Shown here piece after piece: positions 1-64,000 of a DNA stretch of 64,000 nt; position 1 is the stretch's first letter, and each line of letters begins with the position of its first letter. The position numbers and the translations under genes were made by a program. The notes beneath the pieces were generated by a model that was given only the letters and a program-made list of their open reading frames with translations, ran no database searches and was not told the DNA's origin. This DNA is from Variovorax sp. 770b2 (GTDB lineage Bacteria > Pseudomonadota > Gammaproteobacteria > Burkholderiales > Burkholderiaceae_C): the NCBI RefSeq assembly GCF_900115685.1, contig NZ_FOXJ01000001.1, positions 715,796-779,795 on the forward strand, given 5' to 3'.

Positions 1-61
1 CAAGATCGACAACGAGCCCGTGCTGATGGCCTGCCTGATGCAGCGCCTGCCCACGCACTGA
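1..61 (+). CDS. 3' end of an unidentified gene (partial)
   Basis: The reading frame that starts at base 2 is open to a TGA at 59-61 and encodes a tail ending in VLMACLMQRLPTH. The rest of the gene lies outside the window, so the product cannot be named. High GC at third positions suits a real coding end. A long pyrimidine tract follows immediately. Confidence 0.5.
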   Translation, partial: KIDNEPVLMACLMQRLPTH

Positions 62-118
62 TTTTTTTCTTCTTCTTCCTCCTCTTTTTCTTCCTCTTTT
101 TCTTTCCGCTTTTTTCAA
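62..118 (+). other. T/C-only tract upstream of a membrane protein gene
   Basis: Almost every base of this 57-base stretch is T or C, built from TTC, TCC and TTT blocks. It ends about 35 bases before the ATG at 153. A very similar tract lies at 43391-43440, 28 bases before another membrane protein gene. Such a tract would give an unstructured U/C-rich leader in the mRNA. The function is unknown. Confidence 0.7.
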
Positions 119-152
119 CCACGCCAACACACGCTCACAGCGCATCAGTCAA

Positions 153-626
153 ATGGAAATCTACAGCTCCGCCGCCCAACAAGAAAAGACCCGCCAGGAC
201 CGCCCCGTTTTCTATTCCCGTTCGCGGCTCATTGCGGGCACGGTGCTGTGGGCGGCAGTGACCGTGGTGCTGGCGGTGCTGTGCATCCGCGCGCAGGACA
301 AGAACAGCGGCATCCTCATCGCCGCGGGCTTTGCATTGCTCACGGCCTGGCTCACGTTCAAGTGCCTGAGCACGCTGCGCAACATCGAAAAGCCCGCGTT
401 CGTGATCGGCCACCAGGGCCTGACCCTGGAGAACGGCATGCTGCTGCCGTGGCCCAACATCGTGGAGAACATCTGGGTCAACCAGAACTACATGGGCATC
501 CCCATCGGCAAGCAGATCCAGATCAAGACCGACCTGCCCAAGCCGCAGGCGCGCGTGCTGCGCCGCGCCACGGCGCTGGAGATTTCGGGTGACGAGTATC
601 TGGCGTTGTGCGACGCCTATCGGTAA
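153..626 (+). CDS. Two-helix membrane protein, STM3941-like
   Basis: This 157-residue protein has two hydrophobic helices near residues 27-45 and 53-69. A soluble C-terminal part from about residue 78 contains the pattern KPAFVIGHQGLTLENG followed by a WPNI segment. That arrangement (two helices, then a small PH-like beta domain) resembles the STM3941 family of inner membrane proteins, whose function is unknown. The start at 153 leaves a polar N-terminus of about 25 residues that would face the cytoplasm. The pyrimidine tract at 62-118 would be in its leader. Family assignment is from memory of sequence style and is moderate. Confidence 0.75.
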   Translation: MEIYSSAAQQEKTRQDRPVFYSRSRLIAGTVLWAAVTVVLAVLCIRAQDKNSGILIAAGFALLTAWLTFKCLSTLRNIEKPAFVIGHQGLTLENGMLLPWPNIVENIWVNQNYMGIPIGKQIQIKTDLPKPQARVLRRATALEISGDEYLALCDAYR

Positions 627-639
627 GAAGTCGACGACT

Positions 640-803
640 TGAGCACTGCGCAATGCGCGCCCGATCAACCGCGGCGCCACCTTGCTGGTGTGCGCCGTGC
701 GCTGCGGGCGGGGCTGCATCACGGTGGCGGCTGCAAGCGCATCGACGGTGCATGGGCCACTGCCATGACTCAAGCCACCATGGCGACTTCGATCTCGCCC
801 TGA
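640..803 (+). pseudogene. Decayed 3' end of a DUF4440/SnoaL-like gene
   Basis: Bases 732-803 encode CKRIDGAWATAMTQATMATS and a terminal ISP followed by TGA. This closely matches the C-terminus of the intact SnoaL-like protein encoded on the minus strand at 25768-26121 (WKRIDGAWATVMTQATTATS). Further upstream the similarity continues only with frame changes, and no start or N-terminal half is present. It is a remnant of a paralogue. The precise 5' limit is not determinable by eye. Confidence 0.6.
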
Positions 804-847
804 GCACGCGTTCTGCAGCTGCACGTTGGCCTTTTACTTTGCACGCC

Positions 848-1450
848 ATGCCCACCATCCTTCATCTCGTTGGCCCGGGTGGCTCGGGCAAGACCTCGGT
901 GGGGCCCTTGCTGGGGGCTCTGCTGAACTGGCGGTTTCTCGACCTCGACGCGGAGTTCATGCGCAGCGAGGGAGACATTGCGCAGTGCATTGGCACCCAC
1001 GGCCATGAAGGCTACGCGCGGCGCAATCTGTCGGTCTACCTCGCACTCAGGCAGGCAGCGAATGTGCCGACCGTCCTGGCACTGTCTTCGGGCTTCATGG
1101 CCTACGCGGCGGACATCGATCCGGGGTACGCGACAGTGCGGCGCGACATAGAAGCGAACCCGCTCACCGCGCTGCTCCTGCCTTCATTCGAGCTGGAGCC
1201 CTGCGTTGAAACGATCGTCAAGAGGCAGCTCGCACGGCCTTATCTGGCGGGCAACAGCGCGCGAGAGGAGCAACGCATACGGGAGCGGTTCCCGCTTTTC
1301 ATGGCACTCCAATGCACCCGTTTTCGAAGCGACAGCTCACCAATGCAGATCGCTTCGGAGGTCGAGCGCTTCGCGAGATCGACGTTGTCGACGCTTGCTG
1401 GCGAGCACATGCAGTCGGTCGTCAGCAGACCTTCGACACGACCCACATGA
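848..1450 (+). CDS. Shikimate-kinase-like P-loop kinase
   Basis: The 200-residue protein starts MPTILHLVGPGGSGKTS, with a Walker A loop at residues 9-17. FLDLDAEF follows at 30-37, where Asp32 and Asp34 match the substrate and magnesium-binding DxD of shikimate kinases. Near residue 122 RPYL and a later RFPLF resemble the lid and RxPLY signature of the family. It is slightly longer than typical AroK and stands alone here rather than next to aroB, so it may phosphorylate another small substrate. The ATG at 848 was chosen because upstream in-frame sequence overlaps the remnant at 640-803 and the P-loop follows directly. Confidence 0.8.
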   Translation: MPTILHLVGPGGSGKTSVGPLLGALLNWRFLDLDAEFMRSEGDIAQCIGTHGHEGYARRNLSVYLALRQAANVPTVLALSSGFMAYAADIDPGYATVRRDIEANPLTALLLPSFELEPCVETIVKRQLARPYLAGNSAREEQRIRERFPLFMALQCTRFRSDSSPMQIASEVERFARSTLSTLAGEHMQSVVSRPSTRPT

Positions 1451-1559
1451 GAGCACATCTGCCGCCCCGTCACTGCGCAAGCAACTCGCATCGGCCCGCA
1501 GCGTTCACCTAAAGTGACTGCCTTAACAACCAGGCATCTTCTACCTGGCGCAGGCGATC

Positions 1560-1582
1560 GATAGGATTTTCGGCTTCCTATC
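1560..1582. promoter_or_regulatory. Perfect inverted repeat before the Bug receptor gene
   Basis: GATAGGA at 1560-1566 and TCCTATC at 1576-1582 form a perfect 7-base inverted repeat with a 9-base spacer, 19 bases upstream of the start at 1602. It could be an operator or a short mRNA hairpin that affects translation. No regulator is encoded beside it. Confidence 0.35.
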
Positions 1583-1601
1583 CTTCGAGACAAAGAATTC
1601 A

Positions 1602-2576
1602 ATGAAGAAGCGCCTCCTTGCGATCGCGATCTCGGCCATCGCCGCATTCCCTGCCTTCGCCGAGTATCCCGACAAGCCGATCACGCTCGTGGTGCCGTTC
1701 GCCGCCGGCGGGCCGACCGACAAGGTGGCGCGCGACTTCGCCGAGGCGATGCGCAAACAGCTGGGCAACGTCGCCATCGCCGTGGACAACAGCGGCGGCG
1801 CGGGCGGCACGCTCGGCGCGGCCAAGGCGGCGCGCGCGGCCAATGACGGCTACACGCTGCTGCTGCACCACGTGAGCATGGCGACCTCGCCCGCGCTGTA
1901 CCGCAAGCTCCCCTACGACACGCTCAACGGCTTCGAGTACCTGGGCCTCATCAACGAGGTGCCGATGACGGTCATCAGCAAGAAGACGCTGCCCGCCACC
2001 AACTTCGCCGAGCTGCGCAAGTGGCTCGAAGCCAATGCCAGCAAGACCAACCTGGCCAACGCCGGCATCGGCTCGGCCTCGCACCTGTGCGGGCTGATGC
2101 TGCAGAACGCCTTGAAGCTCGAGGTGCAGACCATCCCCTACAAGGGCACCGCACCGGCGATGACCGACCTCATCGGCGGCCAGGTCGACGTGATGTGCGA
2201 CCAGACCACCAACACCACCGCGCAGATCGAAGGCGACATGGTGCGCGCCTATGCGGTAACGACGCAAAAGCGCCTGAAGACGCCCGCGCTGGCCGCGCTG
2301 CCGACGCTGGACGAGAGCGGGCTGAAGGGCTTCAACGTGAGCATCTGGCACGGCCTCTTCGCACCCAAGGGCACGCCCAAGGCGATCACCGACAAGCTCA
2401 ACGCGGCGCTGAAGGTGGCGCTGAAAGACCCGGCCTTCGTCAAGAGCCAGGAGGGCCTGGGCGCGGTCATCATCAGCGACGCGCGGGTCAACGGGCCGGA
2501 GCACAAGAAGTTCGTCGAGGCCGAGATCCAGAAGTGGGGCGCGGTCATCAAGGCGGCCGGGCAGACCGCGGAGTGA
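1602..2576 (+). CDS. Bug/TctC-type substrate-binding receptor
   Basis: This 324-residue periplasmic solute receptor has a signal peptide with likely cleavage after AFA (residue 20). The mature part begins EYPDKPITLVVPFAAGGPTD, the classic opening of Bug proteins, the receptors of tripartite tricarboxylate transporters. The later IPYKGTAPAMTDLIGGQVD segment is also typical. The ligand is probably a carboxylate. No TctA or TctB membrane genes are nearby, as is common for the greatly expanded Bug families of Betaproteobacteria. The stop TGA overlaps the ATG of the next gene, so they are probably co-transcribed. Confidence 0.92.
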   Translation: MKKRLLAIAISAIAAFPAFAEYPDKPITLVVPFAAGGPTDKVARDFAEAMRKQLGNVAIAVDNSGGAGGTLGAAKAARAANDGYTLLLHHVSMATSPALYRKLPYDTLNGFEYLGLINEVPMTVISKKTLPATNFAELRKWLEANASKTNLANAGIGSASHLCGLMLQNALKLEVQTIPYKGTAPAMTDLIGGQVDVMCDQTTNTTAQIEGDMVRAYAVTTQKRLKTPALAALPTLDESGLKGFNVSIWHGLFAPKGTPKAITDKLNAALKVALKDPAFVKSQEGLGAVIISDARVNGPEHKKFVEAEIQKWGAVIKAAGQTAE

Positions 2577-2947
2577 TGCGCATGAAAAACGTCATGACGA
2601 ATCCGAATCGCCTCCGGGTGCAGCTTCTAGCGCTGGCTGTGCTGGCGCCGTTCGCGGGCGCCGCCTTGGCCGCCTCGCCGAAGTTCTCGATCGAACTCGT
2701 GGGCGGCCGCATCAAGGGCGACGACACGCTGAAAGTGAAGCAGGGCGACCAGGTGCAGGTGAGCGTGGTGAGCGACCAGCCCCTGGTGCTGCACCTGCAC
2801 GGCTACGACATCGAGACGAAGGTGGTGCCGCCCGCGCCCGCGCTGATGGCCTTCAAGGCCGACCTGGCGGGGCGCTTTCCGGTGCACGAGCATCGCAGCG
2901 GGGCAGGCAATCACCGCGCGGTGATGTTCATCGAAGTCCACCCATAG
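2576..2947 (+). CDS. Periplasmic cupredoxin-like protein
   Basis: The 123-residue product has a signal peptide (hydrophobic residues about 15-32, cleavage after AALA). A small beta domain follows with LHLHGYDIE, VHEHRSG and NHRAVMF. The histidine-rich segments and the length suit a cupredoxin-like copper protein, although a canonical Cys-x-Met ligand loop is not evident. The start at 2576 overlaps the upstream stop by one base; an ATG at 2582 is the alternative. It probably forms an operon with the Bug receptor and the membrane protein that follows, and may be linked to metal handling. The metal role is inference. Confidence 0.75.
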   Translation: MRMKNVMTNPNRLRVQLLALAVLAPFAGAALAASPKFSIELVGGRIKGDDTLKVKQGDQVQVSVVSDQPLVLHLHGYDIETKVVPPAPALMAFKADLAGRFPVHEHRSGAGNHRAVMFIEVHP

Positions 2948-2996
2948 GCGCGCTCTGAACTCCTTTCGATCCGCCTTCGGCTTTGCCGCGGCGTGC

Positions 2997-4409
2997 GTGA
3001 CCGGACGCGCCAACGCGCATGGCTTCGGCCAGCGCTTCGACCTGCCGCTTCCGCTGTGGCTCTGGCTCACGGGGGCGGGCGCGACGCTCGTGCTGACCTT
3101 CGTGGCGCTCGCGTTGTTCGCGCGGCGGCGCGACTTCGGCGCGGCATTCCTGCGCAGCGTCGACCTGCTGCAGTTCGCGGCGCTGCGCCGCATCGCGCAT
3201 CCGCTCGCGGTCGTGCTGCGCGTCTTCAGCTGCGCGGTGTTCGCGCTGACGCTGGCCACCGGCTTCCTCGGCAACGACGATGCGTATGCGAACCTGATCG
3301 TCACGATGGTCTGGGTGCTGTGGTGGGTCGGCATGGCGTTCTTCTGCGCGCTCGTCGGCGACCTGTGGGAAGTCGTCGATCCGCTGCCCACGGTGTACCG
3401 CGCGGCCGCCCGCCTGATCGGCCGGCGCGAATCGCTCGGCTTGCCGTGGCCATCGTGGCTGGGCGCATGGCCCGCGGTCATTCTGTTCTTCGCCTTCGCA
3501 TGGGCCGAGCTGGTCTGGCAGGACAAGGACGTGCCCCGCGCGCTCGCCTCCGCCTTGCTGGCCTACGCGGCGTTGAGCTGGTGCGGCATGCTGCTGTTCG
3601 GCGTGGAGGTGTGGCGCAGCAAGGCCGATGCTTTCGCGATGGTGTTCCGCGTGCTCGGCCGCTTCGCGCCGCTCGAGCTGCGCAGCGCGACGCCCACCGA
3701 GCCCGCGCGCTTGCGCCTGCGTCCTTACGCGGCCGGTTTGCTGACAGAGGGAGCGGTGCCCAATTCGGTCGCCGCGTTCGTGCTCTTGATGCTCGCCACG
3801 GTCACCTTCGACGGCTTGCACGAAACGCCGCTGATGGACAGCATCGGCACCGCCGCGCAGACCGCGCGCCCGGTGGCCGAGGCGCTGTTCGCGCTTTCAT
3901 CCGCGACCGGCATGGACGAGACGCAGTGGCTCAACACCGTGGTGCTGCTGCTGTTTCCGCTGGCCTTCATGCTGATCTTTCGCGTCGTGAGCGCGTGCAT
4001 GCTGCGCCTGGCCGGCAGCTCGGCGCATGCGGACCTGAACGCGATGGTCTGGAGCCTGGTGCCGATCGCCGTGGCTTACCACCTCGCGCACTACGCATCG
4101 CTGCTACTGACCACGGGGCAGTTCATCGTCCCGCTCGCGTCGGACCCGTTCGGCTGGGGCTGGAACCTGTTCGGCACGCGCGGGCAGGCCGTCAACCTGG
4201 GCATCGTGAGCCCGGCCGGGTACTGGTACACGGCCGTCACGCTGATCGTCGTCGGCCATGTGCTGGCAGTCATCGTCGCGCACATCGAGGCGACGCGCCG
4301 CTTCGCGAGCCACCGTGCGGCGTTGCTGAGCCAAGTGCCGATGCTCGCGCTGATGGTGGCTTATACGAGCCTGAGCCTTTGGATCATGGCGCAGCCCATC
4401 GTGGGCTGA
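2997..4409 (+). CDS. Large polytopic membrane protein
   Basis: About 470 residues with roughly ten hydrophobic segments. The N-terminus near AHGFGQRFDLPLPLWLW resembles a conserved family in Betaproteobacteria found beside cupredoxin-like genes; its function is unknown. The GTG at 2997 is the first conventional start, but the frame stays open upstream. The sequence before it (SFRSAFGFAAACVTGRANA) looks like a signal peptide, so translation may begin nearer 2955, perhaps at CTG. The gap to the upstream gene is only 49 bases or less, which suggests one operon. Confidence 0.8.
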   Translation: MTGRANAHGFGQRFDLPLPLWLWLTGAGATLVLTFVALALFARRRDFGAAFLRSVDLLQFAALRRIAHPLAVVLRVFSCAVFALTLATGFLGNDDAYANLIVTMVWVLWWVGMAFFCALVGDLWEVVDPLPTVYRAAARLIGRRESLGLPWPSWLGAWPAVILFFAFAWAELVWQDKDVPRALASALLAYAALSWCGMLLFGVEVWRSKADAFAMVFRVLGRFAPLELRSATPTEPARLRLRPYAAGLLTEGAVPNSVAAFVLLMLATVTFDGLHETPLMDSIGTAAQTARPVAEALFALSSATGMDETQWLNTVVLLLFPLAFMLIFRVVSACMLRLAGSSAHADLNAMVWSLVPIAVAYHLAHYASLLLTTGQFIVPLASDPFGWGWNLFGTRGQAVNLGIVSPAGYWYTAVTLIVVGHVLAVIVAHIEATRRFASHRAALLSQVPMLALMVAYTSLSLWIMAQPIVG

Positions 4410-4438
4410 TCGCCGTCTCCGGCATCAACTGATCGATC

Positions 4439-4684
4439 GCGCTGCAGCTGGGGCGGCTTGCCGCTGACGCGGCAGCTGCTCGGCACCCGCGCGCGTTGCC
4501 GGGTCTTCGAACTCCAATCGTCGATGGCGGCCATGTCGATATCGCCCGGCAAATGGCTCATCGCACGGGCCTGGAGCTTCGGGCTCGCGTTGCCGAACTC
4601 GAACACCACCAGTGCATGGTCTTGATGGGATAGCGCACCGGCCATGTCCTCGCCCTTGGGCGCCGCATGCAAGCCATCGACTGC
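4439..4684 (-). pseudogene. Decayed paralogue of the secreted NTF2-like protein
   Basis: The minus strand reads AVDGLHAAPKGEDMAGALS, then LVVFEFG and AMSHLPGDIDMAAIDDW, then a degenerate RVPSSCRVSGKPPQ. The intact gene at 8448-8924 has AVDGFHAALKRKDTGGALS, LVVFEFG-like LLVFEFG, and ALSHLPGDIDMAAVSDW. The signal peptide, the start and the last 30 or so residues are missing, so this is a remnant. It lies between two converging genes. Confidence 0.75.
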
Positions 4685-4812
4685 ACGAGCGGTTCGTGGT
4701 CGGCGAGCCGCATGCCATCGAGCGGGGAAGGGGCGGCCGCGGCATGAAGCGTGAGCAGCGAGCCTCGGTTGTCGACAAGGCTCGCGACAAGGTCTGCGAA
4801 CCGGCTGGAGCC

Positions 4813-4850
4813 AAAAGAAAAGCCCCCGACTCGCCAGGAGCCGGGGGCTT
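4813..4850 (-). terminator. Rho-independent terminator of the LVIVD lipoprotein gene
   Basis: AGCCCCCG at 4821-4828 pairs with CGGGGGCT at 4842-4849. On the minus strand the stem is followed by TTTTCTTTT (bases 4813-4821). It sits 40 bases beyond the stop of the minus-strand gene that ends at 4890. Confidence 0.85.
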
Positions 4851-4889
4851 GGGGGTCGGGTCGTCAAGACGACCCGAGCGAGGTGTGGA

Positions 4890-7130
4890 TCAGCTCTTCA
4901 CATTCGCCACCGCCAGCTTCCCGCCGGCCTGGAGATAGCCATTGGTCGTGAAGGAGCAGCCCTCGGTGCAGGTCAACGAGAAGAAGCCCTTGTTCGCGCC
5001 GTTGTCGGTCACCTGAAGGCGGAACTTCGCCGGCTGGTCGTTGAAGGTGCCGGCACCGTCGATCTGCACCGAGTTCTTCGTCGCCGTGACCTGCGCGCCA
5101 TCCGCATCGATGGCCGAGCCCAGGCGCGTCACCGAGGTCAGCTGCACCTTGTTGCCTGCGCCATCGATGCTCAGGCTGGCGGTGGGGCCGTCCTTGCCGC
5201 GGCTGGCCTCCAGCGAGACCGTCACGTCACCCTGCGCGGTGGACACTTTCCCCTTGACGCTCGCGCTGCGGCTCATGCACGCGTTGTACTGCGGGTTGGT
5301 CAGCTCGATCGACACCAGTCCGCCCTGGTTCCAGCCCGTGTAGTACAGGCAGTTGTCGGCGTCGTAGCGCGGGTCGGGGCGCGAGAAGTCCATCTTGCTG
5401 GGCGTGTTGCGCCGGGCGACGTAGTAGCCGATTTCCTTCGGGCTCGTCGGATCGGTCCAGTCGGCGAAGCGAATGCCGCCCGAGGCCGCCGCGTACACCG
5501 CCACGCGCATGTTGTTGCGGTCGTCGAAGTTCAGGTAGTGAACCATCGGCACGTTGCCGCCCTGCGCCACCAGCGTCGGGCACACGCTGGCCTTGTTGGC
5601 ATCCTGCTCGAAGGTGCCGACGATCTTGGGGTTCTTCTCGTCCGAGATGTCGATCATGCGGCCGAAGCTCTGCTGCTTGCACTGGTTGGGCAGGCCGTTG
5701 GTGTCGCTGGTCGTCAAGGCATACGACTCGTCGGTCGAGACGATGTACTCCTTGCCGTTGACGTGCCGCACCCACTCGGTCGCGTGCGTCGCCGAGGTCG
5801 AGCTCATCCGGGCATAGCCGCCTTGCTCGAACTCGGGGTTGGGCTGCTGGTCGCACCACGAGAGGAAGCTCACGTACTTCAGCTTCGGATCGGCCACCCG
5901 CTTGACGATGTCGCTCGAGTCCATGACCAGCAGGCCGTTGGCGCAGGTCTGGTCGCGCCAGAACGTCGTGCTCGCGGTCGGCAGGTTGCCGGCCACCTGG
6001 CCGCCACCGCCGTACACCGCCAGATAGATGCGCGTGCCGTCCGGGTTGGTGCTCACGTCATGCACGTTGGTCGCCGCCATGATCCGCCAGTTCTTGTTGC
6101 TCTTCACCTCGTCGGGCAGCATCGAACGGTTCCAGCTCAGGAGCAGCTTCGGGTTCTTCGGATCGTCCAGGCTGGTGATGTGCACGTCGACGCGCTTGTT
6201 GTCGATGGTGTAGTTGGCGAAGTTCTCGTCCGTGGGGGAGGTGCCGCCCGTGATGAGCGTCGTGCCGCCGTCCTTGGCCGTGGTGCCGAACGGCACGCCA
6301 TACCAGGTCTTGCCGTCCGGCGAGAGCCAGCCGTCGTGGTGGCCGCCGGAGGACTGGTAGCTCGCGTTCAGCGGCACGGGGTGCAGGCAGTCGCTGACGT
6401 CATAGACGTCCACCATCTTGTTGTCCTTGTAGCCGGCCACCAGGAGGTCGCCCGAGAGCTCCAGGCCCGAGTAGGCCTCCAGCGCCGCGGGGGTGCGCAA
6501 GATCTTCCCGTTCGGGTTGACGGGGGTGGTGGCGCTGGTCTCTTCGCCGAACTTGTTGGTGCTCGTTGCCGCGACGCTGGCCGACGGCGCGGTGCCGACG
6601 ACCGTGGTATCGCCGCTCGCGGACACGACCTGCATTTTCGAGGGCGTCTTCATGTCGAACACGATGATGCCGGTGGTGAGCGCCGCATCGCCGCCCGCTG
6701 CGCCGTCGCGATTGGAGGCATAGGCGCAGCGCGTGGTGCCCTTCGCCTTGATCTGCAAATCGCCGAAGGCGCCGCGGCCGAACAGCGTGTGCTGGGCGAC
6801 CTTTCTTGCGCCGCACCAGTAGCCCTGGAAGCCATCGGGGTTGGCGGTTGCGTCGTACATCGCCGACTTGGGGATGTGGCCATTGACGCCCGGCTCTGCC
6901 TGGTCGCCAAGCCCGGCCTCGCAGATCCTGGGCGGTGTCACGTAGTCCTGGGCCACGGGCGTGGTGTCGGCCGGTGGCTGCTCGACGCCGGCCGGTGGCT
7001 GCGCAGGCGGAATGATGATGGGCGGCGCGCCGCCGCCGTCGTTGCTGCCGCCGCACGCGGCGAGCAGCAGCGCGCTGGAGAGCGCAGCCACCAACAACAA
7101 GTTGGCTTTGGAGGGTTGTCTTCTTTTCAT
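4890..7130 (-). CDS. LVIVD-repeat surface lipoprotein
   Basis: A 746-residue exported protein. The N-terminus MKRRQPSKANLLLVAALSS followed by ALLLAACGGS is a lipoprotein signal with the lipid cysteine near residue 26. A proline-rich linker (PPIIIPPAQPPAG) leads into a large repeated beta-propeller-like region with segments such as VDVYDVSDCLHPVPL and MIDISDEKNPKIVGTF, the style of LVIVD repeats. The C-terminal 130 residues are a separate beta-rich domain. The start at 7130 was chosen over upstream in-frame codons because it begins the signal peptide and is preceded by AGAAG. It lies 59 bases after the GspC-like gene and ends before a clear terminator. The role is unknown, probably at the cell surface. 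Confidence 0.85.
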   Translation of the reverse strand: MKRRQPSKANLLLVAALSSALLLAACGGSNDGGGAPPIIIPPAQPPAGVEQPPADTTPVAQDYVTPPRICEAGLGDQAEPGVNGHIPKSAMYDATANPDGFQGYWCGARKVAQHTLFGRGAFGDLQIKAKGTTRCAYASNRDGAAGGDAALTTGIIVFDMKTPSKMQVVSASGDTTVVGTAPSASVAATSTNKFGEETSATTPVNPNGKILRTPAALEAYSGLELSGDLLVAGYKDNKMVDVYDVSDCLHPVPLNASYQSSGGHHDGWLSPDGKTWYGVPFGTTAKDGGTTLITGGTSPTDENFANYTIDNKRVDVHITSLDDPKNPKLLLSWNRSMLPDEVKSNKNWRIMAATNVHDVSTNPDGTRIYLAVYGGGGQVAGNLPTASTTFWRDQTCANGLLVMDSSDIVKRVADPKLKYVSFLSWCDQQPNPEFEQGGYARMSSTSATHATEWVRHVNGKEYIVSTDESYALTTSDTNGLPNQCKQQSFGRMIDISDEKNPKIVGTFEQDANKASVCPTLVAQGGNVPMVHYLNFDDRNNMRVAVYAAASGGIRFADWTDPTSPKEIGYYVARRNTPSKMDFSRPDPRYDADNCLYYTGWNQGGLVSIELTNPQYNACMSRSASVKGKVSTAQGDVTVSLEASRGKDGPTASLSIDGAGNKVQLTSVTRLGSAIDADGAQVTATKNSVQIDGAGTFNDQPAKFRLQVTDNGANKGFFSLTCTEGCSFTTNGYLQAGGKLAVANVKS

Positions 7131-7189
7131 GGTTCTTCTTTCTCTGTCAAAAAAACACGGGGAGCAGGGAGCGGGGGAGCGTCTTCGCC

Positions 7190-7699
7190 TCAATGTCCGA
7201 AAGGGGCGGGGTCTCCCGCCCATGCCGGTTCCACGTCCGGGGCATGAGGGGGAGCGGGTGAGGGCGCCGGCACTGCGACGGTCCGGTCGGCTTCGATCAC
7301 GATGGCCTGCCCCGCGCCAGCCAGCACGACGCTGTCGGCGCCGATCGCGCTGACGGTCAGGCCTTCGACGTGGGCGCCGACGCGCAGCTGCACCAACTGC
7401 GCGTCGGCCGTGCGACGCATGAGCGCAAAGCTGTCGACGCCATCGGCCGCCACGACCGTGCCGACGAGCTTGAGCGCCGACGTGGAGCGTGCGGCGTCGA
7501 GCGGCTTGGCGGCCTGCGGCATCGGCATCGGAGCGATCGCCGGAGCTGGCGCGGATGCGATCGGTGGAGTCGGTGCAGTCGGCACGGGCACCACTGCGTC
7601 ATCGGACGATGGCCACCACCACGGTGCTGCCAGCGCGACGACGAGCACTGTCCCGAGCCACAAGAGCCAGCGGGTGCGATGCGTCACGGAAGCCGGCAT
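7190..7699 (-). CDS. GspC-like inner membrane protein (orphan)
   Basis: The 169-residue protein has a short cytoplasmic start, one membrane helix near residues 11-27, and a Pro/Ala-rich periplasmic linker. A beta domain (LKLVGTVVAADGVDSFALM, then VEGLTVSAIGADSVVLAG) matches the homology region of type II secretion protein C, which contacts the secretin. There is no PDZ domain and no other secretion gene in the window. It lies directly upstream of the LVIVD lipoprotein gene on the same strand, so it may help display or export that protein. That link is inference. Confidence 0.75.
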   Translation of the reverse strand: MPASVTHRTRWLLWLGTVLVVALAAPWWWPSSDDAVVPVPTAPTPPIASAPAPAIAPMPMPQAAKPLDAARSTSALKLVGTVVAADGVDSFALMRRTADAQLVQLRVGAHVEGLTVSAIGADSVVLAGAGQAIVIEADRTVAVPAPSPAPPHAPDVEPAWAGDPAPFGH

Positions 7700-7764
7700 G
7701 TCGGGTGAATGTGGTGTGGAGTGGCCGGAGAGATTAGTTGCGAATCCCCTGCTTCAGAAGATGA

Positions 7765-7795
7765 CCAACGGTTGACTCGTTCATCGCAGGTGAGC
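7765..7795. repeat. 31-base direct repeat, left copy
   Basis: This segment matches 8973-9003 at 27 of 31 bases (shared parts include ACTCGTTCA and CGCAGGTG). The two copies bracket a two-gene unit of small secreted proteins about 1.2 kb long. Confidence 0.6.
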
Positions 7796-7972
7796 GCATG
7801 AATCGACGTGACGCGCTCCGCGCAAAGCCGCGCGGACACTGGCGTTGCGGCGCGAAAGCGGGGCGCTTTCCTTGCGCTTGAACGCTGCGCGCGATGCGTT
7901 GCCGTGCCCTTGCACGCGCGCGCGGCGTCGGTAACATCGCCGACTTTCAAATCAATGAGGCAAGGGACAGCG

Positions 7973-8425
7973 ATGCTGCTGACGACATGGATGCTGGCCG
8001 GCGCGCGGGCCTCGGTGATGACCGCTGTGATGGCCGCGGCCTCGTTGCTCACGTTGCATGCCGCGGCCGATCCGGCGCGGCTCGATGGAATACAGATCGC
8101 CGGTCACGACGCGGTCGACCCCGCGGTGCGGCGCTTCACCGCCAAGGTGACCCGCGTGGGCCAGGCCAGCAAGGCGGGCCGCATCTCCACGCTGCGCTTC
8201 GAGCCGATAGGCCCGGGCATGGTGGCGCCCAAGCGCAATGAATTGCGCGGCTGGCGGCTGACCTTCATCCGGGGAAAGATGTTCGGCAAGACCTTGTGGC
8301 TCAAGAGCAATACGCCCGACGAGCTGACGGTGCGCAACACCGATCCTTCGATGGAAGGCGTGACCGAGGGCGACATCGTCGTCATCGAGTTGATCGACCC
8401 CAAGGTGGTCGATGCCAATGCGTAA
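7973..8425 (+). CDS. Secreted protein of unknown function
   Basis: A 150-residue product with a long hydrophobic N-terminus ending near LLTLHAAADPARLDG, so probably exported. The mature part is beta-rich (RISTLRFEPIGPGMVAPKRN, then LRGWRLTFIRGKMFGKTLW) and I do not recognise the family. The ATG at 7973 was chosen because AAGGGACAG precedes it by the right distance; ATG 7955 is the alternative. Its stop lies about 20 bases before the start of the next gene, so the two probably form an operon. Confidence 0.7.
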   Translation: MLLTTWMLAGARASVMTAVMAAASLLTLHAAADPARLDGIQIAGHDAVDPAVRRFTAKVTRVGQASKAGRISTLRFEPIGPGMVAPKRNELRGWRLTFIRGKMFGKTLWLKSNTPDELTVRNTDPSMEGVTEGDIVVIELIDPKVVDANA

Positions 8426-8447
8426 GTCACCGCGCGCGGAGATGAGG

Positions 8448-8924
8448 ATGCACCGCGGTGCGCGCCTGCTGCTCGCCGCCGCAAGCCTGGCCCTGGCCGG
8501 CACGGCGTGGGCGCAGACCGTGAAGCTGCCGGCCGATGCGGTAGACGGCTTTCACGCAGCGCTCAAGCGCAAGGACACGGGCGGTGCGCTCTCCTACCTG
8601 GACCGTTCGCTGCTGGTGTTCGAGTTCGGCGTCACGGACCCGACGGTCGAGGCCTATGCGTTGAGCCATCTGCCGGGCGACATCGACATGGCCGCCGTCT
8701 CCGACTGGACCTTGCAGGCCCGCCGCGTGGGCGGCAGCGGCAACGAGCGCTGGGTGCTCAGCACCTACCGCGTCACCGGCAAGCTGCCCGATGGCAAGCC
8801 GATCGACCAGGTGATGCAGGAGACGGCGATCGTGCGCCGCGCCGGCGAGAGCTTTCGCATCGTCCACTTCCACTGGTCGAGCGACAAGGCCTGGGCCCAG
8901 CCACCGCGGGTCGCGGCGCCCTGA
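8448..8924 (+). CDS. Secreted NTF2-like (DUF4440-type) protein
   Basis: 158 residues with a clear signal peptide (ARLLLAAASLALAGTAWAQ). A small domain of the SnoaL/NTF2 type follows, with VDGFHAALKRKD, AVSDWTLQARR, and a closing FRIVHFHWSSD. Proteins of this fold are often small-molecule-binding or orphan enzymes. The ATG at 8448 follows GGAG by six bases; upstream ATGs at 8412, 8418 and 8442 are in frame and would overlap the previous gene. A decayed paralogue lies at 4439-4684 on the other strand. Confidence 0.8.
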   Translation: MHRGARLLLAAASLALAGTAWAQTVKLPADAVDGFHAALKRKDTGGALSYLDRSLLVFEFGVTDPTVEAYALSHLPGDIDMAAVSDWTLQARRVGGSGNERWVLSTYRVTGKLPDGKPIDQVMQETAIVRRAGESFRIVHFHWSSDKAWAQPPRVAAP

Positions 8925-8972
8925 CGCCGCTCGTTCCACGACGGGCCGCGGCCTTCGCGCGCCATGCGAACA

Positions 8973-9003
8973 CCAGCGGTTAACTCGTTCACCGCAGGTG
9001 GGC
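8973..9003. repeat. 31-base direct repeat, right copy
   Basis: This is the partner of 7765-7795, with four mismatches in 31 bases. It lies between the end of the NTF2-like gene and the LysR gene. Confidence 0.6.
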
Positions 9004-9154
9004 AGACGGGCTGTCGCAGTCACGCACTTCGAGAATTCGCACAGCGTGGCGGTGTTGCGCTGCACCCCCTGCGCGCGCTTGCGATTGCACTGCGCCGAAG
9101 GGGCCCTTGCCGGATAATCGTTTAGATCACAACGAAAATTACATACGAGACACT

Positions 9155-10051
9155 GTGCGCGAGGCCCATTTAAGAGATTTGATAGCAGTCATCGAAACAG
9201 GCAGTGTTCGATCCGCCGCGCGCAAGCTCGGCCTTGCGCAGGCCGCCGTCAGCAAGAACCTCACCGCGCTCGAAAAATCGTTGGGCGTGCCGCTGCTGGT
9301 GCGCTCCGCGCGGGGCGTCGAGCCCACCGAATTCGGCCGCATCGTGCTGCGCCGCGCCCGCATCGTCGATGCGGAGCTGCGCCACATGCAGGAAGAGATC
9401 GACAGCCTCAGCGGCGACACGCACAAGCTGATCACGGTGGGCCTCTCGGCCACCGCCGAGGCCATGCTGCTGCCGGTGGCCGTGGCACGTTTTCGCGAGC
9501 ACACGCCCAACGCGCTGGTCAGCGTGCTCGGCGGCCGCTCGTCGTCGACGATCGCGGCGCTGCGTGAAGCGAAGATCGATTTCGCGGTCGGCCCCCTGCC
9601 CACCGACCAGAGCGTCTCCGACCTGCACACCGAGCAGCTGTGCAGTTCCGACCTGGGCGTCGTCGTGCGCGCGGGCCACCCGGCGGCCGATGCGCGCGAC
9701 CTCGCGAGCCTGGTGCCCTACGGCTGGCTCTACAGCGTGCAGCAGACCGGCGGGCCGGCGATCGTCTCGCTCATGCGCAAACACGGCCTGCCCGATCCGA
9801 CGCTGGTGGCGCACTGCGATTCGTCGAGCGCGTTGATCTCCATGCTGCTGCAGAGCGACTACGTCACGCTCAACAGCCTGGCCGCGCTGGAGCCGCTGCG
9901 GGCAGAGGGGCTGCTGAAGGTGCTGCCCATCGCGCTGGACCTGCCGCCGGCCGTGCAGTACCTGATGACCCCGACGATGCGGCCGCTGACCGCACCCGCC
10001 GCGGCGCTCGCGGCCGAGTTCCGGCGCGCGTCGCGCAGGCTGCGGCGGTGA
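9155..10051 (+). CDS. LysR-family transcriptional regulator
   Basis: The N-terminus LRDLIAVIETGSVRSAARKL followed by GLAQAAVSKNLTALE is a LysR winged helix-turn-helix. The remainder is a periplasmic-binding-protein-like effector domain. I place the start at GTG 9155, giving 298 residues, because the bases just upstream (9120-9150) are AT-rich and look like a promoter. A longer TTG start at 9107 is possible. The stop overlaps the GTG of the Bug receptor gene, so the regulator probably shares an operon with it and may respond to its ligand. Confidence 0.88.
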   Translation: MREAHLRDLIAVIETGSVRSAARKLGLAQAAVSKNLTALEKSLGVPLLVRSARGVEPTEFGRIVLRRARIVDAELRHMQEEIDSLSGDTHKLITVGLSATAEAMLLPVAVARFREHTPNALVSVLGGRSSSTIAALREAKIDFAVGPLPTDQSVSDLHTEQLCSSDLGVVVRAGHPAADARDLASLVPYGWLYSVQQTGGPAIVSLMRKHGLPDPTLVAHCDSSSALISMLLQSDYVTLNSLAALEPLRAEGLLKVLPIALDLPPAVQYLMTPTMRPLTAPAAALAAEFRRASRRLRR

Positions 10052-11028
10052 ACCGCGGCACGTCGGTCACGCGGCGCGCGATGCTCGCCGCCATGGCGGC
10101 GGCCGGCCTGTACGGTCGCGATGCGTTGGCCAGCAACGGCACGAGCCGGGCATTGCGCATGATCGTGCCGCAGGCGCCCGGCGGTGCCGCCGACTTCATG
10201 GCGCGCCTTGTCGCCAAGGACCTCGCGGGCACGCTGGAGCGGCCGGTGTTCATCGACAACCGGCCGGGCGGCGGCATGATCATCGGCACGCAGGCGGTGG
10301 CAACGGCCGCGCCCGATGGCAACACCTTCGGCATCGTGTTCTCGCCGCACGCCGTGAACCAGGCGATGCGCCGGCACATGCCGTACAACGCGCTGACCGA
10401 TTTCAAGCCCGTCCTGCTCGGCGGCCATTCGATCGTCGTGCTGGTCGCGCAGGCGGACTTCGCCGCCCGCAGCGTGGCCGAGGTGATCGAGCTGGCGCAA
10501 CGCGCCGATCCGCCGCTGCAGTACGCCTCGCTGGGCATCGGCTCGGTGTCGCACCTGGCCGGCGAGCTGCTCGCCATCGAGGCCGACGTGCCGCTCGCGC
10601 ATGTGCCCTACAACGGCAGCTCGCAGGTCTACCGCGCGCTGATGGGTGGCGACTTGCCGCTCGCATTCGTGACGCTGGAGTCCGCACTGCCGCACCTGCG
10701 GGCGCGGCGCATCCGGGCACTGGGCATCACGAGCGCGCGGCGGGTTGCGGCGTATCCGCAACTGCCCGCCATTGCGGAGTCGGTGCCCGGCTTCGAACTG
10801 GTCGGCTTCTATGGCTTCGTCGCGCCGGCCCGCACGCCGTCGCGCTTCGTCGACACGCTGAGCACCGAGATCGCAAGAACGCTGCAGACCCCGCACATCC
10901 GCGACCGGCTGGCGGGCGATGGCGTCGTCGTCTCGGTTGAGCCGCCGGAGGTCTTCGCCGAATTCCTGCGCCAGCAGATCGACAAGTACGCGGCGCTGGC
11001 CAAGCGCACCGGCATCAGGCTGGACTGA
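10048..11028 (+). CDS. Bug/TctC-type receptor with a twin-arginine-like leader
   Basis: 326 residues. The sequence RMIVPQAPGGAADFMARLVA followed by FIDNRPGGGMIIGTQAV is typical of Bug receptors of tripartite tricarboxylate transporters. The leader contains TRRAMLAAMAAAGLYG, so export could be by Tat. The GTG at 10048 overlaps the LysR stop by four bases; ATG 10081 would remove the arginine pair. Its pairing with a LysR regulator is common for Bug genes. The ligand is unknown. Confidence 0.9.
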   Translation: MNRGTSVTRRAMLAAMAAAGLYGRDALASNGTSRALRMIVPQAPGGAADFMARLVAKDLAGTLERPVFIDNRPGGGMIIGTQAVATAAPDGNTFGIVFSPHAVNQAMRRHMPYNALTDFKPVLLGGHSIVVLVAQADFAARSVAEVIELAQRADPPLQYASLGIGSVSHLAGELLAIEADVPLAHVPYNGSSQVYRALMGGDLPLAFVTLESALPHLRARRIRALGITSARRVAAYPQLPAIAESVPGFELVGFYGFVAPARTPSRFVDTLSTEIARTLQTPHIRDRLAGDGVVVSVEPPEVFAEFLRQQIDKYAALAKRTGIRLD

Positions 11029-11125
11029 GAAGAGGCATCTTCGGCCAGAGGCGCGTCCGGCGTCGTCGATGTCCGGAGGGGGCGGCCCGGCTCTTCTCGG
11101 ACCCGGCCTCCACCCGCTTGTGCTT

Positions 11126-11767
11126 CTACTTCTTCGCGAACTTCAGGTGGACCACGTTCGGCGTCGCGACCGTCTTCACCATGGCAAGAGTGCGCAGGGC
11201 GTTGGCGTCGTCGAACAAGCGCTCGCCACCGCCGAGCAACGTCGGCACCAGATGAAGCTGCATTTCGTCGACCAGGCCGGCCTTCAGGTACTGCTGCGCC
11301 GCGCGGGCGCCGCCCGCCAATGCCACGTCCTTTCCGGCGGCCGCGCGCCGCGCCTGGTCCAGCGCGCTCTCGATGCCGTCGGTGACGAAAGTGAAGGTCG
11401 TGCCGCCCTCCCTGACCAGCGGGTCGCGCGCGTGATGCGTCAGCACGAACACCGGGTGGCGAAACGGCGGATTGCCGCCCCACCAGCCGTTCCAGGGATC
11501 GGTCGTGTTCCACGGGCCCGGGCCGCCACCGAACATGTTGCGGCCCATGATGGTCGCGCCGATGTTGGCGAGTTCTTCCTCCATCACCGGCGTGCTCTCG
11601 TTCGCCACGCCGCCTTCCAGGCCATGCGGGCGCCGCCAGGCCTCCAGCGGGAAGACCCACTCGTGCAACTGCTCGCCGCCAGCGCCCAGCGGTTCCTGCA
11701 GACTCTGGTTCGGACCGGCGACGAAACCATCCAGCGACATCGAGATCCTGAGTCGAAGCTTTGACAT
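11126..11767 (-). CDS. Dihydrofolate reductase family protein (RibD C-terminal type)
   Basis: 213 residues starting MSKLRLRISMSLDGFVAGPN, the standard opening of the RibD C-terminal/DHFR-like family. IMGRNMFGGG follows, and near the end VDEMQLHLVPTLLGGGERLF. It is probably an NADPH-dependent reductase of unknown substrate. The start at 11767 has AAGGAG upstream; an ATG at 11797 is less likely. It stands alone. Confidence 0.88.
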   Translation of the reverse strand: MSKLRLRISMSLDGFVAGPNQSLQEPLGAGGEQLHEWVFPLEAWRRPHGLEGGVANESTPVMEEELANIGATIMGRNMFGGGPGPWNTTDPWNGWWGGNPPFRHPVFVLTHHARDPLVREGGTTFTFVTDGIESALDQARRAAAGKDVALAGGARAAQQYLKAGLVDEMQLHLVPTLLGGGERLFDDANALRTLAMVKTVATPNVVHLKFAKK

Positions 11768-12278
11768 GCGGTTCACTCCTTGGTGCAAGGCAGTCATGAA
11801 ACAAGAAGGGGTTCCGGCTTGTTCAGATTGCAGATGGAGCGGCGAGTCTAGGAGTTGTGGATTTGCGCGGCAAGGACAACGGAACCTCGGTTTCTGCCAA
11901 CAGAGGGCTGGCGTTAGATCTGTGGCGTCGAGTGACCGGGCCGAACCCTGCGAGAGCTACAGTTGGGCCACGAGTACGCGTGGGGTTGGTTTGATTGCCC
12001 CTAAGATCCTGTGGTTTCGCCGGACACGCGGATATGTTGTTCTGAATTCGGGAGGCTGAAAACTCGGCAATGTGCGCGCCAAGATGGTGTCGATCTGAGC
12101 CAACATCCGGCTAGGAACCGACCTTCGTGAAGATCGACTACTCGCGCGTTTGCCCCAACAGGTGCACCGGCCCAGTTATATTCCGCGGGGAGCAAGGGGT
12201 CGTATGCATCCGCCAGTAGTCGAATTTCAGACGTTTGTTGCGCGACGTAGGCGCACCAGATAAATCCGACAGGTCTCG
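11768..12278. other. Intergenic stretch with one repeat motif
   Basis: No convincing gene was found in these 511 bases. Short frames on both strands lack family features or start signals. The only structure noticed is a copy of the 20-base array motif at 12108-12127, which marks the beginning of the first cassette-like array. Confidence 0.5.
12108..12127 (+). repeat. Array motif copy 1
   Basis: CGGCTAGGAACCGACCTTCG, a divergent copy of the consensus CGGCCANAASCGGACNTTCG. It is unusually far (151 bases) from the next start at 12279. Confidence 0.55.
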
Positions 12279-12782
12279 ATGTTTCAGACACGCGCATATT
12301 TGCAGGTCATCGCCATAGCAGGTTTGCTTGGCGCGCTCTTCTTCGGCGCGCAATGGCTCAGGCTCCCCAGCGGCCTGACAAAGGCCGCGTCACAGATGGA
12401 AATTGTGGACGCAGAGTACATAAAGTCTCGCTGGCCGCAAGCGAGATTTGTGCGCCATGACGGTACCTTCAAGCAGGTCTCGTGCGGGAGGGTCGGCCCT
12501 CTTTGTACACGCCTCAAGAGCGCGTCAATCAAACACCTTACAGTTTGGTTTGTTCCTTCGACACTCGGCGAGGAACCTTGGGTGGTGATGGTCGAGTCAG
12601 GAAGTCAAACCCTACTTTCTGAGGGGCAGCAGCAGGCGGCCCTCGACGACTTCAAGGCAAAGCCCGCGCTCATAGCTGGATTCTTCCTGCTGTTGTCGCT
12701 CGTGGGATTCTTCCTTGCTCGCCTGAAGCCTCGAGGCTTCAGGCACCGCCATTCCGGGCGCATTGACGGCCAAAGTAGGTAA
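12279..12782 (+). CDS. Two-helix membrane protein, cassette-type
   Basis: 167 residues with a hydrophobic N-terminal helix (about 9-26) and a second helix near residues 133-151 (LIAGFFLLLSLVGFFLA). The extracytoplasmic part between them contains two cysteines and the segment LTVWFVPSTLGEEPWVVMVE. The layout resembles small DUF3592-like membrane proteins, but I do not recognise it firmly. Base composition is lower in GC than the flanking metabolic genes. It opens the first array. Confidence 0.65.
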   Translation: MFQTRAYLQVIAIAGLLGALFFGAQWLRLPSGLTKAASQMEIVDAEYIKSRWPQARFVRHDGTFKQVSCGRVGPLCTRLKSASIKHLTVWFVPSTLGEEPWVVMVESGSQTLLSEGQQQAALDDFKAKPALIAGFFLLLSLVGFFLARLKPRGFRHRHSGRIDGQSR

Positions 12783-12868
12783 ATCTTGAGCGTCTGCCGT
12801 TGAGTCTGCAGGCTTCCAAAAGGCTCTCGGTATGAGGCAAAGGCCGCGAGACCACGACCGGCTACAGT

Positions 12869-12888
12869 CGGCCACAACCAGCCCTTCG
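12869..12888 (+). repeat. Array motif copy 2
   Basis: CGGCCACAACCAGCCCTTCG, preceded by GGCTACAGT. It ends 18 bases before the ATG at 12907. Confidence 0.8.
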
Positions 12889-12906
12889 CCATTGACTTCC
12901 GCCTCC

Positions 12907-13209
12907 ATGAATGCAAGCCAACTCCTTCTCGGCCTCCTTGTTGCCGTGTTTTTTGGCGTGTTCGTTTGGGACCGATACAACCACCACAAGGCACAACGGA
13001 TAGGTTCCTCTTGGAATTGCTTTCGATGCGGAGTGGAATTGGGGCCAATGCAGTCCGTTCACATTCGCGTAGCCGGTGGCCCGGAGGTGGCAACATCCGC
13101 CCGGGCGTGCAAGAGGTGCGCGAGACGCGACGCTCGCATCTGGTGGGCAGGGATGGGACTTGTGTGCATCCTGCTCGCAGCTACCGCCCTCCTGTTGATG
13201 TTGTCGTAG
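12907..13209 (+). CDS. Small zinc-ribbon membrane protein
   Basis: 100 residues: an N-terminal helix (QLLLGLLVAVFFGVFVW), a central part with CFRCG and, 42 residues later, CKRC, which could form a zinc ribbon, and a C-terminal helix (GLVCILLAATALLLML). It starts just after a motif copy. Upstream in-frame codons would only translate the repeat, so ATG 12907 is preferred. No family was recognised. Confidence 0.65.
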   Translation: MNASQLLLGLLVAVFFGVFVWDRYNHHKAQRIGSSWNCFRCGVELGPMQSVHIRVAGGPEVATSARACKRCARRDARIWWAGMGLVCILLAATALLLMLS

Positions 13210-13302
13210 CACCGACTCGCATCACGCCCAATGTCCCACATTGGAGCAGGCGGAAAGCAGGTTTCGGGGCCCCCTTGCTCCCAGGCCGAGACAGGCTACA
13301 GT

Positions 13303-13322
13303 CGGCCAAAACCAGACGTTCG
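13303..13322 (+). repeat. Array motif copy 3
   Basis: CGGCCAAAACCAGACGTTCG, with the full left extension GGCTACAGT. A second copy follows 16 bases later (13339-13358). Confidence 0.85.
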
Positions 13323-13338
13323 CCTCTAGGGCTGAATT

Positions 13339-13358
13339 CGGCCACAAGCGGAAATTCA
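13339..13358 (+). repeat. Array motif copy 4
   Basis: CGGCCACAAGCGGAAATTCA, ending 12 bases before the ATG at 13371. It forms a tandem pair with the preceding copy. Confidence 0.8.
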
Positions 13359-13370
13359 TGCCCCTTTGCC

Positions 13371-13991
13371 ATGAAACTTGAAAAGTCCAACGACGCGAGA
13401 CCGCGCGGCCTTCGGCAGCGATGGAGCGAGCCGACTTTCCATTCGTACGTGATTCCATTGGTTCGACAACTCCTTGAGGCTCGCGAGCTACATGGACATG
13501 CCGACCTGCGAGGAATGGTCATGGCTGCGGACGGTGCAATTGACGAACTGACTTCCGCCAACCTCTTTGAGGTCAAGATGTCAGATGTTGACCTTTCGGG
13601 CGCACTGCTGGCGACGTCCATGTCGAGTGCGAAATTTCTGCGGGTTCGCTTTGACAACGCAACGCTTGACCGTGTTCTGGCCAAGAAGGCCGTCTTCGAG
13701 GCGTGCAGCTTCGCCGGTTCCAAGCTCACTTTTCAGGCAGATGACGCCGTGTTCAATACATGTGACATGTCGAGCGCCAGATTCCTGGGCACCGGCTCTC
13801 TCCAAGAGTGGGGCGCACGACGGGCGAAATTCACGAACTGCGATTTGACGGACGCCTTATTCAAGCGAGTCGAGTTTCGAGCATGCGAGTTTGACAACTG
13901 CAAGTTTGACGGCTGTGTGTTCGAGCGATGCGATTTGCGAGGCGCGAAGTTTCTTGGTGCCTTGCCTGTGCTGAAGGACTGCACAGTTTGA
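13371..13991 (+). CDS. Pentapeptide-repeat protein
   Basis: 206 residues. From about residue 60 the sequence has A(D/N)LXX-like five-residue periodicity, for example DVDLSGALLATSMSSAKFL, then AKFTNCDLTDALFKRVEF and RACEFDNCKFDGCVFERC. This predicts a right-handed quadrilateral beta-helix. The first 50 residues are helical and may form a partner-binding part. Such proteins can mimic DNA or act as immunity or scaffold proteins; the role here is unknown. It follows a doublet of the array motif. Confidence 0.8.
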   Translation: MKLEKSNDARPRGLRQRWSEPTFHSYVIPLVRQLLEARELHGHADLRGMVMAADGAIDELTSANLFEVKMSDVDLSGALLATSMSSAKFLRVRFDNATLDRVLAKKAVFEACSFAGSKLTFQADDAVFNTCDMSSARFLGTGSLQEWGARRAKFTNCDLTDALFKRVEFRACEFDNCKFDGCVFERCDLRGAKFLGALPVLKDCTV

Positions 13992-14016
13992 ACAGCGGGG
14001 CCGCAGTCGCAGCGAA

Positions 14017-14072
14017 GCGTTGAACGTCGGCTTTGGGTCAACGCGTACAGCCGCTTCGGGCCCGAAGCGGCT
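14017..14072. repeat. Two adjacent perfect inverted repeats
   Basis: GCGTTGA (14017-14023) pairs with TCAACGC (14038-14044). Immediately after it lies a perfect 24-base palindrome at 14049-14072 whose left half is AGCCGCTTCGGG. The pair occupies the gap between the pentapeptide gene and the glyoxalase gene. It could terminate the first gene, although no T-run follows, or be a recombination or protein-binding site. This gap lacks the usual array motif. Confidence 0.6.
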
Positions 14073-14140
14073 AGGGTATGCAGCTTTAAGCTAGGCTCGT
14101 GTACGTTCACCAGTGCGTACCTCTTCGACCAAGGAAATCC

Positions 14141-14560
14141 ATGGCAAAGATGATCTTCGTCAGCCTTCCCGTTGCTGACCTCCGAACCTCGATCGCCTTC
14201 TACGAGGCGCTGGGCTTCCGGCAAAACCCGAAGTTCAGCGACGACTCTTCGGCATGCATGGTGTGGAGCGATGCAATCCACACGATGTTGCTGACGCATG
14301 ACAAGTGGCGCACCTTCACGGAGCGACCGCTGCCGGCGCCCGGAACCGCCGGGGTGATGCTGTCCCTGGCCTTGGAGAGCCGGGACGCCGTGGACGCGAT
14401 GAACCGTAACGCAGCAGCCAATGGCGGGAAGGCAGATGTCAATCCGGTACAGGACTTGGGGTTCATGTACGGCCGAGATCTCGCCGACCCCGATGACCAC
14501 CTGTGGGGGGCGTTCTGGATGGACCCGAACGCGACTTCGGCCTCTGAACCTCAGGGCTGA
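14141..14560 (+). CDS. VOC-family (glyoxalase-like) protein
   Basis: 139 residues beginning MAKMIFVSLPVADLRTSIAF, then YEALGFRQNPKFSDD, the usual VOC fold opening. The ending GRDLADPDDHLWGAFWMDP carries the typical final beta strand. The family covers glyoxalases, dioxygenases and antibiotic-binding proteins. The metal ligands are not complete enough by eye to name an activity. ATG 14141 has AAGGAA upstream. It lies inside the first array. Confidence 0.82.
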   Translation: MAKMIFVSLPVADLRTSIAFYEALGFRQNPKFSDDSSACMVWSDAIHTMLLTHDKWRTFTERPLPAPGTAGVMLSLALESRDAVDAMNRNAAANGGKADVNPVQDLGFMYGRDLADPDDHLWGAFWMDPNATSASEPQG

Positions 14561-14650
14561 TGCTGCCGTCGACTGCACTGAGAAGCGCCTTCATTGCTCA
14601 ATCAAAGTGGGCGTGTACGCCGAATCAACGTCGATGGATGAGGTGAAGGC

Positions 14651-14870
14651 TTGGGGCACCATCCTGCCGATGCCGCGCGACACATCGCGAACGCCCTGCA
14701 TGGCGGGTACGGGCAAGATTCCGCGGATGCGTTGCAGAAGATTCAGGCGCAAATGAACGCAGAGCTGGATGCCCCAGTTCACCTGCCGAAGGTGAGTTCA
14801 TCAAGCGTCACTGACGTATCGTCAAAGTTCGCTCAGCGTCTTTCGCGCCGGCAGCACGATCGGCGAAAGT
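14651..14870 (+). pseudogene. Possible remnant of a small cassette gene
   Basis: From a TTG at 14651 the frame reads GHHPADAARHIANALHGGYG, then QDSADALQKIQAQMNAELDA, which looks like a helical protein. After about residue 70 the frame runs into an array motif and then into a gene on the opposite strand without a natural end. It is either a truncated cassette gene or a frame with no function. Confidence 0.3.
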
Positions 14871-14890
14871 CGGCCAGAAGCGGTCGGTCG
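14871..14890 (+). repeat. Array motif copy 5
   Basis: CGGCCAGAAGCGGTCGGTCG. A second copy starts 36 bases downstream, and the next intact gene is on the opposite strand. Confidence 0.75.
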
Positions 14891-14906
14891 TCCCGTCGGG
14901 CAACTT

Positions 14907-14926
14907 TGGCCAGCACCGGACATTCG
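14907..14926 (+). repeat. Array motif copy 6
   Basis: TGGCCAGCACCGGACATTCG. It ends 13 bases before the stop of the minus-strand gene at 14940, so here the motif lies downstream of a gene instead of upstream. Confidence 0.75.
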
Positions 14927-14939
14927 ACAGCCCTGCCGA

Positions 14940-15458
14940 TCAGGGCGTGGGGTGTTTTGAATCTCTGGCTATGCGTCGCTCGGCAATTGACTTCAAGTCT
15001 GACCAGATCTCAAGCTTTGAAATGGCCGCGGCGTGCCCTTGTGCTGCTGACGCACGCAGCAAGACGTCAGCGCGCATGAGGTCCGACAGTGAGCCGCTCT
15101 TCATTGCTTGGACGTACAGTTCCCCCGAAAAATGGAACTGTGCCTCGGGGTCGCCGGATTCGATTTGCTCTTGCCATTCGGTCACCATCTCCGCATGCGC
15201 TGCGTGGGCTTCAGATTCGTAGTCCCTGATACAAATTTTCGTCTGGCTGTTCAGATCTATGAGAGAGAAGACGAGGTGGCCGAGCGACTTCTCAGCGTCA
15301 TCGGCAGATTGCTCGCGAAAGAATGCAACCTCAGGGGCCACCCCGTCGAACTCCTTCGCTCGAATTGCCGCAGTGTTTTCCACGTCGGTTGAATAGAAGA
15401 TGACCTTGCCAAGCAGTTCGTCATAGTGAACAACCAAGTCTCGCTTCTTGTCAGCCAT
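14940..15458 (-). CDS. Sel1-like hypothetical protein
   Basis: 172 residues. The N-terminal half is a mixed alpha/beta region with RDLVVHYDELLGKVIFYS. The C-terminal half (EWQEQIESGDPEAQFHFSGE, then ADVLLRASAAQGHAAAISKL) resembles Sel1/TPR-like helical pairs. It is the only minus-strand gene within the first array. I do not recognise a specific function. Confidence 0.65.
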   Translation of the reverse strand: MADKKRDLVVHYDELLGKVIFYSTDVENTAAIRAKEFDGVAPEVAFFREQSADDAEKSLGHLVFSLIDLNSQTKICIRDYESEAHAAHAEMVTEWQEQIESGDPEAQFHFSGELYVQAMKSGSLSDLMRADVLLRASAAQGHAAAISKLEIWSDLKSIAERRIARDSKHPTP

Positions 15459-15567
15459 TCGCCGGTCTCCCTGAGAGGTCCATTTGATGCCGCATTCTGC
15501 TGTACAAGCAGCGCATGGTGGTGGTCTGCCCAGGCAGAATGTCAGCCGTCTGGCCGACTACGGCAGC

Positions 15568-15587
15568 CGGCCGGGAGCGGTTGGTCG
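15568..15587 (+). repeat. Array motif copy 7
   Basis: CGGCCGGGAGCGGTTGGTCG, a divergent copy, 69 bases before the start at 15657. Confidence 0.6.
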
Positions 15588-15656
15588 CTCTGGTCCGTTG
15601 TGGATCAATTCATGATTCAGGTGCCAGCGGCGAGTGATCCAAACCAACGGGCGTCC

Positions 15657-15977
15657 ATGAGAAACAAGCGCTTCCTCTTCACTCTGTTAGCTATCGCAAT
15701 CACCGGGTTCGCGACGCCGTGGCTGGTACCCCAGGCCTGGTTGAGCTACATCCTTGTGACTTGCATCGTTCTTGGACTCGTCTGGGGCGTGCTCTCCGCA
15801 AACAGCGCCAGAGGCGGCGAACTGGGCCCGGGGCTCGGGGCGCTCTCTTGGCTGGTGCTCGGCACGGAACGGCCTGCAGCAGAAGTGGCTGACAGGCGTG
15901 CGTTGGCTCTGTTCTGGACCACGGTCCTCTATGCGGGTTCTTTCTGCGTTGGGGCATTCGCGGCAGTTCTCGCATGA
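15657..15977 (+). CDS. Small three-helix membrane protein
   Basis: 106 residues with hydrophobic segments near 7-22, 26-45 and 83-104 (LFWTTVLYAGSFCVGAFAAV). A short loop between helices 2 and 3 holds GGELGPGLGALSWLVLG. No family was recognised. An in-frame ATG at 15612 would add 15 residues. It is part of the first array. Confidence 0.6.
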   Translation: MRNKRFLFTLLAIAITGFATPWLVPQAWLSYILVTCIVLGLVWGVLSANSARGGELGPGLGALSWLVLGTERPAAEVADRRALALFWTTVLYAGSFCVGAFAAVLA

Positions 15978-16047
15978 CGTTTGCGAGCGCCTGTGACGGG
16001 CCCAGAAGCAGACGCCCAACCTTGACTCGGCAAATCACGGGAACAGC

Positions 16048-16362
16048 ATGAACTTGGTCTCCACTGGCGCCTTCGACCGCCTTCAGCAAGCTCTCACGGC
16101 CGAGCTTCTGCGAACAATCAAGGCTGAGCTGGAGAAGGTCGAGGCGCCCGAAGATTTGGTCGAGCAGCTCACGGGCAGCATTGGTTTCGCGGTGGCGAGC
16201 CTCATCGACGACGCGGCAGGTTTCCAGACGGATGGTGAAAGCGTCTCGCCGCTGCTGACGTTTCTTACCAGCGAGCAAACCTTGGAGTTCTGCGGCGGCA
16301 ACTCATACATGCATGAATACGTGCACCGACTCTTGCCGAAGCTCTTTCACTCAGAGGGCTAG
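16048..16362 (+). CDS. Small acidic helical protein, unknown
   Basis: 104 residues, predicted mostly helical (FDRLQQALTAELLRTIKAEL, then EQLTGSIGFAVASLIDDAAG), with a C-terminal EFCGGNSYMHEYVHRLLPKL. It is soluble and could be an immunity or antitoxin-like protein by analogy with its array neighbours, but there is no direct evidence. Confidence 0.6.
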   Translation: MNLVSTGAFDRLQQALTAELLRTIKAELEKVEAPEDLVEQLTGSIGFAVASLIDDAAGFQTDGESVSPLLTFLTSEQTLEFCGGNSYMHEYVHRLLPKLFHSEG

Positions 16363-16398
16363 CACTGGCCCCGCTGGGGCGGACGCTCCGGCAGAATC

Positions 16399-16418
16399 CG
16401 GCCAATAGCGGAAGTACG
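16399..16418 (+). repeat. Array motif copy 8
   Basis: CGGCCAATAGCGGAAGTACG, 36 bases after the preceding stop. No intact small gene follows directly, so the cassette here may have been lost. Confidence 0.7.
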
Positions 16419-16612
16419 CATGCGGGGCAGAGTTGCCACAAACCGATCATCCAAAAACATTTGAGCTTGGAATATGCCGCCAGTCTTGATTCGCCTTGAT
16501 CCTCGCCGCATGGAGAACCCAAATACCAATCTTCTGCGCCTCGCACCTGATCGCCCGGCTGACGTTTCGAGCGGAAGTCTGATGGACAGCAGCTGCGACC
16601 AGCTTCACCCCG

Positions 16613-16690
16613 ATGCTGTCGATCAGCAGGCGCAACCCCGTGCTGCTGCTCGCTGCGCTGGCGTGGGCGTATCTCGACAAGGGCGCCTGA
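16613..16690 (+). CDS. Possible 25-residue membrane peptide or 3' gene end
   Basis: An ATG at 16613 opens a short frame ending NPVLLLAALAWAYLDKGA and a TGA four bases before the next gene. The hydrophobic stretch could form one membrane helix. It may equally be the end of a lost upstream gene. Confidence 0.3.
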   Translation: MLSISRRNPVLLLAALAWAYLDKGA

Positions 16691-16694
16691 AACC

Positions 16695-17672
16695 ATGATC
16701 GTCCCCCAGTTCTGGGCCGAGGGCCGCATCCAGGAGCAGGTGGCCGGCAAGCAGTTCACCGTGCGCCGCTACGGCTGGTCCGATGACAGCCCCCTGGCTG
16801 CGCAGGCGCATGCCGACCAGCGCACTCGCGAAGCCTTCGACCGCATCGTCAGCGGCGAAATGCTGAAGCGTCGCGAGCGCAAGCTGGCCTACAACGGCGC
16901 CGAGGGCATGCCGATCCGCGAGGAGATCGTCGAACGCCAAGGTGACAGCGTCGTCACCCGCAACGGCTACGGCGCGCGTTGCCTCAACACGCCCGATGTG
17001 ATGTTCGTCGACGTCGATTTCGAAGACACGCGCGGTAGCGCGCGCGGGCTGACGGTGATCGGCGTGGCGTTCATCGCAGCGCTGGTCGCGGGCTACGCGA
17101 CGCGCTCGGCGATAGCGTGCGTTGCCGCGTTTGTGCTGATAGCGGCCGTCGGCATCTGGCGCGTACGCGCCGAGGGGCTGCGCTTCACCCAGGACAAGAG
17201 CGATCCCCTTGCGGGCGTGCATGCGCGCGTGGAGCGCTTCATCTACCAGCATCCTGACTGGCACCTGCGGCTGTACCGCACACCCGCAGGCGTGCGCGTA
17301 CTGGCCATGCACGACGTCTTCGCGCCGTCCGATGCCGCCGTGGCCGACGCTTTCCAGGCGCTGGGCGCCGACCAGGTCTACGCGCGCATGTGCCGCAACC
17401 AGAACTGCTTTCGCGCGCGCCTGAGCGCGAAGCCATGGCGCATGGACATCCGCGAGCACCTGCCGCGCCCGAACGTCTGGCCGGTGCCGCCCGACAAGCT
17501 ACCCGCGCGCGACGCCTGGGTGGCGCGCTACGAAGAGGCCGCCGAGGGTTATGCCGCGTGCCAGTACCTGGCGAGCGTGGGCAACACGCTGAACGTGCAT
17601 CTGAACGCGCTGGCGGTGCAGGAACTGCACGACGAACGCACCCGTGCCCATCGAGGTTTGCCGCTGGCCTGA
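16695..17672 (+). CDS. Conserved membrane-associated protein, unknown
   Basis: 325 residues. An N-terminal soluble part (KQFTVRRYGWSDDSPLAAQA) is followed by two membrane helices near residues 116-150. A larger C-terminal soluble domain has WHLRLYRTPAGVRVLAMHDV, CRNQNCFRARLSAKPWRMDI and an ending LNVHLNALAVQELHDERTRA. I recall similar proteins in many Proteobacteria without assigned function. Its high GC and size contrast with its small array neighbours, so it is probably a resident gene between cassettes. Confidence 0.8.
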   Translation: MIVPQFWAEGRIQEQVAGKQFTVRRYGWSDDSPLAAQAHADQRTREAFDRIVSGEMLKRRERKLAYNGAEGMPIREEIVERQGDSVVTRNGYGARCLNTPDVMFVDVDFEDTRGSARGLTVIGVAFIAALVAGYATRSAIACVAAFVLIAAVGIWRVRAEGLRFTQDKSDPLAGVHARVERFIYQHPDWHLRLYRTPAGVRVLAMHDVFAPSDAAVADAFQALGADQVYARMCRNQNCFRARLSAKPWRMDIREHLPRPNVWPVPPDKLPARDAWVARYEEAAEGYAACQYLASVGNTLNVHLNALAVQELHDERTRAHRGLPLA

Positions 17673-17770
17673 GGGGTCGGGTTCATAGACAGGAGCTTGG
17701 ATCGTGAAGGCGCGTGGGACTGCGAGCACGCGCAGTGTCTCGTGATTGCGCGGTAGGCAAAGGCAGAATG

Positions 17771-17790
17771 CGGCCAGAACCTGTCACTCA
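17771..17790 (+). repeat. Array motif copy 9
   Basis: CGGCCAGAACCTGTCACTCA, 32 bases before the ATG at 17823. Confidence 0.8.
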
Positions 17791-17822
17791 GTCATCCCGC
17801 AAACATCACAACAGGAGCGAAC

Positions 17823-18080
17823 GTGGTCTTCCTTGCAATTACCCCCAGCGGCCTGAAAGATGCACTGCGCGAGGCCGCAAGTTCGGGCACTGCGATTTGG
17901 TGTGGCGCCGATGCGGTCTCCGAGCAGGACTTCACCGTGCTGAAGGGGAAAGGCCTAACGCGCTTCGCGTATGCACTTGGAGCACGAGAACACCTGGTCC
18001 TAGAGGACGCGCTCGATACCATCGGCCAGCATCACCCCGACGAGATTGTTTGGGTTGAAGCCGCCGCCTCTGCTAGTTGA
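17823..18080 (+). CDS. Small hypothetical cassette protein
   Basis: 85 residues (VFLAITPSGLKDALREAASS, then GARHLVLEDAL-like GAREHLVLEDALD). It is soluble and mixed alpha/beta, with no recognised family. The stop TAG is followed within five bases by the next motif copy. The cassette from motif to motif is 314 bases, the shortest complete one in the first array. Confidence 0.6.
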   Translation: MVFLAITPSGLKDALREAASSGTAIWCGADAVSEQDFTVLKGKGLTRFAYALGAREHLVLEDALDTIGQHHPDEIVWVEAAASAS

Positions 18081-18084
18081 CCGA

Positions 18085-18104
18085 ACTCGGCCAAGACCGG
18101 ACCT
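18085..18104 (+). repeat. Array motif copy 10
   Basis: CGGCCAAGACCGGACCTTCG, 16 bases before the ATG at 18121 and four bases after the preceding stop. Confidence 0.85.
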
Positions 18105-18120
18105 TCGCAAGCGACCTGCC

Positions 18121-18570
18121 ATGGACCTAGAAATACGCGCCGCCGTCGATTCAGATTTCGAGTTCGCCCTCGATGCGAAGCGCCAGGCGCTGGGCCCCTA
18201 CGTTGCGGCGCGTTGGGGTTGGGACGACAACTTCCAACGGAATTTGCATCGAAGCCGGTGGAGGGAGCGCCCGTGGTCGATCATCCTTAAGAGTTCAATG
18301 CCAGTAGGCACGATTGCCACGTGGAAGGTCGACGGTCACCTTCGCATCGGCGAGTTCTACGTTCTGCCAGCCTTTCAGCGGTGCGGCATTGGTTCAGCCG
18401 TACTTCGTCAGGTGCTGGGACATGCAGATCAAGATAGCGAAGTGGTCCGGTTGGAACATCTGAAGTGGAATCCGGTCGGAGCGCTTTACGGCCGTCATGG
18501 ATTCGTCGAAGAGAATGCCAACGACACGCATTATTTCTTGGCTCGTCATCCAGTCGCCCTTCAACAATGA
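18121..18570 (+). CDS. GNAT-family N-acetyltransferase
   Basis: 149 residues starting MDLEIRAAVDSDFEFALDAK. The acetyl-CoA-binding region is EFYVLPAFQRCGIGSAVLRQ (motif A, Q/RxxGxG/A). The C-terminal VGALYGRHGFVEENANDTHY is motif B with its usual GF. The acceptor is unknown. The ATG at 18121 lies just after a motif copy; longer in-frame starts would read through the repeat. Confidence 0.88.
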   Translation: MDLEIRAAVDSDFEFALDAKRQALGPYVAARWGWDDNFQRNLHRSRWRERPWSIILKSSMPVGTIATWKVDGHLRIGEFYVLPAFQRCGIGSAVLRQVLGHADQDSEVVRLEHLKWNPVGALYGRHGFVEENANDTHYFLARHPVALQQ

Positions 18571-18592
18571 CGCCGCCGGAGAGACAGAAGCC

Positions 18593-18612
18593 CGGCCACA
18601 AGCGGACATCCG
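18593..18612 (+). repeat. Array motif copy 11
   Basis: CGGCCACAAGCGGACATCCG, 32 bases before the ATG at 18645. Confidence 0.85.
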
Positions 18613-18644
18613 AGGCTCACCTCCAACGTTGCAAGGACTCTGGA

Positions 18645-18935
18645 ATGGAAACGCGAGAAGCAGAACTGACCATCGAGCTGACCGGCGTTCGCAGTTCTCG
18701 CGAGCTTCACAAGCATCTGATGACCGCTCTTCGCTTTCCCGACTTCTACGGGCAGAACTGGGACGCGTTCTGGGACGCCATCACTGGCTTGATAGAAATG
18801 CCACTTCACTTGCGACTTAAAGGTTGGCCCGAACTGGTGCGATTACTGCCGAGGGATGCCGAAATACTTAGGCAGAGCCTCACCCAAGCGCAAGCGATGT
18901 ATCCATCGTCCGCAGCTACGGTCACATACGACTAA
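18645..18935 (+). CDS. Barstar-like ribonuclease inhibitor
   Basis: 96 residues. TIELTGVRSSRELHKHLMTA followed by LRFPDFYGQNWDAFWDAITG carries the barstar signature: FYGxNWDAxWD on the helix that plugs the barnase active site. A C-terminal strand VTYD follows. Barstar family proteins neutralise secreted or polymorphic-toxin ribonucleases. No barnase-like gene is present in the window, so this is an orphan immunity candidate carried in a cassette. Confidence 0.88.
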   Translation: METREAELTIELTGVRSSRELHKHLMTALRFPDFYGQNWDAFWDAITGLIEMPLHLRLKGWPELVRLLPRDAEILRQSLTQAQAMYPSSAATVTYD

Positions 18936-18944
18936 GCCGCCTCT

Positions 18945-18964
18945 CGGCCAACTGCAGACCTTCG
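18945..18964 (+). repeat. Array motif copy 12
   Basis: CGGCCAACTGCAGACCTTCG, directly before an ATG at 18967 that opens only a 45-codon frame. The cassette that belonged here appears truncated, because another motif copy follows within 80 bases. Confidence 0.75.
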
Positions 18965-19022
18965 TCATGAACGCCTGGTTTGCGAACACCTTGGATCGAC
19001 GGTCTCCTCGACCGGCTACAGT

Positions 19023-19042
19023 CGACCAAAACCAGTCGCCTC
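19023..19042 (+). repeat. Array motif copy 13
   Basis: CGACCAAAACCAGTCGCCTC with the left extension GGCTACAGT at 19014-19022. It is a diverged copy, recognised mainly through its extension. Confidence 0.6.
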
Positions 19043-19134
19043 GGCCAAGGCATCCAGCTCGGTCTGGAAGCCGCGCCAAAGCATTGCCCTTCGGCTTTGC
19101 ATGAATGCCACTCTCACCTTCGAAGGATGCCTCC

Positions 19135-19344
19135 ATGGCCGAAACGACCAAGGCAAAAGGACCTGCCTCATATTTCCCTTCCATCGAAAAGACTTACGCC
19201 AAACCAATAGCGCATTGGATGGAAATTCTCCAGAGTGCGGGCCCGCTGAAGCACATGGAACTCGTCAACCTCCTCAAAGTCCAGCACCAGGTCGGACACG
19301 GGCATGCGAACGCCTTGGTTGCGGCCTTCCTCGCGAAGAAGTAG
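19135..19344 (+). CDS. DUF4287 domain protein
   Basis: 69 residues. ASYFPSIEKTYAKPIAHWME, then VNLLKVQHQVGHGHANALVA, match the small DUF4287 family (KTYxKPIxHWxxxL, later HGHANALV). Its function is unknown; family members often occur beside DUF5655 or near regulators. ATG 19135 was chosen over 19105 because the conserved region starts right after it. Confidence 0.82.
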   Translation: MAETTKAKGPASYFPSIEKTYAKPIAHWMEILQSAGPLKHMELVNLLKVQHQVGHGHANALVAAFLAKK

Positions 19345-19460
19345 CTTGGCACGCACGTCAGGGAGCGTGGCCAGCAACTTGAAACCGGTGATCATGCGAT
19401 CTGGATTGCTTCAAACAGCATGATGAACCGATGCAATGCGGATCTTCATCCCCGCATGCC

Positions 19461-20111
19461 ATGAAGCGATATGCCGCCAAAGTGGCCGTGGTCCTGGTCG
19501 TCGCTGCCATGCACGGCCTGCTGATCGGCTTCCTCAGCATCGCGAGCAAACCGCGTATTCCGGCTGCCGTCGACGCACAGCGCATCGCCGTGCATTTGAT
19601 CGCCCTCGAGCCCGCGCTTTCGCCCGCCACGCCGGCATTGGCGCCGAAGCCATCACAGGAGGTGTCGAGAGCCCGCGTGCCGGCCGCACGCTCTGGCACG
19701 CGAGCCGACATCGCGCCTGCCGCCCGGCGCGATGCCTCGGGCATCGCATCGACCGAAACTGCCGCCGCGGCTACATCGGCTACATCGGCGACATCGGCTC
19801 CACCAGCAACGCCGCAGGCGCGACCGCTCGATCTGCACTCCGAAGCCACGCGCCGCGCCTTGCGCGACATGGACCGGAACCGCCCACGCTCTTTCGCGGA
19901 ACAGTCCAACAGCGCACTCGGCAACACGCCTGGACCGTCGTCGGATACCCGCCTGGGCACAGGCATCGCCACTGCGCGCAGGGGCGACTGCCTGCATGGC
20001 GAGTTCAAGCCCTGGACAGTGGATGTGGGATTGGGAGCGGAGTACAAATTGCCCTTGCCAGGCGTCGTCCGCGCCTTGGCCGAGGGCGAGTGCGCTGCCT
20101 TGAGTCGCTGA
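19461..20111 (+). CDS. TonB-like anchored Ala/Pro-rich protein
   Basis: 216 residues with one N-terminal membrane helix (AAKVAVVLVVAAMHGLLIGF) and a long Ala/Pro/Thr-rich periplasmic spacer that includes ATSATSATSAPPATP. A small conserved tail contains GDCLHGEFKPWTVDVGLGAE and ends in GECAALSR. The layout resembles TonB/TolA-type envelope proteins, but no TonB C-terminal signature is visible. Higher GC suggests a resident gene. Confidence 0.7.
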   Translation: MKRYAAKVAVVLVVAAMHGLLIGFLSIASKPRIPAAVDAQRIAVHLIALEPALSPATPALAPKPSQEVSRARVPAARSGTRADIAPAARRDASGIASTETAAAATSATSATSAPPATPQARPLDLHSEATRRALRDMDRNRPRSFAEQSNSALGNTPGPSSDTRLGTGIATARRGDCLHGEFKPWTVDVGLGAEYKLPLPGVVRALAEGECAALSR

Positions 20112-20136
20112 GGATTTCATCGCCATCGTCTACAGC

Positions 20137-20156
20137 CGGCCGGTTGCGGCCAAGGG
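20137..20156 (+). repeat. Array motif copy 14
   Basis: CGGCCGGTTGCGGCCAAGGG preceded by CTACAGC. This is a diverged copy that marks the right end of the first array, between converging genes. Confidence 0.5.
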
Positions 20157-20200
20157 CTCTTTTGCCCGGACCCAATAGCAGCCATTCCGCGATCCGCGCC

Positions 20201-21463
20201 TCACTCCCCATCGAGTCGATCCCGTCGCATGGCGCGCCAGAGCGCCAGGTCGTAGGTGATCTTCAGCAGCCCGCATGCGATGAGCGGTAGCGAAATCCAT
20301 CCGGCTGCGAAGAGCGCGCCGCTGATGGTCGGGCTGATGGCAGCCGCCAGGCTCCGGGGCACTGCCGTGAAGCTTGCCGCTGCCGCACGCTCGGGCGGTG
20401 TCACCACGGCCATCACGTAAGCCGTTCGTGTGGGAACGTCCATGGACGACAGCGCGCTGCGGATCGTCAACAAGCCCAATGCGATCGGCAAGTTGGGCGA
20501 CAGTGCCGCCAGCACCAGGCAGACGTTGGCCGGCAGGTGCGTGAAGACCATGGTGTTGAGCAACCCGATGCGCTGTGCGACCACAGGCGCCGCCAGTTGC
20601 GACGCCGCGCTCAGCAACCCGGTCCAGAAGAAGAACACGCCGGCCTGGGTGAGAGAGAAGCCGAATCGCTCCAGCAGCCACAACGACATCAGCGCGTTGA
20701 CCATCAGCCCGCCGGCAAACGCGTCGAGGCTGAAGAGTGCAGCCAATCGCATCACGACCGGGCGCGAGGGGCCCAGCGGGGCGGGCGCCACAGGCAGGCT
20801 TTCCGCGTTGTCCGCACCGGCCTGGGCCGGAAGGTTTCGATAGATCCAGAAGACGATCAGCCCGATCACCGCGTAGACGACGAACATCCCGCGCAACGCG
20901 TCGAGCCGGGCGAACCCACTGTGCCGAACGAGCCAGTCCGGCACGGCAGCGGCCAGCGCGCCCAGCGCCGCACACAAGGCACCGAGGAGGCTGTAGCGCG
21001 CAAACAGTGCCGTGCGGGCGTGGCCTCGGGCAGCCGTGGCCAGGCGGGCGTGCTCCAGCGGAAGAAATACGCTGACATCGCCCGAACTGGGATTGAGCGT
21101 GCCGACCAGTGCGACGATCAGCAATGGCCAGAACGAGGACAGGCCCGCAAAGCCAAGGCCCGTGGCGGCCATCAGCAGCGCCGCGCCGCGCAGCAGCCGG
21201 CTCCCTGCGAAACGGTATCCCCATGCGCCGACCGCGAGCGTCGCGAGCGCCGAACCCAGCATGGTCGCTGTGCTGACGACACCGACCTCCAGTGTTCCGA
21301 GGCCGATGGACAGCAGGTAGGCCGGCAGCAGCACCGCCATGTACCCGTCTGCGAAAGCGCGAAGTCCGCGCGCGACGAGCAAAGGCAAGGCCTCGGGGTC
21401 GACGCCGGAAGGCAGCAGGCGCGCGAGACCCGTGCGCGAGCGAGGGACCGTGGTGGTGCTCAT
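20201..21463 (-). CDS. MFS transporter
   Basis: 420 residues with about twelve hydrophobic segments, among them ADGYMAVLLPAYLLSIGLGT, VGALNPSSGDVS-like VGTLNPSSGDVSVFLPLEHA, and MDVPTRTAYVMAVVTPPERA in the second half. It lies ten bases downstream of chrA on the same strand and is probably co-transcribed with it. Substrate unknown. ATG 21463 was chosen; ATG 21472 would add three residues and overlap the chrA stop. Confidence 0.85.
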   Translation of the reverse strand: MSTTTVPRSRTGLARLLPSGVDPEALPLLVARGLRAFADGYMAVLLPAYLLSIGLGTLEVGVVSTATMLGSALATLAVGAWGYRFAGSRLLRGAALLMAATGLGFAGLSSFWPLLIVALVGTLNPSSGDVSVFLPLEHARLATAARGHARTALFARYSLLGALCAALGALAAAVPDWLVRHSGFARLDALRGMFVVYAVIGLIVFWIYRNLPAQAGADNAESLPVAPAPLGPSRPVVMRLAALFSLDAFAGGLMVNALMSLWLLERFGFSLTQAGVFFFWTGLLSAASQLAAPVVAQRIGLLNTMVFTHLPANVCLVLAALSPNLPIALGLLTIRSALSSMDVPTRTAYVMAVVTPPERAAAASFTAVPRSLAAAISPTISGALFAAGWISLPLIACGLLKITYDLALWRAMRRDRLDGE

Positions 21464-21473
21464 GGCGGCCACC

Positions 21474-22856
21474 TCAGCGCAGCACGGGCAGCAACAAGGT
21501 CACCGTCAACCCGATGGCCGCGCAGGCACCGAGCAGCGGCATCACGCCGAGCTTGAAACGGAACAAGGCAACGGCCGCCGCGACGGCGATCAGCGCCGAG
21601 ATGGCGTCGAAGTGGCCACCGAAGCCCCGAGGCCAGAGCACGTGGTACGCGAAGAAGAGCGCCAGGTTGAGGATCACGCCCACCACTGCAGCGGTGATCG
21701 CCGACAGCGGCGCCGTGAAGCCCAGCTTGCCATGCGTGGCCTCGATGGCGGGTCCGCCGGCGAGGATGAAGATGAACGACGGCAAGAAGGTGAAGAAGGT
21801 CACTGCGGTTGCGGCCAGCGCGCCCGCCAGGAACAACGAATCCGGCCCCAGCACCTCTTTGAGCCATCCGCCGACGAAGCCGACGAAAGCCACGACCATG
21901 ATGAGCGGACCCGGTGTCGTCTCGCCCAAGGCAAGGCCATCGATCATCTGTGCGCCCGACAGCCACTGGTGCTGTTCGACGGCGCCTTGGTAGACGTAGG
22001 GCAGCACGGCATAGGCGCCGCCGAAGGTCAGCAATGCCGCCTTGGTGAAGAACCAGCCCATCTGCGTGAGCGTGCCCTGCAGTCCCTGCGTGGCGATCAG
22101 CACGCCCATGGCCAGCAGCCAAAGGCCCAGGCCGGCCGCGAGGATCTTGACGAGGTGCCGGCGCGAGAAGCGCGCGTGCGGCGGCGTGGGCGTGTCGTCG
22201 TCGATCAGCGCCGGACCGTAGCTTTGCCCGGCATTGCCATGCCCGCCACCGGGTGCGAAGACACCGGGTGCCCAGCGTGCCCCGAAATGACCGATCAGGC
22301 CGGCTGCCAGGACGATCGCCGGAAAGGGCGTGTCGAACGCGAAGATCGCAATGAACGCGGCGGCGGCGATGCCCCACATCCACCGGTTCTTCAGTGCGCG
22401 GCTGCCGATGCGATGCGCCGCGTGCAACACCAGTACGGTGACGGCAGGCTTGATGCCGTAGAAGATGCCGGCAACCGCCGGCACATTTCCGAAGCGCAGG
22501 TAGATCCACGACAGCGCGACGAGGATGAACAGCGAAGGCAGCACAAACAACGCGCCGGCAACGATGCCGCCGCGCGTGCGGTGCATCAGCCAGCCGATGT
22601 AGGTGGCAAGCTGTTGGGCTTCGGGGCCGGGCAGCAGCATGCAGAAGTTCAGCGCGTGAAGAAAACGCTTTTCGCTGATCCAGCGCCGCCGCTCGACCAG
22701 CTCGGTATGCATGATCGCGATCTGCCCGGCGGGCCCGCCAAAGCTGATGAAGCCGAGCTTGAGCCAGAAGCGCAGGGCTTCAGTGAAGGAAACGGGCTGG
22801 AGGGGCGCTGAAGGCGCGGGGGATGCGGAAGGGGTGTCGGGCAAAGCGGTGTCCAC
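21474..22856 (-). CDS. chrA: Chromate transporter ChrA
   Basis: 460 residues with two homologous halves. The first has FISFGGPAGQIAIMH and the second LTFGGAYAVLPYVYQ; these FGGP/FGGA signatures define the CHR family of inner membrane chromate efflux proteins. MLLPGPEAQQLATYIGWLMH is also diagnostic. The frame stays open far upstream. GTG 22856 (VDTALPD) is preferred because CGGAG precedes it and the conserved domain starts about 25 residues later. It precedes the MFS gene in an operon. Confidence 0.9.
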   Translation of the reverse strand: MDTALPDTPSASPAPSAPLQPVSFTEALRFWLKLGFISFGGPAGQIAIMHTELVERRRWISEKRFLHALNFCMLLPGPEAQQLATYIGWLMHRTRGGIVAGALFVLPSLFILVALSWIYLRFGNVPAVAGIFYGIKPAVTVLVLHAAHRIGSRALKNRWMWGIAAAAFIAIFAFDTPFPAIVLAAGLIGHFGARWAPGVFAPGGGHGNAGQSYGPALIDDDTPTPPHARFSRRHLVKILAAGLGLWLLAMGVLIATQGLQGTLTQMGWFFTKAALLTFGGAYAVLPYVYQGAVEQHQWLSGAQMIDGLALGETTPGPLIMVVAFVGFVGGWLKEVLGPDSLFLAGALAATAVTFFTFLPSFIFILAGGPAIEATHGKLGFTAPLSAITAAVVGVILNLALFFAYHVLWPRGFGGHFDAISALIAVAAAVALFRFKLGVMPLLGACAAIGLTVTLLLPVLR

Positions 22857-23134
22857 GGAAGGCTCCGTTGTGAGGTCACCAGCGCTTGGACGGGACACCG
22901 TCTTGCTTTGCAGACCGGGAGGCTGTTTTCCCGATGTGCGGCATCGTAGCAGACCAAAAATACAGGGTGTCGCGATGAGAGCGATCAAGGTGTCCCCAAT
23001 CACCGTGAAGCACACGTCGTCACGCAAAAGCCCGAGGGCACGACGGGCCCACTGAAGACATCTGCCCCCCTCCAAAGCGGCCAGTCGCATCAGCAATGCA
23101 GAGGTCGAAGAGAACGCTCTCGCCCCGATGCCAA
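22857..23134. other. Intergenic stretch, no gene seen
   Basis: These 278 bases separate chrA from the upstream minus-strand MFS gene. Nothing beyond a weak AT-richer patch near 22945-22990, which may hold the chrA promoter, was noticed. Confidence 0.4.
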
Positions 23135-24586
23135 TCACGCAACGCGAGCCCTCGCCGGACTTCTGAGCAAGCTCACCACACCCCCGCCCAACGCTGCCAA
23201 AGCCCCCACCGCCAGCCCCCAGTGCACCGCACTGTGCGACGGCAGCAGCCCGAACATCAAGCTCATCAACAGGCTTCCAAACGTCAACCCCGTGAGCCGG
23301 GCGGTGCCCTGCGCACCACCCGCCGCGCCACTGCGTTCCTTCGGCGCCGAGAGCAGCATGTTCTGGTTGTTCGGCGTCTGAAAGAAACCGAAGCCCAGTC
23401 CCGCGAGGCTCGTGAACACCGCGATCGGCAAGGCCGGGTTGCCGTGCAGCGGCCACAGCGCACACAGGGCCAGCCCGCTCGCGAAGCACGCGCTTCCGGC
23501 CGCGCACAGCCATGCACTCGGCACGCGCTGGGCCAGCCGCGCCGACAGCGGTGCGGCCAGCATCACCGCCAGCGGCCAGGGCGTCATCAGGAGCCCGGCG
23601 GCCACCGCGCTCTGGCCGAGTTCGTGCTGGATGTAGAACGGCAGCGCCACAAGGCTCGCCATCTGGCCGGTGAAGCAGCACACGGAGGCAATGACCGAGA
23701 CCCGGAAGGAATGCACGCGCAGCAGGTCGAGCGGGATCAGCGGTGCCGCCTTCGGCATCTCGCGCCGCACCAGCAGCACCATGCAGACGGCCGACAACAC
23801 GAGCAACGCGCCGCCGTGCAACGGATGCGTCATCAGCCGGTCGCCTCCCAGCACGAAGGAGGCGAACATGACCGCGTTCAGCGCGATGCTCCACACGTCG
23901 ACGCGGCGCACCGAACGCGGCGAGTGCGCCGGGCCAGGCAACCCCGCGCAGGCGGCGAGCACGAGCAGCCCGATCGGCAGGTTCACCGCAAAGAGCCACG
24001 GCCAACTCGCCGCAGAAAGTATGAAGGCACCAAGGGTGGGGCCCGACGCCGAAGCGGCCGCGACGGCGAGCGCATTCCAGCCGATCGAGCGCGCCAGCAA
24101 TCGACGCGGATAGGTGAAGCGCAACAACGCCAGCCCCAAGGGCATCACGGCCGCGCTGCCCAGGCCCTGAAGGCACCGCGCGGCCACGAGCCATGGCAGC
24201 GACGGGGCCAGCGCGCACAACACCGATGCCGCGGTGAACAGGGCAACGCCGCTGGCGAACACGCGCCGGTAGCCGAACCGCTCCCCGACAGCAGAAGCCG
24301 GCAACAGGAACATGACCACGGCCAGCTGGTAGGCGGTGATGATCCAGACGGCATCGGCGGGTGTCGCCTGCAATTGCTGCGCGATGCCCGGCAGCGCGAT
24401 GTTGGCGATGGCGCCATCGAGCACCACCAGCACGCCCGCGCCCAGGATCGCGGCGACGGCCGCGTAGCGCTGCGGCAGGGGCAGGCCGTCGGTGTCGTGC
24501 ACCGCGTTCGCGTCGTTCACCTCTTGGGTTTCGACAGCGCGGGCAATGGGGGAAGAAGGGTTCGTTCGAAGCGTGGATGACAACAT
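23135..24586 (-). CDS. DHA2-family MFS drug transporter
   Basis: 483 residues with about fourteen helices. LVVLDGAIANIALPGIAQQL is the DHA2 motif in helix 1 (LDxTIVNVALP type), and GERFGYRRVFASGVALF is motif A. The large hydrophobic protein is likely a proton-driven multidrug exporter. It is transcribed away from the LysR gene 140 bases to its right, which is a typical regulator-target pair. Confidence 0.9.
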   Translation of the reverse strand: MLSSTLRTNPSSPIARAVETQEVNDANAVHDTDGLPLPQRYAAVAAILGAGVLVVLDGAIANIALPGIAQQLQATPADAVWIITAYQLAVVMFLLPASAVGERFGYRRVFASGVALFTAASVLCALAPSLPWLVAARCLQGLGSAAVMPLGLALLRFTYPRRLLARSIGWNALAVAAASASGPTLGAFILSAASWPWLFAVNLPIGLLVLAACAGLPGPAHSPRSVRRVDVWSIALNAVMFASFVLGGDRLMTHPLHGGALLVLSAVCMVLLVRREMPKAAPLIPLDLLRVHSFRVSVIASVCCFTGQMASLVALPFYIQHELGQSAVAAGLLMTPWPLAVMLAAPLSARLAQRVPSAWLCAAGSACFASGLALCALWPLHGNPALPIAVFTSLAGLGFGFFQTPNNQNMLLSAPKERSGAAGGAQGTARLTGLTFGSLLMSLMFGLLPSHSAVHWGLAVGALAALGGGVVSLLRSPARARVA

Positions 24587-24726
24587 GATTGGACGACTGG
24601 AGGAGGCACGCTGTATCGCGCCAGGTCAGCTTAGGACTGCGCACACGGCTTGCACAGCGCGTGGCGCGCAACGTGTCCCTGCATGCGGCGCCTGTCGAAA
24701 TCGGCGCGGCCGTGCTAGGTTCGGGC

Positions 24727-25644
24727 ATGCCAACGGATGCCGACCTGAACCTCTTGTTTGCGCTGAACGCACTTCTCTCCGAGGGCAGCGTCGCGAAAGC
24801 CGCCGAGCGCCTGGGCCTGAGCGAGTCGGCCATGAGCCGCGCGCTCGCGCGGTTGCGGGAATCGACCGGCGACGAGCTGCTCGTGCGCGCGGGTCGCGCC
24901 ATGGTGCTCACGCCGCATGCGCTGGCACTGCGCGACCGCGTGAGGGAGTTGGTGCAGGAGTCACGCGCGGTGCTTCAGTCCGCCGGCGCGAGCATGGACC
25001 CCCGCACGCTCCAGCACACGTTCACCATACGGGCCAACGACGGCTTCATCGAGGCCTTCGCGCACCACCTGGTGGCGCGCGCCGCGCACGAGGCGCCCGG
25101 CGTTCGCCTGCGCTTCGCGCCCAAGCCCGACAAGGACGTTCGACCGCTGCGCGAGGGGCTGATCGATCTGGATGTCGGCGTTCTCGGCCAGGCGGGCCCC
25201 GAGGTGCGCGTGCAGGCGCTGTATCGCGACCACTTCATCGCGGTGGTGCGACAGGGCCATCCGCTGCTCGCCGGCCCCGGGATCACGGCCGAGCGCTACG
25301 CAGCCTGCGACCACGTGGTCACTTCACGCCACGGCCGGACCGTGGGGCCGGTGGACGATGCGCTGGGCGCGATGGGCCTGGTGCGCAACACCGCGGTCGT
25401 GGTGCCCAGCTTCAGCACCGCCTTGTCGATTGCGGCCGCGACCGATCTGGTGGCATTGATACCGTCCTCGTACTTCGAACACCTGAGGGCGCGAGGCACG
25501 CTGTGCGCGTTCCCGCTGCCGATGCCCACGGCGCAGATCACCGTCTCGCAGATGTGGCATCCGCGCCTGGACCGGGACCCTGCGCATCGGTGGCTGCGCG
25601 GGGTGGTGCTGGAGGTTTGCCGGCCACTGAACGAGCAGCCATGA
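24727..25644 (+). CDS. LysR-family transcriptional regulator
   Basis: 305 residues starting MPTDADLNLLFALNALLSEG, then SVAKAAERLGLSESAMSRAL, a LysR/NodD-like DNA-binding domain. The effector domain contains DVGVLGQAGPEVRVQALYRD and a DHVVTSRHGRT segment similar to PbpR-like LysR groups. The ATG at 24727 precedes the conserved domain by only a few residues; codons further upstream encode unrelated sequence. It is divergent from the DHA2 transporter and probably regulates it. Confidence 0.9.
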   Translation: MPTDADLNLLFALNALLSEGSVAKAAERLGLSESAMSRALARLRESTGDELLVRAGRAMVLTPHALALRDRVRELVQESRAVLQSAGASMDPRTLQHTFTIRANDGFIEAFAHHLVARAAHEAPGVRLRFAPKPDKDVRPLREGLIDLDVGVLGQAGPEVRVQALYRDHFIAVVRQGHPLLAGPGITAERYAACDHVVTSRHGRTVGPVDDALGAMGLVRNTAVVVPSFSTALSIAAATDLVALIPSSYFEHLRARGTLCAFPLPMPTAQITVSQMWHPRLDRDPAHRWLRGVVLEVCRPLNEQP

Positions 25645-25767
25645 GCACCGTGACTGGGTTCGAGCTTCGATGCCGAAGGTCGGCTTCGCGGTGATTGCCG
25701 GCGTTCGAAGAGGGCGCGTGCGGATGGGTACGGTCAGCCAGGAGCGGACGTGCCATGAAACGGTGGT

Positions 25768-26121
25768 TCAGGGCGCGGTGGACGTCGCCGTGGTGGCTTG
25801 CGTCATGACGGTGGCCCATGCACCGTCGATGCGCTTCCAGACTTCCACCACCCACAATCCGCCGCTGAAAAAGCGGGTGACCACAAGGTCGCCTTGCTGC
25901 TCGTGCTGCTCACGTTCGCGCGGGACACAGGGCCGCTGCCTCTGAGTTTGGAGGTTGCCGATGCGTTCGGCCCGGGACATGAACTGGCCGTTCTGCTGGA
26001 CCGTCGTGAAGTCGCTTGCGGTGTACTTGCCCCACTGCGCCGGATCGACGGCATAGAAGGCTTCGTCTCGTGCACGCATGGCGGCTTGAAGTTCAGGAGG
26101 GAGCCTGTTCGTGTCGGTCAT
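25768..26121 (-). CDS. SnoaL/DUF4440-like protein
   Basis: 117 residues: LQAAMRARDEAFYAVDPAQW, then GKYTASDFTTVQQNGQFMSR, and a final VVEVWKRIDGAWATVMTQAT. This is the NTF2-like fold of DUF4440 proteins, with no signal peptide. The activity is unknown. A decayed copy of its C-terminal part lies at 640-803. A weak motif-like string (CAGCCAGGAGCGGACGTGCC) lies downstream at 25736-25755. Confidence 0.82.
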   Translation of the reverse strand: MTDTNRLPPELQAAMRARDEAFYAVDPAQWGKYTASDFTTVQQNGQFMSRAERIGNLQTQRQRPCVPREREQHEQQGDLVVTRFFSGGLWVVEVWKRIDGAWATVMTQATTATSTAP

Positions 26122-26181
26122 GCGCGCACTGTAGCGCCATGGTCTCTATAGTCGCCTCGATCGACAGCAAGGAGCGCAACG

Positions 26182-26619
26182 ATGAACGGATCCGAAGAGA
26201 TGTTCGACAGGGCGGATGCCAACGCAGCCGTGGTCATGAAACTCTATGAGGAGTGCCTGAACCAGAAGAATTTTTCGGTCGCCGAGGCCCTCATCGCCCC
26301 TTCGCTCGAAGCTCCCGGCGGACGGGGAGTGGAAGGGTTCCTGGCCATCATTCGCCCGCTCCATGCGGCATTCGATCCCATGGTCTTCGAGATCGAAGAC
26401 ATCATCGCGCGAGGCGATCGAGTGGTCGTCCGCTGGACCATGCGCGGCACGCACTCCGGGTTCTGGGCTGGGGCGGCCCCGACCCACAAGCCCGTTCAGC
26501 AGACCGCCATCGTGATCTACCAGCTGAAAGATGGAAAGATTGCCGCGTACTGGCCGATGGTGGATCGCCTGGGCCTGGCCATGCAACTGGGGTTGGTGGT
26601 GCCAGGTCTGCCTGCTTAA
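26182..26619 (+). CDS. SnoaL-like ester-cyclase family protein
   Basis: 145 residues: VMKLYEECLNQKNFSVAEAL, then GDRVVVRWTMRGTHSGFWAG and a closing IAAYWPMVDRLGLAMQLGLV. These are hallmarks of the SnoaL polyketide cyclase-like family, which is widely used for unknown small-molecule chemistry. AAGGAGCGCAACG precedes the start. The stop overlaps the converging DUF2867 gene by four bases. Confidence 0.88.
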   Translation: MNGSEEMFDRADANAAVVMKLYEECLNQKNFSVAEALIAPSLEAPGGRGVEGFLAIIRPLHAAFDPMVFEIEDIIARGDRVVVRWTMRGTHSGFWAGAAPTHKPVQQTAIVIYQLKDGKIAAYWPMVDRLGLAMQLGLVVPGLPA

Positions 26620-27125
26620 ATCTTCATTGTTCTCACCGCCCGTTCCAGGCTCGCCTGCACGATCAGGCGATGAAACGGCGAAATCGTCGCAAGATAGATG
26701 CGCCCGAGGCGGTTGTGGCAATGCACCACCGTCCCCGCGACCAGCTCGCGCCCATTGGCTGCATCGGTGCGAACTTGCAGGGTGACGCGGAAGTCCAGAT
26801 GCCGGTCATCCTCGCCCACGACCAGCTCCGTCGCGCTCTTCGACAGCACCGGGAAGAAACCGATGACCGGCCCCCGCGCCGCGGCGGCAAGGCCGACCGC
26901 GCGCGACGACTTGACGCCGACGGGCGCCATCACCACGTCGCGGGCCCGTGTGAGCGCACGAATCCACCAGGCCTGTCGCTCCAGCGCGGCGCGTGCCAGC
27001 ACCTCCAGGTCATCGCTGGCGTGTGCGGGCAATCGAATTGCAAAGGCGTCCAGGAGGTCCGCGCCTGCGTAAAGCGGCGCAAGCACGCTGTTGCTGGGCA
27101 TGGGAACGGCGTGCGCTTTGGTCAT
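26616..27125 (-). CDS. DUF2867 domain protein
   Basis: 169 residues: YAGADLLDAFAIRLPAHASD, RDVVMAPVGVKSS, VIGFFPVLSKSATELVVGED, then HLDFRVTLQVRT and a final YLATISPFHRLIVQASLERA. This pattern is DUF2867, whose members occur alone or fused to NAD-binding epimerases. Start 27125 (MTKAHAV) was chosen because sequence upstream in the frame is not conserved-looking. It converges on the SnoaL gene. Confidence 0.85.
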   Translation of the reverse strand: MTKAHAVPMPSNSVLAPLYAGADLLDAFAIRLPAHASDDLEVLARAALERQAWWIRALTRARDVVMAPVGVKSSRAVGLAAAARGPVIGFFPVLSKSATELVVGEDDRHLDFRVTLQVRTDAANGRELVAGTVVHCHNRLGRIYLATISPFHRLIVQASLERAVRTMKI

Positions 27126-27406
27126 GCGTTCAGGTCCTGGATGATGGGGGTCGCAATGGTGCAAGCACAGGGAGCGAGATGCCTCCCATTGGCAAGTTGG
27201 CAGGGCCTGCAGGGGGCGCTGCATCATAGCCAGCCCTGGATTGACTCCCCGTGGCACGACCTTGCGCCGCACCCATCCGCCCACGGTTTCCAGCTCGAAG
27301 GGGCTCGCGCGAATGGGTGCTGCACTCCTGCGGCTACCAGTTTCTTGGGATTGGCAGTGCCTGCCCGGCTGCATAGCATCTCGCAACTAACGAGACGGGT
27401 GGGTTT

Positions 27407-29569
27407 GTGATTCAACTGAGAAGTCTGCAGCGCCTTGCTGCATGGAATGCGGTGTGGCTGTCCGCACTGGTGCTGGCAGCATGCGGCGGCGGAGGCGGAG
27501 GCGGAGGCGGAGGAGGCGGCAGCGGCGGCATCGGCTTGCTGCCCATCGCGCCGGCCACGAGCTTCACCATCGGCGGCAGTGTCTCGGGCCTGAGCGGCAC
27601 GCTGGTGCTGCGCAACAACGGCAAGGGCGATCTCACGCTCCAGGCCGATGGCGCCTTCGGCTTCGCCGACCCGGTGACGGCCGGCAACCCCTACGCAGTG
27701 AGCATCGCCCGGCAGCCCGAGGGCCAGACCTGTGCGGTGAGCGCGGGCCAGGGCACGGCCACGGCCAACGTCACGGACGTGCGCGTGGCGTGCGCGGCCG
27801 TCACCCACACGGTGGGCGGCACGCTCTCGGGCCTGGCCGGCGGAACGCTCGTGCTGCGCAACAACGGCACGGACGCATTGAGCCTCGCGGCCGATGGCAA
27901 CTTCGCGTTCGCCCAGGCGCTGCCCGAAGGCGCGATGTACGACGTGACCGTGCACACGCAACCGGCCGGGCAGCTTTGCACGCTCTCCGGTGGCAGCGGC
28001 CAGGTCGACGCGGCCGTCACCTCGGTCGTGGCCCTCTGCACCGCCGACCCGTCGACGGCAGTGCCGCCGATTCCCGCGCCGCCCGCCGTGGGCTACGCGC
28101 CCAAGTCGTTCCTGTTCAGCTGGCCGGCCATCGCCAACGCCAGCTACTACCGACTGGGCGAAGACCCGGGCGCCACGGGCAACTTCACCGTGCTGGCCGA
28201 CAACCTCGGCAGCACCACCTATGCGCTGCAGGAGCTGGCACTGACGCAGCCGCCGGCCGCCTGGCGCTATGCGCTGCAGGCCTGCAATGCGAATGGCTGC
28301 AGCCCCTGGTCGCTGCCGGTCACGGCGGACGGCAACCGGGCCATCGGCTATTTCAAGCCGGAGGCCGCCACCGGCATCCGCAACTTCGGTCAGGGCATTG
28401 CCCTGTCCCCGGACGGCAGCGTCATGGCCGTCGGCGCTTCGGCCACCGTGGAACTGTTCACGCGCAGCGCGGGCCAATGGCAGTGGGCGCAAACGCTGAG
28501 CTTCCAGGTCGCCAGCTATCCCAGGCCCGTCGTCTCGGACGACGGCACCTTGCTGGTGGGCATGTTCGGCCAGGATGCCGCGTTTTCCGACCAGGGCCTG
28601 GTGCAGGTGTTCTCCAGGACCCCATCGGGCTGGACACTGGCCGACGAGTGGAACCCGCCCGTGCCTCGCTACCTCGGCAACTTCGGCGCGTTCCTGGGTA
28701 TCTCGCGGGACGGCACGGTGGCCGTGGTCGGCGAGTACACGAGCCCCAACGGCGGGAGCTTTCACGTGTACCGCAAGACAGGCGCCACCTGGGCGAGAGA
28801 GGCCACCATCGAACCCGAGCACTCGCAGCCGAATGGGCTGTTCGGCGTGCAGGCCAAGATCTCGGCCGATGCCAGCACGATCGTGGTGGGCGCGCAGTAC
28901 GAAGGCAGCGGCTCGCTCACCGACGAAACCGACACGAGCATGGCCAATGCCGGCGCCGCATTCGTCTATGGCTACGACACGGGCGCGGGCACGTGGACCA
29001 AGCGTGCCTACCTCAAGGCACCGGTGCCCGGGGTCGGCGATCTGTTCGGGGCCTCCACCGCCATCTCGGGCGATGGCGACACGGTGGTCATCGGCGCGCG
29101 CAACGCGTCGGTCGCCGGCGTGAGCCGCGCCGGCGTCGCCTATGTGTTCCGGCGCAATGCGGGCACCTACGCGCTCGCCCAGACGATTTCGGCGCCCCAG
29201 CCCACGCTGAATGGCACTTTCGGCGGCTTCGGCCTGGCGCTCACGCCGGACGGCACCGTCATGGCGATCGCCGCGCGCGGCGACTCGAGCAGTGGAACAG
29301 GGGTCGACGCCGACGCGACGCAGGGCGCGGCCCTGGCGGCCGGCGCCGTTCACCTGTACCGATTGGCAGGTGCGCAGTTCGCCCACACGAGATACCTGAA
29401 GGCCCCCAACACCGGAAGCGGCGATTCGTTCGGCGACGTGGTCGACATCACGGCGGACGGCCGGACGATCGCGGTGGGGGCGATGGGAGAAGCCAGCGCT
29501 GCGAGTGGCATCGGTGGCGACCAAGCCGACAACAGCAGCGTTAACCGGGGGGCGGCGTACCTCTACTAG
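27407..29569 (+). CDS. Large FG-GAP-like repeat lipoprotein with poly-glycine linker
   Basis: 720 residues from a GTG. The lipoprotein signal LSALVLAACGGG is followed by a run of twelve glycines after the lipid cysteine. Two similar beta modules come next (IGGSVSGLSGTLVLRNNGKG and VGGTLSGLAGGTLVLRNNGT), then a fibronectin-like part. A long beta-propeller region has repeated segments such as GIALSPDGSVMAVGAS, AISGDGDTVVIGARN and DITADGRTIAVGAMG. Such proteins act at the cell surface, often in adhesion or polymer binding. The glycine run is encoded by GGC/GGA triplets and may slip. Confidence 0.88.
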   Translation: MIQLRSLQRLAAWNAVWLSALVLAACGGGGGGGGGGGGSGGIGLLPIAPATSFTIGGSVSGLSGTLVLRNNGKGDLTLQADGAFGFADPVTAGNPYAVSIARQPEGQTCAVSAGQGTATANVTDVRVACAAVTHTVGGTLSGLAGGTLVLRNNGTDALSLAADGNFAFAQALPEGAMYDVTVHTQPAGQLCTLSGGSGQVDAAVTSVVALCTADPSTAVPPIPAPPAVGYAPKSFLFSWPAIANASYYRLGEDPGATGNFTVLADNLGSTTYALQELALTQPPAAWRYALQACNANGCSPWSLPVTADGNRAIGYFKPEAATGIRNFGQGIALSPDGSVMAVGASATVELFTRSAGQWQWAQTLSFQVASYPRPVVSDDGTLLVGMFGQDAAFSDQGLVQVFSRTPSGWTLADEWNPPVPRYLGNFGAFLGISRDGTVAVVGEYTSPNGGSFHVYRKTGATWAREATIEPEHSQPNGLFGVQAKISADASTIVVGAQYEGSGSLTDETDTSMANAGAAFVYGYDTGAGTWTKRAYLKAPVPGVGDLFGASTAISGDGDTVVIGARNASVAGVSRAGVAYVFRRNAGTYALAQTISAPQPTLNGTFGGFGLALTPDGTVMAIAARGDSSSGTGVDADATQGAALAAGAVHLYRLAGAQFAHTRYLKAPNTGSGDSFGDVVDITADGRTIAVGAMGEASAASGIGGDQADNSSVNRGAAYLY

Positions 29570-30006
29570 AAGACCTTCGCTGCGGCTGGGCGCGACCGGG
29601 CGAGACTGAACGCGTCTGGACGCCGCCACGAAAACACCAGCGCCGAGCCTTGCAGGTCAACGACCCACAAGGCGTGGAAGGTCACGGACATCACGGCACT
29701 CCGGTTAAACCGAAAGTGTGGATTCTTATCGTGTTCTTTTGGCGGACGAAGTCGACCGAACGGCCTATGTTCACCGGCTCGCAGGCCCGCCGCGCTGGCC
29801 GCGTCACCACGGTTCCCCATCACGCACCGGCCATGCGCTCAGGGGTCGAAGAAGCAGCGCGCCGTGGCCATCATCCGCACGTTCTTCGTCGCGTTGAAGT
29901 CGGCCGGCTGCAGACAGTCCACGAAAGTCGCTTGCCGGCCAGTCCTGACGTTGAGAGGCCATGCAGAATGCGACCGATCGGGCCGCGAATACCCGGAGGA
30001 GAAACG
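29570..30006. other. Intergenic stretch holding a small gene remnant
   Basis: No intact gene was found in these 437 bases. They contain a minus-strand protein tail at 29839-29934 and an AT-richer patch near 29700-29745 that could be a promoter for the CusF-like gene to the right. Confidence 0.4.
29839..29934 (-). pseudogene. Possible 3' remnant of an unknown gene
   Basis: The minus strand reads RQATFVDCLQPADFNATKNV, then RMMATARCFFDP and a stop. It looks like the natural C-terminus of a secreted protein with two cysteines, but no start or N-terminal part can be followed upstream. Confidence 0.35.
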
Positions 30007-30354
30007 ATGTCGAACGCTTGGTGCAGAACCGTGAGGGTGGTGGCGACGACGAGCATCGTCGTCATGAGCGCAGCCGCTGCGCAAACCAACGAGCCGCCGC
30101 CCGTATTCACCCGCGCGCGTCTCACGTCCTCGTTCGAAGAGCCCGGCGGAAAGCTCTACGTGCGCCTGAAGCTGCTGCCCAGGTCCAAGCTTCCCTTCGC
30201 AACGCAGACATTCAGGCTGCCCGACCGCGCGCTGGTCGCCGACATTCCCGAGGGCTCGTTGGTCAGGTTCACCTCCAGGCACATCGACGGTGAGAACACT
30301 GTCATGTCGATCCACACCGTCGCGGAGTGCAAGCGCTTTCAGCCCTGCGATTGA
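30007..30354 (+). CDS. CusF-like periplasmic protein
   Basis: 115 residues with a signal peptide (VATTSIVVMSAAAAQ). A small beta-barrel-like domain has RLKLLPRSKLPFATQTFRLP and DRALVADIPEGSLVRFTSRH, ending IHTVAECKRFQPCD. The spacing resembles CusF-type copper-binding proteins, but the usual Met ligands and Trp are not evident, so metal binding is uncertain. GGAGGAG six bases before ATG 30007 is a very strong ribosome binding site. Confidence 0.75.
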   Translation: MSNAWCRTVRVVATTSIVVMSAAAAQTNEPPPVFTRARLTSSFEEPGGKLYVRLKLLPRSKLPFATQTFRLPDRALVADIPEGSLVRFTSRHIDGENTVMSIHTVAECKRFQPCD

Positions 30355-30421
30355 AGCCGGCGATGAGCCGGGTTCACTTGCCTCGCTTCGCGACATACAC
30401 GAAGACAAAGAAGGATTTTTG

Positions 30422-31066
30422 ATGATAGGAATTCTGAGAATCTTGCTGGCCAGCAGCGTCTGTTCCTTGGTTCTCGGTTGCGCATCTCCACCTGAAATTT
30501 CCAGCCTTCAGAAGACGACGTCGCCACGCATCGTCAGCCTTGAAACCGATGCCTCGTACAAGTTCCCTGGGGCCTTTGGAAAGGAGGCCGAAGTCCATCT
30601 CTTGTCGGGAACATATCGCCTCGAGAAGGAAAACGCGGCCGGTCAGTTCTATCTCGGAGATTCGCACTCGGTATGGTGGATGCTCGGCTCGGACCTGGCA
30701 CTCTTGAGAGGCGGTGTGTGGATGCCCAGGGATTCATCGAAATCGCCTCGGATCTATTTCTACTACGGCTATCAAGAGATCAGAGCAAAAACTCTGGCTG
30801 ATGCTCTTTCGCAGAGGAGAGAGCTGGCGACAAAGGGTAGTTCGGTTCGCGAAGACGGTACCGATACAGCGACAGCAATCGCCCTCCAAAGTACCCCACC
30901 GGCGATGCCTCCTCTGCAAGTTGGCGTGGGAGCGGGCATCGCAGCTGGGCTTGTTGGCGCGCTCGCGGATTTCGAGAGTCCTATCCTCTATCAGCCACCG
31001 ACGAGTGAGCGATTCAAGACTGTGATTGATGGGGTTTTCCGCGCACCACCGTCATACAGGCAATAG
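30422..31066 (+). CDS. Lipoprotein of unknown function
   Basis: 214 residues. The leader MIGILRILLASSVCSLVLGC is a lipoprotein signal with the lipid cysteine at residue 20. The mature protein has YKFPGAFGKEAEVHLLSGTY near its start and a glycine-rich hydrophobic stretch (VGVGAGIAAGLVGALAD) near the end. No family was recognised. AAGGA precedes ATG 30422. GC is lower than in the neighbouring FG-GAP gene, similar to the cassette genes that follow. Confidence 0.7.
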   Translation: MIGILRILLASSVCSLVLGCASPPEISSLQKTTSPRIVSLETDASYKFPGAFGKEAEVHLLSGTYRLEKENAAGQFYLGDSHSVWWMLGSDLALLRGGVWMPRDSSKSPRIYFYYGYQEIRAKTLADALSQRRELATKGSSVREDGTDTATAIALQSTPPAMPPLQVGVGAGIAAGLVGALADFESPILYQPPTSERFKTVIDGVFRAPPSYRQ

Positions 31067-31078
31067 CTTGTTCTCGAA

Positions 31079-31128
31079 TCGACCGGTCGAGCGCCCGCTT
31101 TCGGGCGCATTGAAGGGCCGGTTCGGAC
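31079..31128. other. Cluster of three hairpins after the lipoprotein gene
   Basis: A 12-base palindrome TCGACCGGTCGA lies at 31079-31090. GCGCCCG (31091-31097) pairs with CGGGCGC (31102-31108), and AAGGG pairs with CCCTT around CGGTTCGG at about 31112-31131. No T-run follows, so these are either weak terminators or structured DNA at the left edge of the second array. Confidence 0.5.
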
Positions 31129-31159
31129 CCTTTGCCTCAACAGCTCGTGCGGCTACAGT

Positions 31160-31179
31160 CGGCCAAAAGCCGACCTTCA
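31160..31179 (+). repeat. Array motif copy 15 (first of the second array)
   Basis: CGGCCAAAAGCCGACCTTCA with the full left extension GGCTACAGT, 27 bases before ATG 31207. Confidence 0.85.
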
Positions 31180-31206
31180 GCCCAAGTTCTCAATGAAAGG
31201 GATTTG

Positions 31207-31605
31207 ATGCCGTTCGATTTGGATGAGCGCTACGTGCAGGCCGCGGAGCAGGCGTTGGGCGTCAGCTTGCCGACGTCGTACCGCCTAGCCATGATGAGAA
31301 GCAACGGAGGCGCGGTCGCAACCGAGAGCGACGACTGGGACCTGTATCCCATCACGGACGATTCCGAGAGTAAGCGGCTCGCCCGCACCCTCAATGGCGT
31401 CGTGCCCGAGACAAAGCGTGCAAGAGCTTGGCGTGGATTTCCCTCCGCCGCCGTACCACTGGGCGGCAACGGCGAAGGTGACCAGCTAGTCTTTCTCGCG
31501 GATGGACAAGGGCTTGGTCCGGAGGTCTTTATCTGGCGTCATGAGACGTGCGAGTTGATCCGCGTCGCCGACGACTTCGCAGGCCTTGTGGCCGCCGGTT
31601 CATAA
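31207..31605 (+). CDS. SMI1/KNR4-family protein
   Basis: 132 residues: FDLDERYVQAAEQALGVSLP, then TSYRLAMMRSNGGAVATESD, AVPLGGNGEGDQLVFLADGQ and ETCELIRVADDFAGLVA. These are the elements of SMI1/KNR4 (SUKH) proteins, many of which are immunity proteins against polymorphic toxins. AAGGG precedes ATG 31207. The stop TAA (31603-31605) abuts the next motif copy. Confidence 0.85.
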   Translation: MPFDLDERYVQAAEQALGVSLPTSYRLAMMRSNGGAVATESDDWDLYPITDDSESKRLARTLNGVVPETKRARAWRGFPSAAVPLGGNGEGDQLVFLADGQGLGPEVFIWRHETCELIRVADDFAGLVAAGS

Positions 31606-31625
31606 CGGCCAGAACCAGTCACTCC
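31606..31625 (+). repeat. Array motif copy 16
   Basis: CGGCCAGAACCAGTCACTCC, beginning on the base after the preceding stop codon and ending 18 bases before ATG 31644. Confidence 0.85.
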
Positions 31626-31643
31626 GATTAGAGAAGCCGCACG

Positions 31644-32030
31644 ATGAGCCAAGAAGCAGCGCCACACAACGAGGTGGAATGGTTCCATGATTTGGCAAAG
31701 CTGCCTGTCGAGGAGCTTGTCCAGCAAGCGACTGACGTCAACCGCACGAGGTTCAAGAAGTTTGTGACTGCGAGCCTGCCGGGCCACGTGCCACCGGATA
31801 ACCAACCACCCGCCGAGTTTGCGACGACGGTCCTCGAGCTCAGGGCCAACCAACGTGGGTGGAATCGAGCCCTCGGTGAAGCGCTAATACATGCGGACGA
31901 CCAACGGTCCGAAGGAAACTTGCAGGCCGCGATCTCGGCATTGCGATCTTTTGCCAGCTCATGCCCTTGGAAAGCCTTTGGGGATATCGCGCGCGTCCAA
32001 GCCGACAGCCTCGAGAAAAACCGGCAGTAG
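31644..32030 (+). CDS. Helical cassette protein, unknown
   Basis: 128 residues, mostly helical: WFHDLAKLPVEELVQQATDV, then AEFATTVLELRANQRGWNRA and a C-terminal AISALRSFASSCPWKAFGDI. It has no signal peptide or membrane segment and no recognised family. The position between two motif copies suggests a self-contained cassette. Confidence 0.65.
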   Translation: MSQEAAPHNEVEWFHDLAKLPVEELVQQATDVNRTRFKKFVTASLPGHVPPDNQPPAEFATTVLELRANQRGWNRALGEALIHADDQRSEGNLQAAISALRSFASSCPWKAFGDIARVQADSLEKNRQ

Positions 32031-32044
32031 AAAAAGATCGCATC

Positions 32045-32064
32045 CGGCCAGAAGCGGTCATTTG
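32045..32064 (+). repeat. Array motif copy 17
   Basis: CGGCCAGAAGCGGTCATTTG, 14 bases after the preceding stop and 38 bases before ATG 32103. Confidence 0.85.
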
Positions 32065-32102
32065 GAGCTACGTCAGCCCTACCAGGACATACCAGCGACA
32101 CC

Positions 32103-32399
32103 ATGAAATGGCCATTCGACCAGCCCCGAAACTGCGCAACCGTCTTCTCGAAAAGCGTCTTGAATCGCAGCAGACCGATCCTGCTTGTTTCACATGACGA
32201 GGATGATCACGGATGGCAGTTCCTGGACGGGGTCAGCGAGGACCTGGAAGACCTTGCGCTTGCTGGTCTAGGCCATGTTCTGGAAATCGACCCTGGAATA
32301 GTTGAGCTCGCAGACCTTGTGCCCGGATTTCAGGCCACTCGCGCGGGGCCTCAAGAGCAATGGGTTGTCGAACCAGCACCGCCCCAGGACGAGGATTGA
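32103..32399 (+). CDS. Small acidic protein, possible immunity type
   Basis: 98 residues: SRPILLVSHDEDDHGWQFLD, then GVSEDLEDLALAGLGHVLEI and ELADLVPGFQATRAGPQEQW. The strongly acidic character and the SHDEDDxGWQF segment recall small uncharacterised proteins near toxin-immunity loci, but I cannot name the family. Confidence 0.65.
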   Translation: MKWPFDQPRNCATVFSKSVLNRSRPILLVSHDEDDHGWQFLDGVSEDLEDLALAGLGHVLEIDPGIVELADLVPGFQATRAGPQEQWVVEPAPPQDED

Positions 32400-32448
32400 A
32401 ATATCCTCTCCCTCGGGCAGTTGGCGTCTTCGTTAGGACGATGGCCAT

Positions 32449-32468
32449 CGGCCAGAACCAGACGCTCA
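32449..32468 (+). repeat. Array motif copy 18
   Basis: CGGCCAGAACCAGACGCTCA, 20 bases before ATG 32489. Confidence 0.85.
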
Positions 32469-32488
32469 ACCCATCGCCCCACCAACCT

Positions 32489-32863
32489 ATGAATGATGAC
32501 CTGATACAAGAACTGCTCGAGTGTCAGCGAAGGCTCAGTGCGGCGCTGCTGCAGCGTTATCCCGAGGTGCAAGGGAGCAAATGGCTTCTTGGCGTTCAGA
32601 TAGCTGAAGATCTCGAAGTTCACGGCGAGCATTGGGCGGCCCAGAAACACGGGTCTGGCGTGGTCTTCACCCGACAAGCACCAGTGCCCCACCTCGTCGT
32701 CGACATGCACACGGTAGTCAGCGATCCGGAGGTAATTGATCCTTGGCGAGTACAGCAATTTGCCGAATCGAAGGGTCAGCCTTTGCGCTATGACGAGGCT
32801 GAGTCTTTGCTTTACCGAGCATCGATAGGTCGACAGCCCTCGGCCACAAGCAGACTTGTCTAG
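32489..32863 (+). CDS. Cassette protein whose tail is encoded by the repeat
   Basis: 124 residues: LIQELLECQRRLSAALLQRY, GSKWLLGVQIAEDLEVHGEH, then PHLVVDMHTVVSDPEVIDPW. It is soluble, with no recognised family. The last residues (QPSATSRLV) are translated from array motif copy 19, because no stop occurs before the repeat. Either the gene lost its own stop or the repeat landed inside its 3' end. Confidence 0.65.
   Translation: MNDDLIQELLECQRRLSAALLQRYPEVQGSKWLLGVQIAEDLEVHGEHWAAQKHGSGVVFTRQAPVPHLVVDMHTVVSDPEVIDPWRVQQFAESKGQPLRYDEAESLLYRASIGRQPSATSRLV
32841..32860 (+). repeat. Array motif copy 19
   Basis: CGGCCACAAGCAGACTTGTC. It overlaps the 3' end of the preceding gene, whose stop TAG (32861-32863) follows directly. 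The next start is at 32924. Confidence 0.75.
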
Positions 32864-32923
32864 TGGTCACTCAAGCAGGCCTCAAAGTAGGCTTGGGGTG
32901 CTTTCAACAGAGAAATTGATGTT

Positions 32924-33445
32924 GTGATTTCTATTCGACCCGCAGAACCGAACGAATGGCGAGCTTATCGGGATGTACGCCTTCAGGCGCTGCTTGATTC
33001 GCCGAATGCCTTTGGCAGCACCTATGAAGAAGAGGCCGATAGAACGGACGCCAATTGGGCGGCCAGGATCGCTGCTGCGACCTCCTCCGGTCGGGACCGC
33101 ATCCTTTTCGCACGCGCTGGCGAGAGCGTTTGTGGTCTCGTGTGGTGCAAGTTGTCGACCGCCGAGCCGAGGGCTACGAATGTTTTTCAGACGTGGGTCG
33201 ATGCAGCATCTCGCGGAATGGGAGCGGGACGTGCCCTGCTAGAAGGGGCCATCGATTGGGCCGAGCGCGTCGGCGCGCGTCAAATTAATCTGGGTGTCAC
33301 CGCAGCAGAAACGCCCGCGATGCGCCTGTATCTGGCATGTGGGTTTCGCCCCGCAGGGGAAATGGAGCCGCTGCGGGAAAGCTCCGGCCTCATGGTGCAG
33401 CCGATGAGCCTGGCTGTTGGATCTGCCACCCGAAGCCTGAAGTGA
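32924..33445 (+). CDS. GNAT-family N-acetyltransferase
   Basis: 173 residues from a GTG. ISIRPAEPNEWRAYRDVRLQ opens the fold, FQTWVDAASRGMGAGRALLE is the acetyl-CoA-binding motif A (R/QxxGxGxxL), and AMRLYLACGFRPAGEMEPLR is motif B. LDSPNAFGSTYEEEA is typical of the phosphinothricin/ribosomal-protein acetyltransferase type. The substrate is unknown. It is the longest cassette of the second array. Confidence 0.9.
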   Translation: MISIRPAEPNEWRAYRDVRLQALLDSPNAFGSTYEEEADRTDANWAARIAAATSSGRDRILFARAGESVCGLVWCKLSTAEPRATNVFQTWVDAASRGMGAGRALLEGAIDWAERVGARQINLGVTAAETPAMRLYLACGFRPAGEMEPLRESSGLMVQPMSLAVGSATRSLK

Positions 33446-33506
33446 CGCAGTGGCTGCTCGGGGGGAGGCAGGGACCGTTCGTTACGGTATCGTGACTGGC
33501 TGCAGT

Positions 33507-33526
33507 CGGCCAGATGCGGTCATTGG
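33507..33526 (+). repeat. Array motif copy 20
   Basis: CGGCCAGATGCGGTCATTGG, extended on the left as GGCTGCAGT. Its last bases merge with GGAG, which serves the TTG start at 33536. Confidence 0.85.
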
Positions 33527-33535
33527 AGAACGACT

Positions 33536-33916
33536 TTGAATGGTGAATGCCTTTGTGCTGATGAGACAGCCTATTTGGCGCGGGCATTCGCGGATGTGCT
33601 GAACTACGAGGCGGGCGATGTGAATGCTCCCATCAACCCGCTTGCATACCGTTCACCCGACAACGATACATGCTTGCATATGGCGGCACATCGAGGCGAC
33701 GCTCGTGCGGTGCAGTTGCTTCTCAAGGCGGGCGCGAACGTCAACGCCATCGGTGACATGGGCTACACCCCGCTTCACTATGCGGCTTCTAGAGAAGTCG
33801 CGCCTGTCCTAGTCGGCGCTGGCGCTAATCCAAGCATCGAGGACGAGTTGGCAAAACCCCGGTCGCCTGGTAACGGCCACAACCGGACGTTGGCACCAAC
33901 GTCAGAATTCGGCTAG
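33536..33916 (+). CDS. Ankyrin-repeat protein with a likely 3' frameshift
   Basis: As read, 126 residues from TTG. It contains DNDTCLHMAAHRGDARAVQL followed by LLKAGANVNAIGDMGYTPLH, two ankyrin repeats. The tail (AKPRSPGNGHNRTLAPTSEF) reads through array motif copy 21. One extra base near 33850 would instead give a standard GKTPVAW and a TAA at 33871-33873, directly before the motif. This strongly suggests a one-base deletion (or sequence error) in the last codons. Ankyrin proteins mediate protein contacts, and small ones can be immunity factors. Confidence 0.8.
   Translation: MNGECLCADETAYLARAFADVLNYEAGDVNAPINPLAYRSPDNDTCLHMAAHRGDARAVQLLLKAGANVNAIGDMGYTPLHYAASREVAPVLVGAGANPSIEDELAKPRSPGNGHNRTLAPTSEFG
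33874..33893 (+). repeat. Array motif copy 21
   Basis: CGGCCACAACCGGACGTTGG, immediately after the TAA that would end the ankyrin gene in the corrected frame. It lies 71 bases before ATG 33965. Confidence 0.85.
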
Positions 33917-33964
33917 CACCGAGTGCTGCCAAGGGGCCATGGCGCAGACAACAAGGACCTGAAT

Positions 33965-34315
33965 ATGGACGGCGAAAGCCCTGAGTTCGAGCACACCGCA
34001 AACGAGATGAGTCGGCATCTATTCGACGCAGTTAACCAGATTCAAGAGCTGAAGGAACTCCGAACCGATGCCTTTGCGAAGGCAGAAGTACACATGCGTG
34101 AAATGGCGAGGCTCTTGAAAGGGCGAGAACAACTGCCCCGAAGCGTCCTTAAGCAGCTCCACATGGCGGCCGGCATCTTCGAAAACGAGACGCCCTATGC
34201 GAAAGACGAAGTTGCTACCGTAGCTATGGCAAATGCAGTGCGAACAACGCTTGGTTTTATCCTTTGGGGGCAATGCCACGACGATTGCACGTCCGGCGCT
34301 CCTCGGATCGTGTAA
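33965..34315 (+). CDS. Helical cassette protein, unknown
   Basis: 116 residues: EFEHTANEMSRHLFDAVNQI, then AKAEVHMREMARLLKGREQL and AVRTTLGFILWGQCHDDCTS near the end. It is soluble and mostly helical. No family was recognised. Confidence 0.6.
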   Translation: MDGESPEFEHTANEMSRHLFDAVNQIQELKELRTDAFAKAEVHMREMARLLKGREQLPRSVLKQLHMAAGIFENETPYAKDEVATVAMANAVRTTLGFILWGQCHDDCTSGAPRIV

Positions 34316-34324
34316 GGCTCACTT

Positions 34325-34344
34325 CGGCCACGACCGGTCAGTCG
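34325..34344 (+). repeat. Array motif copy 22
   Basis: CGGCCACGACCGGTCAGTCG, nine bases after the preceding stop. It forms a doublet with copy 23. Confidence 0.8.
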
Positions 34345-34361
34345 CGCCGTGGGGAAAAATT

Positions 34362-34381
34362 CGGCCAGAAGCAGTCAAACG
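34362..34381 (+). repeat. Array motif copy 23
   Basis: CGGCCAGAAGCAGTCAAACG, 46 bases before ATG 34428. The doublet spacing (37 bases start to start) equals those at 13303/13339 and 14871/14907 within one base. Confidence 0.8.
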
Positions 34382-34427
34382 CTAGCGTCGGCTTTTCTGC
34401 GTTCAAACTTAATTCGAGGAATACCGG

Positions 34428-34775
34428 ATGTCCGAAAAAACTCCCTTCCCGGAGAACGTGCCGGGCGATTTTTACGTGGAGGACGGCTGCTGTTTGTCAT
34501 GTGGAATGCCAATGACGGAGGCGCCTGAACTTTTTGCGTATGCCCCCGACGGGCATTGCTACGTGAAACGGCAGCCTTCGTCGGCCAAAGAGATGTGGCA
34601 GATGATTGGCGCACTCACCGTTCAAGATGTGGATTGCATTCGTTACAAGGGTAAGAATCGTGTCGTGCAGATTCGTCTCATTGGTGTTGGCGAAGGCGAT
34701 CAGTGTGATCATTTGCCTAGGGACCTGAAATCTCTTAGCGATGAAGTCAAAGCTGATCGCTCTGGGCTGAAGTAG
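34428..34775 (+). CDS. Ferredoxin-like small protein
   Basis: 115 residues: ENVPGDFYVEDGCCLSCGMP, then APDGHCYVKRQPSSAKEMWQ and VDCIRYKGKN. The arrangement of CCxxC, a distant single Cys and VDCIRY recalls a family annotated as ferredoxin-like, although the full four-cysteine 4Fe-4S set is not obvious. It could bind a cluster or zinc. Its electron partner is unknown. Confidence 0.7.
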   Translation: MSEKTPFPENVPGDFYVEDGCCLSCGMPMTEAPELFAYAPDGHCYVKRQPSSAKEMWQMIGALTVQDVDCIRYKGKNRVVQIRLIGVGEGDQCDHLPRDLKSLSDEVKADRSGLK

Positions 34776-34794
34776 GTGACATCACTGCTGGATA

Positions 34795-34814
34795 CGGCTA
34801 AAAGCGGTCCCCTG
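34795..34814 (+). repeat. Array motif copy 24
   Basis: CGGCTAAAAGCGGTCCCCTG, 19 bases after the preceding stop and 69 bases before ATG 34884. Confidence 0.7.
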
Positions 34815-34883
34815 GCCTCAGCTCAGGAAAGCGCGTGAACACCGCCTTGGCACCGGTAACAATCGAAGCAAACCAGACTTGCG

Positions 34884-35156
34884 ATGCTGAATCCCCAAAA
34901 CATTCCTAGCCACTTGCACCATCGCCTGCTCCCCTTGTCAGACTTGGTGATGCAGTTTGGGGTGACCGACGACGGGGAGCGTCTTCGGGCTTTGAAGCTT
35001 GCTTCGCCGGACGAGGTATCTCGGCTCCGCCGTGCGATTGTCGAGCACGACGACGCATTAGACGAGTGGCTCGCTGGCCCTGAGGCAGACGGGCCAACGT
35101 ACACGAACGAGTACATTGCATTCAGCGCCATGCGGATGGCTGCTGACATGGCTTAA
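34884..35156 (+). CDS. Small helical cassette protein, unknown
   Basis: 90 residues: SHLHHRLLPLSDLVMQFGVT, then ALKLASPDEVSRLRRAIVEH and DDALDEWLAGPEADGP. It is acidic and soluble, with no recognised family. Confidence 0.6.
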   Translation: MLNPQNIPSHLHHRLLPLSDLVMQFGVTDDGERLRALKLASPDEVSRLRRAIVEHDDALDEWLAGPEADGPTYTNEYIAFSAMRMAADMA

Positions 35157-35190
35157 AGGGTGCCGCCGGCACCGCCTGTCTGGCAGGATG

Positions 35191-35210
35191 CGGCCAGAAC
35201 CGGACACATA
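35191..35210 (+). repeat. Array motif copy 25
   Basis: CGGCCAGAACCGGACACATA, ending on the base before ATG 35211. With no other ribosome binding site present, the motif itself must serve as leader here. Confidence 0.85.
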
Positions 35211-35534
35211 ATGGACCTTGAAGAATACTTTGCGGAATTCAAAACGGCGGTTAATGTGGGCGCAGGTTTTGGCCTCACAGTGCACGTTGCAGCTGAAGTA
35301 GCAGCCGGTCATTCGATTGGACTTACCTTCGCGCAGATGCATGCTTTCCTTGCTCGACGTACTCAGATAACGAGCGTTGCCTTTGCTCTGAAGGGTCCCT
35401 TTCTGTCTCCAGAGCAGATTGCCAGGATAGATTTGGCACGGGCTGAAGGTGCGGTCGACCCCAAAGACGTGATTCTGAGAGCCTTCACGCAGGAGGAGGT
35501 GCGCTCGGACCTCCTGACCAAAATCTCCACATAA
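35211..35534 (+). CDS. Small cassette protein, unknown
   Basis: 107 residues: MDLEEYFAEFKTAVNVGAGF, then FAQMHAFLARRTQITSVAFA and LIDLARAEGAVDPKD-like ARIDLARAEGAVDPKDVILR, ending in a helix. It is soluble. No family was recognised. The start codon touches the motif. Confidence 0.6.
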   Translation: MDLEEYFAEFKTAVNVGAGFGLTVHVAAEVAAGHSIGLTFAQMHAFLARRTQITSVAFALKGPFLSPEQIARIDLARAEGAVDPKDVILRAFTQEEVRSDLLTKIST

Positions 35535-35608
35535 AACACAAGGTCTGTTTCGGAGAAGAGTGAACTTCGGCTTAGGGCCTTCGCGACACATGCGCCACTG
35601 GCTACAGT

Positions 35609-35628
35609 CGGCCAACACCGGACGTTCA
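35609..35628 (+). repeat. Array motif copy 26
   Basis: CGGCCAACACCGGACGTTCA with the left extension GGCTACAGT. A partial copy follows at 35635-35654. Confidence 0.85.
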
Positions 35629-35634
35629 GGCCCT

Positions 35635-35654
35635 CGGCCGGAATCCAGTCAAAA
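35635..35654 (+). repeat. Array motif copy 27 (partial)
   Basis: CGGCCGGAATCCAGTCAAAA, a diverged second copy 22 bases before ATG 35677. Confidence 0.55.
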
Positions 35655-35676
35655 AATCGGCATCGGCCGCACTCCC

Positions 35677-36210
35677 ATGGTCATTGACGAACTCTTCGGT
35701 CTGCTCCCGCGCCCCGCCCAGCCCAGGGAGCAAGGCACGGCGCCCGAATGGGGCACCGTGACGTCCAAGCTTGGCGGGCCATTGCCCACCGACTACATGC
35801 AGTTCGTTGACCACTATGGCTCAGGGACCATTAACGGATTTCTGACCGTTCTCAACCCTTTCAGCGCGAACCCACATGTGAACCTACTGGATCAAGTGTT
35901 CGCCCAGCTCTCGGCACTACGCGAACTCCGGAGCAGCTATCCCGAGGACTTCCCGTTCCCGCTCTTCTTTGAACCAGGCGGCCTCCTGCCATGGGCTGTT
36001 TCGAATGAAGGAGATGTGTTCTGCTGGAGCACCGTCGGCGCGAGCGGTTTGTGGGAAGTCGTCACGGTGCCACGTAGGGATTCGCCCGAGCACTTCAAGA
36101 TGAGCATGTCGCAGTTTCTCGCGCGAGGATTGACCGGCCAACTCAAGACCTCGGCCTTACCTCCGTATTTCGCTTCAGGAATTGGCTCATTTGAGCCGCA
36201 CCCTGCGTGA
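35677..36210 (+). CDS. SMI1/KNR4-family protein
   Basis: 177 residues: SKLGGPLPTDYMQFVDHYGS, then GTINGFLTVLNPFSANPHVN, PFPLFFEPGGLLPWAVSNEG and SGLWEVVTVPRRDSPEHFKM. This is the SMI1/KNR4 (SUKH) fold, with a late helix in the usual place, and is probably an immunity protein. It ends the second array and overlaps the converging tapT-like gene by 24 bases. Confidence 0.85.
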   Translation: MVIDELFGLLPRPAQPREQGTAPEWGTVTSKLGGPLPTDYMQFVDHYGSGTINGFLTVLNPFSANPHVNLLDQVFAQLSALRELRSSYPEDFPFPLFFEPGGLLPWAVSNEGDVFCWSTVGASGLWEVVTVPRRDSPEHFKMSMSQFLARGLTGQLKTSALPPYFASGIGSFEPHPA

Positions 36211-36828
36211 GGAAAACTTCGACTGCCCGCCAGCCTGCTCCAAGTACGCCACAAACCCGTCGAAGGCATCCAACAAGGGCTGGAACCGCGCTGCACCGCC
36301 TTCCAGTTGGCACAAGGCGTAGCAGGTCGCCTCCAGCGTGGACAGTTGATCGGGCCCATGGGCTTTGCGGATACGGTAGTGCGAAGGCGGCAGGTTGCGC
36401 AGGGCCAAGCGGGGCAACTGTTGCAGTGGCGGGCTTTGGTAGAGCATCTTTCGGCTTTTGCGCCAGGTGCCGTCCAGCACGATCAGGCGCAGGCGCGACT
36501 GGGCTTGCGTCCACTCGGGCGGTAGCGGGGGTGGGACCCGCAGGTCCGGGGCGGTATCTTGCAGACTGTCCGGGTACAGCAGCAGCGTGTGCTTGCCGTC
36601 CGCCGGCCAGACTGGCACGGCAAATGCCTCACCCACCACCAGGCGGCAGTGCGCCAAGCTGAGGTGCAGCAGGCGGGCACTGCCCTTGGCCTGGTGTACC
36701 TCCTGCGGGTGCTGCAGCACCAGTACCTCCACCGCGTGGGCGGTGGGCGCGACCCAACGGCAGATGCAGGCGCTGAGCGGGCGCAGGCAAGCGGTGCACT
36801 GGGGGCGTGGGACTAAAGCGGCGGACAT
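36187..36828 (-). CDS. tRNA-uridine aminocarboxypropyltransferase (DTW domain)
   Basis: 213 residues. CTACLRPLSACICRWVAPTA gives the paired cysteines at the N-terminus. VEVLVLQHPQEVHQAKGSAR and LIVLDGTWRKSRKMLY carry the DTW-domain core (DGTW here, the usual form). Members such as TapT modify uridine 47 of tRNA with an aminocarboxypropyl group from SAM. It is high GC and resident, and converges on the last cassette gene. Confidence 0.9.
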   Translation of the reverse strand: MSAALVPRPQCTACLRPLSACICRWVAPTAHAVEVLVLQHPQEVHQAKGSARLLHLSLAHCRLVVGEAFAVPVWPADGKHTLLLYPDSLQDTAPDLRVPPPLPPEWTQAQSRLRLIVLDGTWRKSRKMLYQSPPLQQLPRLALRNLPPSHYRIRKAHGPDQLSTLEATCYALCQLEGGAARFQPLLDAFDGFVAYLEQAGGQSKFSSRRVRLK

Positions 36829-36868
36829 GGCTGGATTTTGACCTCACCAAGAGCAAGAGCAGTCCTCG

Positions 36869-37189
36869 GCCGTCAACGCGTTCACCGAGGCGATGGCGGT
36901 GGAGCTCGCACCGTTCGGCGTGCGCGCGCGCCTCGTGCTGCCGGGCCGGTCGCCCGAGACCCGCTTTCGCGACAACGCGCAGCGCCGCATCCACGGCTTC
37001 GATCACCCGGCCTATGCGGACCTCGTGAAGGAAACGATGGCACGGCTGGGCGGCACCACGGGCCCGAAGACCCGCCCGCTGGATGTCGCCGAGGCCGTGT
37101 GGCGCGCGGCGACCGATCCCTCGTGCCCGATGCAGATTCCGGCCGGTGTGGATGCAAAGGCGTGGGCGGCGGAGGTCGCGGCGAAGTGA
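36869..37189 (+). pseudogene. 3' remnant of a short-chain dehydrogenase
   Basis: The frame reads AVNAFTEAMAVELAPFGVRA, then RLVLPGRSPETRFRDNAQRR and VAEAVWRAATDPSCPMQIPA. This is the C-terminal third of a classical SDR beginning just after the catalytic YxxxK. The Rossmann fold, the catalytic Tyr and Lys and any start are missing; the sequence joins directly to the upstream region of the DTW gene. It is therefore a truncated copy, possibly the former target of the LysR gene to its right. Confidence 0.75.
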
Positions 37190-37271
37190 CTGGCGAAACG
37201 CGCCGATCGATGCGCCTTCGCGTGCAGCGCTGCGCGGGATCTACTCCGGCAGCGCTTGCCATGCAGTGCAG

Positions 37272-38195
37272 TCACCGCGTGCGCCTGGGTGACCTGGGCG
37301 AAGGCGCCCGGTACCTCAAGGCTTCGATGACCAGTGCAAGCGCAGGCGCGAGCTGCCGCCGATTGGCGTAGTAGAGGTGATAGCCCGGGTAGGTCGGCCA
37401 CCAGTCCTGCAGCACCGGAACCAGCCGGCCATCCGCGATGTGCTGCTCCATGATGTCGAACGGCACGTAAGCGAAGCCCATGCCGTCCAGGGCCGCGCGC
37501 AGCATCAGGAAGGTGTTGTTGAACACCGTCTGGCCTCGCACACGCACGCTGATCTCCTTGTTGCCTTTCTCGAAATCCCATGCGTAGAGGCCGCCGTGCG
37601 TCGGAAGCCGCAGGTTCACGCAGCGGTGCGCCGTGAGGTCCTCGGGCTTCATGGGCAAGGCCTTGCCTTCGAGGTATTCGGGGGAGGCCGCCACCGCCAT
37701 GCGCAGCGGCGGCGCGATCGGCACGGCCACCATGTCCTTGTCCACGCGGTTGCCCACGCGCACGCCGGCATCGAATCGCTGGGCGGCGATGTCGGTGAAC
37801 GCATAGTCGACGCTGAACTCCACCTCGATGTCCGGGTACTGCGCCAGAAGAGGCTGCAGCCTCGGCCACAGCACGGTGGCAATCGCGTGGTCGTGCGCGG
37901 TGATACGCACCGTGCCGGCCGGCTTGTCGCGCATCGCGGTAAGGGCCTCGAGCTCGCGCTCGATGTCCTGCAGCCGGGGTGCCAGCGTGGCGAGGAGCCG
38001 GGCGCCCGCATCCGTCACTGAAACGCTGCGCGTGGTGCGCGTCAAGAGGCGCACGCCCAGCCGTGCCTCCAGCGCCAGCATGGAATGACTGAGCGCTGAG
38101 CGCGACACGCCGATCTGCGCGGCGGCGCGGGTGAAGCTGCGTTCGCGCGCGACGACGACAAACGCCTGGAGGTCGTTGAGGTTCTCTTTGGCCAT
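37272..38195 (-). CDS. LysR-family transcriptional regulator
   Basis: 307 residues starting MAKENLNDLQAFVVVARERS, then FTRAAAQIGVSRSALSHSML, a clear LysR helix-turn-helix. The effector domain has GTVRITAHDHAIATVLWPRL and WDFEKGNKEISVRVRG. It is transcribed away from the cupin and decarboxylase genes, which it probably controls, perhaps through the inverted repeat at 38287-38303. Confidence 0.92.
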   Translation of the reverse strand: MAKENLNDLQAFVVVARERSFTRAAAQIGVSRSALSHSMLALEARLGVRLLTRTTRSVSVTDAGARLLATLAPRLQDIERELEALTAMRDKPAGTVRITAHDHAIATVLWPRLQPLLAQYPDIEVEFSVDYAFTDIAAQRFDAGVRVGNRVDKDMVAVPIAPPLRMAVAASPEYLEGKALPMKPEDLTAHRCVNLRLPTHGGLYAWDFEKGNKEISVRVRGQTVFNNTFLMLRAALDGMGFAYVPFDIMEQHIADGRLVPVLQDWWPTYPGYHLYYANRRQLAPALALVIEALRYRAPSPRSPRRTR

Positions 38196-38286
38196 GCTTG
38201 TATTGGTGAGCCCAGTTCACATAAGCATCCCGATTCTGCTCTCTTCTCAACCGACCGCTGCGTCCATAAAGTTGATGCATCCGCCT

Positions 38287-38303
38287 GTTGCACTACCTGC
38301 AAC
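38287..38303. promoter_or_regulatory. Candidate LysR operator
   Basis: GTTGCA-CTACC-TGCAAC is a perfect inverted repeat with 6-base arms in the 151-base divergent promoter region between the LysR gene and the cupin gene. Its size fits a LysR-type binding site. Confidence 0.5.
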
Positions 38304-38346
38304 GGCGCATTTTTCTTCCGCATCGACCACCAGGAGTTGACCCATC

Positions 38347-38838
38347 ATGTGCATCCGACCGCTGAAAGCCGCGCTCTACCTCGCGGCGCTGAATTCCCTC
38401 GGCGCAGGCGCCGAACCTGCGTCCGCGCCAGGAGCGGCGCAACAGATCGCCAGGGCCGGCAGCCAGGCCTCCGCGGCCGGCCCCGCCGAATACTTCACGG
38501 GCCGCGTTCGCGTGGACCCGGTCTGGCCCGCCACCGAAACCCTCAACGCCTCGGGCGGCCTCGTGACCTTCGAGCCCGGCGCCCGCTCCGCGTGGCACAC
38601 GCACCCGGCGGGGCAACGGCTGGTGGTGCAGTCGGGCGTGGGGCTGACGCAGGAGTGGGGCAAGCCCGTGCAGGAAATCCGCCCCGGCGATGTCGTCTGG
38701 TGCCCGCCCGGCGTCAAGCACTGGCACGGCGCTGCGCCCTTCACGGCACTCGTCCACTTGGCCGTCACCGGCACCGTGGACGGCAAGAACGTCGAATGGA
38801 TGGAGAAGGTCACCGATGCGCAATACAACCAACGCTGA
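38347..38838 (+). CDS. Exported cupin-domain protein
   Basis: 163 residues with a signal-like N-terminus. The cupin motif 1 is FEPGARSAWHTHPAGQRLVV and motif 2 is RPGDVVWCPPGVKHWHGAAP; the three histidines and a glutamine or glutamate could hold a metal. VTGTVDGKNVEWMEKVTDAQ at the end matches the (R)-mandelonitrile-lyase-like cupins often fused or linked to carboxymuconolactone decarboxylases. It overlaps the next gene by 23 bases. Confidence 0.85.
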   Translation: MCIRPLKAALYLAALNSLGAGAEPASAPGAAQQIARAGSQASAAGPAEYFTGRVRVDPVWPATETLNASGGLVTFEPGARSAWHTHPAGQRLVVQSGVGLTQEWGKPVQEIRPGDVVWCPPGVKHWHGAAPFTALVHLAVTGTVDGKNVEWMEKVTDAQYNQR

Positions 38839-39598
38839 ACGCCGCAAGGCCGGCGCGCTGGCCCTGGCCGTGTGCCTGGCCGCAGCGCCGTGCCATGCCA
38901 GTCCTTCTTCCAACGAATCCACCACCAGCCACATGACCACCACGCACACAGCCTCCGAGACGCTCTCGTTGCGTCAGCAATCCATCGTTCCCATTGCGGC
39001 ATTCGCAGCGGCCGGCGACATTGCCCGCCTGGGCCCCGCGCTCGAACAGGGACTCGATGCGGGCCTGACCGTCAACGACGCGAGAGAAATCCTGGTGCAG
39101 CTGTATGCCTACGCCGGCTTCCCGCGCAGCCTCAACGCGCTGGGCGAGTTGATGAAGGTGGCGGATGCCCGCAAGCAGCGCGGCTTCCACGACGCGCAAG
39201 GGCAGGCGCCCTCGCGTCCCATACCCAAGGGCGACGCGCTGCTGGCCGCCGGCACGGCCAACCAGACGAAGCTCTCCGGCGGGCCGGTGAAGGGCCCGTT
39301 GTTCGACTTTGCGCCGGCCATCGACGAGTACCTGAAGACGCATCTCTTCGGCGATGTGTTCGAGCGCGACAACCTCGACTGGCAGAGCCGCGAGCTCGCC
39401 ACGGTCGGCATGTTGTCGGCGCTGCCGGGTGCCGAATCGCAACTCCAGTCGCACATGCGCATCGGCATGAACGTGGGCATCACCGCGGCCCAGCTCGACC
39501 AGTTGACGCAGGTGCTCGCGCAGCGCGTGGATGCAGGGGCGGGGCGCAGGGCGGCCGAGGCCCTCGTGCGCCAACTCTCGGCGCGCCCCGGAAGTTGA
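38816..39598 (+). CDS. Exported carboxymuconolactone decarboxylase-like protein
   Basis: 260 residues with a signal peptide (ALALAVCLAAAPCHA). It has two related CMD modules: LNDAREILVQLYAYAGFPRS-like VNDAREILVQLYAYAGFPRS in the first, and LDWQSRELATVGMLSALPGA followed by LQSHMRIGMNVGITAAQLDQ in the second. The catalytic cysteine of AhpD-type members is absent in both (LYAYAGFPR and LSALPGAES), so it may not be a peroxidase. It is translationally coupled to the cupin gene. Confidence 0.85.
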   Translation: MRNTTNAERRKAGALALAVCLAAAPCHASPSSNESTTSHMTTTHTASETLSLRQQSIVPIAAFAAAGDIARLGPALEQGLDAGLTVNDAREILVQLYAYAGFPRSLNALGELMKVADARKQRGFHDAQGQAPSRPIPKGDALLAAGTANQTKLSGGPVKGPLFDFAPAIDEYLKTHLFGDVFERDNLDWQSRELATVGMLSALPGAESQLQSHMRIGMNVGITAAQLDQLTQVLAQRVDAGAGRRAAEALVRQLSARPGS

Positions 39599-39635
39599 GA
39601 CGCTGCTGAAACGCGGGGCCCAGGCCCTGCCGCTC

Positions 39636-40022
39636 CTAAGCCTCGGCCAAGTCCTCGTGAATGCAGAGGTAGTTCCCCTCCGTGTCCTTGAACCACGCCG
39701 CCTTCTCCGACCCCAGCACGCACACATGGTCGACGGTCTTGAGCTCGGGATAGTCGTAGTCCTCGAACACCACCCCCGCGCGCTTCAGGTTCGCGACGCT
39801 CGCTGCAATGTCATCGACCCGAAAGCTGATCGCCGTGTGGTCGGCCTTGGTGCCTTCGGGTTTGGGAAAGAGCGACAGCGTGCTGCCCCCCACCGCGTAG
39901 ACGAACTTGCCGTCGGGCTTGAGGCCCCCGGGCTTCAGGCCGAGGCACCCTTCGTAGAAGGCGCGGGCGCGCTCCATGTCCTTGACGGGGAGCATGGTCG
40001 TGACGGACGAGTCGGACAACAT
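39636..40022 (-). CDS. VOC-family (glyoxalase-like) protein
   Basis: 128 residues: TTMLPVKDMERARAFYEGCL, then GGSTLSLFPKPEGTKADHTA, AGVVFEDYDYPELKTVDHVC and WFKDTEGNYLCIHEDL. This is a single VOC module of the type seen in small ring-cleavage or binding proteins. It lies between the CMD gene and the esterase gene, with its own start. Confidence 0.88.
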   Translation of the reverse strand: MLSDSSVTTMLPVKDMERARAFYEGCLGLKPGGLKPDGKFVYAVGGSTLSLFPKPEGTKADHTAISFRVDDIAASVANLKRAGVVFEDYDYPELKTVDHVCVLGSEKAAWFKDTEGNYLCIHEDLAEA

Positions 40023-40175
40023 GGGAGGTCCTTTCGCACAAGTCGGCGCGCAGCGGTGGCCGCTTGGCGTGCATCACCTTGGCTGGCCGGCCGGCAATCA
40101 GCTTACGCCGACGCCTCGCGCGATGCCATCCCCTCCGCCTGGGCGCGATGCCACTCACTTGCGCTAGGACGGCGG

Positions 40176-41111
40176 CTACGGAAAGAGCCTGGCTGCCACG
40201 TCGGCGAACGACGCCACGTCGGTGCCGGGGTGCGTCTGGATGTACGTGGTCTCCGTCATCACGAACTGCGGATAGCCACGCGACCGCAGCCGCTTGTACA
40301 TGTCGTTCACGTTGCCGAAGTTGCAGTCCCTCGGGCTGTCGCAGCGCGTGAGCACCAGCGTGGCGGGCAGGGGCTTGTTGCGGCCCCAGGCATCGAACAT
40401 CCGTTGCTCCAGCGCGTTGTTCTCTGCCTCCTGCGAATCGAACGAGGCCTCGAACGCGAGGAAGTGCGAGAACGTGAGCGTGCCGCTCGCCGCCTCCATG
40501 AAGAGCGCCAGGCCCGTCATGCTCCCGCTCCACGAGAGGCCCGTGAGCATGCGCTTGTGCGCATCGGCGCGGTACCTCGCTTCGATGAACGGCACCAGCT
40601 CCTGCGTGAGGAAGTCGTGGTACGCACGGGCGCCGGGCAAGAGGTAGTCCTGCTCGCGGCGTGCGGTGCCGCCGATGCCCACGAGGATGGCCTGCGCATG
40701 CCGCTTCTCCAGGATGCGCTCGAAGTTCTCGAAGCGCGTGCCGGGCGCGTTGAAGACCGCATCGCCATCCATCGCGTAGATAACCGGGTACGCGGCCACC
40801 GAGCCGCCGTCGTACGAGGCCGGCAGGTAGATATCGAGCGGATACGTGGCACCCGTCCTGGCCGAGGTGATGCTGCCTGCGACGACGCGGCTCGTCGCCT
40901 TGGTTGCGGCCGCCGATGGTGCGGGATCGGCGGGCACCACAGGAACGACAGGAACGACAGGAACGACGGGCGCAACGGGCACCACAGGCACGAGCGCCGC
41001 CAGGCCGCCGCTGTCCGCCCCCGCGCCGCCGCCTTCGAACGCGGCCGCCGCCAGCAGCACCACCCACCCCACGGTGGAGAGGAACCGGCACACCAATCGT
41101 CCATTCGGCAT
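40176..41111 (-). CDS. Exported esterase-like alpha/beta hydrolase
   Basis: 311 residues with a signal peptide, then a low-complexity VPVVPV-type linker encoded by a 9-base tandem repeat near 40940-40990. The hydrolase part has YPLDIYLPASYDGGSVAAYP, VIYAMDGDAVFNAPG, AILVGIGGTARREQDYL and RMLTGLSWSGSMTGLALFME (nucleophile Ser in GLSWSG). This matches the esterase D/enterochelin esterase-like family. Start 41111 was preferred because it begins the signal peptide. Confidence 0.85.
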   Translation of the reverse strand: MPNGRLVCRFLSTVGWVVLLAAAAFEGGGAGADSGGLAALVPVVPVAPVVPVVPVVPVVPADPAPSAAATKATSRVVAGSITSARTGATYPLDIYLPASYDGGSVAAYPVIYAMDGDAVFNAPGTRFENFERILEKRHAQAILVGIGGTARREQDYLLPGARAYHDFLTQELVPFIEARYRADAHKRMLTGLSWSGSMTGLALFMEAASGTLTFSHFLAFEASFDSQEAENNALEQRMFDAWGRNKPLPATLVLTRCDSPRDCNFGNVNDMYKRLRSRGYPQFVMTETTYIQTHPGTDVASFADVAARLFP

Positions 41112-41328
41112 TGCAGCTTCCAGGTTGTGAGGGTCGCGCTGGCCCCTTCGGAAAAGGGTGCCATGCGATCCCTGAACGGTCCGTGAAAGCGCGGTAGTTG
41201 GCAAGTGAAATATTCGTTTCAATGCGTCCCGCGGGCCGCGCGCATAGACTGCGGAGCCGGCCGGCGCCGGTCTTTCACTTCACGCGTTGCGTGAGTGCCG
41301 CACGCACCGAACCCCATGGAGATCGACC

Positions 41329-41727
41329 ATGCAAACGCAGCAGAACATCCGCTCGGCACTCGATCGCCATTGGCTCGCCTCCGCCGCGGGCGACCAGGCT
41401 GCCGAGCACGAGATCTATCACGACGATGCCGTGTGCACGTACCCGCAGTCGGGCGAGGTCATCCACGGTCGCCGCAACCTGCAGGCGCTTCGCAGCCACC
41501 ACCCCGGCAAGCCCTCGGGGTTCGCGGTGCGGCGGATCACGGGGGAGGGCAGCGTGTGGGTCACCGAGTACCAGATCGACTACGCGGGCAAGAGCGCCTT
41601 CACCGTGAGCATCATGGAGTTTCGCGGTGACAAGGTGGCGCGCGAGACGCAGTACTTTGCCGATCCGTTCGATGCGCCTGCGTGGCGCGCGCAGTGGGTC
41701 GCGCAGGGGGTCGCGCAAGCGAAGTGA
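41329..41727 (+). CDS. SnoaL/NTF2-like protein
   Basis: 132 residues: IRSALDRHWLASAAGDQAAE, HEIYHDDAVCTYPQSGEVIH, then VTEYQIDYAGKSAFTVSIME and FRGDKVARETQYFADPFDAP. It is a cytoplasmic NTF2-like protein of unknown activity. It is transcribed away from the esterase gene. Confidence 0.87.
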   Translation: MQTQQNIRSALDRHWLASAAGDQAAEHEIYHDDAVCTYPQSGEVIHGRRNLQALRSHHPGKPSGFAVRRITGEGSVWVTEYQIDYAGKSAFTVSIMEFRGDKVARETQYFADPFDAPAWRAQWVAQGVAQAK

Positions 41728-41761
41728 TCGACCGGGCGGCCCACCACTTCGCGGCGCGCGG

Positions 41762-43237
41762 CTAGATCAACCCGCGCGTCGACGCCTTCAACGTCGCGGC
41801 CGCGCGCGTCGAGCATTCGAGCTTGATGAACACGCGCTCCACATGCGTTCGCACCGTGCGCGGGCTGATGCCCAGCGCACGAGCGACTTCCTTGGTGTTC
41901 TCGCCCTTGCTGATGCAGCGCAGAACCTCCAGCTCGCGCTCCGACAACGACTGCTCGCCGCGCGCCGGCACCGCGGGCTTCAAGGGCGCATGCGACATCG
42001 CGACGGCAAGCAACGCATCGACAACGTGCGGGTCGAAGCGGCCCGCCTCCGCGTCCTGCTTCATGCGGTCGAGCGCCTCTGCTTCGGTGAACTCCGCCCG
42101 CCACGGACGGCGCGTGCGAAGCGAAACCCACTGCTCGGCGGCCGCCACGAATTGCCCTTCCACCGGCATCGCCGTCCCCGAGCGGCCGCGGAAATACCCC
42201 GAGCCATCGCGCCGCTCGAAAGCGAAGGATGCGATTTCCGCTTCGGGCGCGAGCCCGTCGATCTGCCCGGCGGCGCGAGAGGTCCAGTACGGCACGAGGC
42301 GCAGGCGTTCGAGCGAGGCTGCCGGCAGCGGCTCGGGCGCGTTCCAGATCGCGTTGGGCACCGACGCCCGCCCGATGCCGTGGATCAACCCGGCCTTGTA
42401 CGTGCGGTGGCAGAGCGCCGCATCGAGGCCCGCGCGCGCGCTGCCATCGCGCGCCAGTTGCGCCACGCGGCGGGAGTAACCCGTCATCCAGGGCAGCTTC
42501 AGATCGATCACGTCGCCCACGAGCTCCAGCCCCACGCGGTTGAGCATCGATGCGGGCTGGTCGGCCACGGCGGTCCACGGCGGCGTGGGGGCATCCAGCG
42601 TGGCCATCCAGGCCGGGACCCACGGTGCGCAGGCATCGACCAGCGCGCCGGGGTACACGCTGTCCGCGCGACCGCGCGCCAGCGTGAGCGCTTCGTCCAG
42701 GCCGTAGAGGCGGCTGAAGATTTCCAGGTCGCTCGCCAGCGCCACGACGTAGGTCGCGAGCGGCACGGCATCGCCCTGCAGAAGACCGGGCACGCCGCCG
42801 CCGTCGTAGGTCTCGAAGATGGCGCGCAGCGCCGCTTCGGTGTCGGAGCCGAGGCCCAGCGTGTTCGCGATGTCGCCGGCGATTTCGCAATGGATGCTGG
42901 CCATGGCGAGCATCGCGTTGGGGATCGCTGCGGTGCGCGGTTGCTGCAGCTTGGCGCGCGGCTTCTGCGATGCAAGAAGCGCTTGCCGGCCCTGCACGTC
43001 GTCGTCCAGGAAGTCCGCGAACTCCTGCGCATTGGCCGTGCAGCCCGACCAGCGCAGCAGCGCGACGTGCCGGGCGGCCTCGACCTGCGAGGGGTCGCAG
43101 CGCGCCTGGCTCGCGATCATTCCCGCGAGCCACGCGGTGCGCAGCGAATGGTCGGTGGGCTGGCCCATGCTCAGGTCGCCGATGAAGGCGAGCGCGCGGA
43201 TGGCGTCGAAAACGGCAATGGTCGAGTCGTCGGGCAT
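41762..43237 (-). CDS. Degenerate HD-GYP domain fused to a LuxR DNA-binding domain
   Basis: 491 residues. The first 390 residues follow the HD/HD-GYP fold, with AGLIHGIGRASVPNAIWNAP and FAFERRDGSGYFRGRSGTAM. The catalytic HD dyad reads HG and the HHE motif reads FAFE, so phosphodiesterase activity is unlikely. The C-terminus (SLSERELEVLRCISKGENTK, then EVARALGISPRTVRTHVERV) is a LuxR/NarL helix-turn-helix. It is probably a regulator that uses the HD fold as a sensor. Start 43237 was chosen because upstream codons encode a proline-rich stretch. Confidence 0.85.
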   Translation of the reverse strand: MPDDSTIAVFDAIRALAFIGDLSMGQPTDHSLRTAWLAGMIASQARCDPSQVEAARHVALLRWSGCTANAQEFADFLDDDVQGRQALLASQKPRAKLQQPRTAAIPNAMLAMASIHCEIAGDIANTLGLGSDTEAALRAIFETYDGGGVPGLLQGDAVPLATYVVALASDLEIFSRLYGLDEALTLARGRADSVYPGALVDACAPWVPAWMATLDAPTPPWTAVADQPASMLNRVGLELVGDVIDLKLPWMTGYSRRVAQLARDGSARAGLDAALCHRTYKAGLIHGIGRASVPNAIWNAPEPLPAASLERLRLVPYWTSRAAGQIDGLAPEAEIASFAFERRDGSGYFRGRSGTAMPVEGQFVAAAEQWVSLRTRRPWRAEFTEAEALDRMKQDAEAGRFDPHVVDALLAVAMSHAPLKPAVPARGEQSLSERELEVLRCISKGENTKEVARALGISPRTVRTHVERVFIKLECSTRAAATLKASTRGLI

Positions 43238-43390
43238 GGGCGGGAAAGGAGGGAGAGGGGGGAGAGGGGACGGCCGGCAAAAGCCCAGCATCGCACAGTC
43301 TTTCGGGCCTTGTCGGTCATTCGACCGATACCGCGATGGGTGCTGATTCCACAGAATTGCCTGCACCCGCCTCGCTGGAGGGGCGACGAC

Positions 43391-43440
43391 TTTTCTTCCT
43401 CTTCTTCCTGTTCTTTTTCTTCTTCCTCTTCTTCTTTTTC
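43391..43440 (+). other. T/C-only tract upstream of a membrane protein gene
   Basis: A 50-base run containing almost only T and C (one G), ending 28 bases before ATG 43468. It matches the tract at 62-118 in composition, length and position relative to a membrane protein gene. If translated it would be a run of Phe and Leu, which argues against an upstream start. Confidence 0.7.
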
Positions 43441-43467
43441 AATCCCGCGGTCTTCACCGCCATTGCC

Positions 43468-44067
43468 ATGACCGACACCAACACCAACACCAACCCCTCT
43501 TCACTTCAGCGAGCCGCGTGGCTTCGCAAGCTCTACTTCACTCGCGCCGCGTTTTCCTTCGCATGGGTCGCGCTCGCGTTCACCGTCGCCAAGGGCTCGC
43601 CCGTCGTCGCGACCGCGCTGCTCGTCGTCTACCCCGCGTGGGACGCGCTGGCGAACCTGTGGGACGCCCGGATGACGGGGGGCGCGAAGGCCAACCCCAC
43701 GCAGGTCTTGAACGCCTGGATGAGCGCGCTGGTCACCGTGGCCGTTGCGGTTTCGCTGGGGCTCAAGCTGCAGATCATTCTGGCGATCTTCGGGGTGTGG
43801 GCGATCGTGGCGGGGCTGCTTCAACTGGCGACTGCGATCCGTCGGCGCAAGGGCGATCGGGGGCAGTGGGTGATGATGTTGAGCGGGGCGCAGTCTGCGC
43901 TGGCTGGCGGGTTCTTTGTGGCGCAGCAGGGGAGTGCGGCGCCTGTGGTGCAGACGTTTGCGGGGTATGCGGGGGTGGGGGCGGTTTACTTTTTAATTTC
44001 TGGCGCTGTGATTTGGATTCAGAGGGCCAAAGGTCGGCACGAAAGATTGGCTCCCCGGGAGGTTTGA
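43468..44067 (+). CDS. DUF308-like membrane protein
   Basis: 199 residues with about six helices: AAFSFAWVALAFTVAKGSPV, VVATALLVVYPAWDALANLW, AWMSALVTVAVAVSLGLKLQ, GVWAIVAGLLQLATAIRRRK, and a final YAGVGAVYFLISGAVIWIQR. The paired-helix pattern and GxWAIxxGxxQLxxAI are typical of HdeD/DUF308 proteins. ATG 43468 is preferred because a longer frame would translate the pyrimidine tract. Third-position GC falls toward the 3' end, with G-rich codon use. Confidence 0.82.
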   Translation: MTDTNTNTNPSSLQRAAWLRKLYFTRAAFSFAWVALAFTVAKGSPVVATALLVVYPAWDALANLWDARMTGGAKANPTQVLNAWMSALVTVAVAVSLGLKLQIILAIFGVWAIVAGLLQLATAIRRRKGDRGQWVMMLSGAQSALAGGFFVAQQGSAAPVVQTFAGYAGVGAVYFLISGAVIWIQRAKGRHERLAPREV

Positions 44068-44327
44068 CATGCGCCCAGGCAGAGCGTGAAACGTCTCTTC
44101 TCTACATGCAAGGGCGCTCGCTTGCAGACGGGAGGTGCGCAGGTGCGCCGACTTTGACGAATGACGGGGCGGTATAACCCTCGGACGAGTGGTAGTTCAA
44201 ATTTTGATACCCAAGCGATTGGGAAAGCAGAGTTGATGTGCAAATTCTCGCGCGAATGCTTTAGCCAAATGACAAAGCAAGCCAATATCGCTTGCGTTTA
44301 AAGTACGGATCTTAATCTTCGTGCCAA
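44068..44327. other. Intergenic boundary of the AT-rich island
   Basis: 260 bases without a recognisable gene. Base composition drops from GC-rich to AT-rich around 44195, which marks the right-hand (3') edge of the three-gene minus-strand island. Confidence 0.5.
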
Positions 44328-44915
44328 CTACACCGTTTTTGCTTCAGGCAGCGAAATTTCCGGTCCGTGCGTATCTTTTTCATTAACGGAGCTCTGAGCG
44401 ACCCCTTCTTTAATCTGTGACATTCGGAGAGCGTCTAAAACTTCGTTTGTCTGGCTTTGTGTTTCGCCGTTAATTCGCATGACCGCCTCAATCGCAATTG
44501 CTTCTGAGCCCTCAATAATTTGAGATTTGGCATCAAGCATGCCGCTCGCCGGTGGCAAAGGCTGCCGATGAAGTAATTCAACCAGTCGAACTAGGCCGGC
44601 AACACTTTCTGATGATCGCAACGTCCGGGTGTCGGTTGAAATCAAAGTCCCGCCTGATGTGGTGACTGCCGTCGGATGTGCTTGATCTAAATCAGCGTCA
44701 GATTGGGATTTTAACCATCCGTATAAGGACGCGCCTAGTGCCGTGAAAGCAAACACTAATAAAGCCAAGCCTGCCATATTGCCCGTGGCTAGCAGAATGG
44801 TCGTGCAAATAAGAGAAATGGCAGCGACGCCAATAAGAGCCACAAGTACAACTTGGCTGCGAATCGGTTTTACTCCAACATGCGCCTTGAACTCTGCGGA
44901 GGCGTTTGCGTCCAT
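44328..44915 (-). CDS. Island membrane protein (third gene)
   Basis: 195 residues with two membrane helices near residues 22-43 and 48-67 (VALIGVAAISLICTTILLAT, then LALLVFAFTALGASLYGWLK). A polar C-terminal part is rich in Ser, Thr and Glu, with RSSESVAGLVRLVELLHRQP. No family was recognised. Its ATG overlaps the stop of the preceding gene by one base, so translation is coupled. Codon use is AT-rich like its two partners. Confidence 0.7.
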   Translation of the reverse strand: MDANASAEFKAHVGVKPIRSQVVLVALIGVAAISLICTTILLATGNMAGLALLVFAFTALGASLYGWLKSQSDADLDQAHPTAVTTSGGTLISTDTRTLRSSESVAGLVRLVELLHRQPLPPASGMLDAKSQIIEGSEAIAIEAVMRINGETQSQTNEVLDALRMSQIKEGVAQSSVNEKDTHGPEISLPEAKTV

Positions 44916-45310
44916 TATTCGCCTCGATCTTCCAGAGAGATACCACCTGAGCTATGTTGCGTTGCAATAAATGGCTGAGGAAAATGGAGAGGAGCCCATT
45001 CGTACTTACTCAGAAAAAGCTGCAGGACTTTTGATAAGCCGCCCGCATATCGAATCGAAGTGGTCTTATCGATAACGCAATTTGTCATTTCAAAATTTGT
45101 CGATGCCATAATTAACACGCAATTATCGAATCGACAGCCGGAAAATCTGTAACCGTCTAGGTGGATGGTTTTTCCATTAAAGTACAAGCCCGTTGCTTCA
45201 GGGCGGGCAAGTGCATTCAATAAACCGAAATTAGTTGGAATATTTTCGCGATTATTTCTGGTGCTCGCTTGAAGAAATTTCGCCAGATTGTTTGCGTTTT
45301 CGTTGGTCAA
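44915..45310 (-). CDS. Island pentapeptide-like protein (second gene)
   Basis: About 131 residues. The central part GLYFNGKTIHLDGYRFSGCR, then FDNCVLIMASTNFEMTNCVI has the five-residue rhythm of a pentapeptide-type beta-helix, followed by a hydrophobic segment (LSKVLQLFLSKYEWAPLHF). I prefer TTG 45310 because GAGG lies five bases upstream; ATG 45436 and ATG 45361 are also in frame but add a basic, noncoding-looking stretch. It is the middle gene of the island operon. Confidence 0.65.
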   Translation of the reverse strand: MTNENANNLAKFLQASTRNNRENIPTNFGLLNALARPEATGLYFNGKTIHLDGYRFSGCRFDNCVLIMASTNFEMTNCVIDKTTSIRYAGGLSKVLQLFLSKYEWAPLHFPQPFIATQHSSGGISLEDRGE

Positions 45311-45504
45311 TTTTTCCTCACTCTGTTTCACGTGGCGCCGATTTTGCCTCTTGTGGCGCATAGCACCTAGCGTTATTTGGTCGGGCCACATACGCCGTAT
45401 GAACGCGAAGTGATCGGGAGCTGTTGAACCAGGCATCTACGTTCATTCTTCTGCATAGTCGCACGTCGACAGCGGCACGTCGTCGTAACTGAACCGGATT
45501 CAGA

Positions 45505-46611
45505 TTATTTGCTAGGGGCTAGATTTTTTACAAGATTCATTAACTGCTCCGCACCCTCAAAGGTTGGCGGTATTTTTTCATCTGAACCGACAATGCTAGA
45601 GAAAATAATGGCATCAAACTTATTCAGAAGTTCGTTGTTGGTTTTTCTCGCTTCGATGGCGAATTTTGTATAGCTTTCTACAAACTGACACAGCGTGAGG
45701 CGCAACTCAAGTTGAAGTATTTGGGAGCGAGTTGAATCCGAATTGCGCATGACAATTCTAAAGAAATAGAGAAATATCAAAACTAAAGAAATTGCTGGAA
45801 TAGTCGTTGCGGCCAGCATTGGCCATTGTGAAATTATATTAATATTATTTGATGTAATGTGATGAAATTCAAATCCAATTGGGGCGAGGACTAATATCCC
45901 AAAAAAAGCTATTAGACACCTGAGTATCTTTAACTGGGAGTTCTTCTTCTTCAGTAAGCTTTTAAAACCGTCGGCTAGTCCTACAAAGTTTAGCTCTTGT
46001 TCATGGCGAGATAGGTTTTTTTGAAGCTGATCGACTTTTTGGGTGCTGTTTGTCAGGATTTTTTCCCAGCCGGTAAATTTGTTCTCAATTTCCGCAGAGT
46101 ATTGCCGCAGGTTTCTGAAATTTTTTAGATCTGGGTCATTTAGGACAAATTTGGCAACTAGAAGGCTAATGCGTTCTTCCAGTTTTTTGATTTGATTTGC
46201 GTATTGCGGCAGAAAATTTTCAACCGTCGCCTTCATAAACTCATTAAATGAACTAAGCTCTGAGGGGAATTCATCGGCTGGTGAATATGTGAGATCAAAT
46301 TCCAGTGATAATCGGTATAAATGAATAGCAAGCCGTTCTAGCCAATCTCCGAATTCATTTCCACTTCCAGGTTTCAAGGCGCCAAGAAACGCTTCTTTGC
46401 CGTTTTGGATTGAGTATTGGCATGCGTCATCGAATGCGGCTGCATTGGCTTGGCCTGTGAGGATGCGCAAGAAAATTGAAACCTGGTTGGCCAGACCTTG
46501 AAAAAAGTCATTGCCCGAGATTTGCTTTTCAATCGCCTCTACTTCTGTCAGTGCCCGGTTAATAGCTAAGCGAGTATCTGGATTCACGAAGAAATCTTGT
46601 TTTATTGTCAT
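45505..46611 (-). CDS. Island coiled-coil membrane protein (first gene)
   Basis: 368 residues, strikingly AT-rich. The N-terminal 200 residues are helical with a coiled coil (SAEIENKFTGWEKILTNSTQ, then KVDQLQKNLSRHEQELNFVG). Two membrane helices follow at about 232-248 and 270-290 (LRCLIAFFGILVLAPIGFEF and TTIPAISLVLIFLYFFRIVM). A C-terminal cytoplasmic tail has LRLTLCQFVESYTKFAIEAR. No family was recognised. Architecture and context suit a membrane-linked sensor or effector; function unknown. Confidence 0.75.
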   Translation of the reverse strand: MTIKQDFFVNPDTRLAINRALTEVEAIEKQISGNDFFQGLANQVSIFLRILTGQANAAAFDDACQYSIQNGKEAFLGALKPGSGNEFGDWLERLAIHLYRLSLEFDLTYSPADEFPSELSSFNEFMKATVENFLPQYANQIKKLEERISLLVAKFVLNDPDLKNFRNLRQYSAEIENKFTGWEKILTNSTQKVDQLQKNLSRHEQELNFVGLADGFKSLLKKKNSQLKILRCLIAFFGILVLAPIGFEFHHITSNNINIISQWPMLAATTIPAISLVLIFLYFFRIVMRNSDSTRSQILQLELRLTLCQFVESYTKFAIEARKTNNELLNKFDAIIFSSIVGSDEKIPPTFEGAEQLMNLVKNLAPSK

Positions 46612-47023
46612 GGTTGATCTGTTTGGGTTGGGCCTGATTGACGGGAAAGCTAAAGAGATTTAGGGCTAAGGCGTTGTGTTGTTTCGCTTTGAATCATTGA
46701 TCATTTTTCAACGGTCCTATTGTCTGCTCACGCGGGCGGGGCGTTGACCTTGAGTTTTTGAAAGTAACGTGACCTAGATTGAATGATCGACAAGTGCTAA
46801 CTGGCTAGCGGATGCGCAGGTTGACTCAAGCCGAATGGCCGCGTGCTCGGGGAGCTCAGCGCTTTCGGGTACTTTCAGCGCGACATCGCAAAGCGCATTC
46901 GATCTCGCAAAGCGCACAGGACGTGTGTGCGAGGATTTCTAGTTCGAGAGGCGCCGAGCGCATATAACAGTGCGTCGCATGCGCTGGCGCTTGCATTTCG
47001 TTGTCAGCCCGCGTTTACTGAAA
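46612..47023. other. Intergenic stretch upstream of the island operon
   Basis: No gene was recognised in these 412 bases. The AT-rich composition ends near 46720. The promoter of the island operon is presumably within 46612-46720. No tRNA or integration site was seen. Confidence 0.4.
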
Positions 47024-47296
47024 TCAGTTTGGTCCGGCCCGCTCGCGCTCACACCGCTGGTGCAACTCCCCCGCCTCATCCACCAGATCCGCTACCAGCC
47101 AGATCACGTTGTCCAGATGCTTCGGCCCCGCGCCATCGAACCAGTCGATGCCGTCGCCGTAGCAGCACCAGAGCAGCGACTTCAACTGGGTCAGCTTGTT
47201 CTCAAGAAGATCCGCCGCGCTGGGCCCGTCTGGGGGAGTGGTCCAGGTGCCGCGGAATGAGGGCGTGGGACGCCCGGCCATAATTCGATCAGCCAT
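47024..47296 (-). CDS. Small conserved hypothetical protein
   Basis: 90 residues: MADRIMAGRPTPSFRGTWTT, ADLLENKLTQLKSLLWCCYG, then DNVIWLVADLVDEAGELHQR. Similar small helical proteins occur in Betaproteobacteria with unknown function. Start 47296 was chosen; ATG 47323 would add nine residues. Confidence 0.7.
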   Translation of the reverse strand: MADRIMAGRPTPSFRGTWTTPPDGPSAADLLENKLTQLKSLLWCCYGDGIDWFDGAGPKHLDNVIWLVADLVDEAGELHQRCERERAGPN

Positions 47297-48088
47297 TTGT
47301 TGTGCTTTCCTTAAAAGTTGCACGTCATGTGGTCAGACGGTCGGGGTGTCTCTGCACCCCGGCCGTCGCCTTTTGTGCCCCGCGTTCTCCATCGAATGCG
47401 CATCGCACCGATGGCCCGCCGCGAGGCGAAGCGGTTCATCCATCCGGGTGTGTTGTGGTGCTGCCTTCCTTGCCCACTGTGTGGGGCGTCGAGTGACTGG
47501 GGCATTCACTTTAGTGATGCGCGGTGAGGGCGGCATCGCTGAATTCGCTAGTAGTTCTCGAATCGCACGGGTCAATGGTTGCCAAGCGTCACGCGGGCAA
47601 ACGGGCAGGCAATGAGAGCTCCATCGGCAGGCAACGAGCGCGCCATCGGGCAGGCATCGCCTCGTGCCGGCGCAATGTCGTCGTGCCGCTGGCAGGTGTC
47701 TGCGTATTCTTGAGGGGCGCACTGCACTTGCAAGCGGCGCACTGAAGCTTTCCAGCCAAGAGCGCGCGTCGATCGAGTCAAAGAACGCAAACGACGCTTG
47801 CCGCTCGATGAGCGAGGCTGGCCGGAACCGGTCAGCGCCTGTAATCACGTGAAATGGATCGGCGAACGAAGATGCGCCACAGTGCCCAGGTTCGGTTTCC
47901 GGCGCGGGCGCAAACGGGCAAGGCGATGGCTTTCTTCAACGCCACTGCTCGGCCTGAACGAAGAGAGCGCAGGGCGCGTGGCCTTCGGTCTGTTGCGCGC
48001 CCTGCGTCGGCATCGGGGCATCCCCGTCACGTCGGGGACGGGCGAAGCATCTGTGATCGATTCACTCACTCAAGCAAGGAGCACTGCC
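47297..48088. other. Intergenic stretch with one weak motif copy
   Basis: About 790 bases in which no frame on either strand shows a family, a signal peptide or convincing start. A string TGGCCGGAACCGGTCAGCGC at 47819-47838 resembles the array motif (copy 28, weak). Promoter elements of the patatin gene should lie near its right end. Confidence 0.4.
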
Positions 48089-49102
48089 ATGTCTTTCAAG
48101 ATTCTCTGCTGCGACGGCGGCGGCATCCGTGGCGTCATCACTGCGCTGCTGATCCAGGACCTGGACCGCAGCTTCGGCATCGTCAAGAACGCCAACGGTT
48201 TTGCCGGCACGTCCACCGGTGGCCTGATCTCGCTGGGCCTGGTGAGCGGCGTGGACATCGACGCCATCGTCGATCTCTACGAGAACCAGGGCGCCACCAT
48301 CTTCGAGCCCAACGGCTGGTTGCTGGACGCACAGGCCAAGCAGCAAGACCGGCGGCCGGCGCAGTCGACCGAAGAGCTGCTGGGCAGCGGCCCGGGCATC
48401 TTCAAGAGCCAGTACGTCAACACCGGCTTGCAGAAGGTGGCGCAGCAACTGGTGGGCACCGGCGCACTGTCGTCGGCGAAGCGCTTCGTGGCCGTCAACT
48501 CCGCGCGGCTGTGGGACGCGAGCGACAACAGCTGGGCGCCATGCACCCTCTCCAACGGCGGGAACAACACCTACCGCGACGTGAGCATGGTGGACGCGGC
48601 GCTCGCCACCTCGGCCGCGCCGACGTACTTTCCGCCGTACCAGGTGGGCGGCTTGGGCTACTTCGCCGACGGCGGCACCTTCGCCAACAACCCCTCGATG
48701 ACGGCCATGGTGGAAGCGATCTACCAGGGCTACGCGACCGGCACATCGGACATCGTGATGCTATCGCTGGGCACGGGCGCCAATCCGGTGGGCGTGCCGC
48801 CTGCCTCGGTGCCCGATCCGCTGGCCTGGGGCGTCACGCACTGGCTGTGGCCGTTCAGCAATGGGCCGGTGCCGGCGACGGCGCTGCTCAACCTCACGAT
48901 GGATGCGACCGCGCAACTGGCGGCGATCCAGGCGCAGCAACTGCTGGGCAACAACTACATGCGCGGCAACGTGCCGCTGGCCCAACCCTTCGCCCTGGAC
49001 GATTACAAGAATGTGGGCGAGCTGGTAAGCGCGACGCAGAACTACATCAAGACGCCCGCGTGGGCGGCGGTGCGCAACTGGGTGGAGCAGAACTGGGCGT
49101 GA
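48089..49102 (+). CDS. Patatin-like phospholipase
   Basis: 337 residues: FKILCCDGGGIRGVITALLI supplies the oxyanion-hole GGGIRG, FAGTSTGGLISLGL the nucleophile GTSTG, and YFADGGTFANNPSMTAMVEA the catalytic DGG. It is cytosolic, without a signal peptide, and likely hydrolyses acyl esters of phospholipids. AAGGAG precedes ATG 48089. No cyclic-nucleotide synthase is adjacent, so a role as an anti-phage effector is not supported here. Confidence 0.92.
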   Translation: MSFKILCCDGGGIRGVITALLIQDLDRSFGIVKNANGFAGTSTGGLISLGLVSGVDIDAIVDLYENQGATIFEPNGWLLDAQAKQQDRRPAQSTEELLGSGPGIFKSQYVNTGLQKVAQQLVGTGALSSAKRFVAVNSARLWDASDNSWAPCTLSNGGNNTYRDVSMVDAALATSAAPTYFPPYQVGGLGYFADGGTFANNPSMTAMVEAIYQGYATGTSDIVMLSLGTGANPVGVPPASVPDPLAWGVTHWLWPFSNGPVPATALLNLTMDATAQLAAIQAQQLLGNNYMRGNVPLAQPFALDDYKNVGELVSATQNYIKTPAWAAVRNWVEQNWA

Positions 49103-49207
49103 GCGGGCGGGGGGCGTGCGTGGGGCGTGCGTGGGGCGCGGGCCCGGGTTGCCGCTTGCACTGCGGTGCGGTAGCCTCCCGGCTCCATCAATGCCAGGAG
49201 TGTCCCG

Positions 49208-49888
49208 ATGCCCAGTCGCTTGCTTCTTTCCACTGGCGCTGCCGTCGCAGCGGCCGCACTGATCATCGGTTGCGGTGCCATGGGTTCATCGGGCGGCAAC
49301 GCCATGAGCTTCTTCATCACGAGCGTCAACCCCGGCAAGGGCGGCGACCTGGGCGGCCTGGCCGGCGCCGACCGCTTCTGCCAGTCGCTGGCCACCAGCG
49401 CGGGGGCGGGCAGCAAGACGTGGCGCGCTTACCTGAGCACCACGGCCGCGAACGGGCAACCGGCTGTCAATGCGCGCGACCGCATCGGCACCGGTCCGTG
49501 GACCAGCGCCAAGGGCGTGGTCGTCGCCACCGGCGTGGCCGACCTGCACAGCGCCAACGCCAAGGTCGGCAAGGACACCTCGCTCACCGAGAAGGGCGAG
49601 GTCGTCTCGGGCTTCGGCGATGCGGTCAACCGCCACGACATCCTCACCGGCTCGCGCCCCGACGGCACCCTGGCCGTGCCCGATGCCGGCAAGGACACCA
49701 CGTGCGGCAACTGGACCAAGAGCGACGGCGGCTCCGCCATCGTGGGTCACCACGACCACAAGGGCACGAATCCCGATCCAGTCGCCAATGCGTCGTGGAA
49801 CTCCTCGCACGGGACGCGCGGCTGCAGCGTCGACCAACTCAAGATGAGTGGTAGCGCTGGGTTGATGTATTGCTTCGCGGCGAATTGA
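49208..49888 (+). CDS. Secreted lectin-like lipoprotein
   Basis: 226 residues. The leader SRLLLSTGAAVAAAALIIGC ends in a lipobox cysteine. The mature domain has FFITSVNPGKGGDLGGLAGA, DRFCQSLATSAGAGSKTWRA, then RDRIGTGPWTSAKG and a final GSAGLMYCFAAN. This spacing of cysteines and tryptophans resembles the collagen-endostatin/C-type-lectin-like proteins of bacterial surfaces (DUF1554-like). The ligand is unknown. Confidence 0.8.
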   Translation: MPSRLLLSTGAAVAAAALIIGCGAMGSSGGNAMSFFITSVNPGKGGDLGGLAGADRFCQSLATSAGAGSKTWRAYLSTTAANGQPAVNARDRIGTGPWTSAKGVVVATGVADLHSANAKVGKDTSLTEKGEVVSGFGDAVNRHDILTGSRPDGTLAVPDAGKDTTCGNWTKSDGGSAIVGHHDHKGTNPDPVANASWNSSHGTRGCSVDQLKMSGSAGLMYCFAAN

Positions 49889-49994
49889 CTTGGGCGGATG
49901 GGTGGGGGTCGGCTGCGTCGTCTCGCTGTTGCCCGTCGTGGTTGCCAACTCGACCCGCTGCAGCAGGCAAACAGACATTCGCAGCTCGCGGTAG

Positions 49995-50375
49995 TCAGCG
50001 CTTTTGCGCAGCAGCCTCGCCTTGCAAGGACCCCTCGATGACGAAGGCATGCAGCTCGGCCATCCTGCCCTCGCGAAAGCGCCACACATCGCAGTAAGCG
50101 TGGCGCGTGTCCTTGCCGGCTTCATCCTTCAGCGTGATCTCGCCGAAGGCCGCGACGATGTCGCCCTCCGCGATCAGGCGATGCACCTCGAGCCGGGGCG
50201 GCGCCTTGTACGCGGTCGCCATCCACTGGCGAACGGCTTCCTTGCCGCTGAGCGTGCGGTCGCCCACGAAGGTCCATTCGGTGTCCTCGGTGCAGAACGC
50301 GAGGAACCCTTCGTAGTCGCCTTCGGCGATGGCCGCGTTGGCCTTCTCCAGAATCGTTTTGTGTGTCACTGACAT
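49995..50375 (-). CDS. SnoaL-like protein
   Basis: 126 residues starting MSVTHKTILEKANAAIAEGD, then YEGFLAFCTEDTEWTFVGDR, ARYCDVWRF-type HAYCDVWRFREGRMAELHAF and a final VIEGSLQGEAAAQKR. It is an NTF2-like SnoaL family protein. Start 50375 was chosen because GGAG lies upstream. It stands downstream of the DAHP synthase gene on the same strand and may share its transcript (gap 73 bases). Confidence 0.87.
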   Translation of the reverse strand: MSVTHKTILEKANAAIAEGDYEGFLAFCTEDTEWTFVGDRTLSGKEAVRQWMATAYKAPPRLEVHRLIAEGDIVAAFGEITLKDEAGKDTRHAYCDVWRFREGRMAELHAFVIEGSLQGEAAAQKR

Positions 50376-50448
50376 CCGGCGCTCTCCTGCGTGCGGCCCG
50401 CATGCACGATGCACCGGTGCCTTGCCAACGAGTAAGCGTCCGGAGGCT

Positions 50449-51573
50449 TTACGCCTTTGTCAGCCGCCGCCGCGTCTTGACCGCAGAAGCCAGTCCCTCG
50501 AGCACCGGCACGGTCTGCGCAAAGCCGATGCAGGCATCGGTGATCGAAACGCCGTGCTTGAGCGCCACGCCGGGCTTCAAATCCTGCCGCCCCTCTTCGA
50601 GATGGCTTTCGATCATGAGGCCCGTGATGCGCCGTTCGCCGGCCGCGATCTGCGCGGCCACGTCCTCGGCCACCACGATCTGCCGCTGGTGCTGCTTGCT
50701 GCTGTTGCCGTGCGAGACGTCGATCATCACCTGCGGCCGAAGGCCGTTCGCCAGCAGCGCCTGGCAGCTGGATTCGACGTCCGCGGCCGAATAGTTGGGG
50801 GTCTTGCCGCCGCGCAGGATCACGTGGCAATCGTCGTTGCCGCGGGTCTCGAAGATCGCGGCCATGCCCATCTTGGTCATGCCCATGAAGGCATGCGGCG
50901 CGCGGGCCGCCAGGATGGCGTCGGCCGCGACCTTGACGCTGCCGTCCGTGCCGTTCTTGAAGCCCACCGGGCAGCTCAGGCCCGAGGCGAGTTGCCGGTG
51001 GCTCTGGCTCTCGGTGGTGCGCGCGCCGATGGCGCCCCAGGCGATCAGGTCGGCAATGAACTGCGGGCTCAGGAGGTCGAGAAACTCGGTGCCGGTCGGC
51101 AGGCCCAGCGTGGTGAGTTCGAGCAGCAGGCGCCGCGCGCGCTCCAGCCCTTCGTTGATCGCGAAGCTGCCGTCCAGGTGCGGGTCGTTGATGTAGCCCT
51201 TCCAGCCGACGGTGGTGCGCGGCTTCTCGAAATAGGCGCGCATCACGATCAGCAAGTCGTCCTGCAGCGAATCGGCGACCTTCTTCAGGCGCTGCGCGTA
51301 TTCGATGGCCTGGTCGTGGTCGTGGATGGAGCAGGGGCCGACCACGACCACCAGGCGATCGTCGCGATCGTGCAGCACGTCGGCAATGGCCGCGCGGCTG
51401 CCTTCGACCAGCGCGAGCGTGTTGTCGCGCACGGGCACGCGCTCCTGCAGCAGCGCGGGGGTGATGAGCGGGCGGACGGCGCCGATGCGCACGTCGTCGA
51501 TCCGGGTGGTGTCGAGCGTGCTGTCGCGGGAGCCGATTTCGGCATCGTGGAGAGGGTCGTCGAGGCGGGGCAT
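50449..51573 (-). CDS. 3-deoxy-7-phosphoheptulonate synthase (class I)
   Basis: 374 residues. VVVVGPCSIHDHDQAIEYAQ, RAYFEKPRTTVGWKGYINDP, GARTTESQSHRQLASGLSCP, VGFKNGTDGSVKVAADAILA and MIDVSHGNSSKQHQRQ are the conserved blocks of AroF/AroG/AroH. The enzyme condenses phosphoenolpyruvate with erythrose 4-phosphate, the first step of aromatic amino acid synthesis. Length suits the feedback-regulated type I-alpha form; which amino acid inhibits it cannot be read reliably. Start 51573 (MPRLDDP) was preferred over upstream in-frame codons. Confidence 0.95.
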   Translation of the reverse strand: MPRLDDPLHDAEIGSRDSTLDTTRIDDVRIGAVRPLITPALLQERVPVRDNTLALVEGSRAAIADVLHDRDDRLVVVVGPCSIHDHDQAIEYAQRLKKVADSLQDDLLIVMRAYFEKPRTTVGWKGYINDPHLDGSFAINEGLERARRLLLELTTLGLPTGTEFLDLLSPQFIADLIAWGAIGARTTESQSHRQLASGLSCPVGFKNGTDGSVKVAADAILAARAPHAFMGMTKMGMAAIFETRGNDDCHVILRGGKTPNYSAADVESSCQALLANGLRPQVMIDVSHGNSSKQHQRQIVVAEDVAAQIAAGERRITGLMIESHLEEGRQDLKPGVALKHGVSITDACIGFAQTVPVLEGLASAVKTRRRLTKA

Positions 51574-51706
51574 GGTCGTGGCTTTGAATTTGGTTTCGGA
51601 GGGCGTTGGCGCGATTGTCCACGGCATAGGCCATCCGTCGAATGCACAACGGCGGGGGGCCGTCCTAGCATCCCGGACACCACCGCTCATTTCTTTGCTC
51701 TTCTCG

Positions 51707-52708
51707 ATGCCCTTGATGAAAAAGCTCGCCTTCTTCGCCGCCACGGCCACGCTTGGCCTGGCCGCCTTCGCCGCCGCGCCGCCCGAGAAAGACCATCCGC
51801 TTGTCGGCCGCTACGAAGGCGCGGTGCTCGACGGCACCAAGGTCATGGCCTTCGACGAGGTCGGCCTCATCAAGGAGCCGTTCCAGAACTGGGGCGGCGG
51901 CAAGCCCGAGCTGCTCAAGCTGGAGGGCAAGATCTCGCTCTATCACTACAAGCTGCCCGATGGGCGCTCGACCCTGGAGGTGCAGCGCAACTACGAGTCG
52001 AGCCTGAAGGCCAAGGGCTTCGAGGTGCTCTTCACCTGCGGCACGGCCAATGCCTCCTGCTACCAGAAGCGGCCCAACAGCGTGGACACCAACACGCCCT
52101 ACGACTTTGCGCTGGCCTTCGACGACCCCGAGTGGCCGCGCCTGGGCAAGGGCGGCGACTACGTGCGCAACTATTTTTCAGTGAGCGGCCGTTACCTGCT
52201 CGCCAGGAAGACCGGCCCCACGGGCACCGTGTACGCGAGCATCGCGCTGGCCGAGCACAACGCCGATGTCGGCAACCATGCCTTCGTGCGCGTGGTCGAA
52301 AGCAAGGCGATGGAGGGCGACAAGATCGTGTTCGTCGATGCCTCGGCGATGCAGAAGAGCCTGGCCGAGACGGGGCGCATCAACCTCTACGGCATCCTGT
52401 TCGACCTGGACAAGGACGTGATCCGCCCCGAGTCGCAGCCCACGCTGGACGAGATGACCAAGCTCATGCGCAACAACCCGCCGCTCAAGCTCTCTGTGGT
52501 GGGGCACACCGATGCGCAAGGGGAGGCGAAACACAACGACGATCTTTCCAAGCGCCGCGCGGTCGCGGTGATCGGCGTGTTGGTGAAGGCGGGCGTGGAC
52601 CCGCGCCGCTTCACCACGCGCGGTGCCGGCGCGGCCGAGCCGGTGGCGCCGAACGACAACGAATCGGGGCGTGCGAAGAATCGGCGGGTCGAGCTGGTGC
52701 GGCTTTGA
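51707..52708 (+). CDS. OmpA-family outer membrane protein
   Basis: 333 residues with a signal peptide (KKLAFFAATATLGLAAFAAA). A unique N-terminal domain of about 190 residues follows, with DHPLVGRYEGAVLDGTKVMA. The C-terminal OmpA domain (GILFDLDKDVIRPESQPTLD, then LSVVGHTDAQGEAKHNDDLS and KNRRVEL) binds peptidoglycan. ATG 51716 is an alternative start. It is divergent from the DAHP synthase gene. Confidence 0.9.
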   Translation: MPLMKKLAFFAATATLGLAAFAAAPPEKDHPLVGRYEGAVLDGTKVMAFDEVGLIKEPFQNWGGGKPELLKLEGKISLYHYKLPDGRSTLEVQRNYESSLKAKGFEVLFTCGTANASCYQKRPNSVDTNTPYDFALAFDDPEWPRLGKGGDYVRNYFSVSGRYLLARKTGPTGTVYASIALAEHNADVGNHAFVRVVESKAMEGDKIVFVDASAMQKSLAETGRINLYGILFDLDKDVIRPESQPTLDEMTKLMRNNPPLKLSVVGHTDAQGEAKHNDDLSKRRAVAVIGVLVKAGVDPRRFTTRGAGAAEPVAPNDNESGRAKNRRVELVRL

Positions 52709-52714
52709 TCCGCC

Positions 52715-53362
52715 TCAGCCCTTCAACACCGCGAACGTCGTGGACCAGTTGCCGGGCGCGGCATCGACCAGCGCGTTCAGGTGCGCCTGCAGGCGGCCGG
52801 CGATGTCCGCGAGCGTCGTGCCTTCGGCCAGTGGCTCGTTGCCGCTGATGACGTCGATCCATTCGTCGGCGTCTTCGGCGCCGGCTTCTTCCGGCACTTC
52901 CCATCCGCCCGCCGCGCCGAGCAGATAACGCAGGTGGTATTCGATGGCGAAGCCCGGCTCGGCCGTGCCTTCGCGGCGCACGCGGGCCAGGCGCGCGACA
53001 GCCGCGGCCAGCGACGCGGTGCTGAACGTGCGGCTCGCCGGTTCGGAGGCCAGCTCGGAGCCCTCGACCGCGTAGCCCGCGAGCTCGCGCCAGTAGGCCT
53101 CGTCGTGCGCGCCATCGCGCTGCGTCATGTGCTGGCTCGCGAAGCGCGCCGCCAGGTCGATGTCGGCGATGAGCGGCGAGAGCACCAGGTCGCGGCCGAA
53201 GTCGAAGCCGAAGAAATACATCGTGCCGTCCAGCGTCACCGCCTCGATGGCGCCGACGTGTCCCTTGCGTCCGGCAAGGGGCAGGGGAACGGCGGGGCCG
53301 CCGTTCGCAGTCGTGGCGGCGGCCGGGGCCGGCGGCTTTTTCTTCTTGAGGAAATCGAACAT
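52715..53362 (-). CDS. Conserved hypothetical protein
   Basis: 215 residues: MFDFLKKKKPPAPAAATTAN, a Pro/Ala-rich start, then GHVGAIEAVTLDGTMYFFGF, DFGRDLVLSPLIADIDLAAR and a helical C-terminus. It has no membrane segment and no recognised family. It lies convergent to the OmpA gene and upstream of it on the chromosome is the Lrp gene on the same strand. Confidence 0.7.
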   Translation of the reverse strand: MFDFLKKKKPPAPAAATTANGGPAVPLPLAGRKGHVGAIEAVTLDGTMYFFGFDFGRDLVLSPLIADIDLAARFASQHMTQRDGAHDEAYWRELAGYAVEGSELASEPASRTFSTASLAAAVARLARVRREGTAEPGFAIEYHLRYLLGAAGGWEVPEEAGAEDADEWIDVISGNEPLAEGTTLADIAGRLQAHLNALVDAAPGNWSTTFAVLKG

Positions 53363-53408
53363 CCGAAGATCCTTTGGGGGAGTTCAGTTCAAGGCGATGT
53401 TCGCACCT

Positions 53409-53903
53409 TCAGATGACGGGCACGCTGGTTTCCTTGAGCACCCGCAGCACGAAGTGCGATTTGCTGTGGCGGATGCCGGGGATCTTGTAGAGCTTCTCGC
53501 GCAGGAGCCGTTCGTAGTCGCGCGTGTCGCGCACGGCGATGCGGATGTAGTAGTCGTAGTCGCCCGAGACCAGATACGCCTCCTGGATCTCGGGAATGGT
53601 TGCGAGCACGCGGCCGAAGTCGTAGAGGGTTTCGTCGGTGTGGCTCTCCAGCGTGACCTGCACGATCACCGAATCGTGATAGCCCAGCTTGGCCGGATCG
53701 ATGGCGACGGTGTAGCGCTTGATGACGCCCTGCGCCTCCAGCTTCTTGATGCGCGTCCAGCAGCTGGTGGGCGAGAGGCCGACCTCGTTGCCGATCTCCT
53801 GCAGGGTCTTGCGCGAGTCGAGCAACAGCACGCGGAGGATGGCCATGTCGATCTTGTCGAAAGATCCTTCTTCGGATGTGGCTGTTTTCCGATTGGTTTT
53901 CAT
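53409..53903 (-). CDS. Lrp/AsnC-family regulator
   Basis: 164 residues: SFDKIDMAILRVLLLDSRKT, then LQEIGNEVGLSPTSCWTRIK and KLEAQGVIKRYTVAIDPAKL are the Lrp helix-turn-helix and linker. The RAM domain has VQVTLESHTDETLYDFGRVL and YLVSGDYDYYIRIAVRDTRD. It is divergent from the acetolactate synthase gene with only 65 bases between, so it very probably regulates that gene in response to an amino acid. Confidence 0.93.
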   Translation of the reverse strand: MKTNRKTATSEEGSFDKIDMAILRVLLLDSRKTLQEIGNEVGLSPTSCWTRIKKLEAQGVIKRYTVAIDPAKLGYHDSVIVQVTLESHTDETLYDFGRVLATIPEIQEAYLVSGDYDYYIRIAVRDTRDYERLLREKLYKIPGIRHSKSHFVLRVLKETSVPVI

Positions 53904-53968
53904 AAATTGGACCTAAAGAGCCAAAAGAAAGAAGCAAATTCTGCCTCAGAAGCGGAAGAATTGACGGC

Positions 53969-55795
53969 ATGAGATTGCTTGATCCAAACCTTCTACCCCT
54001 CACGCCCTCCTTGTCCCTTCACCCCGAGGCGCCCGCCCGCGTGCGCAACGGGGCGGAGGCCCTGCTCGATACGCTGGTCGAGTGCGGCGTGGACACGATC
54101 TTCGGCTACCCCGGCGGCGCCGCGCTGCCGCTGTACGACGCGCTGCACGGCGAGCCGCGCCTGCGCCACGTGCTGGTGCGCCACGAGCAGGCCGCGGTGC
54201 ATGCGGCCGAGGGCTATGCGCGCAGCACGGGGCGGGTCGGCGTGGTGCTGGTCACCTCGGGGCCGGGGGTGGGCAACACGATCACGGGGCTCCTGGATGC
54301 GATGAGCGATTCGGTGCCGGTGCTGTGCATCAGCGGGCAGGTGGCCACGGCGGTGATCGGCACGCAGGCCTTCCAGGAGAGCGATGCGCTGGGCATGTCG
54401 CGCCCGGTGACCAAGTGGAACCAGCAGGTGCGCGCGGCGGACGACGTGCCGGCGCTGGTGCGCCGCGCGCTGGAAATCGCATCGTCGGGCCGGCCGGGGC
54501 CGGTGCTGCTCGATGTGCCGAAGGACATCCAGCTCATGCGCCTGGGTGGCACTTCGACGCCCTTGCGTGCGATGCATCCGATGCATCCGCTGCGTCCGCT
54601 GCGTCCGCTGCGCACGAGCAGGGCGGTGCTGCCACCCAGGGCGATGCTGCAGCGTGCGGCCGACCTGCTCTCGACCGCGCGGCGGCCGGTGCTCTATGGC
54701 GGCGGCGGGCTCATCAACTCGGGGCCCGCGGCCTGCGAGGCCTTCACGCAGCTGGTGCACCGCCTGCACGCGCCCTGCACGCTGACGCTGATGGGCCTGG
54801 GCGCTTTCCCCGCATCGGATGCGAAGTTCATCGGCATGCTGGGCATGCACGGCAACCTGGAAGCGAACCTTGCGATGCACGAGGCCGACCTGGTGGTGTG
54901 CGTCGGCGCGCGCTTCGACGACCGCGTGACGGGCAAGCTGGACGAGTTCTGCCCGCATGCGCGAAAGATCCACATCGACATCGACCCCGCGAGCATCAAC
55001 AAGATCGTGCAGGTCGATGTGCCGATGGTGGGCGACTGCGCGGCGATCCTCGATGCGGTGCTGGCGCTGCTGCCCGCCGAGGGCTTTGCGCCCGAGCGGC
55101 TCGCGCCGTGGTGGGCGCGCATCGAGCGCTGGCGTGCCGAAGACTGCTTGAAGTTCGCGCCGCGCGCCGATGCCATCCTGCCGCAGCAGTTGATGACCTC
55201 GCTGCAGCAGGCCACCGCCGCCACGGGCCGCGACACCATCGTCTCGACCGACGTGGGCCAGCACCAGATGTGGGCCGCGCAGTACCTGCGCTTCGACAGC
55301 CCGCGCCATTGGCTCACCTCGGGCGGCGCGGGCACGATGGGCTATGGGCTGCCCGCGGCCATCGGCGCGCAGATCGGCCACCCCGATGCGCTGTGCGTGT
55401 GCGTGAGCGGCGATGCCTCGGTGCTCATGAACATCCAGGAGCTGTCGACCGCCGTGCAGCACCGCACGGCGGTGAAGCTGGTGCTCTGCAACAACGGCTA
55501 CATGGGCATGGTGCGGCAGTGGCAGGAGCTGAACCACGGCAATCGCCTGAGCCACAGCTGGAACGAGGCGCTGCCGGATTTCGTGGCGCTGGCGAAGGCG
55601 TTCGGCTGGGGGGCGCGGCGGGTGTCGGACCCTGCCGAACTCGAAGCCGCGCTGGCCGAGTGCCTGGCGAGCGACGGGCCGTTCTTTCTCGACGTGCAGG
55701 TGGCGGCGCAGGAGAACTGCTTTCCGATGATGCCGTCGGGGCATGGGCACCACCGGGTGATGCTGGCGAAGGACCGGTGGTACGAGGAGGCGTGA
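53969..55795 (+). CDS. Acetolactate synthase large subunit
   Basis: 608 residues. The thiamine diphosphate region has FGYPGGAALPLYDALHGEPR and the catalytic Glu in RHEQAAVHAAEGYARSTGRV. The cofactor motif is GDASVLMNIQELSTAVQHRT followed by LCNNGYMGMVRQWQE. This is the catalytic subunit of the first common enzyme of branched-chain amino acid synthesis. No small subunit follows, so it may be a catabolic or stand-alone form. A short insertion AMHPMHPLRPLRPLRT (54571-54618) is encoded by tandem repeats. Confidence 0.92.
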   Translation: MRLLDPNLLPLTPSLSLHPEAPARVRNGAEALLDTLVECGVDTIFGYPGGAALPLYDALHGEPRLRHVLVRHEQAAVHAAEGYARSTGRVGVVLVTSGPGVGNTITGLLDAMSDSVPVLCISGQVATAVIGTQAFQESDALGMSRPVTKWNQQVRAADDVPALVRRALEIASSGRPGPVLLDVPKDIQLMRLGGTSTPLRAMHPMHPLRPLRPLRTSRAVLPPRAMLQRAADLLSTARRPVLYGGGGLINSGPAACEAFTQLVHRLHAPCTLTLMGLGAFPASDAKFIGMLGMHGNLEANLAMHEADLVVCVGARFDDRVTGKLDEFCPHARKIHIDIDPASINKIVQVDVPMVGDCAAILDAVLALLPAEGFAPERLAPWWARIERWRAEDCLKFAPRADAILPQQLMTSLQQATAATGRDTIVSTDVGQHQMWAAQYLRFDSPRHWLTSGGAGTMGYGLPAAIGAQIGHPDALCVCVSGDASVLMNIQELSTAVQHRTAVKLVLCNNGYMGMVRQWQELNHGNRLSHSWNEALPDFVALAKAFGWGARRVSDPAELEAALAECLASDGPFFLDVQVAAQENCFPMMPSGHGHHRVMLAKDRWYEEA

Positions 55796-55810
55796 TGCCC
55801 GGTTGCATTG

Positions 55811-55910
55811 CGCCTTCCCCCTTTGGGAGAAGGCTGGGATGGGGGCAGGCAGAGCACTCGATGGATGCGCTGCTTGCCCCCACCCCAACCCTCCCCAGAG
55901 GGGGAGGGAG
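55811..55910. repeat. Two-module intergenic repeat (REP-like)
   Basis: A module ending GGCTGGGATGGGGGC (55832-55846) and a second module GCCCCCACCCCAACC (55876-55890) are approximate inverted copies. Each has its own short hairpin (for example CTCCC...GGGAG). The type resembles the dispersed palindromic elements common between converging genes and may act as a bidirectional terminator here. Confidence 0.65.
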
Positions 55911-55932
55911 CAAGAGGAGGCGCAAGCGGGCG

Positions 55933-57492
55933 CTACACGCTCTGCAAGCGCACGTCGTTGGTGGGGATGGCGTTGAGCTCGGCCCAGTCCATCTCCTCTT
56001 CGAGCCGGTGGTAGGTGTCGTCCTCGATCTGTCCGCTCTCGCGCAGCACTTCGAGCGCCTGGCGCTGCGCGCGGATCGCCGTGGCGCGCAGGCGGTCGTG
56101 CGCGGTGCGGGCCTGCGGCTGGCTTTCGTCGGCGGCGATGGTCCGCGCGGCGCGGTATTCGTCGCGCACGGCACCGGCCTCGCCGCCGGGCTGCGCTTCG
56201 AGTGCGGACAGCGCCGCGTCCATCATCGCGATGCGCGCGAGCGAGACCTCCTTGTCCTGCGATTCGTCGGGCTCGATCTTCAGCGCCCTGATCAGCGGTC
56301 CGATGGTGAAGCCCTGGATCACCAGCGTGCCGAGCACCACCGCGAACGCGCTCAGCACGATGAGGTCGCGCCCCGGAAAATCCGCCGGCAGCGCAAAGGC
56401 CGTGGCCATGGTGACCAGCCCGCGCATGCCCGACCAGCCGACGAGAAAGCCGATGCGCTTCGAAGGAATCGAGATGCCCTTGGGCTTCAGGCCCAGCCGG
56501 TGCTTCACCGTGCGCATCACCGCCCCGTAGAACATCACCCACGCCACCCTCACCGCGATGACCAGCGCGAGCACGAGGCCCGCGAACTGCAGCGCGTGCA
56601 CGAGCGCGGGGCCCGAGAGGCGGTCGAGGATGCCGCGCGCCTGCAGCCCCATGAGGAAGAACGCGAGCACGTTGAGCGTGAACACCACCGCGCCCCACAC
56701 CGCATACGACTGCACCCGGTCCCGCGGCGTGCTGCGGCTCGGCGCGTACTGGCCCAGCTTCATGCCGAAGGCGACCACCGAGATGATGGGCGACAGGTGC
56801 AGCCGCTCGGCGACGATCCACGCCGCAAAGGTCATCACGAACTGGAAGATGATGGCCGAGCGCGTGCCCGCGAAGAGCGGGCTGATGAGCTGCAGGTAGA
56901 TCTTGCCGAGCAGGAGGCCGGCCACCGCGCCGCCCGGCACCGCCACCAGCAGCATCGGCAGCGAGCTCGAAATGGGCTGGTGCCCCGCGCCCGCCGCCGA
57001 CACCGCCACGCCGAACACCAGCAGCGCGACCGCATCGTTGAGCAGGCTCTCGCCGTTGATGAGCGACAGCGTGCGCCGCGGAATGCGGAACTGCTGCATC
57101 ACCGCCGCCGCGGCCACCGCATCGGGCGGCGCGACGATGGCGCCGAGCGTGATGGCCGCGGCCAGCGGCAGCCCCGCGAAGGCCCAGCCGGCCCAGGCCA
57201 CCACGGCGGTGGTGAGCAGCACCGCCACCAGCACCAGCGAGACCAGCGGCATCCAGTTGCGTCGCAGCTCGCGCGGCGAGGTGTCGAAGGCCGAGTCGAG
57301 CAGGGCGGGGGCGATGAACAGCGCGAGCGCCAGGTGCGGATCGAAATGGATGTGCGGCACCCAAGGCATCGCGCCGAGCCCGACGCCGGCCAGCGCCAGC
57401 AGCGACGGGTAGGGCAGCGCGAGGCGGCGCGAGAGCTGCAGCAGCAGGCAGGCCGCCACCAGCATGAGCAGGACGTTTTCGAAGATGTCCAC
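55933..57492 (-). CDS. Na+/H+ antiporter, CPA1 family
   Basis: 519 residues with about twelve helices and a 150-residue cytoplasmic tail. LGAIVAPPDAVAAAAVMQQF and SLINGESLLNDAVALLVFGV hold the conserved GAIVxPPDAVA and ND motifs that carry ion exchange. RIGFLVGWSGMRGLVTMATA is another family block. The tail contains a helical bundle ending NAIPTNDVRLQSV. It probably exports sodium or potassium in exchange for protons. Confidence 0.92.
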   Translation of the reverse strand: MDIFENVLLMLVAACLLLQLSRRLALPYPSLLALAGVGLGAMPWVPHIHFDPHLALALFIAPALLDSAFDTSPRELRRNWMPLVSLVLVAVLLTTAVVAWAGWAFAGLPLAAAITLGAIVAPPDAVAAAAVMQQFRIPRRTLSLINGESLLNDAVALLVFGVAVSAAGAGHQPISSSLPMLLVAVPGGAVAGLLLGKIYLQLISPLFAGTRSAIIFQFVMTFAAWIVAERLHLSPIISVVAFGMKLGQYAPSRSTPRDRVQSYAVWGAVVFTLNVLAFFLMGLQARGILDRLSGPALVHALQFAGLVLALVIAVRVAWVMFYGAVMRTVKHRLGLKPKGISIPSKRIGFLVGWSGMRGLVTMATAFALPADFPGRDLIVLSAFAVVLGTLVIQGFTIGPLIRALKIEPDESQDKEVSLARIAMMDAALSALEAQPGGEAGAVRDEYRAARTIAADESQPQARTAHDRLRATAIRAQRQALEVLRESGQIEDDTYHRLEEEMDWAELNAIPTNDVRLQSV

Positions 57493-57577
57493 GAGGGCTC
57501 CTCAGGTCTTCATGTTGTTCGGCGAATACTAAGAGGAGCGCGCGGGTCGAAGAGAAAATAGAGGGTCATTGGCCAGT

Positions 57578-57597
57578 TCAGGACAATAGAGTCCAGA
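57578..57597. promoter_or_regulatory. Candidate TetR autoregulatory site
   Basis: TCAGGAC (57578-57584) and GTCCAGA (57591-57597) form an inverted repeat with one mismatch and a 6-base spacer, 21 bases upstream of the tetR-type start. It is a plausible operator but differs from the palindrome before the SDR gene. Confidence 0.4.
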
Positions 57598-57617
57598 ATT
57601 ATCTATACTCCCCGCCC

Positions 57618-58196
57618 ATGGCCCGACCCAAAGCATTCGACCGCGAGACCGCCCTGCAGGGCGCGATCCCCGTGTTCTCCAACCTCGGCTACGACGGCAC
57701 CTCCACCGAGGTGCTGCTCAAGGCCATGGGCATCAGCCGCCAGAGCATGTACGACACCTTCGGCGACAAGCGAAAGCTGTACCTGGAGGCGCTGCAGTAC
57801 TACGTCGCGGGCAGCGTGGCCGAACAGATCCGCACGCTCAACGGCCCGGGCTCGGCGCTGAAGGGGCTGGAGGCGATGCTGATGGCCATGGCCTCCAAGG
57901 CGAGCACCGACGCCGAGCCGGGCTGCCTGGGCATCGGGGCCATTTGCGAGTTCGGACGTTCGGATGCGGAGGTCTCGCTGCTCACCGATACGGCGGCGCG
58001 CACCTTGCTGTCCGCGATCGAGCGCCGCATCGCCGAGGCCAAGGCGGCGGGCGAGATCGGCAAGGGCGTGGACACGCGGGATGCCGCGCAGTTCATGTCG
58101 GCCACGCTCTCGGGGCTCAAGATTTCGGCACGTGGGGGCGCGCCCGTCGAGACGCTGCGCGGCGTGGCGCGGATGGCGCTTCGAAGCCTGAAGTAG
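57618..58196 (+). CDS. TetR-family regulator
   Basis: 192 residues: RETALQGAIPVFSNLGYDGT, then STEVLLKAMGISRQSMYDTF and GDKRKLYLEALQYYV are the TetR DNA-binding helices. The C-terminal ligand domain has GCLGIGAICEFGRSDAEVSL. It lies upstream of the SDR gene in the same direction, separated by a terminator and a palindrome, a common arrangement for TetR control of an oxidoreductase. Confidence 0.92.
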   Translation: MARPKAFDRETALQGAIPVFSNLGYDGTSTEVLLKAMGISRQSMYDTFGDKRKLYLEALQYYVAGSVAEQIRTLNGPGSALKGLEAMLMAMASKASTDAEPGCLGIGAICEFGRSDAEVSLLTDTAARTLLSAIERRIAEAKAAGEIGKGVDTRDAAQFMSATLSGLKISARGGAPVETLRGVARMALRSLK

Positions 58197-58219
58197 CAGG
58201 CTGCGGGCAGCAAGCAGGA

Positions 58220-58243
58220 GCGCCTTTTCAGGGCGCATTTTTT
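58220..58243 (+). terminator. Rho-independent terminator after the TetR gene
   Basis: GCGCC (58220-58224) pairs with GGCGC (58232-58236) around a TTTTCAG loop, followed by ATTTTTT. The six T residues fit an intrinsic terminator for the TetR transcript. Confidence 0.75.
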
Positions 58244-58254
58244 GGTTCTATTAT

Positions 58255-58268
58255 GGATCGAACGATCC
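58255..58268. promoter_or_regulatory. Candidate TetR operator before the SDR gene
   Basis: GGATCG-AA-CGATCC, a perfect 6-base inverted repeat, lies 23 bases upstream of ATG 58292 within an AT-rich promoter-like stretch. It is the best candidate site for the neighbouring TetR protein. Confidence 0.6.
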
Positions 58269-58291
58269 GTTAAAAAAGGAAGATTCTCATC

Positions 58292-59032
58292 ATGCCAAAC
58301 ACACTCGCAGGCAAGGCCGCGCTGGTCACGGGCGGCTCTCGCGGCATTGGCGCCGCCATCGTGCGCCGCCTTGCGAACGATGGCGCGGCCGTCGCGTTCA
58401 CCTATGCCGCCTCGGACGACAAGGCCAGGGCGCTCGTGGGCGAAGTCCGGGCGCAAGGCGGCAAGGCTTTGGCCATCAAGGCCGACAGCGCCGACGCGAA
58501 GGCCGTGCAGCAGGCGGTGTCGCAAGCGGCCGAGGCGTTCGGGCGGCTCGACATCCTGGTCAACAGCGCCGGCATATTGATTGCGGGCGTGGTGGATGCC
58601 TACGACCTCGCCGACTTCGACCGCATGGTGGCCGTCAACGTGCGCGCCGTGTTCGTGGCCACGCAGGCCGCGGTGCCGCACATGGGCGAGGGCGGGCGCG
58701 TCATCACCATCGGCAGCGTGACGGCGGACCGCAGCGGCTTCGCGGGCTCGTCGGTCTACAGCATGACCAAGGGCGCGGTGGCTTCGCTCACGCGGGGCCT
58801 GGCGCGCGACCTGGGCCCGCGCGGCATCACGGTGAACGTGGTGCAGCCGGGGCCGACCGACACCGACATGTCGCCTCAAGGCGAGATCGGCGAGCGCGTG
58901 CGCTCGCTGATCTCCCTGGGGCGCATGGGAAAGGACAGCGAGATCGCCAGCCTCGTGGCCTATCTCGCAGGGCCCGATGCGGGCTTCGTGACGGGCGCGG
59001 CGCTCACCGCGGACGGTGGCTACCTCGCCTGA
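58292..59032 (+). CDS. SDR-family oxidoreductase
   Basis: 246 residues. Cofactor loop LVTGGSRGIGAAIVRRLAND, then ILVNSAGILIAGVVDAYDLA (NAG), catalytic Ser in TIGSVTADRSG and Tyr/Lys in SSVYSMTKGAVASLTRGLAR. The end, GAALTADGGYLA, is classical. It is an NADPH-dependent reductase (GxRGIG with a basic residue pattern) of unknown substrate, under likely TetR control. AAGGAAG precedes the start. Confidence 0.95.
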   Translation: MPNTLAGKAALVTGGSRGIGAAIVRRLANDGAAVAFTYAASDDKARALVGEVRAQGGKALAIKADSADAKAVQQAVSQAAEAFGRLDILVNSAGILIAGVVDAYDLADFDRMVAVNVRAVFVATQAAVPHMGEGGRVITIGSVTADRSGFAGSSVYSMTKGAVASLTRGLARDLGPRGITVNVVQPGPTDTDMSPQGEIGERVRSLISLGRMGKDSEIASLVAYLAGPDAGFVTGAALTADGGYLA

Positions 59033-59065
59033 ACGCGCATCGGGCGATTCGCTCGCTCGGGCCGA

Positions 59066-60073
59066 TCAGGACTTGATGAACGCCAGCAGGTCGGCGTTGA
59101 ACTTGTCCTTGTGCGTGTCGGTCAGGCCGTGCGGCGCGCCGGGGTAGACGATGAGCTTGTTGTTCTTCACCAGCTTGGCCGAGGCCAGGCCCGCGGCGCC
59201 GATCGGCACGATCTGGTCGTCGTCGCCGTGGACGATGAGCGTGGGCACGTCGAACTTCTTCAGGTCTTCGGTGAAGTCGGTTTCGGAGAACGCCTTGATC
59301 GAGTCGTAGGTGTTCTTGTGGCCGCCGATCATGCCCTGCGCCCACCACGAATCGATGAGGCCCTGCGACACCTTGGCGCCCGGCCGGTTGAAGCCGAAGA
59401 AGGGGCCCGAGGGCACGTCCTTGTAGAACTGCGAGCGATTGGCCAGCTGCGCGGCGCGCAGGCCGTCGAACACTTCGATGGGCAGGCCCCCGGGGTTGGC
59501 GGCGGTCTTGAGCATGAGCGGCGGCACGGCCGAAATGAGTGCGGCCTTGGCGACGCGCTTGGTGCCATGGCGGCCGATGTAGCGCGCCACTTCGCCGCCG
59601 CCGGTGGAGAAGCCGACCAGCACGATGTTCTTCAGGTCCAGCGTCTCGATGACGGTGGCCAGGTCGTCGGCGTAGGTGTCCATGTCGTTGCCGTTCCATG
59701 GCTGGCTGGAGCGGCCGTGGCCGCGGCGGTCGTGCGCCACGGTGCGGTAGCCCAGCGAGGAGAGGAAGAGCATCTGCGATTCCCAGCTGTCCGAGTCGAG
59801 CGGCCAGCCGTGGCTGAAGACGACGGTTTGCCCGGTGCTGGGGCCCCAGTCCTTGAAGTAAAGCTGGGTGCCGTCCTTGGTGACGATGGTGTTGCTCATG
59901 ACTTGCTTTCCTTGGAGTGAAGAGGCCGCGCCGGCTTTCGGCGCAGCGGTGGAAGCGGCGGATGCCGCGGTGGAGAAGCCGGTGCCCACGAGGGCGCCGG
60001 CTGCGACGGAGGCGCTACCGAGCAGCAGGTTGCGGCGGGTCGGGGTAGCGGTCAAGTTCTTTGCGTGTGACAT
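59066..60073 (-). CDS. Tat-exported alpha/beta hydrolase (haloperoxidase-like)
   Basis: 335 residues. The leader has [20 protein letters not shown], a twin-arginine signal. The enzyme part starts near [39 protein letters not shown] and [20 protein letters not shown] follow. The nucleophile Ser is in [20 protein letters not shown], Asp in [13 protein letters not shown] and His in [20 protein letters not shown]. These are hallmarks of cofactor-free chloroperoxidases/esterases. An upstream palindrome shared with the OhrR-like gene suggests peroxide-responsive control. Confidence 0.92.
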
Positions 60074-60133
60074 GGTGCGTTCCTTCGGTGACGTGGTGGA
60101 GATGGAAGAAGAGAATTCGTATCGCGTGTATTA

Positions 60134-60149
60134 ATATCGCATGCGATAT
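60134..60149. promoter_or_regulatory. OhrR-type operator before the hydrolase gene
   Basis: ATATCGCATGCGATAT is a perfect 16-base palindrome, 61 bases upstream of the hydrolase start at 60073. Its core ATCGCATGCGAT is repeated before the OhrR-like gene (60678-60695). Confidence 0.75.
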
Positions 60150-60189
60150 AAATGACAGGAAAAAACAGGAAGGCGGATGCGGCGGGCCC

Positions 60190-60666
60190 TCACGCGTTCC
60201 TGTCCAGGTTCGAGCGCAGGGCGAGCAGTTCGTCGCGCAGCTTGCCGATCTGGCCCGGCTCCAGCGCCATGGCTTCGGCCACGCAGGCGGGCAGGGCGCG
60301 CGCCTTCTTGTGCAGCGCGCGGCCTTCGGCGGTGAGGGACACGATGACCTGGCGCTCGTCCGATGCGGAGCGCACGCGCTGGATGAGGCCACGTGCTTCG
60401 AGGCGCTTGAGCAAGGGGGTGAGGGTGGTCGTCTCCAGCGAGAGCCGCGTGCAGATCTCGGAGACGTTGATGCCATCGCGCTCCCACAGCACCAGCATGA
60501 CCAGGTACTGCAGGTAGGTGAGGTCCAGGTCGTGCAGCAGGCCGCGGTACACCTTGTTGAGGCTGAGCATCGTCGAGTACACGGCAAAGCAGAGCTGTTC
60601 GTCGAGCGCCAGGGGATTGGTCCTGGCGGCTTCAGCGGGTGGGGCAGCGGGGCGCTTAGAAGGCAT
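60190..60666 (-). CDS. OhrR-type MarR-family regulator
   Basis: 158 residues: NPLALDEQLCFAVYSTMLSL, then NKVYRGLLHDLDLTYLQYLV and MLVLWERDGINVSEICTRLS. The single Cys in DEQLCF is the position of the peroxide-sensing cysteine of OhrR. TLTPLLKRLEARGLIQRVRS, then DERQVIVSLTAEG is the winged helix. It probably represses the divergent-spaced hydrolase gene and itself until oxidised by organic hydroperoxides. Start 60666 was chosen because the operator lies directly upstream. Confidence 0.93.
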   Translation of the reverse strand: MPSKRPAAPPAEAARTNPLALDEQLCFAVYSTMLSLNKVYRGLLHDLDLTYLQYLVMLVLWERDGINVSEICTRLSLETTTLTPLLKRLEARGLIQRVRSASDERQVIVSLTAEGRALHKKARALPACVAEAMALEPGQIGKLRDELLALRSNLDRNA

Positions 60667-60677
60667 GGGCCGGATAT

Positions 60678-60695
60678 TAGATCGCATGCGATCTA
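60678..60695. promoter_or_regulatory. OhrR-type operator before the regulator gene
   Basis: TAGATCGCATGCGATCTA is a perfect 18-base palindrome 12 bases upstream of the regulator start. A near copy of one arm (CAAGCGATAT) follows at about 60700-60709. Confidence 0.75.
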
Positions 60696-60732
60696 GTTGC
60701 AAGCGATATTTCTGGATGGCCCCGTGGGCTGC

Positions 60733-61716
60733 TCAGTCTGGCGATCTGCGGTAGGCGCCCGGCGGTGTTCCGAAGTGGCTCCTGAAACAGCGGCTGAAGT
60801 GGCTCGCATCGCCGAATCCGTTGCGGTAGGCAATCTCCGAAACGCTCAGGTGATCGAGCCTGCGGTTCCCGAGTTCTTCCTTCGCGCGTTCGAGGCGGCG
60901 TGCCTTCAGGTACGCGCCGTACTGCGTGCGCTGCAGCTCGAAGAGACGGTGCGTGAGCCGCTTCGAAATGCCGAGTTCTTTCGAGACCGCATCGACCGAC
61001 AACTCCGCATCGCCCAGGTGCGCCTCGATGCAGGCCACCAGCCGTTGCCAGCGGTCGCGCTCGCGGCGCTTGCCTTCGGCTGCATCGTCGTCCACCGATT
61101 CGCACGATTCGCAGTACGTCGCGGCCAGCAGCGAGACGAAGGACTGCTCCGAGAAATACGCGAGCGCCGGCGTGCCCTGCACCGGCCCGGGGAACACATG
61201 GCCCATGTGCGTGCGCGCGGCCTCGGCCATCCGCGAATCGGCCCGCGCGATCGAGGGCACGAAGCGCTCGTGCAGGTCCGCATGGATGCCGAAGAACCGG
61301 GCGGCCGGCACGCGCAGCATCACCAGCTTGCCGGGCGTCGCGAGCGTGCAGACGGACGGCATCCGCGTGGTGCGGAACGTGATGTCGCCCTGGCGAAACG
61401 GCAGCCGCCGGCCGCCCTGGTCGATGGTGCCTTCGCCCTCGACGGCGATCATGGCCAGCACGTCGCCCGCGCCGCCGGGCGAGGCGAGCGCGGTGTCGTG
61501 CCGCACCGCGAGCGGCGTCGAGGTGAAGCTGATCGCAAGGCCCCCGCCCACGAGCCGGCAGGCCTCCAGGCTCATGCGCGGGTTGCTGTCCTGCACGCTG
61601 AGCTCGCCCGGGTAGACCAGCGAGTCGAGCGCGCTGGAGTAGCCCTGCACGTCGCCCGGATAGAACGGGCGAAAGCGCGGCGCAAAGCTCAGTTCGGATG
61701 CGGTGTCGTGGTGCAT
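60733..61716 (-). CDS. AraC-family transcriptional regulator
   Basis: 327 residues. The first 200 form an AraC-binding-like cupin region (GDVLAMIAVEGEGTIDQGGR, then RLPFRQGDITFRTTRMPSVC). The C-terminus, LGDAELSVDAVSKELGISKR and LDHLSVSEIAYRNGFGDASH followed by FSRCFRSHFGTPPGAYR, is the double helix-turn-helix. Start 61716 has GGAG upstream. It is divergent from the thioesterase gene. Confidence 0.93.
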   Translation of the reverse strand: MHHDTASELSFAPRFRPFYPGDVQGYSSALDSLVYPGELSVQDSNPRMSLEACRLVGGGLAISFTSTPLAVRHDTALASPGGAGDVLAMIAVEGEGTIDQGGRRLPFRQGDITFRTTRMPSVCTLATPGKLVMLRVPAARFFGIHADLHERFVPSIARADSRMAEAARTHMGHVFPGPVQGTPALAYFSEQSFVSLLAATYCESCESVDDDAAEGKRRERDRWQRLVACIEAHLGDAELSVDAVSKELGISKRLTHRLFELQRTQYGAYLKARRLERAKEELGNRRLDHLSVSEIAYRNGFGDASHFSRCFRSHFGTPPGAYRRSPD

Positions 61717-61845
61717 GGTGGGGCTCCTGCGGTTGGCCCGCACGCTTCGTGCCAAGCCACCGCAGTCTAGGTCTCGGGCCCGCTCGCAACGATCGAGACT
61801 TTCCACTAGGCTGTGGCACCCCAAGGCAGATCCAAGGAGACATCG

Positions 61846-62265
61846 ATGGCCGCAATCGCCGAAATCGCCGACATCCAGAAGCTGTTCGCCGGGATATTTC
61901 CCGGCCTGATGGGCATCCGCGTGACGGTGCTGGAGCCCGACCGCGTGGTGGCGGAAATGGAGGTGCGGCAAGACCTCTGCACGGCCGGCGGCATCCTGCA
62001 TGGCGGCGCCTCGATGGCGTTTGCCGACACGCTGGGCGCGGTCGGCACGCTGGTGAACCTCTCGGGCGGCAAGCGCACGACGACCACCGATTCGAGCACC
62101 AAGTTCATCGCCGGCGCGCGCCTGGGCAGCACGGTGACGGGCACCTGCGTGGCGCTGCACCGCGGGCGCACCACGATGGTCTGGCAGACCGCGATCACGA
62201 ATGCCGAGGGCAAGCTCTGCAGCGTCGTCACGCAGACGCAGCTGGTGCTCGATCCCGCGCCATGA
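61846..62265 (+). CDS. PaaI-family hotdog thioesterase
   Basis: 139 residues: LFAGIFPGLMGIRVTVLEPD, then LCTAGGILHGGASMAFADTL and GKRTTTTDSSTKFIAGARLG. The HGG with following Asp/Ala is the hotdog thioesterase catalytic region. AAGGAG precedes ATG 61846. It probably hydrolyses aromatic or short acyl-CoA esters. It may be controlled by the divergent AraC regulator. Confidence 0.9.
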   Translation: MAAIAEIADIQKLFAGIFPGLMGIRVTVLEPDRVVAEMEVRQDLCTAGGILHGGASMAFADTLGAVGTLVNLSGGKRTTTTDSSTKFIAGARLGSTVTGTCVALHRGRTTMVWQTAITNAEGKLCSVVTQTQLVLDPAP

Positions 62266-62379
62266 CGCCGTAGCTCCCCCGGTTGGCACGCAGGGTCAAT
62301 GCGCGTGCGCTCACGCACAAGCGCAAACCCGGCCCGCTTCTTACATTGACCGCCACCGTCAATGCACAGGAGCCACAGC

Positions 62380-63120
62380 GTGACAACCCACGACAACCCC
62401 ACACCGTCCCTCGACGGACTCAGCTACGGCAACTGGAGCGAGGCCGAGAAGCTCGCCCTCAGCTGCCGCATCCTGGCCAGGGAGGGGCACTCCGAAACGC
62501 TGGCCGGGCAAGTCACCGTGCGGCAGGCCGACGGCACCTTCCTCACGACGCCGCTCGCGCATGCCTTCGGCGAGATCCGCCCGCAATCGGTGATGCGCAT
62601 CGACGATTCGCTGCGCGTGCTCGAAGGGCGCGGCGTGCCGAACCCCGCGGTGCGTTTCCACCTCTGGGTCTACCGGCGAAGGCCCGATGTGAACTGCGTG
62701 ATGCACACGCATCCGCCCTATGTGTCGGCCCTGTCGATGACGGGCGAGCCGCTGCAGATCGCGCACATGGACGCCACGCCGTTCTTCGACGACTGCGCTT
62801 TCCTTGCGGAGTGGCCCGGCCTGCCGATTGCCGACGTGGAAGGCGAGATCATCTCGGCCGCGCTCGGCCACAAGCGCTGCGTGTTGCTCGCCAACCACGG
62901 CTTCCTGGCCGCGACGGCGAGCATCGAGGAGTCGCTCTACATGTCGGTGCTCATCGAGCGCGCGGCGCGCAACCAGCTGATCGCGCAGTCCGCCTACGGA
63001 CGGCTCAAGCTGGTGGACCCGGTGCTGGCGAAGGAGTCGCACGACTTCCTGCTGCAGCGGAGCATCGTCAACGCGAGCTTCGCGATGTTCGCGCGGCAGA
63101 TCACCGGGGAGCAGCCATGA
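62380..63120 (+). CDS. Class II aldolase/adducin family protein
   Basis: 246 residues from GTG 62380, chosen because AGGAG lies eight bases upstream; ATG 62362 is also in frame. EAEKLALSCRILAREGHSET, then WVYRRRPDVNCVMHTHPPYV supply the metal-binding HxH, and HKRCVLLANHGFLAATASIE the third His. The family cleaves or isomerises phosphorylated or hydroxy acids. The stop overlaps the start of the transporter gene (ATGA), which suggests that the pair imports and metabolises one carboxylate. Confidence 0.9.
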   Translation: MTTHDNPTPSLDGLSYGNWSEAEKLALSCRILAREGHSETLAGQVTVRQADGTFLTTPLAHAFGEIRPQSVMRIDDSLRVLEGRGVPNPAVRFHLWVYRRRPDVNCVMHTHPPYVSALSMTGEPLQIAHMDATPFFDDCAFLAEWPGLPIADVEGEIISAALGHKRCVLLANHGFLAATASIEESLYMSVLIERAARNQLIAQSAYGRLKLVDPVLAKESHDFLLQRSIVNASFAMFARQITGEQP

Positions 63121-64000
63121 GCAGCATCGCTTCGCCGTTGCAAGGCGCGGCCGTGGCAAAGAAGCGCCAGAGCATCTGGAAGATCGGCGCCGCCACCATG
63201 GTCGGCACGGCCATCGAGGCCTTCGACTTCCTGGCCTACGGCACCGCCGCGGCGCTGGTGTTCAACAAGCTCTTCTTTCCCAACTTCGACCCCACCGTCG
63301 GCACGCTGGCCGCCTTCGGCACCTTCGCGAGCGGCATGCTGGCGCGGCCGCTGGGCGGCATCGTCTTCGGGCACTTCGGCGACCGGCTGGGGCGCAAGTC
63401 GATGCTCACGCTGAGCCTGCTGATGATGGGCATCTGCACCGTGCTGATCGGCCTCTTGCCGACCTACGAATCGATAGGCATGTGGGCCGCGGTGCTGCTG
63501 GTGCTGCTGCGCATCGGGCAGGGGCTGTCGTTCGGCGGCGAGCTGGGCGGCGCGATGCTGATGGCCGTGGAGCATGCGCCGCCCAAGTGGCGCTCGCTGG
63601 TGGGCAGCATGCCGCAGATGGGCGCACCCATCGGCGTGCTGCTGTCCTCGGGTGCTTTCGCGCTGGTGACGCAACTGCCCGAGGCGAGCTTTCTGAGCTG
63701 GGGCTGGCGCCTGCCGTTTCTTGCGAGCGCGGTGCTGATCGTGCTGGGCGTCTTCATCCGCATGAAGGTGGAGGAATCGCCCGAGTTCATGCAGGTGAAG
63801 GTGCACCAGAAAACGGCGGTGCTGCCGGCGCGCGAGGTCGTCGCGGCGCACTGGAAGCCCTTGCTGCTGACCATCGGCGGCAAGCTGGCCGAGGTGACGC
63901 TGATCTACACGATCCTGGTGTTCTCGATCTCGTATGCGACGAGCCGCCTGGGGTTCTCGCGGGCCGATGCGCTGCACGCGCTGATCGCGGGTTCGGTGGT
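63117..64000 (+). CDS. MHS-family MFS transporter (partial, runs off the end)
   Basis: At least 294 residues are present. SSIASPLQGAAVAKKRQSIW, then GAATMVGTAIEAFDFLAYGT is the typical start of metabolite:H+ symporters. FGHFGDRLGRKSMLTLSLLM is motif A, and LLVLLRIGQGLSFGGELGGA is the RxxQGxxxGGE signature. Such carriers import dicarboxylates, shikimate or similar acids. It is translationally coupled to the aldolase gene. Confidence 0.93.
   Translation, partial: MSSIASPLQGAAVAKKRQSIWKIGAATMVGTAIEAFDFLAYGTAAALVFNKLFFPNFDPTVGTLAAFGTFASGMLARPLGGIVFGHFGDRLGRKSMLTLSLLMMGICTVLIGLLPTYESIGMWAAVLLVLLRIGQGLSFGGELGGAMLMAVEHAPPKWRSLVGSMPQMGAPIGVLLSSGAFALVTQLPEASFLSWGWRLPFLASAVLIVLGVFIRMKVEESPEFMQVKVHQKTAVLPAREVVAAHWKPLLLTIGGKLAEVTLIYTILVFSISYATSRLGFSRADALHALIAGSV

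Follow-up and report, generated by a model that had tools for sequence, protein, structure and literature searches.

We found that the two arrays of small genes in the window, by which we mean the whole 64-kb stretch of DNA analysed here, are very probably tandem mobile gene cassettes that are exchanged at a short site, and comparison of the sequences makes a small tyrosine recombinase the most likely enzyme. A mobile cassette system, one of the three options named in the first-pass annotation, is strongly supported by the boundaries of the cassettes, by their neighbours and by a gene order that is not conserved. The features of the window are listed in Table 1.

Table 1. Sites, cassette and reading frames of the two arrays in the window.
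Feature	Position	Strand	Basis
Array 1, 11 clear sites between small genes	12869..19042	+	profile scan
Array 2, 11 clear sites between small genes	31160..35628	+	profile scan
Site with GGCTACAGT left part	12869..12888	+	consensus and profile scan
Site with GGCTACAGT, first of 36-bp doublet	13303..13322	+	consensus and profile scan
Site, second of 36-bp doublet	13339..13358	+	consensus and profile scan
Site, first of 36-bp doublet	14871..14890	+	consensus and profile scan
Site, second of 36-bp doublet	14907..14926	+	consensus and profile scan
Site	16399..16418	+	consensus and profile scan
Site	17771..17790	+	profile scan
Site	18088..18107	+	consensus and profile scan
Site	18593..18612	+	consensus and profile scan
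Site	18945..18964	+	consensus and profile scan
Weaker site with GGCTACAGT	19023..19042	+	profile scan
Site with GGCTACAGT	31160..31179	+	consensus and profile scan
Site	31606..31625	+	profile scan
Site	32045..32064	+	consensus and profile scan
Site	32449..32468	+	consensus and profile scan
Site overlapping 3' end of preceding reading frame	32841..32860	+	profile scan
Site with GGCTGCAGT	33507..33526	+	consensus and profile scan
Site inside end of preceding reading frame	33874..33893	+	consensus and profile scan
Site, first of 37-bp doublet	34325..34344	+	consensus and profile scan
Site, second of 37-bp doublet	34362..34381	+	profile scan
Site	35191..35210	+	profile scan
Site with GGCTACAGT, last clear one before DTW gene	35609..35628	+	consensus and profile scan
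SUKH (SMI1/KNR4) cassette, 446 bp crossover to crossover	31166..31611	+	cassette comparison
Reading frame, no Pfam match	12832-13209	+	
Reading frame, pentapeptide repeats in second half	12966-13991	+	
VOC (glyoxalase/bleomycin-resistance-like) reading frame that lacks a clear site immediately ahead	14099..14560	+	
Reading frame, opposite strand, no Pfam match	14940..15458	-	
GNAT acetyltransferase reading frame	18046..18570	+	
Barstar-like reading frame	18465..18935	+	
DUF4287 reading frame	19105..19344	+	
DUF6896 reading frame	32360..32863	+	
GNAT acetyltransferase reading frame	32924..33445	+	
Ankyrin-repeat reading frame, runs over next site	33536..33916	+	
Reading frame, weak Fer4_13 match	34428..34775	+	
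SUKH_6 gene, last of array 2	35677..36210	+	
DTW-domain gene flanking array 2	36187..36828	-	

When the window was scanned with the consensus (at most three mismatches), 16 matches were obtained, all on the plus strand and all within 12,869-35,628, and 100 shuffles gave a mean of 0.21 and a maximum of 1. With a 21-column profile, for which the training set of array loci included the window itself, 28 matches scored above 12 bits, 27 on the plus strand and one on the minus strand, and random order-1 windows gave a mean of 1.1 and a maximum of 3 (n = 20). Among the profile matches, 22 copies are convincing (11 in each array), and all 22 lie on the plus strand, in agreement with the single orientation reported in the first-pass annotation; five plus matches (4253, 14218, 25735, 29901 and 63515) and the minus match (14040) are weak. 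The annotated motif is real, as is the extra left part (GGCTACAGT) on some copies, but its 27 copies come down to 22, or 23 with the one at 12108, since the count took in degenerate copies such as this one, which scores only with the window-trained profile. Likewise, there are indeed two arrays, with clear sites spanning 12.87-19.04 and 31.16-35.63 kb instead of 12.1-20.2 and 31.1-35.7 kb, and the 20.2-30.4 kb region, said to hold at most one weak copy, holds two weak matches (25735 and 29901).

Tandem site doublets at 36-37 bp spacing, which had been overlooked, are also present in the window, and an AT-rich CAnAAT-like word recurs near +30 of the crossover, which we infer to represent mainly the left arm of a further site that lies 36 bp downstream and is often decayed. 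Exact GGCTACAG was present in 132 of 603 sites of the pooled loci, a share which is inflated because part of these loci was fetched by a pattern containing GGCTACAG (L051-L135 were picked by the exact left-part pattern). The two arms of Variovorax array sites are not inverses of each other, in contrast to those of the near-palindromes of L212, and neighbouring sites form 120 same-strand versus 22 opposite-strand pairs (window and 20 loci).

Arrays built on this motif are present in many Variovorax genomes. For recurring cassettes (one pair per family, 40 families, cut-off at the 99th percentile of 400 random pairs), the flanking 60-mers just inside the sites were alike in 38/40 families at the 5' side and 33/40 at the 3' side, and those just outside in 3/40 and 0/40, respectively. 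Base by base, the switch falls between CGGCCA and the following N, a breakpoint that the first-pass annotation had missed: at 54 5' junctions identity stayed near background up to and including -1 and was raised from position 6-7 onwards, and at 53 3' junctions it stayed high as far as -1 and was down to background level at position 6 (pairs selected for a match end within 30 bp of a site). Variable positions 9-19 go with the downstream cassette and positions -9 to -1 do not; therefore, exchange appears to be confined to about 6-7 bp. Cassette content does differ between genomes at precise motif boundaries, which the first-pass annotation had suggested checking, and the SUKH cassette of the window shows it directly: it shares 91% identity with a V. 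beijingensis cassette (L104), and the DNA to either side is unrelated. It is the sole window cassette with DNA-level relatives (75% identity, 70% cover) among the loci compared.

The 533 distinct site-to-site segments fell into 473 families (defined site to site, homology beginning mid-cassette being left out of the count). Of up to 850 match ends, about 370 lay over 150 bp away from the nearest site. Where both neighbours of a recurring family were known, they differed in 11 of 11 cases and were the same in none; since the recombinase gene makes up one of these families, 10/10 cassette families remain. Pairs of the type A-X-B versus A-B (a clean single-cassette difference) were absent among the loci compared, possibly since nearly all the genomes represent separate species. 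At the terminus of array 2, the right half-site on the 3' side of the DTW gene was kept in 17/21 relatives (18 matches, with L238 dropped as a chance match), while the DNA beyond CGGCC varies, and the 18 sequences had a mean pairwise identity of 0.27 to the left of the core, compared with 0.74 at positions 21-55 on the right. L246 fell just under the cut-off here, with a half-site visible by eye. Gene order in relatives is conserved neither beside DTW nor in the compared arrays; its conservation in both arrays in relatives that lack the motif would have spoken against the proposal of the first-pass annotation.

Numerous repeats with breakpoints within them might also be expected from homologous (RecA) recombination between short dispersed repeats with no dedicated enzyme. 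We regard this as very unlikely, given that the repeats are short (~20-30 bp) and diverged, that the exchanges are so narrowly confined, and that in many genomes a recombinase has the same sites around it.

Cassettes have a median size of 600 bp (472 families). Among 419 segments of at most 1300 bp, 283 had a clear same-strand ORF, 33 an opposite-strand one and 103 were ambiguous, and the longest frame has its first start codon at a median distance of 48 nt downstream of the crossover (283 segments). From these 283, 145 proteins were drawn at random; they matched 76 Pfam families, with GNAT acetyltransferases the most frequent (PF00583, 8/145). Only two PADLOC models were matched, by one protein each, and a reading of the arrays as defence islands was unsupported. 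The short distance to the start codon and the word near +30 are both what one would expect if ordinary processes had scattered a common regulatory or RNA element (promoter, operator or leader) that precedes each gene. However, such an element does not predict that homology between arrays should begin and end at a single position of the motif, nor a fixed half-site beside DTW or sites around a recombinase gene, and the arrays had no Rfam match at gathering level, so that we give this explanation hardly any credence. The site may nevertheless serve as promoter or operator besides recombination.

The candidate enzyme is a catalytic-domain-only tyrosine recombinase of about 205 aa. Its gene in this genome (G000) lies on contig C11, outside the window, with the same sites around it; that no recombinase was visible, as annotated, holds for the window but not for the genome. 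Two sites to the right of this gene face back towards it. The protein matches PF00589 (E 6.9e-18) and, weakly, NCBIfam NF007371 'tyrosine-type DNA invertase' (E 8.9e-06), and its fold matches XerA, XerH, Cre and IntI in Foldseek. R58, K86, H155, R158, H181 and Y190, which we take to be the tyrosine recombinase catalytic residues R-K-H-R-H-Y, are invariant in 31 homologues. The recombinase is present in 42/101 genus genomes, this one included (no match in the other 59 at E <= 1e-20), in 74/397 Pseudomonadota genomes sampled, and, as a family, on 443 plasmid records; a member is found on pMOL30. Array-bearing genomes with no recombinase match include G009, G011, G020 and G033, and the link between enzyme and arrays therefore rests on association.

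Sites outside the gene were present at 25 of 30 genus recombinase loci (75 sites in 88.6 kb), and 12 IntI loci had 2 sites in all. In G004, which has both recombinase and array, locus L146 gave 28 profile matches in 19.5 kb, two of which fall within the recombinase genes. At a lax 11-bit cut-off, the nearest site pointed outward within 200 bp downstream of the recombinase at 22/30 genus and 12/29 distant loci, and an outward-pointing site lay within 250 bp upstream at 9/30 and 10/29, respectively. At 12/29 distant loci no site was close to the gene by profile, and de novo 10-mer counts were mostly uninformative; the distant recombinases may have differing sites of their own, or not every recombinase of this kind may be associated with sites. 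Among 250 genomes drawn from the rest of the family, nearly all of other genera, the motif was mostly no commoner than the reversed control, which it exceeded in a few genomes such as G302, G165 and G221.

The site could be real and be served by another recombinase, namely Xer or the accessory integrase of an IS91-type element. The small recombinase is missing from some array-bearing genomes, and in G020 an IS91-like unit with a tyrosine recombinase adjoins an array site (L046:15236-17314), its neighbour being presumably an IS91-type transposase as judged from a look at the sequence. This integrase was at first taken as the enzyme and dropped because it occurs in only 12/185 genomes of the class and not in this genome. 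Nine loci belonging to other tyrosine recombinases, eight of them Xer-like and one IS91-linked, had no sites over 28.7 kb, whereas sites repeatedly lie close to the small recombinase. We consider another enzyme unlikely, with a slim chance at most.

Integron logic is evident in the arrays, with small one-gene cassettes running mostly in one direction and one site each, as in integrons and CALINs, and arrays occur in genomes without the small recombinase, both of which would suit a canonical integron remnant (CALIN), that is, IntI-type cassettes with drifted attC sites. However, IntI (TIGR02249 above cut-off) was present in 0/8 genus genomes (this genome and seven relatives), and a screen of the phylum found it in 52/249 genomes, not including this one; matches of the IntI search in the genus were read as Xer proteins and, in G020, as the IS91-adjacent tyrosine recombinase. 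The boxes of attC are R'' = RYYYAAC and R' = GTTRRRY, and R''/R' pairs numbered 0 in both arrays (30 shuffles, mean 1.3, maximum 8; a consensus test, not the attC covariance model). A long attC-like inverted repeat, in which upstream GCTTCGGGCCC seemed to pair with the motif at several sites, was dropped because 333 sites were no more complementary to their own arm (15.79) than to a swapped one (15.84), which speaks against hairpin covariation. Both tests uphold the first-pass view that the repeat is not attC-like. Further, the block conserved after the crossover is 14 nt long and unlike TTRRRY, and the associated recombinase forms a separate clade (support 100/100; IntI and Xer reading frames for the tree chosen by catalytic motif). 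An integron remnant thus seems extremely improbable.

We propose that a cassette would extend from just after CGGCCA of one site to CGGCCA of the next, with NAASCRGACNTTCG first and usually one small same-strand gene, and that site-specific strand exchange inside CGGCCA would move cassettes between sites. The small tyrosine recombinase would most likely catalyse the exchange, probably excising the cassette as a circle, which would be inserted at another site, including the outward-pointing, attI-like sites that might be preferred beside the recombinase gene; the sites would act as double-stranded DNA. On this model, both arrays in the window would be orphans, either supplied with recombinase in trans or left behind.

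Integrons are the textbook route by which bacteria capture and rearrange single genes. We think it fairly probable, on the sequence comparisons above, that the arrays belong to a second, independently evolved integron-like system, with a small tyrosine recombinase, outward double-stranded sites on both sides of its gene and promiscuous one-gene cassettes. Such a system would be distributed across chromosomes and plasmids of the Pseudomonadota and would give rise to arrays that lack a recombinase, like the two in the window. No description of the site or the system was found in the open-access literature, a scope outside which preprints and most subscription papers fall, and our results point to a so far undescribed second bacterial route for collecting and shuffling genes. 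If true, there would be a class of mobile gene pools invisible to tools that seek attC and IntI. Its recombinase, far smaller than IntI, would be available for comparison with that enzyme, and its cassettes would be a reservoir of uncharacterised small proteins.

Among known systems, the FimB/FimE-type invertases have about 200 aa, are without an N-terminal core-binding domain and flip one inverted-repeat segment. The recombinase here resembles them in size, in the missing domain and in its weak NF007371 match, whereas its sites are mainly direct repeats in arrays. Acinetobacter dif (pdif) modules are likewise non-integron gene modules bounded by tyrosine-recombinase sites, but theirs are XerC/XerD sites and occur in either order (C and D modules), which makes their orientation alternate, whereas the sites here were absent from the eight Xer-like loci, are linked to a different recombinase and are mostly direct, with no alternating orientation; by eye the site has no resemblance to the dif sequence. 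The recombinase-in-trio and BIM elements of Cupriavidus and relatives (PMC2864759, PMC3414803) also involve tyrosine recombinases of mobile elements in Betaproteobacteria, with three adjacent recombinase genes or a bipartite module, whereas here a single recombinase gene goes with arrays. Integrons and CALINs (PMC8618304, PMC9024848) share with the present system one-gene cassettes in direct tandem arrays, each cassette with a single site and an exact boundary, as well as a tyrosine recombinase that has sites next to it, recombinase-less arrays and mostly small proteins of unknown function; the present system differs in its separate clade of ~205-aa catalytic-domain-only recombinases, in sites without R''/R' pairs or hairpin covariation, and in outward-pointing sites that can flank the recombinase on both sides.

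Units bounded at CGGCCA were shown to occur in differing contexts. All-against-all blastn left 425 usable matches of 150-2500 bp, each joining two different loci (every pair counted both ways), with 480 match ends at most 150 bp from a site, and among these ends 164 of 241 at the 5' side fell at -15 to +4 of the site and 162 of 239 at the 3' side at 0 to +24. Base by base, the switch from homologous to background sequence occurred at one place, between CGGCCA and the following base N, in 54 distinct 5' and 53 3' junctions, selected for a match end at most 30 bp from a site; since CGGCCA is itself conserved, the exchange point is located no more finely than this core. Cutting the loci there yielded 582 segments, 533 of them distinct, in 473 families of which 43 recurred. 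Both neighbours were known in at least two copies for eleven recurring families and differed in 11/11; one of these is the recombinase gene, which has a site-like stretch inside it, leaving ten. When each family was represented by a single pair, flanking 60-mers were alike inside the boundaries in 38/40 and 33/40 families, and outside them in just 3/40 and 0/40. The SUKH cassette of the window that opens array 2 is 91% identical over 445 nt to a V. beijingensis cassette (L104), the DNA differing on both sides starting at the core, and two more relatives share about 76% identity.

Within the window (handle G000:C4:715796-779795), the sites form two groups of direct repeats. The first-pass annotation had described a consensus motif in one orientation in two arrays, and this held: 16 matches with at most three mismatches were found against 0.21 expected, all plus and all within the arrays. 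The array loci, including the window, served to train a site profile, which accepted 22 array copies (11 + 11) and gave six weaker matches (five plus, one minus) elsewhere or within a gene, the mean over 20 random windows being 1.1. Reading frames between the sites are small, mutually unrelated and almost all on the plus strand, with products such as SUKH, GNAT, barstar, ankyrin, pentapeptide, glyoxalase-like, DUF4287, DUF6896 and unknowns. Three site doublets, spaced 36-37 bp, could be gene-less mini-cassettes. Doublets of this spacing are frequent elsewhere too (loci L036, L038, L046), and an AAT(T)-ending word often precedes the core of the second member. The sole Rfam gathering-level match in the window was a chrB-b RNA.

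Coordinates of features in the window and in fetched loci
Feature	Position	Strand or remark
Site doublet	13303/13339	
Site doublet	14871/14907	
Site doublet	34325/34362	
Reading frame against array direction	14940-15458	minus
chrB-b RNA (RF03086)	22879-22934	minus; 49.4 bits
SUKH cassette	31166-31611	
Recombinase of G000, open frame on C11	L034:6281-7105	
Sites by G000 recombinase	L034: 7052, 7592, 8323	right-facing
Further G000 sites	L034: 9582, 10241	oriented back towards the gene
G020 recombinase and apparent IS91-type transposase	L046:15236-17314	
Second G020 copy of this unit	G020:C2:1000495	

Conserved gene order in relatives lacking the motif had been named as a refuting result, and the arrays were not conserved in order. 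The DTW gene, which lies right of array 2, was matched in 25/101 Variovorax genomes, and the neighbourhoods of 21 of the 24 others were compared (20 fetched plus L045), omitting G320 (contig end) and G345 and G346 (56-60% identity). A half-site, CGGCC(A)-AAACCAGCCATTTAGCTGGTCACTTAAATG, adjoins the DTW 3' end in 17/21 (18 automatic matches, minus a chance match in L238), with variable DNA to its left, the same left sequence being common to at least four genomes. The half-site of L246, seen by eye, scores under the cut-off, and none is present in L249 and L250 among the 21; G000 likewise has none, its final SUKH gene abutting DTW. Therefore, with the half-site kept and the left DNA variable, relatives do not preserve the gene order of the array, and one of its edges is anchored at the site. 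Right after the core, the half-site contains a small inverted repeat, CCAGC-cattta-GCTGG (e.g. L234 near 13956).

When one genome per species was searched for exact copies of the extended left-part pattern, 79 stretches came up, most of them in Variovorax, the other carriers being some Rhodoferax, Polaromonas, Pseudacidovorax, Achromobacter, Pseudomonas, Pantoea and MAGs. The motif stood far above its reversed control, clustered on one strand, in several of 61 genomes (37 Variovorax), and most other genera were at control level in a family-wide sample (250 genomes, three Variovorax), with exceptions including G302, G165 and G221. Twenty array regions plus the window held 209 sites versus 13 on reversed sequence.

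A PF00589 search of six genomes found small tyrosine recombinases within or adjoining arrays of G000 (C11), G034 and G004. The domain spans residues 40-191 of 207, the protein starting almost at the catalytic domain, and R58, K86, H155, R158, H181 and Y190 are kept in 31/31 aligned homologues. Its AlphaFold2 model (mean pLDDT 85) matched XerA, XerH, Cre and IntI in Foldseek, and in an unrooted 52-row tree the family forms a single clade (100/100), which a long branch separates from IntI and Xer. It occurs in 42/101 Variovorax genomes (E <= 1e-20), part of them fragments, in 74/397 Pseudomonadota genomes and 55/222 genera (E <= 1e-30), and in 443 plasmid records, which span about 95 genus names and include 176 predicted to be conjugative; 30 listed records annotate it as 'tyrosine-type recombinase/integrase', 'integrase family protein' or not at all. 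One such plasmid, pMOL30 of C. metallidurans, has one site just beyond the gene. G151, G455 and G593 each carry a genuine IntI plus a small-recombinase match (partial in G455), and therefore both systems can coexist.

Sites lie outside the recombinase gene in 25 of the 30 Variovorax loci compared (75 sites in 88.6 kb), those nearest the gene mostly oriented outward from it; among other tyrosine recombinases, nine loci (eight Xer-like, one IS91-linked) had none in 28.7 kb, and 12 IntI loci had two altogether. In distant genomes, 29 loci gave 45 site matches versus 2 reversed, at least 4 of the 45 inside the recombinase gene, and 12/29 had no close site by profile; 20 larger recombinase loci (L212-L231, counted apart from three motif-selected loci) gave 70 versus 13. 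L212 sites are near-palindromes, GAATGACTGCTT-TCGGCC-AAAAGCGGACATTC, in which two inverted arms enclose a spacer of about 6 bp, as is usual for the core sites of tyrosine recombinases; the observed crossover position corresponds to the edge of this spacer. A single weak site facing left lies about 85 bp beyond the stop of the G000 recombinase gene. Most of L153-L162 have a site-like stretch inside the recombinase gene near position 1555 or 2045, encoding a conserved VGQK-xPF segment, which is either coincidence or an internal site. L146 and L148 (G004:C2, ~3.848-3.877 Mb), with about 40 site matches in about 29 kb and, among them, two recombinase genes of two subtypes, are the best complete platform seen. 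Of the two G020 units of a recombinase and an apparent transposase, the first lies some 140 bp beyond an array site and the second is roughly 4 kb away from further array sites.

The small recombinase is linked to the sites by association. It would exchange strands between two sites within their CGGCCA and so release a circle carrying one site, which would then be inserted at another, perhaps at sites adjoining the recombinase gene, so that arrays would grow outward. Orphan arrays would be those without a recombinase match in the genome (G009, G011, G020, G033) or far from the gene, as in the window.

We found no description of the site or system in published open-access papers. The cassette system of the window appears unlike the dif-module arrangement of Acinetobacter; it follows integron-like logic, but fails the defining tests made (IntI, R''/R' and hairpin conservation). 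Neither enzyme family nor site fits any cassette system found.
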